Shown: positions 1-64,000 of the stretch, in pieces | Position numbering within the stretch: the first letter of the stretch is position 1 | Layout: each line of letters opens with the position of its first letter | From: Antedon mediterranea | Lineage: Eukaryota > Echinodermata > Crinoidea > Comatulida > Antedonidae | NCBI RefSeq assembly: GCF_964355755.1 | Contig: NC_092679.1 | Coordinates: forward strand, 13,506,932 to 13,570,931 | Reading direction: 5' to 3' | Length of the DNA stretch: 64,000 nt | Made by a program: the position numbers and the translations under genes | Notes under the pieces: generated by a model | Databases searched by the model: none | Told to the model about the DNA's origin: nothing | Seen by the model: the letters and a program-made list of their open reading frames with translations, nothing else

Positions 1-1127
1 TATATGTATATATCGCACTTTTTATATAGCCAAATCTTTAATCTGTGTACACTCCTATCTTGACCAACTTTTTAATTTGGAAAGACTTTCATTCGGAGTC
101 GATTGCTTACAGCATCACTCAATAAATTTTCCTGATCTACCTACAATTCTATTCTTCTAAGAATTGACAATTAACAAAAAGTATCAACTATAGCTAGGTA
201 TATGACAGATTAGATTTTGAGGATTAAAGAAAACAATGGAAAATCAGTGTAGGGTCTAATAAGCAAGTTACGCTAGTTAGATTTTCACAATGATTTCCAA
301 ACTTTTCTTGAAATTTTCTATTTTTGTAATTTTAGATAACTTATTGGAATATTTTTTTTACTTGTTGTTTGTGTAATACTAATACAATTGCCAAAGGACA
401 TAAATTGTAACAAATTGGATGAATCAATATACAGTACCTTGGCAGGCATACAAAGACAGATAGCGGAGTCAAAGTACAGCTAATACTATTTACCAAATAA
501 TACATTATTAGGAAAATTGATGTAACAAAAATGTTTTATTTATGTCTTGTTGTCTTGTAAAACTCTTAAATCACAAAACTAAAATGAAATCATTAATTTA
601 TTCATCAGGCTCTGTTGATCCATTGTTTTGGGTTAAGCCTCGTCCAAAAATTTTCCATTTTCTTCTGTCATGTCATTTTCGTCTAGGTTGCTGTGTTAGT
701 GATTTTAGTGATTTCATCTTTTCTTTTGTCTTTCTCTTATTCTTTAAATCAAATAAATTCTCTTTAAATGATTAATTTCAAATATTTAAATTAATTCATC
801 AATTGCGTTCTCTTTAAAGGGGAACTAAAGTGAACATTCAATATTTATGACTTCTAAAAAGCTATTTGAATTGAAAAAGAATTTGTTTAATGCTCTATTT
901 GAGCGATTTTGTAAATTTATACTGCCAAAGAATTGTTAATGCTAGCATTTTCACTGCTATAGCGCTGCTCTTTGATGTTGTAAAACTCAACGAGATGTTA
1001 TCAATAAAGTGTTTCAAATTGATTCTGGATCAATGCTGAAATCATGGTAAGCAAAAGAATGTAGTTTAGCATTTATAACCATTCTAAAAATAAGACCGAA
1101 AAGAATTTATGTTTGTTTATAATTCGA

Positions 1128-1399
1128 GTCAAATGGCCGAGCGATTAAGGCAGTGGTGCCGTTTTCTGTACCTAAAGAGCCAACAATATCAGCATGGGTT
1201 CAATGTCGACTCGCTCCTAGCTGGTAGTGGAACAAGTTTTCTCGGATAAAACTATAACCTTTGCCTGTGTACATTTTAAAGAACCTAGGTAGGGGATTAC
1301 ACCAGTGAACTGGTTCATAAAATAGACTACCACCTATCTGATAGGACAGTGATTAATTCACTATTGGTAATCCTTGGCCACATGTGCAAAAAGACAAAT
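1128..1399 (+). repeat. tRNA-derived SINE, family A, copy 1
   Basis: The head has a polymerase III A box (TGGCCGAGCGATTAAGG, 1134-1150) and a B box (GGGTTCAATGTC near 1196), as in Leu/Ser tRNAs but too decayed to fold as a gene. The body shares blocks with copies at 14551, 21720 and 54440, including GAGCCAACAATATC and the terminal block AATCCTTGGCCACATG. Confidence 0.8.
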
Positions 1400-2482
1400 A
1401 CATTTTTTTAATAATAATAATGTTGGAGGAAAAAAAAAAATTTTATCAAATCTAGGGTCAGGCTAATTGAGCATTACATTTGTTTAATGTAATTTCATAC
1501 ATAATTGAATTTCTTATATCATGTACCCTCAATTTTGTTTAAATTATAGATTTTTGCTAAGTAACACAAAATCAGCTTTAAAAAATGAAAAAACAAAAGA
1601 AAAACCGACCAATCCTTTTTTTAATGTAACAATTATTGTTACATTACATACAAACAAAATAGATGTGATATTTATAGATTTTTTTTAGAAGAATAGTAAG
1701 GCTATAATATTTAATATGTCAATGAAAATGTGTTATACATAGTTATAAAAAACAATTTATTAAAGCTGAATTGTTAAAAGAAAACCTACTGTAGGCCTGG
1801 GGGAAATTTACTAATTGTTATTACACAAAATAAAGAATTATTCTTCATCACTGAGAGTGTAAGTAAGTACCTAGATTTATAGAACCTGTAATGTTGCCTA
1901 TCTATTGAATGTCCAACATATCAATCAATAACATACAGTACTAAAACAACCTACGGTTTTATCTCATCCTCCTCATACGATCTGTTAGTCGTTTGTTTAT
2001 AACTCTTAATCGCCAACGGAGCCTTGCTTTGTGGTTGTCAGTATGACAACACCGATTTAAAAACTTGCATGAATTTTAATCATTAAAAGCTTACGAGAAA
2101 ACTACAGGCAGTATCAGTAAACAATTATGATAGAAATTTACTAAATTTAGCTATGAAATGAATAGATGGTAATTAATTCTGTCTTCTGAAATATAAACCT
2201 AGCAAGACATACTACAGTATGTAGTTATGTAACTGTTCTATTTTCTGTATCGATATTCTAATTTGCTATATAGATAAATGTACATTTATGTCTTGGTGAC
2301 TCACTATTCAATAAGCAACGGATTTGAAGATATAATGAAAATTCTAACATCATCTTTAGATGCTTTTAAAAATATTAGTCTGCCAAGTGGAATGACATTT
2401 CATGTACAAAACAAAAAACACAATTTGCATAATATGTCTTTGTTTTGATAAAATATTTCCTAGAAACCATGTAAAAAACCAC

Positions 2483-2485
<3 letters not shown>

Positions 2486-2518
<33 letters not shown>
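2486..2518 (+). repeat. (TTA)n microsatellite
   Basis: About ten uninterrupted TTA/ATT units. A simple repeat with no associated gene. Confidence 0.95.
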
Positions 2519-2521
<3 letters not shown>

Positions 2522-3840
2522 ATGGAATTGGGTTAGCATCAAATTTGTGTTAAAGAACGAAGTTTTTTTTAATAGAAGTTATTGTGGAGGTGTATTATTC
2601 AATGAAATATTGTTTGAATTTTTGGGGGGATTTAGCATCACCCAAAAGAGATTAAATGAATTTATACTGCTCATAAATGTGTTTCTTTGAATGTACAGTT
2701 TGTAGCATTAGAGGAATAAATTACAATTTTAGTTGAAACTGCTTAAGGAAATTTAATTTGAAGTATTAAATTTGCCCTATAGTATTAAAAAAGCTTTCTC
2801 ATACATATTCATATAAATATGTTATTGTTAGGTTTACTGAGGTGATACTTGATGCAGCTAGAGTCTTTTATGCTGTATTTTGTATTTTTAGATTTTTTTG
2901 TACATAATTTATTTAAATGAACATTTTTATCAGAATGTAAATTTGACACAATTCAGATTTTTCTGCAATGCAATTTTTTTTAATACACTAAATTTTAATT
3001 GAATTGAACATATCCATATCTGATTTGTCTAATCTTTGTCTTGTGATTCAGCTTGCTTTGTTGGTAATACATTGCATGTAGTAGAACTAAGGCCTCTGCA
3101 ATCCAGGTCTAATTTTTCCAATCCTGGAACTTTGTGACGAAACAGAACGTTTTTCTTTTGTAAGAACTCTTCTGAACATGAAATTATTTAGTGAGGTTAT
3201 TATAACAACATATCTAGGAAGATCATCAGATATATTGATAAATCATCTCCACCCGATAAGAAACCCTATTGATTGAAACTTAAAGTATCCTTATGTTTTA
3301 CCAGATATGTTACACTATAAAATAAAAAAACTAATTTGGTTGACTTCCAGTAAGGTCCATACATACTGAATTACCTTAATAGATAAAAAACAAGGCATTG
3401 TCATCATTATTATTATGAAAGGTCTAAAACCCTCTAAAAATAAAAAAAAAATCATGTGTAAATGCCACAAAGCATCCCATTAAAAAGGTATGATGATATA
3501 AATAGAAAGATATAATAAAAGGTCAAAGCTTTTAGATCTTAAGTGAAAAAGTTTAAATTTCCCATACAGAAATTTACCTTTGCGAAAGTCAGAGCAGAAC
3601 TGTGGTAGAAAAGTAGAACAGTTTAGGTATGGACATAAACTGCTTTGAAACATAAGTTAAATTTATACTGGTTTACAAAATCAATAACAACATGAACATG
3701 TTAGTTAATGGACAACTATATTCAGTACACTATATTCATAAAGTTTTAAAAAACTTATAAAACATGGTGAGTAGAAGAGTTCTTGCTTTTGTGATCTTAA
3801 AATGAATAATAGATGACATTTGAATGCATAATATTCTAAA

Positions 3841-4590
3841 ATGGTTATTTCTATGGTTCTTTTGTTATACAATTCATGTAAACAAAATTTTCTTGAACTA
3901 AATGCCAAAAAAACTAAAGAGGTTATTGTCGATTTTAGAAGGAAAAATAAAACTAATCATGTAAATATTGAAATCGATAATGAAATTGTTGAAATAGTAG
4001 AAAGTCATAAGTACTTGGGATTAATAATTGATAATAAACTAAATTGGCAGAGCAACACTAAAGAACTCCGTACCAAGGCTAATAAGAGAATGTACTTTAT
4101 ATACAAAATGAAATGGTTTAATGTTAGTTCTCATCTCATTCATATGTTTTATTCCTCTGTTGTTCCTTGGTTTTCTCATATCAATGTAAACAGTAAAAGT
4201 CAAATTCAGAGATTAGTAAACAAGGCCAGCAGAGTTATTGGTGTAGAAGTGAAATCTTTAGATGAAATGTTTAATACATTCATACTTAAGAAATTTGACA
4301 TAATTATCAAGACCCATCACACCCATTACATTCAGACATCATTATAAGTAGATCAGGAAGGGTTAGACTGACACAGGAAAAAATATCCACAAACCGTTTC
4401 AGATTTTCACCAATGTACGTAGCATGCAATTTATTTAACAAAAACTTTTCAAGATAGTCACTTGTATCATTTGTATTTATTTATAGTTATCACATCGTAT
4501 TATTTATTCTACTCAGGTACAAAACATATCTCGAAATTGTTAACAATTTTGACAATAAAGTTATCTTGTATCTTGTATCTTGTAATATAG
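3841..4590 (+). mobile_element. 5'-truncated LINE, reverse transcriptase C-terminal part
   Basis: The frame 3841-4347 encodes the region downstream of the catalytic box in non-LTR reverse transcriptases: LNAKKTKEVIVDFRR, then SHKYLGLIIDNKLNW, then a thumb segment ending near KASRVIGVEVKSLDEMF. The YxDD box is missing, so the copy is 5' truncated. After 4347 the family continues in another frame (NRFRFSPMYVA), indicating a frameshift. The 3' tail is tandem TATCTTG (4560-4582), the short-repeat tail of CR1/L2/RTE-like elements. It lies downstream of DTD1 exon 7. Confidence 0.85.
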
Positions 4591-5069
4591 TTTAGATGTT
4601 GATAGGAAACATTTTGAATGATCATGAAAACAACACATATAAAAAACATATATCTAAACACTCCCACCTGCATGTAGAACTCTCTTAAAAGAGAAACGAA
4701 ATTAAAATTGCCTAACGCAAGATTAATAAAGAATTTGAATTTGCCTTTAAACTCTTGTTTGGAAAGAATGTTACTTTAAGATGACATAGAAAACTGGCAG
4801 AAACAAAAACAAATGGCACACCATCAAGAACGCCACAAACAAAATTAATTCTTAACAACATATAGTTATGGTCTTGTATCGACTAGTGAGATCACATTAG
4901 CACTGGACAGACTTGATTAATTAAACACTTTCGTTCCAAAAAAACTCAAGGCCAGTGCGTATTACAATAATATTTTTCAAGTTCCGATAATATAATATAT
5001 AGTGCTATAAACTCTTTAGAGTATTATAGGTTTGTTTTGTATGCACCATAAAAGAAAGTAGTAACTTAC

Positions 5070-8000
5070 CCGGGTTGCGTCAACATGTTCCTTCAATCTT
5101 TCTAGTGTCATATTAATTGTAGATTGAGGTAGTTGTACACGTACTTGATGTGCATCGTTGTTCTGGACCGAGATGGAATGACCAGAAGGTAGGAATGGAG
5201 AAAACCCACATAGGAGATCTTTATGACCAATGAAATTTTGGCAGATATTTAACATCATTTTGGCAATTGATGTGCTAAATAAAAAAGAAAATGAAATTAA
5301 AATCCATATGTTTCAATAAAAAAAAAAAAGATAAATGCATACATATAAAAAAGAACACTTTATAAATTAATGAACTCAATTTTATAGTAGACTGCAGAAT
5401 TCCAGTAAAGTCTGGTAAAGGGCAACCACTTTACTCATTCCGATAACTATGTTCTTTAACCTTATCATTTTGCCACTAGACTACGGGCCTGTTCAGACCT
5501 ACGGAGTTATGCTTTCGTATTGTACGCGGCGTACAAGTCCATAGGTCTGAACCAGGAAAAGATTAGTGGAAGCCACCTCGTACGACACTGATATTTCGTA
5601 CGCTACGAAAGCTCAAGGTATGAGTTTAGTGGACGTCGCTTACAATACGAAAGTCACGCATCGATGAATATGACCTAGGTTATATATCTAGCCAATCAAA
5701 TTACAATATTCGCCACATCACATCGTGACATGTGCTCCTCATCGTATAGCCAAGCTGATCCATTTGTTGTGATCGGTAAACATGCGAAAAAATCATACCT
5801 TTTGTTTGTTGTTACACTAGGTATACAGTATTATTATTATTAATATTATTATATTAATTAATTTAAAATGTCATCGAAGCGTGCGCATTGGCGAGAAACC
5901 GAAGTAAAATACCTTATTTCATTGTGGGGAAGCCCTGAGTTTAGAGATCGGTTGGAAGTGAAAAACTGGCGTAAAAGCACCGGCAACAAGATGTCTGTGT
6001 TCAACGAGATGGCGGACACGTTAGCAGATGGGCCATCCTCATAATATTAATAAAGAAGGATTTAAATTATATCCAAACGAAATTGAAGGGGTCGTCGTAT
6101 AAAGCGGCGAAAGACCGAGTAAATAAGTACAAGTACGGGATTTGAACATTTTTCTGCCATAAATGATATTTTAGGCCTAGACCAAATATAAACCCAAACC
6201 CCAAAACGATCGGCTGGTTGGTATGCCTGACAACCCATCGATAATTCCGAGCCCAAGTGTTCGGTCTAGGCCTGTAACTCCTACCCCAACCACTACTACT
6301 TTTAATAACAACGAAGGTAGGTCTATACGTGCGTTAGAGTTTGGTTAATCACCAGCGAGTGACATCATATCCGTTTGTAACGCAACTTCGTTGCAATGAA
6401 TCTGAACACTTTGCTCTTACGACACTCATTAAAATATGACCTTGGCTGTGATACGAAAGCATAACTCCGTAGGTCTGAACATACCCTATATAGCTGCTGT
6501 CATGTCAAAAATCATTCTGTGTAATGGCAGAAACACAACATGTTTAATAGGTGCAGTCATTTGGCACATCGTTAAATCAAGAAGTTGTTTTATTGCACAT
6601 TACATAACAACTTTTTTGATGGAACAATTATTATTTGCTTGGCTATGTTGGCAAAACCTGATTCAAACAGAACTGGTACAAAACAGACCAGAGTTCTTTT
6701 ATAATACAAAAAAGACCTAAGTTCTTTCATGGTACCAAACAGACCTCAGTACTGTTCTGCTATGGTAAAAAGCAGACCCGAGTTCTTCCATGGTACAAAT
6801 CAGACCCGAGTTTTTCCATGGTACAAAAACAGACCAGAGTTCTTCCATGGTACAGAACAAACCAGAGTTCTTTCATGGTACAGAACAGACCCGAGTTCTT
6901 CCATGATACAGAACAGACCCAAGTTCTTCCATGGTACAGAACAGACCCAAGTTCTTCCATGGTACAGAACAGACCAGAGTTCTTCCATGGCACAAAAACA
7001 GACCTACTTAGGTCTTCTTAACTTTAGGAGTCAAAAGTTAAGAAGGGTGGCACAAAATAATACTTTCAAGTAGACAGAAGTTTCTCAAGTCAGGAGCTGG
7101 GTGGAAATATTGAACACATGTGGGTGATTTATCCAACCTCCATCCACCATTAAATTGTTGACAGGCAGATACATGCAATTGGTCCTCCAAAATTCAGAAC
7201 CTCTGAAGGAGGATATGGAGATATTGAAATATTAATGGAAAAAAACTAATGTAGTGACAAAACACTATAAAAAGGATTTAAGTCAGAGGACATCTGTGAT
7301 CCAATGAAGTTGATCCAAAATTCTTTGTATGAAAAACACAATTTCGATGCATGTTTGTAAGAAATCCTGTCTAGATTATTCTATTGCAGTTATTACATTT
7401 TCTTTTCTGCTATAACAAATATGATATAGTTTGGTACAATGTAGAGAAGTTTAGCAGTCATTTGTAATAAAAATTGTTTTATGATTAAAAAAATAGCTTG
7501 CTAAATAATTGCAAATAAAGAAAAGGTAGTTCCTACAGATTAATGACTTTGACATGGATGGTCCTTGAGAATAAAAGAGGTTGTATGTTTGAAATCTACA
7601 CAGCTAATTTTAATTGCAGATGCATGTAGAATGGCAATATAAACTGTGTCATGTCATTAAATGCCCAGGCACCACTTTGTAAGCTTACAATAATGACAGC
7701 TAATATATTTAAAGATATCACAAAAAAGCTGATTGAAAATGTATCAACCTCTTTTCTGATACAACAGTCTCAGAGATCGAGTCACATCATTCATTGCTGT
7801 AAAATTATGTGCATCATTTAATATACTATATTACAAGTTGTGATAACACAATCCAAACATATACGTAAATCATTTAAAAATATATTTTGTGATAGGAAAG
7901 GTAAAAACAGATGATGGATATTTGTTAAAAATTATTCAACGTGATCGTACAGAGGATGCTACAGGGAAAATGTTTGCTTGTGTAGGCAGCAAGTGATAAA

Positions 8001-11000
8001 TTTCACTCTTCCCTGGTGTAGAATAACCAAATGCTACACATACTATTTTTTATTCATCGTTCTTGATTCAAAGAACCTAGCGCCAAGATACTTTAAAAAA
8101 AGTATGTTTTACAGTATTCTTCCTTTCAATAGCCCCATCTTTAAAGCTCAGGTACAGGCATGAATTTTAAATATAATATTTGGTTAATTGTACATAAATC
8201 AAATATTTGTAACAGAAATCAAGACGAAAAAACATGAATTTCCCTTAATATGGTCAAATACAAAAGTTAGCAAAATTCTTCCATAAAAACCAGAAAGACT
8301 TTTTTTCAGTAGTAGGTAGTTAACCTAATGTAATATTAAACATGTCTTGTGACTCCCTAGAAGGTGAAAAAAGATGGTGGATATACAGTGGATAATTTTT
8401 GCTATAGCATGAAAATAAAAGTTGAATAAAAATACCAGAAATGTAATATTCAAGTTATATTACCTATATTTAGTCATCTGATAACATTTTTTACCACACT
8501 GTTTATTTTTCATAGCTTTTTAAAATGCCTCTCTATTTACAAAATTTGTGTACAAAAAAATAGAGATTTTACTGTTTAATTTGAACTATCCCCCCACTGA
8601 TAAGAAAGTGCTTATTTTCAACAAGCTCTGTAACACACATAAAATCCCAAAAATTATGAAACATAGGGGAAACTATAGATCGATAATTATTGGAATGTAT
8701 GATCAATAGAAATTTTTTGCCCGCACCTGGCCTTTAAAGTTCAACAGAAATGTCCTAATTTTGAGAATTCAGACCGTGTTCATAATATATTATTCATATT
8801 TGCTTATCAAAACTAAATACAGTATCAAAAAAGATTTTATTTCAATGCAACTGCGTAAATTTGCGTAATCTTAGATGAATATTTTTCACTCGATGTTGCA
8901 TACTGCATTTAAGCAATTAACGAAAGAGATACAAACAAACAAGTTAAGTCTAAAGGGAATTTCTGTAAAAAGATCAAAGTTGAAGTGTATGTACTGTATA
9001 TTATTATCAAGATAGGGCATAGTGTAATCAAATCAATTTTAATTCAGCATACACTAAAGTGATTATGGATTGGCAATGTTATCATTGTGTTTATGCCTAC
9101 AGACTATTAATGGCATTCGTATGTTCCTCATCATCATTTAACTATGTGTTTAAAAGTGGAGGACAAATTAATAAATAAAAAATTATATTTTAAGAGTAAG
9201 ATTCTAAATAGTATTAAAACCACATTGATTGTGTTTTACTTTACTTTGATTGTGTTATTAGAGTAAAGGTTAGTAGTGGGTTGCTATATTTCTAAGCATA
9301 ATTTTGTAGGGCTGTTGAAATAGTAGCCCACCAGCTCACCATCAGTTTCTAAAAATTGTCATTTTTTAGTTATTAGAAGAGCATGAAGAATGAAAGAAAG
9401 AAGACTGTCATGGACCTGTCAAATAGCAGATGACAATCGTAGGCAATGCAGGTAGTAGGTATATTAATAGGCCACTGTCAATTTAAGATAGGTTACCAAT
9501 AGAGAGTGTGGGGTTATTAATAGACAGAAGTTGGGGTGGGGATTATTAAGTAATAGAGGGAAGCAGGAAGGTACAGTATTAATTAGTCAATGTCTTATTT
9601 AAAGTTGGAGATGTTAGGAAACATCTGAACTAAATCAGATTGGGCAACATGACAAATAGTAACACCAGAATACTGGACTTTTAACAGATGATTAACAGAA
9701 AGATTATGCACACAAACACGCATTTAGGATTGAGAAACAACATTTTTTTTTTTACTAAAAAGGCATTTAAAATGAAAGATCATGTTGCTTCATATGCATC
9801 TAGTACTTGGTAGGAACTTACCAGTGTTGAGTGAAGTGAACTGACTGCTGGGCCAAAGAAATCCCAAAGAAAGAGTGACTCCATACAATCTTGACGTGAC
9901 GCATATTGAGTGAAATTGACTGATGAAAACATTGAAACATGTAAGATTTATATGAGTAAATTATGACATCAATAAACAATGACAACGCTTTGTATATCAT
10001 AGTGTCAATCAAATGGAGTATTGGAAGTCTACACGTCTCTGTTCCTGGCGGAGAACTTTAGTATCTGTGTACCGTAAAACCTTGTAAAGAAACCAATGGG
10101 CTTCTATCTTTAAAACTCTTTAGTTAGACTTCTTTTCGAGATGGGCTTCTTTTCAAGATTACTTTTGCAAACAAAAGGCTTCTTTTTTAAATGAATGCTG
10201 TTCATTGTGTGAATTGCTACTAAAAAAATATGATTTTTGAGACATTCAATGGCAATTTTACATAGTTGGCAAGGAGACAGACAAGAGAAAAAAACCATTT
10301 AGAAAATCAATAAATATTGATTGTTGAGATAATTAAGGATTGTAAGGTCATTAATATCGATATGATAACACGATCATACAATTATTTTCCTTTGACATTC
10401 AAATAACAGTCTATCTTGAAAAGAAGCCCATACAATATTAAAAAGAAGCTAAGTAGACCTGATTTCGAGATGAGCTTCTTTTCAAAACTTTTTCAACCCA
10501 CAGAGGGGAATTTTTTTTCGAGATGGGGTCCTTTTTAGTATACCTTGTAACATCATTGCATACAGTTTTAAATCTAAAATAAGTATGAAAAGAAATTAAT
10601 TAGTGTGCATTTAATGTTTCTTCAAAATGATAAATGCATATTGGATACTTTTAAAAATGAGATATAATATTATAGTGTGTATCACAAAATCAATCAATCA
10701 TGCAATTCAAAAGCCTTTAGTGTTTCTAAGAACTGTGAGTTATGAGTAGCATTAATGATCGATATGATGAAGGTCACATTTTGCCTATTAATGATTTGTT
10801 TGTTTTGTGAATGAATATCTTACAGGAGATGATAAATTAATAGCATGGCTTTAAGATTTTTTCCACAAATCACTGTTATTTTTGCTTAATATGAATTTGA
10901 TTGACATTTTTTTGCCAAATAAAATACTGTAGCTTGAATCATCATCATCAGGCATCCTTCATATCAGTCAAGATTGACTATGGAGATGACATTGGAGAGA

Positions 11001-14000
11001 ATTTCATCCGTTTTCCAGTGAGTCTGTGTGAGTTCCAGTGGCTGATCTAGATTTTCTTTTCAGATACCTTTCTTCATTTTCCATACGATATCTTTCTTCA
11101 CTGTGTACAAGTCCTGCCTTCATACAATCTTTCCATGATTTTCGGTCATCAGCCTTTTTTTCCCAGGTGTTAACATTGATGTCCATTGAAGTCTCTTTTA
11201 CATGCATCTTTGAAACGCAAAAGTGGATGTCCTTTGGATCTTTTACAATTCGCTAGCTCACCGTACAACATAACCTTTGGAGTTCTTGTATCGTCCATTC
11301 TTCTGACATGACCAAGCCATAGTAGTCTTCGCTGTCGAATTAATGTAAATATCGAAGTAATGCCACATCTATCAAGGACACCGTTGTTTGTTACCCTGTC
11401 CTGCCATCTGATATTTAAGATAGTCCGGAGACAGCGGAGGTGAAAGACATTTAGTTTCTTTTCTTGTCTAGCATAGGTTGTCCATGATTCAGCTCCATAC
11501 AAGAGGACGCTAATGACACATGCCATATACACTTTTATCTTCACAGCCACTCTAATATTTTATTTTCCCAAACACGTGTAGACAACTGACTGAGAGTACT
11601 AGAAGCTCTTCCGATTCGAATGTTTAGTTCACAATCTAGAGAGTTGTTAAAAGTTATAACTGAACCAAGATAAGAAAATTTACTAACATTTTCAAGTAGA
11701 AAAATGTTGACAGTAAAATTGTTTTGACCAGTTGTTTTAAACGGTAAAATCTTCGTTTTCTTTACACTTATGTTGAGACCAAAGTGTTCACAGGTACATG
11801 AAAATTTATCAAGTAGAAGTTGTAGACCATAAGGAGAATGGCTGCAGAAACAGGCATCCTCTGCATAAACAAAATCATGAAGAAGAACATTAAATATTTT
11901 TGTCTTAGCTTTAAGTCTGGCTGGGTTGTACAGCTTGCCAGTAGATCTACAATGCAATAAAACTCCTTCCATAAGATTAGGTTCAAATGCTCTTTGGAGG
12001 ACGACTGCAAAGTAAATCCCAAAAAGAAGAGGGGCAAGAACATCTCCTTGTTTTGTGGGTGTGTAGTATATGATCATGGAAAATAATACAACAACCCCTC
12101 CCTTGGGACATCCCTATTTTGGAGACAACCCTATTGAGGGACACTTTCTATATAGTAGTATATGTTTTTACACTGCGACAACCCCTATTCAGGGAACATT
12201 CTTATAATAATGAGACACATTGTTGGGTCCCCTTGAAAAGGAATTCCACTATTATTAGTTGTGCTACCATTTTTTTCCCTGTAATATTTTCTTTTATAAC
12301 ATGGGTTCAAGTACCGTATGTAGCCAATCAGATGCTTTAAACTGATTCACGTGTGCACTCTTTATTTTTTCACTGTCATGCACTGGAGTCTGGAGTGCAA
12401 AAAGTGCACAGCAATAAAGCATACCAGCACTCTGCATGTAAATCGCATTGCAGAATACCGATCGCACTAGGCTGACTGCACAAGCAGGTCGTCTGCACTG
12501 CGGGCCCATTTAAAAAACAAAAAACAAACATTGTATCACCTTGTATATTTTGTCAGACGACTGTTTTTTTATATGACTAGGCTAGCTAGATTGATTCATT
12601 ATGTTGAATTGATTGATTGTATAACAAATTTAAATTACTCAAGAAAATTACATTTCAAATAGTATTTTCACAAATTGATGATTCAAGTTGCTCTTTCAAC
12701 TATTCTTTCATTTGATACTCTCTGAAATTGTATAATCCGTAACAAAATGCAGAAAATTATAATTTCAGATATCTCCATAAAATAATGATAAGGCGGGCGA
12801 GGATTAGTGCATCCTACATGAAAATTACATTTGTAATGAAGTGTTATTTCATCTTGAACAATCATCATTAGCCAACTAATCCGTTGGATTGGGCACTTGT
12901 CAAGTGGCGTGGGATGTTACGCAGCAGAGAGTCTTAGGTTCTGAATAGATGCCTTGTTATCTAGTCTAATGGATAAAAGACCATTACTAATTTAACTCAA
13001 TATTACTGTACATGTGACCAAGGCAATCTCCAGAGATCAAAGGGTTTATTTGTGGCTGCGACATGATCAGATCCACACCCCAGTGTTTTATAATATAGCA
13101 TAATATAAAAAAAACATTATAATTTACTAAAAAATCATTATTGTCACTTCATGAAAAAGCAAAATTCATTTCACATGTATGTAGACTTTCCGTAGTCATA
13201 ATAGTGTTAATTAATTTATGTAATACTGGGTATTTATATTTTGCTCTAAATTTGTTATAATTGTGGCGTGGTGTTAAAATATAAAAGTTGGCAATTACGG
13301 TACATGTATCGTTAAAAAATCCGCACACTATTCTTTATCTCTTTATCGTAAAACGCAATGTACTAGATTTTCACCTAATGATTATCTTTTCGTGACTGCA
13401 CGCTTAACTTGACAGAAAAGAACTCATCATCTTCAGATACGAAACAGAGAAGGCAGAATTAGAATTGATTTAAGTTGAGGCTAAACTCTAACGCTGATTG
13501 AAAATAGATTGCTTTTCGATGAAGAGAATAATTTTGTTATTAAATATTAAATGACGCTATCAACTAGAACGTCAAGTTTGCACGTACAGCCTATTTTATT
13601 ATTGTCATTATATTGTAAAATGAACTAGGTAATTTTCAATCTACAAATTACTTTACTTTCATTTTTTTGTCCACTACTTCTAATCATACGTGAAGTGAAG
13701 AAGAGAATTGGCAGCGCTATTGGAATTTCACCGCAGGGGATGGTTTATGAGAGCCACCCTCAATTTTTTATTTTGTACGCAAGAATATTTTTTTCGTAAA
13801 CTGAACTTGCATTAGAACCATTATCACCATTAGATTCACTTTTTTGTGCACATGATGCTAACTTAACCAATCAAATTGCAAGGACATACTATTAAGGTGT
13901 TATAGTAGATACATTGGCATCTGGGTTGTTTATGCGGCTATATTCAATTCAGTTCAGAATTCTGAGTACAAGCCTCAAGGCTCAGAGACCTTGAATCTCT

Positions 14001-17000
14001 TATATATGTCTTCTTGTAAGTAACATTAACTTGGATTTAAAAGGCATAGTGTACAAGGTTTGATCTGGGCGAAACCATCACTAATGCACAACAACATGAT
14101 AATAGTGCTCTTGGGAAACACAGACCTTTCAAACCAATTCAAATTAAACTCGCATAAAATACTCTACAAAGAGTATACGCTTTTTCTACGGCAATTACAG
14201 TTGTTGGAATTAGGCCAAGAAACTTCGGGCAACATACAGTAAAACAAATAAAGATTATTAAATGAAGTATATGAAGAAAAGTTGATTACTTCTCAGACTC
14301 AACTTATATACAGTATTTTGTTCGATATTTGTGTTTCATTTTCACTTTTTCAAATTTATTAACGTGAACAAAAAGCGGTCAGCTTTTCCATTTCCAAATC
14401 ATTTGCTGTAGTGAATTCTAGTCCCTTGAGCTTTTAATGAAATTGGTACTTTTCATAGCTTTTCTTCGTTTTTAAAGTGAACATTTTTGTAACCAATCAG
14501 TCGAGCCCGGAAAATTCACTCGTTTAATCATATTTACCAAAAGTCTTTAGGCACATGGCCAAGGATTATCAATAGTAAATCACTATTAACTCCTTAATCA
14601 TACTGGACCTACGTTTTATAGTCCTTATCTGAGAAGACTTTTCCACAACCAGAATTATGATCGAGTCGCCATCGAACCCATGCCGATATTGTTGGCTCTT
14701 TAGTTACGGTAATTGGCGTCCCTGCCTGAAATTAACCACTCGGCCATTTCACTCACGCCTTACTATTGCTAATATAAAGTGGATCTACACTTTGAGCTGA
14801 TTAATCATCTATGAAAATATTCTACCCACGACATTGAAATGTGAAATTTTATCTTTAAAATCAGAGATTGCACAAGTTTTTTCCATCTCATTTACATTAA
14901 AATGCCAATCCTAAAACATGTTTTAAGCCCAATGGCAGCTTTAAAGAGGTATTGTAGACACGTACATGTTAACATTTGAAAGAGAAATAGTGGTAGAAAT
15001 TTAACGTCAGAAAACTTGGCAAATGCTCTAAGTTTAAATAATACAAAATGCATAGCCTCCAGTCTATGATGATTCTTACACTTACGCCCGTATTCTTAAA
15101 CCGGACTTTAGTCGTAGTTCGAGCTAAAACTAAAAAAATGACGTCATTTTAATTCATAAACCGAACTTCAACTAAATCACCGACTAAATCAGGCCAACCT
15201 CGACTAAATCGAGACGGATTTTGATCGATTTTTTTAGTCCTTGAGGGGGCAGACTAAATGGTCGACTAAATGTTTTTTAAACGATGTTTATAAAAAACGT
15301 AACAGTCATTGAGTTGTTATATTGGCCAGATATTGAAGAATGAAATATCTATATTTATATTAGCTTAATTAAATATACATTGGTATAAATTATAATAATG
15401 AAAATCATCTTTATTTACAACTGTATACAAATTACATTATTTTCTTCGCGCAAGTCCGACTTGAGCTACGTCACGCCATAGCGACAATGGGAGATGCGGC
15501 AATTCACCACGCGATGGAATGTTTAGGGGGCCTAGCGCTTTCTTGTCACGCTATGAAGTGCGTGGTTCGTGGCGATCATACTTTGTTGGGGGCCTAGAAA
15601 ATATAAAAGTTACCGTACCGCCATGGTTCCTAAATATATTTTGAAGATTTTATTTGTTGTTAATCAAATATACTTCACTGTTAAATTAATACTGATATTG
15701 TTCTAATAATTAACGATTAAAATTATTTTTCATGTATATAGTCCTGATGCGTAAAAAGTGTTGTAAGAAATGGAAAGTGATATCAATGCGCAAAATTTCG
15801 TCTGCTCCTCAAATACTCTCTTGTCATTGGCCAATGTATAGCCTTTGTTACCCAGACGTGTGCAACTCGACTAAAAGCTCGACTTCATTAAGTCGAACTG
15901 CAAACTTCGACTACTTCGTTTTTGAATCGAATTTGAAGTAATAGCTCGAACTACGACTTTTCCAAGTCGAACTTCGAACTACGACTAAAGTCCGGTTTAA
16001 GAATACGGGCGTTAGTGTCATTACATTTTGACAAATTTGTGAAATGGTTCCAACATACAAGAAAAACAATCATTTCTTATTTTCAACAAAAGCGGTAAGA
16101 ACCGCCACTTAAAATCATATTAATAAAAGTGGTAGACTACCATGTAAGTCAATACATAGAATGTTGTTTTCTCATACATCCATTATCAGTATGCCGATGA
16201 TTAAGATAAAAAGAATTATCTGTATTATTTGATTTTATCTATAAAAGGGTGCGCTCATATACCCTGTAGAATTGTACAGAATCTTTAATAAAATGCCTTG
16301 GGTAAACCTGATAATGTATCAAAGTGATTATTAAAGAAAAAAAGTTACTTTACACATTCAATATTACACTAGAATTTCATTACTAAAAATCAAACCCAAA
16401 AATCGATGTTTATCAGTGCAACAAACACAACATTTTAATTCAATTAAAAAAACATTGATTTATAGTACATTCAAAAGACAAGTAACAAAAACAATAATGG
16501 CAAGAGATATTTTATAAAATGGACAAAGGCAGGATCCCAAAACGATGAGAATCTTGTGGTGGGATTGCTTTTATAAATTAATTAAAAATAGATATTTATG
16601 AAAAAATAAATAAATTAATTAAAAATAATGAATATATAAATTATTAATACCGGTAGATAAAAGTTGAAAAAATTAAGTAAAAATGATGAGCAGAAAAAAG
16701 TACAGCTGCAGGGCATACTGTAGTAATGAAAAAGATGACAAAATGAATAAATTAAATCTAGCAAGTCACGGAACGAGACAAAAAGTGATTTTTAATTTTC
16801 TTGGAGAATGAGTAGCAGGTGGCAGCACAAGAAATTGAGGGGGGTAAATTGTTAAAGATAAGTGGTCCAGAATATCTAATGCTGTGTTAAAAATAGTTGG
16901 ATAGGGATAATAAATGTTATAAATGTTGTGTCATATTTATGGTATTATTGGAAACGAAAGGGTTGTAAAAAAGACAAGGGAGAATGGAGTGAGTAGCCGA

Positions 17001-20000
17001 AAAACCAAAATCACCTTGCTGGGATAGGTTAATGTCTGAGAGTTTAAGAAGATTGAGTTTGAAAAATAAATGGGAGAAAGGCGATAGCTTTTTTTTGTAG
17101 AATAGAGAGTTTATTGATGTTTGTTGGGTAAATGTTGGCCCAGAAAATAATACCATAGCTCAAATGAGAAAGGATGAGTGTGCAATAAAGGGTTTTGAGA
17201 ATACATAAGTTAGAAGGAAGGAAGAAAGCCTAAAAATGATCCAAAATTTTTAAGACACCTTGATTTCAATTTTCTGGATATGAGAGGCAGTTGTCGATGG
17301 TAACGGCAAGAAATTTAATAGACTTTACAGAGAGGATTTTATGATTATTAATAATGATTTTAAGTGGGGACACATCAATGCCCACATACTGTAACATATG
17401 AGCGAAGAATGTTAACATTTATAGTGTTGAATAATTGTGTCTATTATATGTGGGATTATATAGTCTGTACTGTACAGTAGGCATAGCATTGGTGAAATTA
17501 CGGGACTTTACATTCCCATTTTTTGACATGATGTCATCAAAACATGAAGATGAAAATTCATTGTAGATACTTGAAAGTGGTTTTCGCCTGCTGTTAGATT
17601 TATACTACTATTTTCCATATCAAAGGTTTCAACCTTTCTGGCACTCTATTTGTGAAGAAGAGCTCAATCACAAAGTTTGCAAATAAAAATGTCTGATTAC
17701 AATTGCAAATTATACAATATTTACTCAACAAAATCTCATTCTGTATTGAAGCTGCATGAAACCTATGCATCTATGAAGAAACAATAAGCCCTTATTGGTT
17801 CTTTAAAAGATCATCTATTTGTTAACCAAATTGTCTTACAAATTAAAAAAAAAACGTAAACAGGTGTAACTTTTGTAATTTTATGAAGAAAATGTACCCT
17901 GCGATTATCATACTCTAAGACAAGTATGAAATTAACACTGTACTGTATTAAAAGGTTAGAAGGATGTAAAATCTATGTTATTATGCTTTTAAGCCAGCCA
18001 AATTGGAAGAGGTAAACACATACTTAAAATAGCAACTTGTTTATCTACAGAAAGCCCTCATAATTAGAAAGTGAGTACATTTTTTTAAAGTTATTATTTT
18101 TTAATCCTATTTATAAACCATTATTATATTTTATGAAAAGTTAGACAATGGAGGCTCAGGAAAAAAACTTACCAATAGGGAGAAATTGTTTTCTTGTGCT
18201 TGTTTTTTCACACTAGCATGCCATGCTACTATTTAGGAATCCAGTCAAGAAGTCATTCTACATAGCCATGCAACATTCCTTGAACTGTTGGTGGCGCACA
18301 TGGTTATGATAACAAGAGCAGATATTGCGAAAGGTAACTTATTACACTCTGTATATTAGTTTTAATCATTTTCAAAATAGAAATGATAAAAATACAAAAT
18401 ATGTTTTTGTTGATGCAACAATACAAATGTAAAAATAGTTTTGTTATTTCTTTTATACCAGCATTAAACTAAACAATTTTGAAATAACTAAAAATACTGT
18501 TCTAAATAGTAATTTGTTATTATCTAAATTCAATGTATTAATTTCATGCGTCAATACATATAGAAAAACGTAGATAAAGCGGTTGAAATAATTGCTATTG
18601 TCTTAAAATTGTGTTTTATTTTGAATTATCCAAATATAAAAGATTGTTTTTGAAATGTTGATGTCACTCATCTAAGTCTCTAATCTGGTCAAGTAACACT
18701 ACAGCGAGATTGTTTGTTAAACTGTACACAGACAATTTTATATTTGTCCCTTTTTTCTGAATTTCTTCACCTTAAAGACTTTCTTTCAATGTTCAATTTA
18801 TTAGATAGAATATCTCATCAGGATCATCTTTTTAAAGTTTAGTTGGCCAAAGTAAATTTTTTAATACCATGGGACGACATCAGGCAGATTATAAGCACTT
18901 TCCTGTTTTAAAAATCCTGGGTCTGCCTCTTTCGTAGGATATGTGTAGCATTTTAGAATTATGAGTTACTCAACATCATATGAGACAATGATGGATTAAC
19001 AAGGATATTTGCTACAAGAAACATGTTTACTGTGGTTGTTGAGGCTAATGCACTAGTATCACAAACGACAGCTGCTTGGTAAATGATGAGGTTCGGTTAC
19101 AATTTCATTGGCTTTTGTGAGTACATCCGGAAAAGTAATTTGTTTGAGGCTAATATGAAGAATCAACTTAGATTACCTACGTTCTTCACTATAAAATAAA
19201 TGACTTTCTAGCTTTCTTAAATTTTCAGAATTATCGGGAATCACCTTGTCCTTGGCAAAGAAAAATAGTTATCTAATTACTTGCAAATTATAATTTGTGT
19301 CTATGGAGTCAAGAGAATCGAAAAAAAGAAATTGGTTGCCAATAGGGAAACCAGGGTTTAAAATTTGGTTTCCCTCTAATACTGTAGTTTGTTAGTTGCC
19401 CCTCCTTTTTTTCAAATTTGTTTTCTGATTCTACAAGCTCTGTAGTAAATCAGTCGTGAGGTAATTTCCCAATTGATCGTAATCAAAACGGTACTGGGTA
19501 TAGTCTACTAGTTTTTCTGTTTCCTACCAGTACATCCATTCATAGAAGCCTTGATGAAGTAAGCCGACCTGGTGGTAACCATAGAACGGACCCGAGATAA
19601 CGACTATACTTCGGCTTTAGTCGATAGAAGATTGAAAAAATTGTTAGAGATAGAGTACATACGATGTTTGATTATATGTGTATGTGATTTGTTCTTTTAT
19701 TCTAATGATGTTCTGCATAAGGAAATGGAGATAGTAGTTGAATGATGTTTTATATCAATTAATTAAATTATCGTAGATTGTATATTATGCGATAAATATT
19801 ATTTAATAAATTTCTGATATAATATTATTAATTAATTATTATAATATTAATAAAAAGATATTTGTTAGTATAAATTTAAAAAATATAGATATAAGGAAGA
19901 AAAGCAAAGAGATTATGGAGCGACTGTACCAGAATATACAACACTATAAGTATTGTAAAATTAATATACTAAAAAATTTAGGCGATCTTGTCAAAGGTCA

Positions 20001-23000
20001 AGAGCCTTCAGCCTGCCACGTTTCGATATTCAATATTGAACTTGACCTGACGTGGTTCCACAATATCTTTATATGAAAATGGTAGAGTGGATATTCACTG
20101 AAAATTTCAAAATCGTATTCTATTATAACATCAAGTTGTCCACTTTTAAACTTAAAAGTAAATAAATGCTTATTTTGAATTCAAATAAATATGACTGACA
20201 AATGCTGACATCCTACCAAAATATATGAAATAATATCAATAACAATTGTTTGTTTTGCGTTTACGTTTTTGGGTTGCATCCACGTTTGTGGGTTGCATCC
20301 TAGTGGGAACTACATTTTAAAAACATGGTACAGTTATAGTTGGGGATCGTCTGCTGGCAGGTTGATCATGTTAGGTACTGCACTTACAGCTGAGCCTGTG
20401 AGTTTGCTGAGAACAAACCCAAATAATAAATACATTTAAATACCTTTTAAATATTAACAGTTTTTAATGATCCATTTATTAAAATAATTATCAATATTCT
20501 ATGTAGAAACATGAATTGCATACTAGAGATTTAACTAAGGTATAAATATGAAAATCATAAAAATGCATTTTATGGAAATCACATTACAAACTGTACTGCA
20601 GTAAAATTAATTATCGTCGTCTCTCAAAATCTTTTGTTTACATCATAATTATTACGATTCTATATGTCAATGCAAGATTATTACAATCAAAAGAGGAGAA
20701 AATTCTGTGCATCCATGTGGATCGTCAGAGTGTCTGGAGCCGGCCAAACTGCAATGTTTGCCGTACTTAAGGATATAAATATAAAACACGCCAATCTGGT
20801 TTAATGAACGGTGTGCTTTGCGTGCTCAAGCCCAATTAATGATCATTCACAAAACTTAATTAAATTAAGCACTATTGAGGAAAGTGGATTTGTTATGTAT
20901 CCATGGAAACAAAATAAGGAAGTAGATTTACAATGCATGGTGAAAATTGAAATTGATTGTGTTGTTTAAGTAGAATAATTGTGTGTGTTTTTGTTGTGGT
21001 ATAAAGACAGTAAGAACGTCAAAATATCAGGAAAAATGACATAATGATTATCATATGTGTACAGTACCTCGCAGAAGAAAAATATCAATTGAATAATACT
21101 TTTATTACTGGAATGGTTTAGTCACATTTAAATTTAATATAAAAAGTAAGGATAAATATTCCTACATGGTGACAGTGTTCTCCCGAAGCAGGTTTTGCCA
21201 GCAAGATTTGCCGGACTAAATATTGTAGGCTCCTACCGGTATAAAAAAATGGTGCAAGAAAATAATAAAATAAAAACTTATCTATTAGTGGTAAGTTAGG
21301 CCTAGCCATTAAAAACATACACTAAAAGAGCAATCGAAGGCTATATATTTTGTCAATTGGATACACAAAGTACAATGTTATTTTACTTATTTGTATAGAT
21401 TACTTTACATCTAATAGTTATATCCATAATTCGGCACTCCGCTTTAATTTGCCGAAGTTATTTCTATATTGGGAGAAGAATGATACTGTAAGATTGGGTG
21501 TACCATATTCCCATACCTCAAGATATGAATTCTTTTTTTCCAGATTTGATTTAAATTTTATTAAAGAATCTTTAATAATTTACTGTACAGTAGGTCTAAT
21601 TTTGATTTAACCGATTTGATTTTTTGATAGCAGTTTTTATTATCATTTATATTATTGTGATATTTATAAATAATTTTACTTGTACAGTATTTAAGTTTAT
21701 TATTGTTTTTACAGTTTTTAGTGAGCGAGTGGCTGAGCGGTTAAGACAGTGGCTGTAGCCATAATATTTGAAAGGATTCAAGCGTCACTAATTGCTCCAT
21801 GGTTCTGGTGGTTGAACATTCCTTCTCAGATTTGGATTTTAAACCGTAAGTCCAGTGTGCACAAAATGTTTATGTACAACCTAGTACATCTTTTAAGACG
21901 AGTAGGGGGTTAACTCTCTTTGTGAAAATTTAGTAAATGCTCAACGGATGTTAAGATTACTTTGTTTAAGTCATACTGTATTAGTATGTATTGTGCGGCC
22001 TTATGGTGCGATTTTAATGTAAAAACTATGAAGTCATTACAGGTCTGTTATAATAACGCATTTAGAAAGATTTTAAAACGCTCAAGTTGTTTGTTTGTTG
22101 TTAAGTTAACCATGTTCCATCCTTCTATGAGTACATTCGGAACTCAATTTTTTGTTTCAAAACAAAAATTGAAAAAAGCTGTAATACTTTAATAACATGT
22201 GTTTTTTCTCGAATTCTAAAATATTCAAAGTTGCACAGAAAATAGATTGAACTTCTGTATACATAAAGTTCATGTATACCTTTACGTATGTTAACTTGTT
22301 ATCAGTATAACCATTATAATGTTCTATCACTCCAGTTGAAAACCGACGGTTTTCCGACGGCATTATGATGTGCGACATGTGGTATAGATGTTTTTACTTA
22401 CTTACATTTATTTTTTGAAATATTGTTATGTGTTATGATATGGACTTTGTTCTGAAATAAAAGTGAATTGAATTGAATTGAAAAGCGCCGTATTTTGACT
22501 GATACCCTTTAGGGAAGAAGCATGTAGTGTAAATCTAATAAATGAGTCCACATATTATTTGTAATACTTGTAATTTAATATAAGGCACAATAAAAATAAT
22601 GTATACTGTAAAGATAAAGGTGAGTACCGTGTTCCCTGAACGTAGGGGAATGAGCTGTTAGGAGCTCATTGTACTAAGCCTCGGCATTATGTGGTAGGGT
22701 GGCCAGTTCCTTTCCACGCCGCCTTTTTTCTCCCTAATATTTTCAACCAGGTACTCATTTACAGCTGAGTGGACTGGGAGTTGTCGGGAATTGAACCCGG
22801 GTCTATCTGTATGACAGTCAAGTGTGCTAACCACTCGGCTATCCAACTCATGTATACTGTAATGTAATTTATTCAATCAAATTTCTGATTGTAGGCCTAA
22901 CAAATTGGATGAATAAAATATTTCTTATCTTATCATACCAAGCTGGCGACAGGTATTCTAACATTAACACTATAACAGAAAAATAAAATTAAATTGAATA

Positions 23001-26000
23001 GAAATTATAGTGAAGATTAATACTAGGAAAAACATTTTATTCTTTGTTAATTTCAATTTTTCAACAACTTCTACAAATGATATGATCTGTGACAAATGAC
23101 ATGAGCCAGAAGCTACAGAATTTCTCTGTAAGTAACGCAAGTATGCAGGAAACGTGTACCGCATTTATTTTTTTATTATTTTATTTATTAATTTAGCATC
23201 CATTTAACAAAACATTTAAAATATATAACAAAGAAAAAAAAAAAAACAATTGGAATATTAAAATTGAATAAAACCAAAGTGAATGGATGCAAGGTCAATT
23301 TATTTCCAATGGGGTAAATTTCAGGAGAAATCGGAGATGTGAAAATGAACAAGGATCATAAGACAGCAAGTCGCTTAAAAACCAGAACAAATCCATATTA
23401 AACTTTAGAAAAGACATCTGTAGAACACCCACAAAACTTGTTTAAAACTGTGAATTTTAATCTTGATACTTCTTAAAATAATAGTGTTTTACTAATAAAT
23501 GACAGAGTGGCATTTAGCATGAACCCATTAGAGAAAAATACTTATTATTTTAATGGTCTGATGGATACAAGTGGGCGTTAAAAAAGTAGTGTTTTTTTGT
23601 GTATGAAAATGTAATGTGTTGTACAGTATTAATATGTTGTTCAGTATACCTGTAGTTGGAATGAGGGTATTGGGACACTATAAAGGGAACATTTTCCTGT
23701 AACAATAAAAATGTAACACTACAGCCTACAGTACCCTTTCAGGGGACACGCTATTAGGGGGCACTTGTTGGGTCCTGAAGGTGTCACCTTAATAGGGGTT
23801 CTGCTTCATATAGCTTATTGGTAACTGTTAATTTTTATTTTATTGCTCAATCTTATAGTTTAAAGTTTCCTATTTTTGTTTAAAGTATTTTTTTTTACTT
23901 GAGTTTAAATCTAACCCTAGCCAACACAGAGACAAGAGTCTAGAAGGACAATAAGTTACTTTAAGTCTCATCCAAAAACAACTTGGAAATTTTGTTCATG
24001 TTATACTGTACTTTTAATACAACAAATTCTTCACGCTTTTGACCTTACTGTCTGGATTGGTTTAGAAGCTAGTTGAAATTAGCCTTCTTATCCAACCAAC
24101 CAATACAAAATAATTCTTAAACTAATAATTCCCTTAAAATCTCAAAAACAAAACAAAAAATCAAAGGGATAAATGTGTTTGTTTAGGATGACTATAACTT
24201 GCACATGATGGTATTACATATTTCAAAAGCAAGGGACTTTTTAAAAATTTTCTGTTGAATGAATGTTGTTTAGAGTAGGAAGTGTTGTTAATCAGAAAAG
24301 CAACATCCGAAGGCGTATTGTAATTTGCACAGATTAATCTATTCAAAGTAAAATTAACAATAGAGAGACATACTGAAAAAATGTCTCTATTATACTGTAA
24401 AGTATAACACACTGACTCTATCCTTGCCATGTGATTCTATCTAGCTGCAACGTTAATAGTAAATTACAATCTGGCCGATGGTAATAAACTGTTGAGAACC
24501 ACTGGCCTTTAAAGCATTTGACATTTGATTTTAAAATTTCTATTCACACTGCTGACATTTTTTTAAAAACTAAAACATATATCATATGCAAAATAATGAT
24601 AATGTGAAGAGTCATTATTGCTGTACTTTTTTTCTTTTGTTTATATTAATCAATAGTACCTCCCAGAAGCTTGGAAACTTAAAATGTGCAGCTGCGGCGA
24701 GCTGAGTTTTACTTGACTATACAGATCATACACACCTATATCTATGTCATTTGATTGGTTAATTTCATATCAAGTATTATGACACAGCCGATTATATTCT
24801 TGCAATTTGATTGGTTAATTATACGTATTACGTGTCATTTTTAATTAGCCCTACCTAATAGAAAAGAAATATGTAATAGTTATAATTAACACGCTCTAAT
24901 GCACATTCACTTTTTGAGAAGTTTTGCGTGGCGATATGGTTGATTAATCGCACTCGGAAAAATTGGTTGGTTGTGCGCGCCGTATATAATTTTTTTGAAC
25001 GATTGATAATATTAATAACCTTCCCACGACCTGTACATCCTCTCCTTCCTCAAAAAGGGAAGATCCAAACAAAGCTAAAGTGTCGGGCTATGGTAGAGTT
25101 ACTGAATTACAAAATGTCTGTTCACTAATGGCCAGTCGTGTGTCCTCAAGAGAAGCACTTACCTACTCTATTTAGCTTCATAAAAAATAGGACTACTAAC
25201 TGCAACAGATTAAAATGTAATCAAGTATAATAAGAACTGGGTTAAGAATTTAAAACCTCTTTATTTTCTAACTCAAGTGACATATAAACCAACTGTAGAG
25301 GGGGCCAGACAATTACAGATAATCAATGCTAAACTAGATCATGTCCAATAATAGTTGTATGGATTTAATAGCATGATATAAACACATTATACGAAACAGC
25401 ATGCTTAAAAAAGACTAAATAGGTTAGATTATCTGACTATGCACTCCCACGCAAAAAGAGACCAGGTATCTTAAACGAACATATAGTGTTTGTCTGGCTT
25501 TTTAGTAATCGCTACATGATGCCACATTTACTTTTATATTGTACTAAATATGGAGGTGTTGCATGTTAGAATATGGTAACGAAAAACAGTACATAATTTT
25601 TAATCTCTGTTTCATTCGTCAAAATGTATTCATTTTGGCAAGGTCAGATCAGATTTTGAAAAAACAAAAATATAACAATCTTCGGACTGGAAGGAAGGGG
25701 AATCCTTGAACCGTTCAAAATGACCCGGATCAATAGATGACGCACACAAGACATATTTTCACCGGGCATCCTCTGCCTAAACCACCACTGATCGGCAATA
25801 AGATAAGGAAGGAGAGGAGGATCCCACAGATGTTAACAGCGCGGATCCCTTCCTGGGCAGCCCTATGAGTGTGCTGGTTACTTTCCAGTACTTGCGTTTT
25901 ATTCGGGAAGATGTTCGCTAATGGCTTTAATTGCTGATCATCTCGGAGCCGATTCTTAGCAGCCCGGGGTAATAACTTTTAATTCAGAATTAGATGCTGA

Positions 26001-29000
26001 TAATTTGCAAATTCACTCATCAATACAGACTGTTTGTCAGACCAAAAAGGGGAAGGGAGATGGGGGAATGAAGGGATTAAAAGCAATATATAAACAAACC
26101 TGACATGTGTATTCTCTTGTTGAAGTAGAGTTTTAAGTGCATTTTTGGCTTAGAATCTCACCTCACAGATGGTGAGCTATTGTCATGTAACTCAGACGTT
26201 GTAGTTTACGCTGAGGCATAATAAAGCTTTGAACAAGAATGACAGCAACAAGCGGACACGGTTCACAGCACAGTCCACCTGTTTAGACGCCCGTGCCACA
26301 CAACACTCAAATTAATTTGCATTCATCACTCTCTACCATTAAATAAAAATATATTTTACCTTTTATTTTTATAATTGTTCAGAATTCGAAGTAGTTTTGC
26401 TAGACAATCAGGCTCTTCTGAAAATGCTGATGATACTTTTTTAATGTAATTCCTAGTCTTCTCTGTTGTTCTTTCCTTTGGTTGTGCTTTAACAACAGCA
26501 ATTGGAGTTTTTGATCCAGCCTTTTTAGATGAATACAAAAAGAAAAAGTTATTTTAATTTATAATAAATTCATATTTATTGTTTAATTAAAGAATAGTGA
26601 TGTTCCGCCACATCACAAGTGTCGCCATCCAATCGAATTTGAATTATACCATGGTCTAATCATTAGAATATCTGCATAAATGATCAAGTGTGTTAAAGAG
26701 TCGCTATCCAATCAAATTTTAATGTTGGTCCTTTTCTAATTTCTTTTTTTTGTTCCTATTCTTATACCATTTCCTGTTTCTCGTGTCTTTGTTTTTATAT
26801 TTTTTAAATATTTAAAAATACATTTCTTTCTCTTGGCATCATTTCTCAAAATGTTGTTCTCTCAAACTTGCATTAAGCTGGAGTTTCTAAAAATCATTAT
26901 AAATATTGAAATAATGTTTGATGATAATGGTTTGGTTTAAACATCCAAAAATACCAAACATTCTAAACAGTTTAATAATTAAAAAATATAGGCTGAAATT
27001 TCTATATTTATATAACAGTAACCATTAGAAAGTTAAATTTGTGTTGATCAACAATAGAATATGATGATGATGACATATACGTTATTGCTTAATACCATAA
27101 ACGCTGTCTTTAATCAAGCTTAATGTTTTTAGACAAAATTAATAACAGTAAAATCACAAATCCGGATTCCTTCTAAAATATGATTTCAAGGAATTGGAAG
27201 ACAAAAATGTCAACAACCAATATACTGATAGTTAGTAAATTATAAAATTCATTAAAGTACAACACCTATTAGAGAGACACTTTCGGGATTTTACTTATTA
27301 TTTATTGATTAGAAACTCGACACAAATAGCAAAAAATACATCAATATTCATTGAGAAAACAATGGAACAATAATGATAAAAATAACCGGGGTTAATGGTG
27401 TGTCCAGAGAGAATAATGGGATGATAGCCAGACACAAAAGTGTCTGTTAAAAGGGTGGGGGGGGGGGGGGAGGGGTTGTCCTATGATTTAGGGTTGGTTG
27501 CAGTGTTAAAAACTATTCCCCTAATTTGACGGGAAAGTTCATTAGGCATTTCTCTCCCTTAGCAGAATCAGTCCATTTCACCCGGGTTTTTGAAAAAATC
27601 CGGGTAATAAATCTTGGTCTGTTTTAAACAATTTACGAGTTCTGATTGTTTATCTTGACACACATGAGAGGCCAGCTGGAGTGTGACAGATACTTCACTA
27701 CAGAAATTGCTGAAAACCATGTAGGAATTTTCATGACCTGTCCAGGTGACCTTGTTGTAAATGACCTAATAGTACCCTTGGGTTGTATTTAATTGGCAGT
27801 TAATATAATCAAATTACAATTGTGTGTTTTATGGGCTGACACTCTGGACAGGCATGTGGACCATTTCTGCTAAGGGAGAGTTTTGCCTCATGTTCCCTTT
27901 AATAGTGGTGTACAAATGAGGGTCTCTCTGTAAATACATTTATTAGATTTATATAGAACTACCACAATGTTATCTATCTGTCTATTATTATGCGACACTA
28001 ACACTTTCTTTCAGTATCATACTATAGTTTATAGAGTACATCTGTCATTGAAAGTATTCTCACTTTTAGTATTGTTGTGATTTGACAGGGCTACGTGTAA
28101 GTAAAGAAGTAAAGTTGGAACTCCAAAGAAGTATTAATTATGCTTCCTGTATTATTGGAATTGAGTATCCATTTTTTTTTATAAGAGAATATTCTAAAAA
28201 AACACATCTAATTTTACAAGACTCAACATATCCATTGTACTTTTTTTTTAAAGTTTTTAGGAGCAGCAGACGCTTCCATAGTCAGACGGAGTTTTGTCTT
28301 AATATTAGTAAAAATATATATATTTTTGCACATATGGCGTTTCATACGTGTATTACTTGAGTTTGGATACTTCGTCTGGGGAAACACGCACAAGTCACAT
28401 GGTTTGACACCAAGAATTCTTGGTGCATAAATTATCCAGTTGACTAGTTTAAGCCGCATGCCATTGGCTACTCATTCGTACGCAGTTTTAATATTCATAT
28501 TTCAGAATTCCAAAGACTCAACATCTAAGACGATGCGCATGCGCTATGTTACGTTTAGACAATGTGTACTTGGATTGATGAAAGTTTCTGAAGGCTAGAA
28601 ATGATTTTATATGCCAAGTAGTCTGGTAAACATTTGATGGGATTCTTCCCAAGACACGTGAAAACTCGTCTTGATATGATAGGCTAGCTTCTCCGCCAAA
28701 TCAAACATTGAATGGATCATTTATTATGCGGAGATAATTTGATTTAATTCCCACCCAGATCCTGTCCTGCTATGTGTGGAGGAGTAGCCCTGTTGTGTGC
28801 CGGTCGGTGGTGGTATGTACCTTATTGGCGTTTTATTTGACAGGTCATACGTACGAGTTGAGTAGCCCTACGAAGGAGGCCTAGGCCAGGACTAAACAAT
28901 TAATAAACAAAACAACTTGGCAACACGATTTTATATTTCCACAGTTGTTCAGTTTCGATCGTACATTCAGCACTGTACGTACGTACTCGATCTTTTTTCA

Positions 29001-32000
29001 TTTTGAAACAAAATGATCATTGGTTGATTCGAAATACATATTTACACTGCCCGCCCCATATAGCCAAATACGGTATGATAACATACGTCATTCTTATCGG
29101 ATGTTTGCGGTCTGCAAATCGATTTCTATACATGTTTCACAAGTCTGTATTTTCAGACAAAAATCGCTGTCGAAATAAAAACAAATAAATAAAAAAAAAA
29201 GACAATACAGACTTGAGGCAAGTCTAACGCTTCCAGTTCATCACCTCTTGTAAAATAGATTCCGATGATGATGATATTTGACCTTTGTAAACCAAAAACA
29301 TTAAAGAGTGAAACACACCTTTAGGTAACAAACTACATACAACATCACCTTTTATTTCACACAGTGAAAAAACTATATTTATGTTAATGACACAACAGGG
29401 ATTAGACGTACAAAATGTAACAATATCTCTGTTATGCTAATGATTTAACTAAGTTATTTTTACTTTATGCATAAAATAATATGTATTATGGTTTATTATT
29501 TATAGATATAACTTAAGCCCAATAAATTGACTTGACTGAATTGACTTTTTGTAACTTTGTGTATATTTTAAACATATTTTATTGATATTTGTATCGTTAA
29601 ATAAGAGAGAGTCAACCTTACTGTAATATATTATGGGCCTGTGGCCTAAATATGAAAAAAAGGCAGGCACCATTGCCTGGAATGAATAAGTTGTATTGAA
29701 TTGAATATGATTTGATATCCTGATTTATTACACATTTGCAATCGCAAACTAAGTATAGTTGATGCGCTATAGTATACATGGTTGACCACATAAATACCAG
29801 GGAAATCCACATGCACGAAATTCTTCGGTGGATTTCACATTTTTACAATTTGTTACATTTTGCAGATGTGAAAGTGATATAAAACTGCCAAAATATGTTT
29901 TTTAATACTGTAAATCCTTCAGCGGTTGAACAACAATCACGAAATCGCCAAAAGCGCAAAATTCTTGATGATGTTATTTTAGATATTGACTTGCTTACTT
30001 ACAGTGAATCAGGCCTTTGGGGGCCAATTGCTGTCTATATCGACAAAAATATTTATAAAATAGATTCAATAAATTCTGTATTCTTTGAAACATTTACATT
30101 TATAATCTCTGATTATTTATATTGTTTGTTCAGATGTAATTTCAACTGACGGAAAAAAACTCCTGCGTCTCATTGAAAACAATAGGGACTTTATGAAACC
30201 CGACGGGAAGCCACATGACGGTGCTCATGAATAATTTATGCATGAGCTTTAACAGAGTGGGCGGAGCTTAGCGTGAAATTCCGTCGTCTTAACTTTTTGA
30301 GGACGATAAAGTTGCCATTTTCCTGTTTACTGAGAACGACTAGAAATAATGTACAATAACCTTAAATATACAGTTCAAATTACACTTGGAAGGCTAGGCC
30401 TATGGTGTATCACCAGAGCCAATTGATTCAGAAGAGCCCTGCGACACGAGACGGGGCAGGGAGAGATGCTGCCGGTCGTCGTCTTTCGCGCAAGGGTGCG
30501 TAACTAATATAGTGGCTATGTTGACTGTATATGAATTTACGCTCTAGCGAACACTGGATATTCGTCGTCCTCCCCTAACCGTCGTGTTTCGTAAAGTCCC
30601 TAATGAGGAAATTCCTCAGCGATCGTTGGTTACCTTTCTTTCTAGAGTTGACGGTTTCTTTGGCGTCTCTTCAACAGCATCTGCAATGGGCGAGTCAATT
30701 TGTATTGTGACTGGACCATCATTTTCTATATGGACTTGCATATAAGCACCAAACTGACCATCTAGTAAAGTAATCAAAATATTAACAATCATCTAGCAGT
30801 TTGTTTCATTACAACAAAATCATGATTTTAAGCTTTGAAAATGTCTTTACACGATGGGTTCGGTCCGGTGCCCTGAGAAAAATATCATGGAAAATGGGTT
30901 TAGTGGTAAAGCAACCCTCTTAGTGCCACGGGCGGCGTTAGAAACCCCATTTAAGATCGTTCACACCAAAATCCGTACCAGTTTTGAACAGTGAGCATGA
31001 TGAACTTGTTTGACACGCTCAATGCTCACAATATTTTTCTGAGGGTGCCGTACCGAATCCGGACGCTATGTGAAAGCAGCTTTAGGGTTCCTCGCTCCTC
31101 ATTTGTACAACATGGACTGAGATGGAATAGAACAGTGGATGTTGAATAGCGAATCTCTCAACTTATGAAAATATACTGCCCATTCAACTCATAAACATTC
31201 ATACTAGTATTAAGTATTTTTGATTTAGCTTTTTGCTTATTTTGTTAGTATCTCTACACAGATCCAGCCACTGATACTCATAGCAGCATTTTCATTTTTT
31301 CAGTAATTTGATTTATTATATAATTATTATAATATATTTTTTTAGCTCTGACAGAAAAATGATCAACACATTGTTATCCTTTTATACTCATTGGGATATA
31401 AACTCAATATAAGTTATTTATGTACTGTGTACACATGACCAACAGCTTTTACATTTAAAGAGAGAATTTAAGTATCTTGCCCAGGATAAAATCAATGGGA
31501 CAGACATGCTAGTCATACCTTTCAAGCCATACTCTTAAATATGACAATTATTAATAATAGTACAGGATAAATCTAAAATGTTCACAACATCTTTCAAAAA
31601 GTGTTTTTTTATATTAATCTTGGAAAAAGATTGATGAGTCTTAATACCCACCTACTCCCACAAATTGCAAATAAATATGCATGCTTGTTGTATTTAAAAT
31701 AACTTTATATTATTTGCAACAATTATATGATGTAAAGAACATTAATTATCCCTCAAAAAATAAAATACATTAGTAGAACCTTAAAATTAAGGGGACACAT
31801 TGAATAGAGGTTGGCCAATTAAAACATATATATTTGCCTCATTCATTTCATGAACACCTGAATAAGAGATCATGTCCCAAATGTCCAATTCTTCAGATAA
31901 ACTTGGCATACATTTTTAGATAATATTTTGCATCCTAATCTGGTGACTTCATAGAAAATTAAAATTATTCATGTATACAGTGTACACAAAAATAAAAATC

Positions 32001-35000
32001 ATAATATTTTTTTTATATGCCTCTAATAAAATTTGTGTACAAAAGAATAGGGAAATAACTGTTTAATTTATCTAATAAAAAAAAAATCTGTAAAGCACTG
32101 TCTACACTATCAGTATCAAACTAGTTTGTGTGATATGTCCAAGTATGGTAGTGATATTACCAAATATGATAGTGGTATGACATCATCATGTCCATATATG
32201 GGCACATCACAATTTGTTTGTCACATAAAGTTTGATAATGTAGACAAGGCTTTACATAGGGGGGGGGGAGGGGAAGACTATAAATCGATAATTATTGGAA
32301 TGTATGATCAATAGATTGTTGCAAATGTGACACCTGCTCTTTAAGATGATCACTTCAATATCTTCTGTCGCTCCTACACATTTTTCTAAATTTACCTTTG
32401 CATCATCTGCCTTAATATTAGACTGAAATAACTTTTTTTCGTTAGCAACATTAATTAACAATGCAGAGGGTAATTTCCTTTTATTTTCAAATAGTGAGTT
32501 AAAATAGTTACATATCTAAGTTTAGAATCGCACAAATGGCCAGATGGTAAATAGATAATAGTTTTTAAACAAAATTATTAATAATAATAGTAATCACCAA
32601 TGATACATTTACCAATGGTGACCCATTAAAAGGAAAATTGAACTGACTTTATAAAGATATATTGCCCCCTGAAAAAATAATCAAGCACTTTTTTTAATAT
32701 GCCATTTAAATGTAACATATTTACACTTACAGTATTTAATTTGACAAAAAAACTGTAGTTTTGGGATGAATTTAACCATTTATTTGATTTTTTAAAGTGA
32801 AATCACTATTTGTTCGTTTTTTTTAAAGGAAATGAATAACTTTATTAAAACTGCAAAATGGCATATTCAAAGTCTGATTATATTAATCTTCAGCCTTATA
32901 CAAATAGCATAAACTATACCTTTGATCAATTCTGGTTTATAATCTTTGCCTAATAGTTGTAGAAATTCTTCATAAAACAGTTTTGATTTTTCTCCTGGCA
33001 TAGCACAATGGAAGTCTGGTTTATTTCCCTTTAGAATTGCGTATAATGTGAACTGCAAAGAAAATTGGACATGCTATTGAAAAAATGATAGTTTGTTGTT
33101 GTAGTAGATGCAGAATTCACATTCACATCGCCTAACAAACTCAAGAGTGTTTTCCTCAATATGCACATAGCTCGCGGCATCCATGACAACAAAATTCCCT
33201 AATGATGTACGAGCGCGCGCAATCAGATGGGAATATGAACTAAATCCGGACCGGACCAGGTGTGGAAGAACAATATACAAACGTTGTTTGGAAGTTCACT
33301 CTGGAATGGCCTACTGTACCTGAATGAATTAAGAAAACAAAACAATTACAACCGTTTTAAATCACTTAAGATTCATTTAAGTGAATTGTTACCGGTGGTC
33401 TAGGATGGTTGCAGTGAAAATAATTAAATAAAAATGGTATAAAAAGTTATAATTAATAATGAGATTGAGAACATGCTTTGAATTGAAGTTTAGTTTCAGT
33501 TTAAGTTGTTTTAAAATTATGTTTAAATGTGCCGTAGGGCCCGTCGGAAGAGCAGTTTTATTTTATTACTGAGAGGGCTACCCTACTGAAAGAAAACGAA
33601 ATAAAAATAAAACCATCATGTCGCTATAAACTATGTTCAAAAGCAAATATGTTTAATTATATAATATTATATTATATATTGTATTCTTGCAATTAATTGG
33701 TTTATCACATGTCATTTGGAACTAGCCCTACCTGTGATAAGTGATAATGCGTTCTAATGCATGTAGTTTTCAATAAACATTTTGAGAATTTTTGCTATGC
33801 GATCATCAGTTAACTGTAATCAACTTGTTGTGCGCACTGTCTATAAATGTTCTAATCCATGTCTAAAGTTAGAGCCCTGCCTTTTAAATGGCCTAGGTTC
33901 CAGCCTAGCATTCCTCAATGATTTACAATGGATAAATTGAATAAGGTAGGTGTGTAATTAAACAAATAATGAATGTTTTTTATTCGTTGGTTGGAGAGAA
34001 TATTTAATTGGAAGAGAAATTGACTGCTCTATTTCAACTCGGCTTCCGCCTTGTTAAAAATAGAGCAGCCAATTTTTCAATACATGAAATATTCTCACAT
34101 CCAAATCATAAAACATTCATTATTTGTATACCAAACATGTGCATTAGGAAAAACCCTGGCACTACAGACATATAGACAAAGTTAATAATGTAATACCATG
34201 CTACAGTGCACTAACCTTACCTGACTAACACATAGAATTTCAAACTGCTTGTCTTTGACACTTTTACACCATCGTTTACCACCATCGTCATCAAATACAC
34301 GCAAATTTAAAACCTTTCTTGCACTGAAAAAAAACTCAATTAAATGTTAAAATACTGAATAAAACTATCTGTAACACATAGCCTTTATTATAGACCATTG
34401 CTATACCGTGGTCTAACCTGTAAAATTAAAGCCTCCTCAAAAGAAGTCTTGAACTGTCTTAAACCTCTGTTTATGTCAACATAGCATCGCCGATACAGAC
34501 CTTGGTATTATTTATTGTGAAATACAATGTACAAGACATTGAACAAGTTTGGATGATGCATAATAACGATGATCTTATATAGAAAGATAGATTTTCTCAC
34601 ATAGAAACGTATGTACTGTTTTTGTGGCTTGAGCAAGCATGACAAACATTACCTTATTTGGTATTCTACACAAACAGTGCGCCCTCAATTTGTCACTTTT
34701 CACGGCCTTAGCGAAGACTGTTTTATAGCAATGGTCTAACAGTGGTGGCTTTAATAAGACCATCTATCTGATAAAGTCGGCTTTAATCGGGGAGTTAAGA
34801 CCATCAGTTAAGACTGTTTTATAGCAATGAACTAACAGCGGTGGCTTTAGTAAGACCGTCTATCTGATAAAGTCGGCTTTAATTGGGGATTTAAGACCAT
34901 CAGTTAAGACTGTTTTATAGCAATGGCCTACAGCGGTGGCTTTAATAAGACCATCTATCTGATAAAGTCGGCTTTAATCAAGGAGTTAAGACCATCAGTT

Positions 35001-36984
35001 AAGACTGTTTTATAGCAATGGTCTACAGCGGTGGCTTTAAGACCATCTATCTGATAAAGTCGGCTTTAATTGTCAGTTAAGACTGTTTTATAGTAACCCG
35101 CTCCTGATCATTACTTACATGTATTCTCTTTCTTTAGGTGTATCATCTTTTGTAATTCCTACCAGAACACATAATCCACGTCCAATTGAACTCACCAGTT
35201 CACCACCAACTAAAACATGAAAGTACTGTATGTTAAATAGGAAAAACTGAAGACATAGCAGGGTTTGAGACTAGTTAAGCATCTCTACTTGATATTATGC
35301 ACAATTTCAATTGTATGACGCACTATACAACCGGGAGAGGTGAATAATTTGTCTGATGTTGTTTGTGCTTCATACTTATGTATGACCATGATGCACACCT
35401 GCATAACAAAAATACTTACCTTTAAGTGAGAAAGGCGAACACATTTTAAAACTAGAAAGCCACTCCGAGAGGGCATACCTCCGCCTACTGTAAAATTCTC
35501 CTACATAAGATTTCTCCGGTAAAAAAAAAAATATATATATATTTGTGTGTGTCTTAATGCTGTTTGTGATTTAGGCTAATTTCATTACAAGCATGTGTAT
35601 GCGAGTTTGGTGTAATGGTTATGTAACAAGCCTTTCAATTAACAATAGCTTCAGTTGACTAATAATAGAACAGCAACGCGAAAATCAAACGAGTGAATTT
35701 GAAAAGAAATAGGTTTTTTAAACTACTCGCATCAAAAAACGTGCACATTAAATCAAATTATGTTTTAAAATTACAAATCACAAATTCTAACTCTTGCCTC
35801 TTGTTAAAAAATGAAGTTTTTTGGACAAGTAGTTCTCGAGAAAATGCAATTTCAGTTTACTTGTTACTTTAAGACTGCTCGCCGGCTTTTGAAAAATTCT
35901 GTCCTATCTTTTAACACTAGCAGGTCTAAAAAAGTATAATAAAAAGTGGTCCAGAATTGGGACTGTGGTCCCAAAATTTAATGGAATGGTCCTTGACCAC
36001 ATATCTATCTGTCTATTCATTTTGGTAAAGATCTTGTAATTACTTTGAGTAATCCTGCTAACAAACAAACAAACAAACACACGCTACCGATTACATATAC
36101 CTCCTTGGCGGAGGTAAATTAGTAACGGACCGTAAAGAACAATGACGCACCATGACTCTCCCTTTGACGTTTCTTCAATGATTAATATTTGTCCAGGCTT
36201 GGCCCGTGGTGAGTGATGGACATTGACTCACCATTTAGATTTTTCGGACTCGCCGAGATACGAATTCAAGATCTTGACAACAGGGTACTGTACTCGCTAT
36301 GTATTTTGTATATTATTATTTAGAGATTTTCAAAAATGTCATGTGTGTATGTACTATGTTTGATGCTCAATTTGAAATTGCGGCTTGAAATTGCGCAAAT
36401 CGTTCAAATTGTGCACAACATACATACTGTACATGCATAGACTAAACCCACAATAACATTTTCAAGAAGAGAATCAACCCTCCTGGTTCCATATCCTCAT
36501 CACTAGCTACACCACCAGCTCGTCAATCGAATCAAAAAAATATAATATAAGCCTACATCACATATTGTAAGTAAGCATTTTACCTTTAACCGACCAATCA
36601 GAACTGAGAGTTGACGTCTTGCTCTACTCAAATAAATGTATTCGATAGATATCCACTTCCGTGCATACAAAGCCTCTCACTAGATTTTTTTACTGAGGGG
36701 TGTTATATTATAAGACCATACCATACTGACAAGTAAGAGCATGCAGGTGAGGCAGCCAGAGTGTGGGCTGGGCTGATCTGATTGATGGATGCTGATCAGT
36801 CTGTCTGGCTGACTGACTGACTGAGTCCATATGCATGGAGGGAGAGGTATTATACCTCCATCATATGGTGAGTCTGTGTCACTAAAAAAATCAATTAAAC
36901 TAAATCCAGTGAGTGAATTTTTCGTTCTTATTTAACGTTACCTGATACACTGGCCTTCGTGACACGTTGTATTACTACTTTCAT
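5070..36984 (-). CDS. DTD1: D-aminoacyl-tRNA deacylase 1 with C-terminal PAH domain (3' end unresolved)
   Basis: DTD enzymes hydrolyse D-amino acids (and glycine mischarged on tRNA-Ala) off tRNAs in the cytosol. Seven exons read on the minus strand: 36942-36984, 35119-35209, 34221-34323, 32920-33052, 30634-30761, 26360-26520, 5070-5274. All junctions are GT-AG and phases match, giving 288 codons without a stop. The start is the ATG at 36984, opening MKVVIQRVTKASVS as in DTD1. Residues 1-147 are a full DTD fold with both signatures: SQFTLYA (78-84, catalytic) and NDGPVT (137-142, the Gly-cisPro motif that rejects L-aminoacyl substrates). Residues 148-185 are a basic linker. Residues about 186-260 match a Sin3-type PAH domain, absent from the vertebrate DTD1 proteins I know. 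The last exon ends in CGG before gtaagt, so at least one more exon exists. Enzyme identity is certain; the fusion rests on splice-phase logic, not on a transcript. Confidence 0.93.
5485..6486 (+). mobile_element. PIF/Harbinger-like DNA transposon remnant with Myb/SANT frame
   Basis: Terminal inverted repeats of about 35 bp (TGTTCAGACCTACGGAGTTA near 5490-5509, its complement near 6462-6481) bound a 1.0-kb element. At 5868-6044 a 58-codon frame opens MSSKRAHWRETEVKYLISLW. Beyond a frameshift it resumes as KLKGSSYKAAKDRVNKYK (about 6079-6130). Together these are the two ends of the trihelix/Myb-SANT-like domain, which is the second protein of Harbinger elements. The transposase is absent. Flanks are TAC/TAT, compatible with a decayed 3-bp target duplication. 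It lies in the 21-kb DTD1 intron. Confidence 0.75.
6690..7008 (+). repeat. 28-30-bp minisatellite with CCATGG core
   Basis: About eleven tandem units built on GAGTTCTTCCATGGTACAGA; the best-kept neighbours (6921, 6949) are 28 bp apart. The palindromic CCATGG recurs in most units. Long open frames on both strands here are products of the repeat. Confidence 0.92.
7010..10920. other. Intronic DNA with dispersed repeat fragments, no gene seen
   Basis: Apart from the repeat at 8510-8760 and a short-period motif at about 10090-10560 (variants of TTCGAGATGGGCTTCTTTT in both orientations), I see no supported feature. Frames are short and without recognisable domains. Confidence 0.5.
8510..8760 (+). 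repeat. Interspersed repeat, copy 1
   Basis: It shares blocks with 31985-32345: ACAAAATTTGTGTACAAAA, CTGTTTAATTT and CGATAATTATTGGAATGTAT with GATCAATAG after it. No coding capacity is evident. The second copy carries an inserted MITE, so this one shows the undisturbed arrangement. Confidence 0.7.
10936..12077 (-). mobile_element. Degenerate LINE reverse transcriptase, C-terminal half
   Basis: Three minus-strand frames make one broken reverse transcriptase. The first (12077-11541) holds TKQGDVLAPLLFGIYF and the catalytic box as YAED, with Glu for the first Asp, then KTKILPF and SKFSYLGSVI. The second (11550-11170) continues ISVLLYGAESWTTY, NIRWQDRV and RRLLWLGHVRRMDD. The third (11207-11004) has NVNTWEKKADDRKSWKD. 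The order is that of LINEs widespread in marine invertebrates. Frameshifts near 11545 and 11190 and the altered box mean it is dead. The 3' end reads CTGATGATGATGATTC, a short tandem tail. Confidence 0.88.
12085..12250 (+). repeat. GGGACAC/CCCCTATT repeat, copy 1
   Basis: Blocks such as AACCCCTATTCAGGGAACA and TTGTTGGGTCCCCTTG recur at 23660-23815 and 41960-42075. Non-coding, possibly MITE-like; no clean ends seen. Confidence 0.6.
12260..15080. other. Intronic AT-rich DNA; a SINE and no gene seen
   Basis: No supported exon on either strand. The only recognisable element is the SINE at 14551-14759. Confidence 0.5.
14551..14759 (-). repeat. tRNA-derived SINE, family A, copy 2
   Basis: On the minus strand it begins GGCGTGAGTG, with A box TGGCCGAGTGGTTAATT and B box GGGTTCGATGG. 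The body matches copy 1 (AGAGCCAACAATATCGGCAT) and ends AATCCTTGGCCATGTGC. Confidence 0.85.
15085..16011. mobile_element. Harbinger-type MITE with TTA target duplication
   Basis: The ends are near-perfect inverted repeats of at least 38 bp (CGCCCGTATTCTTAAACCGG inward). They are flanked by TTA at 15082-15084 and 16012-16014, the 3-bp target duplication of PIF/Harbinger. Sub-terminal CGACTAAA/GTCGAACT motifs repeat. The 927-bp interior has no convincing transposase. Well-preserved termini suggest fairly recent insertion. Confidence 0.88.
16020..21715. other. Intronic DNA with a LINE remnant, no gene seen
   Basis: Apart from the LINE piece at 16840-17400 this is AT-rich non-coding sequence. 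Part of 20690-20880 is less AT-rich and holds homeodomain-like AATTAATGATCATTCA, but nothing establishes a function. Confidence 0.45.
16840..17400 (-). mobile_element. Degenerate LINE reverse transcriptase C-terminal fragment
   Basis: The minus strand reads, across several frames, LKIIINNHKILSVKSIKFL and TIDN, then LILSHLSYGIIFWANIYPTN with INKLSILQKKAI, then LNLLKLSDINLSQQG. This is the usual order of motifs after the catalytic box in non-LTR reverse transcriptases. Frameshifts separate the blocks and no box is present. Confidence 0.78.
21720..21960 (+). repeat. tRNA-derived SINE, family A, copy 3
   Basis: A box GTGGCTGAGCGGTTAAGAC (21730-21748) and a weak B box (AGGATTCAAGCG). The body has GCTCCATGGTTCTGGTGG and AAACCGTAAGTCCAGTGT, shared with the 54440 copy. 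The 3' end runs into a LINE fragment. Confidence 0.75.
21961..22485 (+). mobile_element. LINE 3'-end fragment
   Basis: The frame opening FKSYCISMYCAALWCDF, then SLQVCYNNAFRKILK, is the C-terminal segment of another LINE reverse transcriptase lineage. It breaks after about 60 codons. The 3' end at 22450-22482 has an AATAAA-like motif and (GAATT)n tail repeats. Confidence 0.78.
22620..22850 (-). repeat. tRNA-derived SINE, family B
   Basis: On the minus strand the head TTGGATAGCCGAGTGGTTAG (A box) and CCGGGTTCAATTCCCGAC (B box) is close to a real tRNA. It continues without a 3' acceptor end into a body containing CAGCTGTAAATGAGTACCTG and an internal GAGCTCCTAACAGCTC hairpin. It is a SINE, not a tRNA gene, and its body differs from family A. 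Confidence 0.85.
23660..23815 (+). repeat. GGGACAC/CCCCTATT repeat, copy 2
   Basis: Blocks GGGGACACGCTATTAGGGG, CTTGTTGGGTCCTGAAGGTG and TAATAGGGGTTCTGCTT match the copies at 12085 and 41960. Confidence 0.65.
24690..25015 (+). repeat. Interspersed repeat, copy A
   Basis: Shares with 33665-33870 the order CTTGCAATTTGATTGGTTAA, TTAGCCCTACCT, CTAATGCA, TTTTTGAGAA and TTGTGCGC. A related fragment is at 42287-42550. Non-coding. Confidence 0.65.
26521..30183. other. DTD1 intron 5, distal part
   Basis: Intron between DTD1 exons 6 and 5. It holds the MITE at 27543-27888, a poly-G run at about 27460 and LINE-tail-like scraps near 29520 and 29690. No exon is supported. Confidence 0.5.
27543..27888. 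mobile_element. MITE with CTCTCCCTTAGCAGAA ends
   Basis: The sequence AGGCATTTCTCTCCCTTAGC near 27543 is mirrored by the complement of GCTAAGGGAGAGTTTTGCCT ending at 27888. That gives about 28-bp imperfect inverted repeats around a non-coding interior of roughly 290 bp. Confidence 0.7.
30184..30601. mobile_element. MITE with AGGGACTTTA ends and AAT target duplication
   Basis: Inverted repeats AGGGACTTTATGAAACCCGA and, inverted, AGGGACTTTACGAAACACGA bound a 418-bp element flanked by AAT on both sides. Its right end is 31 bp inside intron 5 from the DTD1 exon 5 donor. Confidence 0.75.
30830..31083. mobile_element. MITE upstream of DTD1 exon 5
   Basis: Long imperfect inverted repeats: GGTTCGGTCCGGTGCCCTGA with GAAAAATAT on the left, the complement of ATATTTTTCTGAGGGTGCCG on the right. 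About 254 bp. It starts 69 bp from the exon 5 acceptor. Confidence 0.7.
31985..32345 (+). repeat. Interspersed repeat, copy 2, with a nested MITE
   Basis: Same outer blocks as 8510-8760, but split by a hairpin MITE at 32091-32254 and a poly-G run at 32260. The MITE is absent from the other copy, so it inserted later. Confidence 0.7.
32091..32254. mobile_element. Hairpin MITE, GTCTACACTATCAAA family, copy 1
   Basis: The ends TAAAGCACTGTCTACACTAT and (inverted) TAAAGCCTTGTCTACATTAT pair, making most of the element a long hairpin around CATGTCCATATATGGGCACA. Three more copies lie at 39559, 42891 and 53731. Confidence 0.85.
32700..32885 (+). repeat. Short interspersed repeat shared with 54000-54235
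   Basis: TTTATTAAAACTGCAAAATG with GCATATTCAAA here matches TTTATTAAAACTAGAAAATG with GCTTATATTCAAA at 54177, with preceding AT-rich blocks also related. No terminal structure seen. Confidence 0.55.
33665..33870 (+). repeat. Interspersed repeat, copy B
   Basis: Partner of 24690-25015 (see there). It is followed at 33960-34130 by an imperfect inverted repeat centred near 34045: TGACTGCTCTATTT on the left and AAATAGAGCAGCCA on the right. Confidence 0.6.
34391..35104 (-). mobile_element. MITE copy with internal 95-bp tandem expansion
   Basis: An inverted-orientation relative of the element at 37663-38194; both share TAGACCATTGCTATACCG and the TTACCTTATTTGGTATTCTA type block. From about 34715 to 35097 the terminal part is repeated four to five times with a period near 95 bp (AGACTGTTTTATAGCAATGG per unit). 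Its outer end (CCGCTCC, 35104) is 14 bp from the donor of DTD1 exon 2. Confidence 0.85.
35463..36117. repeat. Dispersed repeat bounded by CCTCCGCC/GGCGGAGG
   Basis: Begins GGCATACCTCCGCCTACTGT and ends ATACCTCCTTGGCGGAGGTA. Near the right end, AATCCTGCTAACAAACAAAC resembles a repeat found in many marine animal genomes. It lies in DTD1 intron 1. No frame. Confidence 0.6.
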
Positions 36985-37176
36985 CTTTGTTTAGTTCGAA
37001 ATGATGATAAAAAACAGATTTGAATTGTGAAAGATAGAAAGATAAATACACCGGTACACCTTCTGGCTCACCTAAAGGTGACCTATTATATGGTTCGATG
37101 AGCAAAATCGTTGCGGATCATCAAAATTAAAATAAGAGGAAGTTCTTATTTTACAATTATCCAACTTTATGTCTAT

Positions 37177-37209
37177 TGCGCATGCGTTTTTGCTTATTCC
37201 TATGGAAAC
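37177..37209 (+). promoter_or_regulatory. NRF1-like site plus RFX X-box-like site
   Basis: TGCGCATGCG at 37177-37186 matches the core of the palindromic NRF1 site. Ten bases later, ATTCCTATGGAAAC (37196-37209) fits the RFX X-box consensus GTHNYYATRRNAAC at 13 of 14 positions (A for the first G). RFX sites drive ciliary genes and CFAP70 is one. NRF1 sites are typical of housekeeping promoters such as that of a tRNA-editing enzyme. The function is inferred from motif and context only. Confidence 0.5.
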
Positions 37210-37662
37210 TCAAGCTTTCGTTGTTTTTGTCTTCAGGTAAAGCCAATGTATGTAGAATTTTCACACTTTTATAGTTGCATAATATTTATTTATTTAAATG
37301 CATTGTAAACATATGTAATTACTTTAAGGGGTTATGAAATCCTATGTAATATTTATGTATGTAATCATTGAAAAAACGTTAATATATCTAGGCTACCGAG
37401 CCTACTACTCAGCTAATTGGGCAGGCCTAGCTAGCTAGTATGCACAGCAACCTAGATTTATAAGGACCACCAGGCGAATCAGAGACGTTTCGACCCACTT
37501 TAATAGGTTGAACCGAAAGATTGTTACTAGGCCCTAGGCATGTTGTATTTTCATTTCATTCAAGTTTTTTGTCTCCATAAAAATACAATTCATTTATAAA
37601 AATAAATAGGCTAGCCTAGATAGATAGATAAAAATCTATTTTTTACACTACAGAAAAGTTCA

Positions 37663-38194
37663 GGAGCGGATTGCTATAAAACAGTCTTAACTAATGGTCT
37701 TAACTCCCCGATTAAAGCCGGCTTTATCTGATAGACGGTCTTACTAAAGCCACCCCTGTTAGACCATTGCTATAAAACAGTCTTAGATAAGACCGCGTAA
37801 AGTAACAAATTGAGGGCGTACTTTGCGCGTAGAATACCAAATAAGGTAATGTTCGTCACGCTTGTTCAATTCACAATCATAACAGTACGTACATTTCTAC
37901 GCAAGAAAATCTATTCTAGGGCTATATAAGAATAAAATCACCGTTATTATTTGATTTAACACTTAAAACTCGTTCTATTGGTTGTCTTTGACGATAAATA
38001 ATACGTAAAAGCAACAAAAAGAGAGGTTTAAGACTGTTTTAAGACTCCTTCGAGTAGGCTTTAATTTTAAAGACCGTTTACAGGTTAGACCGCGGTATAG
38101 CAATGGTCTATAATGTAAGACTACTTGCTACGTCACGAATTATAGCCGGCTAAGCGTTAAGACCGGTTATAGACCGCTTATAGCAATCTGCCCC
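37663..38194. mobile_element. MITE in the CFAP70 leader region
   Basis: The left end GGAGCGGATTGCTATAA and inverted right end GGGGCAGATTGCTATAA form the terminal repeats of a 532-bp element rich in TTAAGACCG-type subrepeats. Its right edge is 30 bp before the CFAP70 ATG and abuts an acceptor-like CCCCAG. A second copy lies inverted at 34391-35104. Confidence 0.85.
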
Positions 38195-38224
38195 AGTTGA
38201 TTAATTCCAAAACCTTGAAGAAAA

Positions 38225-41200
38225 ATGACTGACGAGGAAACAGTGAAGCAAAGATCTCCAGAACCAATCAATGTAACAGTTCTGAGAGCCAGAAATTTGG
38301 TTAGTAGTTACATAAATTAATACCATGTTGATGTTTATCTGAATGTTTTATATGATTGATTCGATTGTATTCAACTACTGATTGCAATAACTAAACAGTA
38401 ACAGTATTCTTATCTGATCTAGGCCCTAGTAAAAGATACTATTACTACTGGTCAACTTTTATATTGTGCTTTTACAGTAGAAATGTTTTTGCAAATATAA
38501 GAAGTAAAAAAACTGTTTATGGTCAAGTGCAATTATTTATTAGAATAAGAAAAGAACTGTTTAAATCGAATGTTATATAACAAATAGAACAAATTTTACT
38601 ATTAGTATTGTTATTTTTAAGAAAAGAAATGCATTCTTTCCTAAATAAATAAATTTCAGTAAGAGTTGGACTCTTCTGTTAACTAGCGATAGAAGTGGTG
38701 GTATACAGTGATATAATATAGTGTATTAGCCATGAGCTGTTTTATTTTATAAAATAAACAAACACATATATTTTGGTTTCAGCGTGGTAGTAAAGGAGAT
38801 GCGTTGACGTCACTAGTTCGTGTTGAATGCGGTACAAATGCGCTTGGAGAATCAAGTAAAGTTGACTCTAACGCTGATGTTGCCGCTGAGTATAACTTTA
38901 ACACAAAAATTGATTGTACTTTTGAAGACCCAGTTGTTCTTGATGAAATAGCATTTAAACCTATCCTTGGTAAGTTAAGTGGTCTAGCCACAAAATAGTT
39001 TTTAAACCTATATTTGGTAAGTTAGGTGGTCTAGACAGAAAATAGCATTTAACCCTATCTTTGGTAAGTTAGGTGGTCTACAGTAAACAGAAAATAGTTT
39101 TTAAACATATCCTTGGTAAGTTAGGTGGTCTAGACAGAAAATAGCGTTTAAACCTATCTTTGGTAAGTTAGGTGGTCTAAACAGAAAATAGTTTTTAAAC
39201 ATATCCTTGGTAAGTTAGGTGGTCTAAACAGAAAATAGTGTTTAACCCTATCTTTGGTAAGTTAGGTGGTCTACAGTAAACAGAAAATAGTTTTTAAACA
39301 TATCCTTGGTAAGTTAGATGATCTAGACAGAAAATAGCGTTTAAACCTATCTTTGGTAAGTTAGGTAGTCTAAACAGAAAATAGTTTTTAAACATATCCT
39401 TGGTAAGTTAGGTGGTCTAAACAGAAAATAGTTTTTAAACATCCTTGGTAAGTTAGGTGATCTAAAACTGTAGACATATCTGCTGTAAGTTTCGTGGTCT
39501 AGTGAATATTATAAATTTGACACTATTTTTCTATAATAGCATGTTTGACTGTGCATCTAAAGGTCTGCCTACACTATCAAACTTTATGTGACAAAAAAAA
39601 TGTGGTGTCCCCAATAATGTCATATCACTACCATATTTGGGCACATCACACATTTGTTGTCATTGAACTAGTTTGATAGTGTAGACAGCTTTATGTCATG
39701 TTCTATTTCAGTATGGTCGACCATGTGCCTAATGGCCTGCATTTAATTGATGTATGATCGATACAGTAATATCCTCTACATCAAAATGACTATAATTGGC
39801 ACAGTTTACTGTACCAATAGTAAATACTAATTTACACGCACAAAATGGGTACACTGACATATTCTAGAAGTACTGTACCTGATATGGAATAGTATCCCAT
39901 CCAATGGAAGTTATTGTACAGTATATTCTGTTTTCTATGGCACCAAACTTGGAATAGGTTCCAGTCCTAGCCATATGTTTCCCTTAAATGTGTAATGTAA
40001 ACATTTAAAATTTTAATTAAAAAAACTTTCACTTTCTTTTTTTAGTCACTCTTGTCGAGGTTCTTCCCAAAGAGAAGAAACAAAAGGAAGAGCGAATAGC
40101 GCTGCTTGGACAATGTACTGTTGACCTCCTTCCAGTTTTAAAGGGTGAAGTCAAGTATAAGAGTACACTCATTGTTCACCCACTTGCAGGATCACCATTC
40201 GAAAACCTTCCCCCTGATAGCCCAAAGGTATGGTAGGCATCATTTAGTGTGCATACAAGTGTATCATTTGAATAGTGGGGGGTTTTATCTTTGTTGGCTG
40301 TACATTGAATAAAATTAAAATGACCCCATAATTAAAGTTGTTGAACTGATTTCCTCCATGCACATTTTGACAGGCATTTGATAAATTAATATATATAGGC
40401 ATATCAATTTGATCTCTGTCGCATGTACATATATGGTGTTTAAGAAGCAAACTTATAACATTCAAGAATCTGAAATAGGGAGGCCCCAGGCACTAAGTAT
40501 TTGATCTATAGGGTCCCACCCCTCACCTTGGGCGAAGTGAATTTAGGTAAATGATATCCCTAGATGGTCGGAAATGGTACTCTTGACAGTGTTTTGACTT
40601 TTTTCTTTTGACTGATTTAATTTCAAACCACCCAGTGATATACTGCAAATTTATCAATTAATTTAAGGTAAAAATTAAAAAATTTGATTTATTACATTTT
40701 TGGTCACTTTTTTAGCCGGAGTTGGATGTGGTAATCTCTGTGAATGAACCATTGTTGACCAATGACCAGTTGCAAGAGAGCAACCTGATGACAGTGACGG
40801 TTGAAGCTGCTTATTCAGTACCAGAAGCATGGAACCCAAGTGGTGCACATTTTCTTTACAATGTCACACTACCAATGCCAATAACGCATGATGTAAGGTT
40901 CATATTTTTCTGTGACATTTCAGGGCCAAAATCCACTAGTACAGTTGGTAAGGTTTTAACCTGACCACTTTTTCTCAGAGGCCTTTGATAACCTTGTGGC
41001 CTGCACAGAGATTGTTCTTTTTTCTTGCGATCACTACTGCTAATGAAATATAACATACTGTACTATAGAATATCGTAAATAAATTCACAATATGTTTTAG
41101 AATAAAAATAATAAAACTAATGCATTTCTGTTAATAGAGAGAAACAACCGTGGTTTTATCCAATGGTGTCTTGAAGTCTGCGTCTGACAAAGATCAACCA

Positions 41201-44200
41201 TCGAAACAGAAGAAATGGGCAGCTCCAGGTGCAGCCCAGGGAGCTGCTGTTTATATTACCGACCAGTAAGTATATATCTTCTACCTTCGAACACAAGGCA
41301 CACAGAACTCTAGTCAAACTGTTAGCAGCAATTCCATGTCTACAGATAATGACAGCGATTTTTAGTTGTCCTGTTTATCTGTTCATTTTCACTTCTTTTC
41401 TAAATTTAATAATTGACCATTATTTCTCATTTTTAGATTTGTGCAATCAATTAATTATGATGAGGAAGACGGTGAACTCAATGGCAAAGAGGTTGGTTTT
41501 TACTTATTACTGCACTTATTATAAAAAAAAACCTATTTATTGATTACCTACCATACTTTATTTCCTATTCTTATTTTTTTAATTTTAAAAGGATCGTGAC
41601 TTTCGAATCGAAGTTGAAACAGAAAAGAACCGCGTTATTTGGAACAGCGAAAGAAGATGTTATATGGATAAAACAGCAATCCAAAGGTAAAATCTCAATA
41701 CACACACAATGAATCACTGTATTAGACCTGAAACAGCTGTTTAAGTGAACAAATAATGATAATGAAAACAGCTTTTTTAAAAAAATGAATAATTTTCTCT
41801 TAAACAACAAGTGACATATTGTTTTTTTATTAGTATATCACAATATACTTGGACTGATGCACAGTATTTTCTGCTATATTTCTTACCTTCTCACAAAATG
41901 TAGAACATTAATTTGTAGTTCATATTCTAAAGCAGCTAAAAACTATAGTATAGCTGTCCTTTTAACACCCTAATTAGGGGATACTTAATACATGTTTTAA
42001 CACTATTCCAACCCCTATTAAAGGTCACTGACGGGTCCTGCAGGTATGCCCTTGATCAAGGCTCTACTGTAATCTAAACAAAATCAGTAATCTTTATCTT
42101 GTCTATTTTAGCCTCCAAAGTAAGATTGCGCAGACAAGAGTTTGGCCAGTTGAGATAATGAGAACACCTATGCCTGCTGCTGCCAAAGCTAAAGGCAAAG
42201 ACGAGGACAATCCAATTTACTTTCATGGAATTTCATATGTGAATTTTGCACCATTGCTATACCCTGGAGGTTAGTAGACAAATATAAAACACACATACGT
42301 ATATCTATGCCATTTGATTGGTTGATGTTGTATCACTTGCCATGCATTATGGTAATATTTCATGCTTCTGTTGATGACATAGGCTCGTGAATAATGCTCA
42401 ATCAAAATTCAACCTGTAGTATACAAAAAAAGAATGTTTATGTGTGAGAATATTTTATGAGACAAGTTAAATAGAATAGTCAATCTTTTAAAAAACATTC
42501 ACTATTTGTTTTATATACACCTACTGTTCTAATATAAACTTACATTCTATGACCTCATCTTGAATTATCATCCTAGGAAGCTAGGCCATTCAAAAAGGCA
42601 GCGCGCCAATTTGAATTAGGAAAGGTGACGATCACTAGAGTTTAATTATCAGCTGTCGAGAGGTGGACACTTGTTAAATTCTTGGATTCTATATATCATT
42701 TGATAAAGTTATTGTTCTTTATTTCAGTTAAAAAGATCAGAGGTGCATTTAGAATACATTCTTTCAATGACCAAGAACTATGTGAAAAGGTACATATATA
42801 TACAAGTCTCTTTAATGTAATGCATGGCTGGCATGTTTCTAATTAAGAATTATTCATTATTTTAAGTTAGTTTTTTCCCTTTCACTTCTTAAGCTCAGCC
42901 GACACTAAAAAAGTGTGATGTGCCCAAATATGGTAGTTGTATGAAATCATGTCCATATATTGGGCACATCACCTTTTTTTTTGTCACATAAAGTTTGATA
43001 TTGTTCACAGAGCTTTAAGGCATAAAGACATGAGCTGGCACTTATTTGATAAATAGCATAGATGTCTGCTATCAAAACAATTAAGAATCTAAATTACAAA
43101 TAAAAAGAGAATCTAAAACGTGTTTTGTAATTGTTACTTAGACCAAGCGCAAAGGTGGTTTAGCTGAAGAAGCTGTCCGGTTGGCTACTGCTATGCATAG
43201 AAATGCTTCACCATTTGTGAAAGCAGCTGGCAAAGCAGGCAAAGATGATAAGGCAGCCAAAGACCCAAACAAGAAGGTAAAGTATACAAATCTTTAGTAC
43301 CAGTTGTGGAAACAGTTCTGAAAATTGCAATGTCAGATTCACTTTTCCCAAAATGCTGAGTTTTCGCATCAGGACGGAAAGCGTAATGAGACGTTCAGTG
43401 TGTCTTCCCTCCTGTTGTTAAATGGTTTTCCTATAAGCAATGATGGTAAGCCTTGTCCTAGGCCGCATACCTCGTACACTTGACGGGCATGTTTGAGTAG
43501 GTTCTGCATTGTAAATCCTAATAAAACCTTATAGCTTGGAAAGTCTATTGTTTGAAAGAGTTACTTATATGAAACTGTGGAAATTCAGATTAAGCTATAT
43601 ATACCAAGTTCTTTATTGTTTACATGAACATTGTAAGTATACAGGTTTATGTCCCATCAGTGGGCAATGAGAGTAAACTAACTTGCCTAAGAATACAAGC
43701 AATATGGCACAGACATGTCTTTCACATGCTAGTGTGATATCCCTTACCTTTATGTCATATCGCTCTAAGGATCTTCCTCCAAAAGTAAAACTTATTCCAA
43801 GAAAAAGTTACTTAGGTTTTCTTGACAAATCTTTACAGCAACCTTCCTCAATGTTAAAGACAGCACCAGCTTCTGAAACTGTTGTAGAAACTGAGATACC
43901 ACCACAACAGAATCTAGAAGGTCAACAGTATGATGAGGCTAGAAGCTACATTTTTCTTGAGTTCTCATTGGATAAGCCTATAGTACCAAAGCGAGAGCCA
44001 GAAGAATTAGCAGAGAAGTAAATATAATGTCATTATTAGTTCCTTTTCATGCCATTGGGACATTATGCCACTATTTGGTTTCCATAACAAAATGATTCAA
44101 CTAGCAGCGTTGTTTGGCCACTGCTGTGATAAACACAAGGGGCTAAAGCTGAAGCTGTCTTTAATAGGGATTCTACTACTGTACTTAACTAAACTTTCTT

Positions 44201-47200
44201 TAGTTTCAAGTTTTATAAACATAATTTTCTTTTTCCAGAGTATCTGAGTACATTCCGCCGAGACCACTGTTTCCTCGCAGAACAAATGGTGCCCAGAAAG
44301 CAGTAGATGACTTTCATCAACAAGTTGGCTCTATTTCAAATTTGGTCCTAGAAGAGTTCAGAGGCTTGTTTGCAGATCAATTAGACAATGGTGAACTGCC
44401 GCAGGGTAATGAGGCAGTGGAAGATAGACGTAGAAAACTGATCTATGAACTCAATAGCAGTGGCAAGTATTTTGCCTTTAAGGAACAGCTTAAGGTTTGT
44501 TATTTTTAAATTCAGGCACAGGAGAGTATACTGAACTACTAACTCAATAAGAGTGGCACCTTTCACAACATACAAACATTTCAATAGGATGAAAGACATG
44601 AAATAATTAGGAGAGTTCGAGTTGAGTCATGAAAAGCAGGACTTTAACCTAAAATTTGTAAAAAAAACTGCAAACAGTTTGATGATGCAAAAGTGCTTGT
44701 TTCCTCTTTTCAACTTTGAATAGTGGACGGAATTGGCAACCACGAATCATTACAATCAGTTCCTCTCACACACAATACAATTCTGTTCAGTTGCTTGAAA
44801 GTTCACATAAGTGCTCTTGCGCAATTAGGTCCTTTTATCAAAGATGATTTGAGTTCTGTGTTGACATAATTTGGCAAAGTGAAGGATCTTTAAATAACAT
44901 TCAATTTACTTTACAGCATTCAGTGGTTAAAATTGTACGTGAGAAATACCTAAAAACCTCAACATTCACAGATAAGGAACAATTACAGGTATAACATTTG
45001 TTTAAAAAATTGTTTTATATTTTTTAATTGACCATTTAAAACAAAGTTTGAAAATATTCCATCAACAATAAACTTGTCCTTTACCCTTTATATTCTAATC
45101 GCGATCAAAAATGTGGCCGCTAGGCTATTCATAAAAAGGCAGACAAACATGGAAGTAATACATTTAAATTCAGGCTGTATATGTTTATGAATGCGACCTT
45201 TGTATTAGACATGGCTAAGCCCAATGGTTGTGATTTTAAGAATGTTTACTGTACTAAATTGATTGTTCTAAACAGGCTTTTTTGAGTGAGCTATATGTGT
45301 TTCTTGTTGATGAGATGCATACTGGAATGGGTAAAGTGCTCTCATTAGAAGATGAAACTCCAGTGCCATCACCACTCATGGACAGCATGCAGTTAAAACA
45401 TTTTGCCAGAGAGGCAGAAGTGAATGAGAATTATGAGTTGGCTGCAAAATATTATCAAGAGGTAAGTATACTCTAGTTTATAAAAAACCTTAGAATAAAT
45501 TTCCAGTCCACTGAATGTACTGTATAGACTTTGTTCAAAAAGTTTAAATGGGGAAATCAATATTCTCTCTCCTGAGGACTATGAAAGGATATTGATCAAA
45601 ATGTTGATTAACTTGACAGTTCTCTTCAAAACGTCAAGGAGCAGAATAATAATAGAATAATAGAATAATGCTGTTGTATAGGTGTGTGAAATGTTAGGTT
45701 GAAGATGAAGGAAGATTTGAGTGATAATTAAAATTTCTGGAAGTTAAACAGATAAATTAAAAGACACTGTTCTACAGGATAGTCTTTGATAGTAACTGGC
45801 TAGACTGCTCATAACTTATTGAGTCTCAAACTATATAAAGCTGTTTGGAATAAAAGGTTTTGTGCAATCTAGCACTGTTCACTGAAGTACGGCCAGTAAT
45901 ATATGATTACTTCTGGTTATGTTTTCTATAGAGATTGGCTCAGAACCGGAGTGACGCTGATAATTGGTTTGACTATGGCACCTTCTGCTTACTGATCAAT
46001 GACACCACAAAGGCAGAAGAGTGTTTTAAAGAGACAATCTCAATAAACCAACAGCATTTATCAGGCCTTCTCTTGTATGGAGCTGTTTGTGCAATGGAAG
46101 AACGTAATGACATGGCCGAGACGTTCTTTGAGGCTGCTACAGCAGCTTGTCCTGACAGTGTCCTTGCTTGGACAATGCTGGGTAAGAAGTGCAAGATGTT
46201 GACTGATTCTGTTGACAAATTTAAATTTCTGTGTAATTGCCACCTCAATAAAATCCAAATATTTCTTTTAGTGTTAGGTGTCAACCAAAGTATAAATACT
46301 GTGTTATTGTGTTGGCATGAGTGTAAACCAGATTGATCAAAATTTTAACTAATAAGAACCAACTATGGTGAGCTTCTAATGCATATAGTTTAATCAACGT
46401 CACCAGAATATCCAGGATTTTATGCAATCTGCATCAGTGGCGTAATGGCTATGAGCGTTACTGGCTAAACCCAGAAGTTATGGAGTCCCCTGAGCAGTGC
46501 CCAGAGGAAAAACAGGCATTAAAATATATCAAGCCCTCCAGCGTTTAGAGTACGCCACTGCCCTGTTTGTTACATGCTGTCTTACTAATGTAAGAAAAAT
46601 CTACAAGATTTGCTATTTAAGCGCTACTAACTATTGAAGCTATACTGGCTATTCATGCATCACTAACCTAATTGTAGATGTCCTGTAGTGATTATCTGGA
46701 AGCCAGGCTTAAATTACTAGTGTAAATTCGTCCAAAAAAACAACTCTCATACTCTCTGATACTTATTTTTGACTTTAGGTTTGTTTTATGATGGTGTTGA
46801 TAATGACATACAAGCAGAGTTTGCTTTCCTCGAGGCCCAGAAATTGAACTTTGCTCATGCTGTAGCAAAGCAAAAGCAACAGATAGCAAAAGATCAGGCA
46901 GAGGCCTCAATCGCTAAGCCCGTTCCTCCATCAGTCATTTCAGTAATTCCCGAGGCTGGCACTGGTGATGCAACAGTTGACAACCAGCCTGATACAGGTT
47001 AGTCTTGAAGGTGTGCTTGTCCAAAAAATAAAAAACAATTAATGATTTTTTAGCTAACAGCTAACAAATTAATTACAGGGATACTCATTTTGGTTATTTT
47101 GAGCTCCCACTCAACTTATTGAAGGGGCTGTTGTTAAGCCTGTTTTCCACTAGGCTAACTTGCCGCTCTACCCTTTCCACTACACGAGCAAATAGCTGTG

Positions 47201-50200
47201 ACTTTGTTTGGTTCATTGCTTATCTGCTGTGCTTCTCATTTCCTGAACTCTGATTTGTTGCAAACGCTTTGTTTTGAAAAAAACAATTACTGCTAATTTC
47301 ACTGAAGCGAAAAACTCAGAAGCAAAAAACTAGTATTCATCGCAGAGAGGAATTTGGAAGATGGAAAGATGAATATAAGCTGTTCGCACAAACAAGTGTC
47401 TAGTGGAAAATAGGCTTCAGCAGTGGTGTGTGGACTACATTGCTATGCATAAATCTATACAAACATTTTTAACATGGAGTAAAATATTGATCTGACCTGA
47501 TTGGAGATTCTCTAAACCTTAATTAAATCAGTGAATGTATTACCTCTGTAATTAAGTAAAATATTGAATAACTAATTTTTGAATAAAATAAAGGGGAGAT
47601 AGATTGATTTCCTACTAATTTTCTTTTGTTTTAAACTAATGTTTGCTTTTAATCCTGTAACTCTTGGTATGATTTTAGTTTCATTTTTGTTGGATTCTTC
47701 TCTTAATGTTCTATAGTTTCACCTACTAGTGTATTATAGAAACAAAAATGATAGAAATACAGTAAGAGAAATATCCAAAACAAACTTACTGGTAATCAAT
47801 GCTATGCAGTGTTCTCCTGAAACTATAACATAAAATAAACACTTGTCTAGTAGTGATTGGCTAGGATACCCAACAAAGATATTATAACAAGAGCAACAAG
47901 ACTATACTTTGATTGATAAAGGTTACTGTACCTTAGGATTCGATATCTTGCCTAATAATTGTTTGAAATTGATTTGGTTTTCAAATTGAGAGAACACACT
48001 GCTATGATTGAAGTGTGGCTCTAAAAAAAATTTGCAAATGATAGCCACATATGCATCACATTCATACAATGTTTCTAGATATGCAATCAAAATGACTATA
48101 CAAGCTATTAAATATTTCATTTAACAATGTATTATTTTGTTTACTAATTGATTGCTGTTTAAACTTTAACCTTGCATTTTTAAACGTTGCTTCAGGCAGG
48201 CCACCCCCAGTGCCACGAGTAAGCAAGACGTCTGCCACGCCAGATGGCAGACATTTATCTAACTCTCTGTCTAAAGACAGGCAGGGGGGAATTGGCAGTA
48301 AAAAACGCTTATCTATTTCTTCTTCAAAATCAGGTTTGATTATTAAACAATATTATTTTAGAATTTTACATTATCACACCTATAATATATACGGTATTTA
48401 GTATTTTCCATGGATGTGATCTGTTATCTAAGGTTGATTTTCTCAATAATGATGTTGCCAGCAGTATGTACTCAATTGAGATTCAAAAATTGAAATGACT
48501 AAAATGAGCCAAGAGATATGCTAAGCGCCATCATGAGTATTTTTTTGTCTGTTATTTCTTAAACTAATCTTTTTGTTTATTGAATATTGAAGCAAAGCCA
48601 TAGAGGTATTATACAAGAGAGTCTAACTCCAACTCAATCACATCCCAACCTGTCACATAAGTACATGTCCTGTTTACATAACTTCAGTGAACTAACTACC
48701 CAACAGTGAATCACTGTTGGGTAGTTAGTTCTCTAGTTGTATAGTACCTCTATGAACAAAGCTAAATTTCATACTCAATTTACAGTACATCCATGTTAGA
48801 TCCAGATCCACTAATTATTTAACACACACAAAAAAAAACGTTATTTGGCAACTCACCTAATAGTGTCACTTAGTTTGTTGTAACATTTTATAGCACTGTC
48901 ATTCACTGCAGTTCAACATCACTATTAATCATTTTACTATTTTCTTTTCTTGCTTCCATCCATTTGTGTTGCATATATGCTTGATCTCTATATATTATCA
49001 CTTGTATGTACATTCCTTTGCTACTTTGTTTCAATCACACAATTTGAAAAAAATAGCAAAACATTTTGCTCAACGTTTGTACGTGTAACATGTACTGCAT
49101 GATTAGTAAATTAAAGTAAGTTGCTTCTCCGTTCGGACTCGGACCTACAACCTCCAAAGCAAGCACTTCAACAATTGGATACTGCAGATTTGTAAAAATT
49201 TAGTAACTTGATTTCCGATGAATCGGAATTCAAGAATGTATCCATCTTTATTTTTTATTCACATAATGACATTTTTAATTGCATCCAGTAAGGCATGTCA
49301 AACCTGTAGTTACAGAAATCATGGGTACCATGCATCAATGTTATGAATGAATTTTATCAACATTTTTGCATTTCATAAGCGGTAATCGCAATAAAAACTT
49401 ATTACCGATACCTTGACAGTGGTAAAACAGCCATGAAAGCCCATGTGCGGACAGTATTAAGATTTCCTTTCCTGAGGTTCTGGTATTTTACTCAAATAAG
49501 TCCAGTGCGATTGCAGCTATAGTTGACATGAAATAATTATATATTATATATGTTTATGAAAGAAGATCTACTATATTATAGTAACATCTATATTGACAAG
49601 CTCTCTATATAAAGAATGTCCTAACCAAACTGATTTTTTCACTACAGCTGCACTAAGCAATGAAGGATTGCGTTCTAAGAGCCAAGGTAGTGTCAGTAAA
49701 GCAGGGAGCAAGCCTGTTACCCCTGAAGCACAAGAGCCGGTCAGGGAGCCTACACCAACACCTGAATTTAGCATATACATTATGGCTGCAGAATTCTTGC
49801 TTGAAACCAAAGCCATGCAGGTAGATATTGAACCAGATTGTACAATTTTAAAACACTACTGTATATCCTCGCAATTTTGATAGATTTATTTTGTATCACA
49901 TTGTTGGTAATTCTGTTCCATTCAATAGTAAAATAATATTAAATCGTTATTTTTAATGGCTGCTCATACAAAAATGTGTATTCATTGAAAAGAGAAACCA
50001 TGCAGTCTTTCAAAAACATATTCACCCATTGTACTATTGAATCTTTAACAGAATGAGTTTCTTTGCTATTGAATTAAAACAATAATATGTACTGTTTCAG
50101 CAACCTTTTAATTGTCATATTTCATTTCTAGTTCTGTGAGAGAGCTCTAGCCCATGAGTTACTTGCCCCTAAAGGTGGACCAAGCGCCATTTATTATATT

Positions 50201-51617
50201 GCATTAGCAAGACTAAAACTACAAAAGAAGGAGTTGGAAGAAGCAGAAGAAAGCATCAAAGAAGCACTAGTTATAAGCAATCAGGTAATTGTATACAACA
50301 GGTTTGTATTCATTTTTTGGACATAACAAGGGGTTGAAGAGGAGTATTCTTGTGCAATATCACATGTAGCGATGTTCAACGTCCTGCAGTTAAAAGTATC
50401 TATGGATAACAACAGTATTGATGTTACAATAATTTGTTCTCCCAGGATCCAGAAGCATGGTCAATTCAAGGACATTTACACTACTTACAAGGGAACATGG
50501 CTGAAGCAAGAAACTGCTATGAAAGAACATTATCATTTATTGCTGATGCGAAAGAAACACATGCAATATACCTACGATTAGCTTCAATATACCTACAAGA
50601 TTCTAAGGTGAGGATTTGTCTCATCAAGTCTGGTAAACAGGACCTGAGAAACATTTGCCATATTCCCTGTTGAGTGCTTTATATTCTATTGAGTAATTGT
50701 AAAGTTGCATACTTAATGGAAAAGTTTGCATTATTTAATGTTTAACATTCAAATATAAAATCAACCGATGTTCTATTAAGCACAAAAGACAAATATATAT
50801 TTGAAAGAATTTGAACAGCACAGACTGTGGGATGTGTAGCAATTTTAATCAAGGTGAACTGTACTACTGATACTGCATAGTTAAATAGGTTCCGACATCA
50901 ATGTCAACTATTCAACCATGGAGTAATTCCTCCATGAATCAACCAACTCTTACTTTGGAGTTCACTTTCACTTCAGTTTAATTTCTTATTTCTAGTTTCA
51001 AGAAGCAAAGAACACATTTTTACTAGCATGTAAGAGATCTCCATCATGTGTTTCCTGGCTTGGTGTTGGAATAGCTTGCTATCGGGTGAGTTAATTTTAT
51101 TTAGTTTGCTTTATACATATAATATAATAATAGTATTCATGAATGAAGGTTCCTATACGTGTTGGTAGTAGACAGGATAAGAATAAGACTATTCAATTTA
51201 ATTTCATGTCTATTATTGAACGAATATTTCATCAAGGTCAAGGATGTCATCTATGGTGACATCCAGAAAATCAGTTGGAACTTATATTTAGAACAGTGAA
51301 GTGTATTACTGTAATATTTTTTCAATAATGAACGTAATAATAATAACTTCACCACACATTACTAAAACTAATCTACACCTTTTCAGCTTGGTGAGTTATC
51401 AGAAGCAGAAGATGCCCTATCAGAAGCAAATATATTAAATAACAGTGACCCATTGGTATGGGGTTACCTTTCACTGGTGTGTCTGCAGACAGACAGGCAA
51501 CTTGAGGCAGAGCAGTCGTACAAGTACGCCCTCAAGGTCAACCTCCAAGATGAAGAGCTTCTTGCCGAGATCCATAGTCTTCAAGAACAGGTTGGATTTG
51601 GCAATCCACAGTTCTAA
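38225..51617 (+). CDS. CFAP70: Cilia- and flagella-associated protein 70
   Basis: CFAP70 is an axonemal TPR protein needed for normal ciliary beating. Exons: 38225-38299, 38783-38969, 40046-40227, 40716-40892, 41138-41265, 41437-41491, 41592-41686, 42112-42269, 42728-42789, 43142-43276, 43770-44017, 44239-44494, 44917-44988, 45276-45461, 45932-46181, 46779-46997, 48196-48333, 49648-49820, 50132-50284, 50446-50607, 50996-51085, 51387-51617. All are GT-AG and in phase, totalling 3432 nt (1143 aa; human is about 1121). The N-terminal half carries family blocks such as [11 protein letters not shown] and [11 protein letters not shown]. The middle has [11 protein letters not shown] and [12 protein letters not shown]. 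Residues about 650-1143 form TPR-like helix pairs, interrupted around 795-920 by a Ser/Pro-rich linker. The end, VGFGNPQF, matches the family C-terminus. Exon 11 could instead begin at 43692 (26 more codons, in frame). The ATG at 38225 is the only in-frame start in exon 1. Confidence 0.96.
38945..39480 (+). repeat. 47-bp minisatellite containing the CFAP70 exon 2 splice donor
   Basis: GGTAAGTTA occurs at 38969 (the real donor) and at 39018, 39063, 39115, 39162, 39209, 39255, 39308, 39355, 39402 and 39446. Spacing is 44-53 bp. Each unit includes a version of AAACCTATCCTTG, the end of exon 2. Confidence 0.95.
39559..39693. mobile_element. Hairpin MITE, GTCTACACTATCAAA family, copy 2
   Basis: TAAAGGTCTGCCTACACTAT at the left pairs with the complement of ATAGTGTAGACAGCTTTA at the right. 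In CFAP70 intron 2. Confidence 0.85.
41960..42075 (+). repeat. GGGACAC/CCCCTATT repeat, copy 3
   Basis: AACCCCTATTAAAGGTCACT, then GGGTCCTGCAGG and a terminal GGCTCTACTGTA. In CFAP70 intron 7. Confidence 0.6.
42891..43017. mobile_element. Hairpin MITE, GTCTACACTATCAAA family, copy 3
   Basis: Contains AAAGTGTGATGTGCCCAAAT and TATTGGGCACATCACCTT as hairpin arms. In CFAP70 intron 9, 102 bp after the exon 9 donor. Confidence 0.8.
46435..46560. mobile_element. hAT-like MITE (CAGTGGCGTA ends)
   Basis: Starts CAGTGGCGTAATG and ends with the complement of CAGTGGCGTACTC, ends typical of hAT-type non-autonomous elements. 126 bp in CFAP70 intron 15. No clean 8-bp target duplication. Confidence 0.6.
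47136..47417. mobile_element. MITE with AAGCCTGTTTTCCACTAG ends
   Basis: The left AAGCCTGTTTTCCACTAG is mirrored by CTAGTGGAAAATAGGCTT at the right. 282 bp in CFAP70 intron 16. Confidence 0.8.
48599..48754. mobile_element. Palindromic MITE with a perfect 21-bp hairpin
   Basis: Outer ends CATAGAGGTAT and its approximate complement bound 156 bp. Inside, 48689-48709 and 48711-48731 are perfect inverted repeats around one base. In CFAP70 intron 17. Confidence 0.75.
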
Positions 51618-52619
51618 GCTATCAAATTTTTCAGATAGAAATACCGGGCATTAAAGGAAATTAATTACTGGTTTTGTAGTCAAAAAGTAACTCTTTGTCA
51701 GTCTTCATTCAAGTACTGGACTTTTTTTATTTGAATGGTAAAAGTTATTAAAATGCAAGCTTGTTTTAATATAGAAATATGAAATAGTCAAACTGAAAAA
51801 CAATACACTGTCCCTAATTAAATTCTAGAATAAGACTAGCCTTTCAATTGCATTCTTCATTTCCAAATGATGGTAAGATCTCTTATTTACTTGGTTATTA
51901 GAATTTAGCAAAATCATTTTCAGCAAAAATTGGTGTTTGAAATATATTTTATCTCTACTGTAACTGGACTCCCAAATCTTGATATACCAGACTACAGTGT
52001 AAGTATTGACTACCATGCAACTTAATGTATATAAATGTAACTAAAGATTAAGTTGTACCAACGATGAAGTTGTACAGACGATGAAGCATAATATAATAAT
52101 TAAATTTATAATTTATTATAAAAAAAACTCCTGTATTTAAAATCACTTCAAGAGTACATTATAACTGGCTTCCCTTTCCATCAATAATTGTAAATAATAT
52201 TTTACCTAGTTTTGTGTTTGTTTCAATATTAATATATACAAATAAATTTTAACTTTATTTTAATTTGTATACCTACAAAATGGTATTACTGTAATCCCAA
52301 ACCAAGTTTCTGAATTATAAACTTTATTTTATAATATACAATTTTGAAAATTATTAAACCTATTCATTTGATATGTACATAAACAAACTAATTTTTATTT
52401 TTAGTAAAAGATGTGATATTAAAACGATAAGATAAACAATCAAGTATTATTGTCTACATTTGCCTCCATTTGTGTTTTTTATGAAATATGTACAAAGTGT
52501 ATTATTGCCAAAGAAAGAACCAAAAAAAAAAACAGGGAAGGAAAATGAAGCAAGAAAAAAAGAAACAGAAGAGAAAAAACATAATTAGAAAGACAGAAAG
52601 AAAGAATTAACTTCAAATC
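51618..52619. other. CFAP70 3' UTR and downstream AT-rich DNA
   Basis: Follows the CFAP70 stop. The first canonical AATAAA I see is at 52241-52246, a candidate polyadenylation signal giving a 3' UTR of about 640 bp. No other gene seen. Confidence 0.45.
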
Positions 52620-53440
52620 ATTCTTGGTTATGAATCACATGATAAACGTTGCTAAACTGGTGAAGAGGTAAAATTGTTACACAGCAAGTTATGAAACAGG
52701 TAATTTAAGCATTTAGTATGAAGTGATCTTTCTTAGTTATGAATCACGTGATAAACGTTGTTAAACCAGTGAACAGGTTAATTGTTACACAGCAAGTTAT
52801 GAAACAGGTAATTTAAGCATTTAGTATGAAGTGATTTTTATTGGTTATGAATCACATGTATAAACGTTGTTAAACCAGTGAACAGATTAATTGTTACACA
52901 GCATGTTATGTAACAGGTAATTTAAGCATTTAGTATGAAGTGATCTTTCTTGGTTATAAATCACATGATAAACGTTGTTAAACCAGTGAACAGGTTAATT
53001 GTTAACAGCAAGTTATGCAACAGGTAATTTAAGCATTTAGTATGAAGTGATTTTTCTTGGTTATGAATCACATGATAAACGTTGTTAAACCAGTGAACAG
53101 GTTAATTGTTACACAGCAAGTTATGAAACAGGTAATTTAAGCATTTAGTATGAAGTGATTTTTCTTGGTTATGGATCACATGATAAACGTTGTTAAACGG
53201 GTGAACAGGTTAATTGTTAACAGCAAGTTATGCAACAGGTAATTTAAGCATTTAGTATGAAGTGATCTTTCTTGGTTATGAATCACATGATAAACGTTGT
53301 TAAACCAGTGAACAGGTTAATTGTTACACAGCAAGTTATGCAACAGGTAATTTAAGCATTTAGTATGAATTGACCTTTCTTGGTTATGAATCACATGATA
53401 AACGTTGTTAAACTGGTGAACATGTTAATTGTTAAACCAG
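52619..53440 (+). repeat. 110-bp minisatellite downstream of CFAP70
   Basis: Seven to eight tandem copies of a unit of about 110 bp containing GGTTATGAATCACATGATAA and CAGGTAATTTAAGCATTTAG. Copies are highly similar, so expansion is recent. Confidence 0.93.
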
Positions 53441-53730
53441 TATGGTAATTTCAATTTTTCTCAAGACCAGTAAAATATTATGGTATTGGTATTGGTTTTG
53501 TAAGAGACAAAGAGACCTCAGACGTTGCCCTTTTTCAATAACATGCTTCTTTCTAAAGGGCCATGTTTTGTCTTTGGCAGCTATTTACTATCCACTATAA
53601 AAACGGTCAACAAAAAGATAATAAAACATCAGTACAAATGGAGTTTCTTTTATTTTATTGAATAATATAAAAAATATCAGAGCATATTTGGTAAGTTAAC
53701 ATCTACAGAAAAAAACTCTTTTTACATGCT

Positions 53731-53868
53731 AATGCTCTGTCTACACAATCAAAGTAGTTTGACAAAAAAAGTGTGATGTCCCCAAATATGTTAGTGATAT
53801 GAGATCATCGTGTCCATATATGGGCAGATCACATTTTTTTTTTCAACATAAAGTTTGACAGAGCTTTT
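53731..53868. mobile_element. Hairpin MITE, GTCTACACTATCAAA family, copy 4
   Basis: AATGCTCTGTCTACACAATC at the left; the right end AAAGTTTGACAGAGCTTTTA is slightly shortened. The core TGTCCATATATGGGCAGATC is shared with the other copies. Confidence 0.85.
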
Positions 53869-53999
53869 AAACATTTTCACAAGCACAACAAAAGATAATA
53901 TACAACACAAATAGAGTACATTATTTATTAAGTTTGTTTTGGCATACGAAATGAAACTTAATTTTATTTGAAGATATATTGTCCGCCTAAATTTTTTCA

Positions 54000-54235
54000 A
54001 ATTCTGTTGAATATGCCATTTTGATGTTCCATAATAGATTTATCTGTAAAACTGTAATTTAATGCAAAAAATAGTCAAATGGGCTGCAAGCCAAAGGGTT
54101 TTTGTTGAATTTAGCCATCTATTTGGTAATTTTATAAATGACAGCAATATTTTTTTCCCTGCAGAAATGACTACCTTTATTAAAACTAGAAAATGGCTTA
54201 TATTCAAAATCAGATTTTATTAATCTTTATTTTTC
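54000..54235 (+). repeat. Short interspersed repeat shared with 32700-32885
   Basis: See 32700. Similarity runs from a GTAATTTAATGCAAAAAATA region to AATCAGATTTTATTAATCTT. Confidence 0.5.
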
Positions 54236-54439
54236 ATGTTTTTTGGTGGACAGTACATCTTTAAAACAAAAAATCTTACACCTTTAATGCCACTTAGTGC
54301 TAAATAGGTTTTAATCTTCAGATCTACGACGTAAAAAAGGAAGTGTTTATTTTTTCGTTTTACTGGGTGCCCTATTCAATCTGAGACTGTTCTCCCAGGG
54401 GCCAGTAACGATGAGTGACTGTGTGACAGCGGCTGTGTG

Positions 54440-54600
54440 TGTACTAGTACACACTGGGGTCACCCCCTACTCATCTCATAAGTAGGTTCTTTAAAGTGCA
54501 CATGAAAAAGATGTGTACACTGGACCTACGGTTTATAGTCCAATTATCCAAGAAGACTTGTTCTACAGAACCATGGAGCGAGTGAGGTTTGAATACTTGC
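54440..54600 (-). repeat. tRNA-derived SINE, family A, copy 4 (partial)
   Basis: On the minus strand a decayed head (AAGTATTCAAACCTCAC) is followed by the family body: GCTCCATGGTTCTGTAG, GGACTATAAACCGTAGGTCC and GTACACATCTTT. The A-box end is lost. Confidence 0.7.
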
Positions 54601-55428
54601 CGTTGTTATTTATACGCACTACGGTATGTATTAGAGCAATGGTAAATAGTCACTGACCAAGGCGATTTGCCATTGTGGTATGAATGGCCTATAAACCTAA
54701 TTGTATTCCGAATACGTTTTTAAATGGGCCTGTGTTTGCTGTATTGTGGTCGATAGGAGGCTTCTTACATGTTAAGTAAGTAGCATACACTATAAAGAAA
54801 GAGTGTTGCAACATGAACATGAAATTGACTCATTCTGTTAAAGACAATGCTTATTGGGTACATACTAAACACTAACTCAACCTTCGATTGGTCTAGTATT
54901 TTGAAGAAATGATTATCTCTTTTGGCAGTACCATCTCGTCAGATTGTTTGCTGTTTTCGATATCACTTAGGTACATACATTGAATTATATACATAATTAT
55001 GGAGTTTGAATATCTTTAGAGAAGAGTTCATTCAATATTGTCTGTACTGTCTTTATGGTACTGGTTCAGTCCTTTTAACATAACTTATAGTGCACAAATA
55101 TCTTAATATATAGTTTTTTAATATAGCTTTATAACAATTCAATTCTATGCAAAATGAACAATTTCTAAAAAGAAATAGCCACCATTTTTTCTGCTTACTT
55201 TAAAAGGAAATTTAAAGTAGTAAATTATAGTTTATACACATGCACAAGTACTTTCTTTAAATACGAAAGATGTGGTGTATGTATGTGGGTAGATTTCTCC
55301 ACAGGGTAAAGTTTTAACCACAGTAAATGACAACTTATCTTTGTAGACCAATAATATCTACAGTGAAACCATAAACATGTAGGACATGCTAATTTCTAAT
55401 ACAATTAAAACAAATAATTTTACCAATA

Positions 55429-55967
55429 ATGTATTGTCCCTTGAAACACAAAAAATGAAAAAAAAATATTCTAAATTTAAATTGGCCATATCAAAGTAAT
55501 GTTAAAGTTATTCACTTTAAGTCGAAAATTCGAGCCAAAAACAACAGTTTATGTAATTAACAGGTAAATTAATTAGATTACATTTCGTCTGAGAAATCGT
55601 CGCAAGTGAAAGTAAACAAAGATTTCAAACCATGAGTATGCATTATGCATGATGCTAATTAGGATTGTTTACAACTCATCACGGTTGAGAAGGTGTTTTC
55701 ACACAGATCGCGAGGAAGTTTTATGATTATGCATACAGAGTAGCCAAACAAGCGCATTGCATTATGGGATATGTTTTGATTGAAAACTTTGACTGGAAGT
55801 CAAAGTTATTTTTTGAACACAAAAACATCTGTATTTCGGTTAAATAATTTTTTTTGGGACTAATTTTTGGTGAAAGTTAATAACTATTATGATACTTCAA
55901 AATGACCCAATTTTTTTAAATTTAAAAAAAAAAATTTTTTTGGAATTAGTCAAAGGGACAATACATC
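55429..55967. mobile_element. MITE with ATGTATTGTCCCTT ends
   Basis: ATGTATTGTCCCTTGA at the left and its complement (TCAAAGGGACAATACAT) at the right bound 539 bp. Homopolymer A/T arms lie just inside. No frame. Confidence 0.78.
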
Positions 55968-55976
55968 TTTAATATT

Positions 55977-57870
55977 AGGATGGCTCCAACTTTTCATTTT
56001 TTCTAATAGTTTTTCATCTTTAAAATATAATATTTTATATCTATTTTGATTATTATATGGATTTAGTGCAGGTTTCCTGTAGACATCTATATAGAAAATG
56101 ATGCTGTATTACACATTCCAGAAGACCTAGACTTTGATTTAAATGTAAATTTGCCATGTCGTGCAATTTATTCTGCCAATAGTTTTGGCTGTATTACTGA
56201 TATTCGATTGTTGTAAGTTTGATTGATATATTGTTGGGTCTGAATGACTTTCATTGCATAGCCCTTCTTGTTTCCATGGGCCAGCTCATCTTGAAGGTCT
56301 CTTTAACCTTAAGGCAAGGTTGCTTAATTAAAAGATTAACCAATTACAGTGTCCTGTGGATTCACCCCTGCTGTGACCCAGGCTTAGTTTATACATAGGC
56401 CCTGTACCGTATATATATGCAGTATATATACCACATAAATATCCCCATTGTTTGTGGATATTATACGGTATATTCCAAAATATAACATATATTTCGTAGC
56501 CCGTTTCTGCTGCACTCAAAATATACCGTATATGTGACCCGGCCCATGACACAAGGTCAAAAACTAACAAAGCGCGACGCGTTTGTTTGGTTTTTCTGCT
56601 GCATTGACACACACGTGTACAAGCAAGAAACAGATCAAAATTTCACTGTGGACTGAAGAAATAACTATTTTTGCAATTCAATTGGTTGGGGGGGGGGGGG
56701 GGGAGACTGCATGGCAACAGAAGAGATACCGAGATTTACAAAAGTATCTCAAACAAAATAAAAGCAGAATTTGTGGTAGACTTAACGCCAAAGAAAGTTA
56801 ACAGCAAACTCAAAATTGTACGAAAACAGTACAATTTGGCAAAACACAACACACATTCCAGAAGACCTAGACTTTGATTTAAATGTAAATTTGCCATGTC
56901 GTGCAATTTATTCTGCCAATAGTTTTGGCTGTATTACTGATATTCAATTGTTGTAAGTTCGATCAATATATTGTTGGGTTTGAATGACTTTCATTGCATA
57001 GCCCTTCTTGTTTCCATGGGCCAGCAACCGAACCTCAAGCTGCAGAGAGTATAGACACCAGCTTGTGGAAGCTCTTCCTACAAACAGGGAAACAAGAAGC
57101 AAATTGGTCTGTAGCAAAACTAAAAGGAGAACTGAAGAAACATGCAATTGTACACCCATCTAATGCTAAAAAGGATGTGGTGTATGTATGTGGGTAGATT
57201 TCTCCACATGGTGAAGTTTTAACCACAGTAAATGATTGTCATTTCATTAATTAATAAATATTAAAAGGGCTCCAACTTTTTTTTTTCTAATAATTTTTCA
57301 TCTTTAGAATATTATATTTTATATCTATTTTGATCATTATATGGATTGTTTGATTGCAGGTATCCTGTAGACATCTATGGAAACTGATGCTGTATTACAC
57401 ATTCCAGAAGATCTAGACTTTGATTTAAATGTAAATTTGCCATGTCGTGCAATTTATTCTGCCAATAGTTTTGGCTGTATTACTGATATTCGATTGTTGT
57501 AAGTTCGATCAATATATTGTTGGGTCTGAATGACTTTCATTGCATAGCCCTTCTTGTTTCCATGGGCCAGCAACCGAACCTCAAGCTGCAGAGAGTATAG
57601 ACACCAGCTTGTGGAAGCTCTTCCTACAAACAGGGAAGCAAGAAGACAATTGGTCTGTAGCAAAACTAAAAGGAGAACTGAAGAAACATGCAATTGTACA
57701 CCCATCTAATGCTAAAAAAAACTATTTTGTTTATTTGAACTCTTTCTATGGAAAACATACAAAACCCCACGTTACACTAGGACAAAGAGAATTTCAAGTA
57801 GAATTTATACAAAAAATATTAAGCAGAAACTTATATCTTTTGATAGACAGAAGTCTCAAGACAAGATAAA
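55977..57870 (+). mobile_element. Triplicated cassette with Myb/SANT-like and SAP-like fragments
   Basis: Three copies of a block (55977-56290, 56850-57022, 57266-57567) encode the same peptide end: HIPEDLDFDLNVNLPCRAI, then YSANSFGCITDI and a stop. In copies 1 and 3 an acceptor-like GCAG precedes it. Between them, 56650-56848 encodes a Myb/SANT-like domain in two frames (LWTEEITIF before a 16-G run; NRRDTEIYKSISNKI and LKIVRKQYNLAK after). A second block, twice (57023-57175, 57568-57718), encodes SIDTSLWKLFLQTGKQE and VAKLKGELKKHAIVHPSNAK, the latter resembling a SAP motif. It looks like duplicated debris of a transposon or a TE-derived gene. No complete gene can be assembled. Confidence 0.6.
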
Positions 57871-58950
57871 AAAATTTCAGAAGCAAAAAGAAAGAGACGG
57901 CCACGGCGGCCATAGCCACCATCCTACGCAGCACCCTGTTTGTTCCAGTAGTGATGGAAGGAGGTTTTCAAGCCCACACAACCAACGAACAGCTCAACAA
58001 GTGAATGAGAATGTAGAGGTGGTTGAGGATGTGAAGACAACACTCTCCTAATCACCACAGCGGCCATAGACACCATCCTTAATACGCGGCACCCCAGAGT
58101 CCTGCGACTTGGGGAACATGTTTCTTTTATTATTGACCTTTTCCAGTCATTAATTAGAAGGTGGTACATATATTATAACAACCGATTCTATTATCTCTAT
58201 TTCGAATTAGAAAACAATATTGCTTTATTTCACAGATAATGTGGACGGAACATTCGGCATTTTGTTACTAATGGACACTTAACATTAGAACAGTCAGGAA
58301 AATTCAAAAGCATTGCCATATTACTCTATACGAGGTACCTGCTATGTGCTGTACACTTGTTAAAAAGTTAACACTAGACTGAAACAACGTTCATACAGTG
58401 TAGTATGCCTCCTATCTACAATTCGCAATTGATATTCAGATTCTGAATGAATTTAGGTTGAGACAGCAATGCAAAGAGAAAATTAATAAGTGGTCATACT
58501 GCATTCATGTGGTGTCTCCTGTGTGTATTCTCAAATGATTCATGAATTGTATATTTAAATTATTAAAGACAGCACTCTCCCAATCGTCACGAAGGCCTTA
58601 GACACCATCCGTACATCCAATAAATACTACTTTAAAAAGCCGCTATAAATATGCATCGGAATGAGAGTGGCAATGAGGATTAACTTTAAAAGAATAAACA
58701 CTAGGACAAAGAGAATTTCAAGTAGAATTTATAAAAAAATATTAAGCAGAAGCTTAAATACATCTTAAGACAAGATAAAGAATTTGCAGAAGCAAAAAGA
58801 CAGATGTAATTGGGTATACCGCATTCATGTGGTGTCTCCTGTTTGTATTCTCAAATGATGCATGAATTCTATATTTATAAGACAGCACTCTCCCAATCAT
58901 ACACAGGACACAGAGTTCAAAATATTGCTTTCAAAATTGACCAACATATA
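57870..58950. repeat. Duplicated scraps with a broken C2H2 zinc finger
   Basis: Non-coding patchwork. GGACAAAGAGAATTTCAAGT occurs at 57779 and 58705. Variants of ACTCTCCTAATCACCACAGC occur near 58042, 58570 and 58885. On the minus strand at 58497-58545, NHLRIHTGDT of a C2H2 finger is followed one base out of frame by HECSM; a second piece lies near 58820-58865. No intact finger array remains. Confidence 0.55.
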
Positions 58951-60012
58951 ATAGTCAAATGCTGATTGTGTTTAATTTCTTTCCACAATGTTCACATTCA
59001 TAGGTTTTTCTCTTGCGTGTATTCCTATCTATTCTCTTTAAAGTTCTTGCCACAATGTTGGCACTCTCCTAATTGCCATGACACCATTGGTACTTGGCAC
59101 CCTAGATCCAGGGACTATTATTGATCCACCATGCTAGGGTCCAATCGGAATCCAGTTGCTGGTTCCTTTAATGGTGGAAGAGGTGGAAGATGTGCAGGAA
59201 TGTGGGAAATTTTAACAATGTCAATGATTCCAAATAAGGATCAAATTGATGCTGTTGACATTTGTGAACATTTAATCCAATGTGATACTCAAGACATCCA
59301 GGAAAACTTAAACAATCAATTATTATCAAAGGAATGATAAATACTTTAGATTTAAAATATACTAAAGAAAGTCCTGGAGAAATGCAATTTCATGACTGAC
59401 AAAATGCTATGCTAAAATATCCAAGACAAGATAAATATAAATTAATATTTGTTATATTTAATAAGTAACGATGAATAATTCAGATTTAAAATTCAATAGT
59501 CAAATGCTGATTGTGTTTAATTTCTTTCCACAATGTTCACATTCATAGGTTTTTCTCTTGCGTGTATTCCTATCTATTCTCTTTAAAGTTCTTGCCACAA
59601 TGTTGGCACTCTCCTAATTGCCATGACACCATTGGTACTTGGCACCCTAGATCCAGGGACTATTATTGATCCACCACGCTAGGGTCCAATCAGAATCCAG
59701 TTGCTGGTTCCTTTAATGGTGGAAGAGGTGGAAGATGTGCAGGAATGTGGGAAATTTTAACAATGTTAATGATTCCAAATAAGGATCAAATTGATGCTGT
59801 TGACATTTGTGAACATTTAATCCAATGTGATACTCAAGACATCCAGGAAAACGTAAACAATAAATTATTATCAAAGGAATGATAAATACTTTAGATTTAA
59901 AATATAATCAAGAAAGTCCTGGAGAAAAGAAATTTCATGACTGACAACAATGCTAAAATATCCAAGACAAGATAAATATCAATTAATATTTATTATATTT
60001 AATAAGTAACGA
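58951..60012. repeat. 545-bp tandem duplication with zinc-finger remnants
   Basis: 58951-59495 and 59496-60012 are near-identical. On the minus strand each holds a C2H2 remnant: CQHCGKNFKENR then stop, and YECEHCGKKLN after HAREKP with a 1-base shift. Plus-strand frames are unrelated to known proteins. Confidence 0.85.
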
Positions 60013-60920
60013 TGAATACTTTAGATTTAAAATATACTAAAGAAAGTCCTTGAGAAATATGCAATTTCATGACTGACAACAATGCTAAAAATATCCAAGA
60101 CAAGGTAAATATCAATTAATATTTATTATATTTAATAAGGAACGATGAATAATTTAGAATCAAAATATACTAAGGTCCTGGAGAAATATGCAATTTTATG
60201 ACTGACAACAATGCTAAAAATATCCAAGACAAGGTAAATATCAATTAATATTTATTATATTTAATAAGGAACGATGAATACTTTAGCGTTAAGCGTCAAG
60301 GCCCAGTTTGAAACCGATTTAGATTATTTCAATGGACAAAGTGGAAGCCTACTGCTGAAAGAGCATTACAGAGTGATTTTCTGTACATGGTTTCAAGATT
60401 TAACAACCCTCGGATACCTGGCAGGATCGGATTTTAACATCAGGCAGCCAAGATTATCTTAGGTACAGATACTTATCTGCCATATTTTATTTATCTGTAA
60501 TTGAAGCATCGCCTATAGAGATGAGCACTGTAAAAGCAATTATTGAATGTAGCTTATAAATGGCTGACAAATTCCAGCTGAAGCAGATAACTGCTCATAT
60601 TTGATCCAAGCAATTTATGCTAGTCAAAGAGATGCGATGAACAAATAAAAATTTTAAATATTTTAGATTCAAAATATTGCTGAAAGTCTTTCAGAAATAT
60701 GTAATTATCTGTTACAGCGGAATGCTAAAAATATCCAGGACAAAGTAAACATCAATTCTTATTTCTTATATTGAATAAGAAAAAATGAATACTTTCAAAA
60801 TATACTAAAAAAAGTCATGAAGAAATATACAATTTGTTACGGAGAAGAATGCTAAAAATATAAAGGTAAACATCAATTGATATTTCATATAGAAAATGGA
60901 AAGATTTTAGATTCTAAACA
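59883..60920 (+). repeat. Tandem ladder of about 130-bp AT-rich units
   Basis: Units contain TCATGACTGACAACAATGCT, ATATCCAAGACAAGGTAAAT and AACGATGAATACTTTAG (60009, 60143, 60270), with diverged units to about 60920. A plus-strand C2H2 linker complement (minus strand GGAGAAACCTTATGAATG) follows at about 60950-60985. Confidence 0.75.
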
Positions 60921-61654
60921 CATTTTGTTAATTTTTTTTCCACAATTTTCACATTCATAAGGTTTCTCTCCATATGTATTCCTAGATCAACAAACCGAAA
61001 ATAACAATAATGCCAAATTTCCTCAATTTTCACTAGGCCTAAGTGACAACTCACCTTGGTATCAAAGTAAAGAGCCGCGATTTACATAAACAACAGCTTG
61101 TGGTCTGACAGTGCAACATAAACAGAGAGAGTATATTGATCCAGTTCGTTTGGTCAAAGTTTTGCTTTTTAAATATTCCTTTTTACAAGACAACATAAGT
61201 ATAAAGATTCAAGGAGATGGTGCTCAAATGGGTAGTCGTAAAATTACTTGTGGGAATTTCATTTCTTAACCACGAAATAAAGCTGTTTGGCATATCCTAT
61301 CAAAATCTAAAAGAAATTTGCCCAGTTACACTTTTCTATGATTGTGATAACCTAGAAGAAAACTTAAAAATTCCTTTTCTGGAAAGATTAAACATTTTCA
61401 ATCAAATTTTACCTTTTATTTAAGTGGAGATGAAATGTTCATCCAAGGTATAAAAAGAGAAAGGTTGGAATATCTATAATGAATGTAGCAAAAAGTAAAA
61501 AAAAAATGTTATAGAAAACGGTATGCGAACAGACTTGACCATGCCTAATATTGATAGTTATCCATTCATTTTCATACTGCCATCCATTCCACTTATCCAT
61601 ATACTGGCATGCATTCTTCTCTGGATTTCAATGTGTACCGAAACATTTTTGTCA

Positions 61655-62705
61655 TTAGAAGTTGAGAAAATATTTTCACTTGGAAATAAAAGTAATGGTT
61701 AACAATTCGCTTAGAGACTTCCCAAATCGGTGGAAGTATGTAGATGATTTGTCAATATGTGAAGTTCACAACAAGAAAACCCCGCCTAATGTTCAAGATC
61801 AATTAAACGAACTATCACAATGGACCAAAGACAATAATATGATAATTAATATTGAAAAAACTAACTTTATGAACATTTCTTTTGCCAAATCTCAACCCAT
61901 TGTTAAATCATTTACGATAAATAATATAAAAATAACCAATGTTGAATGCTTAAAGTTACTTGGGGTTCAGATCACTAATGATCTGAAATGGAATATGCAT
62001 ATCCACGATGTTGTTAATAGAGCCAGTAAGAGATTACATATGTTGACATGTTTAAAAAGATTTGGAATGCCTTGTAACCATCTGCGTCAAATGTATATTA
62101 GCCACATAAGACCTGTAACTGAATATGCGTGTCCGGTATTGCACTCTGCCTTAACCATAGCACAATCCATGGAGCTTGAATCTATACAGAAACGCGCATG
62201 TAGAATAATTCTCGGACAAAAATATGCATCTTATGATCAAGCAATTAAACTACTTAATCTTAAATTTTTAGATCAAAGAAGAGAAGATATTCTTCTTGAT
62301 TTTGCTAAAAATCTTAACAAAATCGTCCCTAACGCACTTCCTAAATTGAGAGGCGAAACGTGTGGCAGGATACTTAGGAATGCTAAGAAGCAAAGTGAAA
62401 TATATGGCAATACTAAAAGATTCAACAACTCATGTTTCCCAGCACTGTGTAGACTAATTAATAAACCAAAATAAACACATTTCGTGCTTAAGAACAACAA
62501 TAATAATAATAAGTACTTTCATCAGTTTTTTCCATGTGTAATATCTCCTTTTTAAAAATATTTTTTTTTTTAACTTTTTAACTTTTTAATGTTGTAAATT
62601 TTGATGTTTGAAAGCTTGTACCAATTTTATATGTAAATCTCTCGCAATTAAGTTTTATTTTATATATACTGCAAAGAGAAATATTGAATAAAAGCAGAAT
62701 GAATG
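61655..62705 (+). mobile_element. 5'-truncated LINE with intact YVDD box
   Basis: The frame 61662-62474 encodes the C-terminal 260 residues of a non-LTR reverse transcriptase in one piece. It holds the catalytic box KYVDDLSICEV, then INIEKTNFMNI, LKLLGVQITNDLKWNMHI, RASKRLHMLTCLKRFG, YISHIRPVTEYACPV and RVQ-like SIQKRACRIILGQ. The stop is at 62472. The 3' UTR ends in AATAAAAGCAGAATGAATGA, a (GAAT)n tail as in CR1/L2-type elements. The upstream fingers and endonuclease are missing, so it cannot move itself. An unbroken frame suggests recent insertion. Confidence 0.9.
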
Positions 62706-63140
62706 AATGCAATTGTGCCATGTTCAGTTGGAGTTCCTTTGTTAATATTCTTTTCTAAACATCTGCTGTGTTTCAAATCTAAAACATATTTTTACAAATA
62801 AGTAACGTACATACAATAATTCTGTATTGTATGTACTTTAAATGCCAATGAATGTTATTTAGCCTAGGCCCCTTTACCATTTTAAAACTTGGGCATTGTT
62901 TAGAAGATAGCAGTTTATATTTAGGCATCATTCCTAGGCTAGCTAGGCCCCTATATCACACACATGGATAGGTAGGACTGCAGTTTATAACTGTTACTAA
63001 GCCTAGCCCTATACTTACTAGCCTAGCTAGGCTTTCTTAGAGAGGACAGTTTTAATATCATTGATGGAGGAAAATGGTTTTATAAATTATTTATTTAATA
63101 TAAAATTATATTAATTATTACTCAGAAAAGAAAATCAATC
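62706..63140. other. AT-rich spacer between the LINE and the PRP18-H4 chimera
   Basis: No frame or conserved motif. It contains repeated CCTAGGC/CTAGCTAGGC words (62868-63032). Confidence 0.5.
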
Positions 63141-63158
63141 TCTTTTGGTTCAAATGGT

Positions 63159-63174
63159 GGCTCTGAAAAGAGCC
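63159..63174 (-). terminator. Second histone-type 3' stem-loop, downstream of the PRP18 fragment
   Basis: Minus strand GGCTCTTTTCAGAGCC then ACCA is the consensus histone 3' stem-loop, with the same flanks as the H4 copy (TTTGAACCAAAAGA follows). It lies 35 bp past the stop of the PRP18 fragment, not of a histone frame. Confidence 0.9.
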
Positions 63175-63209
63175 TTTTGGTGTGAGAAGTCTTTGACTGT
63201 GTGTACTGC

Positions 63210-63612
63210 CTATCCACGGATATATTCAACACACCGCGACGGGTCCATTGGATATTGTCTCTGGCAAAGAGTCATTAACCTTTTCAATCCCTGGATGTAT
63301 TTTCTTTGTGTTTTATCATTTAGCACATGAGCAACGTGTTGTGCGTAGATCTTTTCTCTTCCAGTACGGGCATGAATACCCACCATAGTGACTCCTATTG
63401 GCCAAGGGGCATTGCCTACTGCCATTTGGAGATAAGCATCATTTGCCTTCACATAGTTTCTGTCCAATAAAAATCCAACAATCAACTTTAAATGTTCCAA
63501 GATATCTGTTGCAACATTCCTTTTCTTAAGTTTCCTTAAAAGTGGCTTAAGATAAGTTTTGGTTTGCGAATGAGTGGCGCTCAGTAACTTTCCTTTTGTA
63601 CTTCTTTTGGTT
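63210..63612 (-). pseudogene. PRPF18: PRP18 C-terminal fragment fused to an H4 3' end
   Basis: PRP18 is a U5-associated factor for the second splicing step. The frame from about 63570 to the TAG at 63210 encodes its conserved C-terminal domain without introns or disruptions: [50 protein letters not shown] and CVEY. The family's short tail is replaced by IRG and stop, aligned in frame with the FGG-stop of H4. The next 75 bp match the H4 3' UTR, stem-loop included. No ATG precedes the homology; the frame opens after a TGA near 63612. It is most likely a truncated retrocopy or recombination product. Alternatively it is the last exon of a PRP18 gene with an acceptor near 63546 (cttaag) and H4 nested in its intron. 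The lack of decay is notable. Confidence 0.82.
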
Positions 63613-63620
63613 CAAATGGT

Positions 63621-63636
63621 GGCTCTGAAGAGAGCC
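63621..63636 (-). terminator. Histone mRNA 3' stem-loop of the H4 gene
   Basis: Read on the minus strand, GGCTCTCTTCAGAGCC is followed by ACCA. This is a 6-bp stem with a 4-nt loop matching the histone 3'-end processing element bound by SLBP. A purine-rich stretch (CCAAAAGAAG, minus strand, about 63599-63608) follows and fits the histone downstream element that pairs with U7 snRNA. Confidence 0.93.
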
Positions 63637-63672
63637 TTTTTGGTTTGAGAAGTCTTTGGCTGTGTGTACTGC

Positions 63673-63999
<327 letters not shown>

Positions 64000-64000
64000 T

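Follow-up and report, generated by a model that had tools for sequence, protein, structure and literature searches.

Gene content of the locus

We examined a window of 64,000 nucleotides (G000:C10:13506932-13570931) in the 354-Mb, 18-contig genome of the crinoid Antedon mediterranea. The sequence is free of N in the window and in the downstream stretches L011-L015. Seven exons on the minus strand read in frame from a D-aminoacyl-tRNA deacylase (DTD1) into a PAH domain. All the GT/AG borders and compatible phases of the original prediction were found, and the seven-exon DTD1-PAH observation is confirmed at the sequence level. Exon 1 (36942..36984, 43 nt) starts with ATG and is matched from residue 1 onward with 2okv, a solved DTD1 that we take to be the human protein. 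Exons 2 (35119..35209, 91 nt) and 4 (32920..33052, 133 nt) are placed by splice borders, translation and alignment to 2okv. The last residues of exon 3 (34221..34323, 103 nt) are the SQ of an SQFT motif, and exon 5 (30634..30761, 128 nt) contains NDGPVT and ends in phase 0 after LERK. Exon 6 (26360..26520, 161 nt, phase 0 in and 2 out) encodes a linker and the first half of the PAH, and exon 7 (5070..5274, 205 nt, phase 2 in and 0 out) the second half and a segment shared with SIN3. The length of introns 6 and 7, 21.1 kb and 15.6 kb (the latter up to the candidate terminal exon discussed below), tells against the joined structure.

The DTD1 part is complete, as had been proposed: exons 1-5 (residues 1-166) fill the whole Tyr_Deacylase profile (PF02580; positions 1-144 of 144, E 7.9e-54 and 182.3 bits in the joined product, cut-off 25), and their product aligns with 2okv without gaps over residues 1-165 (E 4.6e-71). 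The translation contains SQFTL and NDGPVTI; SQFT and the Gly-Pro motif (NDGPVT; Gly-cisPro) are, we assume, the DTD1 motifs, and deacylase activity is predicted here. A genome-wide Tyr_Deacylase profile search gave five matches, four of them DTD1 exons of this locus and one at C10:23008964.

The PAH assignment is marginal in Pfam/HMMER, with PF02671 matching the joined product at 23.0 bits (6.5e-5), 1.7 above the cut-off of 21.3; scanned alone, the PAH stretch scores 21.0 bits, 0.3 under it. Exon 7 obtained no score in a Pfam frame scan of window positions 1-9999, and exons 6-7 are absent from the nine matches of a genome-wide PAH profile search. The best solved match of the PAH stretch (phmmer) is SIN3 in 8kc7, with a full-sequence E of 2e-14 that covers two domains of the same chain, the best of which is PAH1 (i-E 3.3e-6). 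The stretch also matches PAH1 of Sin3a (2rmr, E 7.7e-7) and of Sin3b (2czy, E 1.3e-6). Protein-like composition is +0.07 bits per residue for exon 6 and -0.03 for exon 7, against +0.14 for DTD1 exons 1-5. The PAH of the product probably folds. DIE2_ALG10 and other sub-cut-off Pfam matches in the product were taken as chance, and none of the 18 pattern matches in the viral contigs searched was a relative. Away from SIN3, a weak PAH-profile match (21.1 bits) with one internal stop lies in L007 (G000:C10:15087944-15088021, plus strand).

Several other genes surround the locus. Head to head with DTD1 is a plus-strand gene (38225-51614) with TPR exons (TPR_14, 2.3e-7), presumably CFAP70, whose start we read at an ATG around 38.2 kb, some 1.2 kb away from that of DTD1. 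An LRAT-domain gene (L012 217-648, minus strand, 1.1e-7) and a Na/Ca exchanger-like gene (L015 528-857 and 7391-7603, minus strand, 5e-15) lie downstream; human DTD1 adjoins SLC24A3, and the exchanger-like neighbour would presumably make this old synteny. The C-terminal coding stretch of PRPF18 is found at 63134-63641 on the minus strand (Prp18, 1.4e-41), directly downstream of an apparent histone H4 gene (63676-63999; Pfam Histone 23.1 bits, sub-cut-off). A histone-type 3' stem-loop follows it, and the nucleotides beyond its stop codon are very similar to those beyond the stop of H4; it looks as though coding sequence of PRPF18 had become attached to a histone 3' end. Retroelement fragments with open frames lie at 11173-12077 (minus strand) and 61662-62471 (plus strand). 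Two retroelement frames match RVT_1 at 27.6 and 24.1 bits, below the curated cut-off of 29.6, and the retroelement-type frame at 11173-11550 matched no Pfam family.

Probable linkage of the PAH exons to DTD1 and the 3' end

Exon 6 has no in-frame methionine, and 12 codons before its first codon there is a stop, so the start must come from an upstream coding exon. Exon 5 of DTD1 is the best candidate that we found for this upstream partner. Among the 3,489 minus-strand GTs in the window, about 2% have as good a score as its donor, and human DTD1 likewise extends past the point where exon 5 ends. Alternatively, exons 6-7(-8) might derive from a partial duplication of SIN3 and form a separate small gene whose 5' exon lies at 30.6-26.5 kb, DTD1 ending within intron 5. 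The 4.1-kb gap between exons 5 and 6 could accommodate a promoter and a small first exon, and read-through of exon 5 gives VTNDR and then a stop, after five codons. However, the gap holds only seven phase-0 initial-exon candidates with a donor of at least 4, all of them weak (best score 3.4), and both the lack of a methionine in exon 6 and the fair exon 5 donor, placed where human DTD1 also continues, speak against a separate gene.

If DTD1 did not end at the VTNDR stop, it could do so in a small terminal exon, and three phase-0 candidates in intron 5 pass our filter: 30438 GSSESIGSGDTP, 30339 SFSVNRKMATLSSSKS and 29166 (RFLSENTDL). The first of these is weakened because it sits in a dispersed repeat of about 210 bp (30390..30606, minus strand), which we label SINE-like and which has at least 41 matches in the genome (E<=0.001, itself included; 40 of 206 candidates scored). 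A sigma-70-type scan of intron 5 carries no meaning for an animal genome.

When 265 internal-exon candidates were ranked ad hoc, exons 6 and 7 came 22nd and 24th, and DTD1 exons 5, 2, 3 and 4 came 1st, 5th, 9th and 57th; a shortened exon 7 (5162-5070), which would cut the PAH, was 6th. The gap candidate 28891-28855 (phase 2 to 0) ranked 23rd, scoring about as exon 6 does, and a further exon before exon 6 is therefore possible. Its phase-0 end also suits a separate PAH gene, a variant of which may have a non-coding first exon and then a further coding exon before exon 6. Taken together, we regard a separate gene as unlikely, and exons 1-5 and 6-7 probably lie in one mRNA.

A product of 288 residues had been predicted. 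The exons do read in frame, but position 5070 is a splice donor (CGG/GTAAGT, phase 0) and not the gene end. Among the 3,489 minus-strand GTs, about 0.2% reach the score of this donor, and the 288-residue product is thus probably incomplete. We sought a terminal exon in about 40 kb downstream plus 10 kb. The candidate chosen (C10:13496413-13496285, minus strand) lies outside the window, 15.6 kb past exon 7; it is in phase 0, has a T-rich acceptor and encodes 43 aa, CTRPEGAEGHVRSLSTGSVSIATMTPQMEELIELLETTVGDDD. In a composition ranking run post hoc, after this exon had been chosen, its two nested acceptors took ranks 1 and 2 of 3,589 on both strands by protein-like composition. No second copy of the exon was found, and it has no match among solved structures. 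Of the 99 internal-exon candidates scored between exon 7 and this exon, the top one (10.7) has phase 1 at both borders and the highest 0-to-0 candidate reaches 6.0; given these phases and scores we added no exon. The terminal exon would probably bring the product to 331 residues, or to 209 with the PAH cassette skipped. If it is right, the cassette lies inside the DTD1 gene.

The terminal exon carries GAEG.V.S, which resembles the GAEGDVSS of the human DTD1 end. This likeness was spotted by eye before being ranked, and post hoc it placed the exon first of 4,113 candidates over the last 19 residues. With the whole human DTD1 tail as reference, seven candidates outscore it, and 1,258 of 20,000 shuffles (6.3%) equal the likeness. 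Because shuffles match it so often, homology to the vertebrate tail is only hinted at. For the exon 6 linker against the DUE-B tail, 8,510 of 20,000 shuffles were as good.

Other terminal exons were considered. Near 3.2 kb, one candidate (KSSYKRKTFC...) is weak, at -0.32 bits per residue, and another (RRVLTKEK...) does not fit exon 7 in phase. A second terminal exon might be IPAYYTEPLVSFQRFPVLDYPWLDDYHGVDGVFISTPVLPRTQS (IPAYYTEP...; L012 7938-8073, C10:13494938-13495073, minus strand), which ranks 90 of 3,589; it was rejected as a partner of exon 7, since its phase 2 fits exon 6 only.

The PAH exons could also belong to a gene downstream, for instance the LRAT-domain gene some 24 kb away, and DTD1 would then lie upstream by chance. 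The LRAT exon (L012 217-648) is on the same strand, but an in-frame start upstream of exon 6 would still be required, a terminal-exon candidate with a stop intervenes, and the minus strand of window positions 1-9999, L011 and L012 yields no Pfam family above cut-off except LRAT. The minus-strand frames of window positions 1-9999 and L011 gave no family at all. We consider this assignment very improbable.

Origin of the PAH exons

Searched against the whole genome, the PAH product matched three places, namely the two window exons and a locus on contig C2 (38% identity). The latter is the SIN3 gene, as PAH exons and Sin3_corepress occur together there. PAH1 of this SIN3 is encoded by two exons, which we placed at 155 and 274 nt. 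By BLASTP, the window PAH product aligns with it without gaps, 28 of 84 residues being identical (33%), and the match extends beyond the PAH into a VQ.ND..Q segment. The inner intron falls at the same aligned residue in both, in phase 2, and splits a Ser codon as AG/C. The outer borders of the exon pair are also phase 0 in the window and SIN3 alike, those of SIN3 being placed by us from frame and splice signals. SIN3 PAH2 of the same genome reads open through the intron site of PAH1, and for that reason the intron points to PAH1. Alignment scores of the window PAH are 123 with its own genome's PAH1, 107 with Sin3b PAH1 and 98 with fungal PAH1, compared with 74, 77 and 90 for PAH2s (90 for the fungal PAH2) and 33 for Sin3b PAH3. 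The source of exons 6-7 is likely the SIN3 PAH1 exon pair, copied long ago.

The exons might instead be a decayed partial copy of SIN3 PAH1 that is not translated, their splice signals being leftovers. The low composition scores of exons 6-7 and the weak Pfam score are in keeping with decay, as is their wide divergence from a SIN3 PAH1 that is strongly conserved (PAH1 of this genome scores 112.7 bits against Sin3b PAH1). Nevertheless, 122 stop-free codons, a gapless alignment and intact borders at 33% identity would be hard to maintain without selection, and the match passes the PAH end into the VQ.ND..Q segment. We therefore judge decay to be improbable.

The DTD1 intron after exon 5 is in phase 0. 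We propose that a two-exon SIN3 PAH1 module was copied long ago into this intron, after the catalytic exons of DTD1. Since both ends of the module are in phase 0, the frame would be kept and the cassette could be included or skipped. We put the probability of this reading, a DTD1-PAH fusion via a SIN3 PAH1 module in a phase-0 DTD1 intron, at roughly 0.7. DTD1-PAH would then likely be a new domain architecture born by exon shuffling. In the open-access papers searched we found no description of DTD1/DUE-B combined with PAH or SIN3, in agreement with the original prediction, which knew of none, and nothing on Sin3 and PAH domains together with exon shuffling. The SIN3 PAH1 source, the 0-0 geometry of the module and the probable further terminal exon outside the window are new here.

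Predicted protein and comparison with known systems

The predicted protein consists of DTD1 (166 aa), a linker and PAH (122 aa) and a probable terminal exon of 43 aa, 331 aa in all. The deacylase part would work as in other DTD1 proteins and would dimerise. DUE-B is reported to homodimerise via the N-terminus (PMC3520825). As the DTD1 part would dimerise, each dimer would carry two PAH clefts for short amphipathic helices; PMC6168491 describes the hydrophobic cleft of PAH domains as binding single amphipathic helices of repressors. DTD1-PAH should not itself recruit the SIN3/HDAC core, since no HDAC-binding Sin3_corepress region was found at the locus. It would either tether DTD1 to nuclear partners bearing Sin3-interaction-type helices or act as a competitor of SIN3 for such partners. 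Any such binding role is tentative and, in our estimate, somewhat short of an even chance. Identity to SIN3 PAH1 is only 33%, so that ligand choice probably differs from that of SIN3; having drifted far, the PAH may have acquired new ligands. Partner helices could perhaps include MEELIELLE of the protein's own terminal exon. We speculate, with considerable doubt, that one gene gives rise both to plain DTD1 and, through the skippable cassette, to a PAH-DTD1 that binds Sin3-interaction-type helices, tying tRNA proofreading to chromatin or replication factors.

A PAH outside SIN3 is also found in a GON4L-type protein. This is likewise a non-SIN3 gene with PAH, but a different protein, and at the locus in this genome (L008) whose translation we recognise as GON4L-type the PAH match covers only profile positions 23-45. 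SIN3A and SIN3B PAH1 share with the window exons the domain, the intron position and phase, and the post-domain segment. Whereas SIN3 combines three or more PAH domains with Sin3_corepress, the product here has one PAH at 33% identity; both matches of a genome search for Sin3_corepress (PF08295) lie at the SIN3 locus on C2 and none here. If our reading is correct, this would be a clear case of exon shuffling in which the donor exons are still identifiable in the same genome.

Vertebrate DTD1/DUE-B has a like catalytic part (gapless over residues 1-165), and both proteins carry a C-terminal extension. In contrast to the DUE-B tail, the extension here is a PAH domain, perhaps with a short terminal exon. 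According to PMC12262730, the vertebrate tail is restricted to vertebrates and binds TRESLIN, TOPBP1 and CDC45, and the DUE-B gene is dispensable in zebrafish. Vertebrate DTD1 has also been reported at origins of replication. The replication role of DUE-B is disputed, and the crinoid gene, if the fusion is real, would represent a separate lineage that added a co-repressor docking domain to DTD1. The C-terminus of DTD1 would then appear to be a repeated site of nuclear add-ons, and the locus a clean test system.
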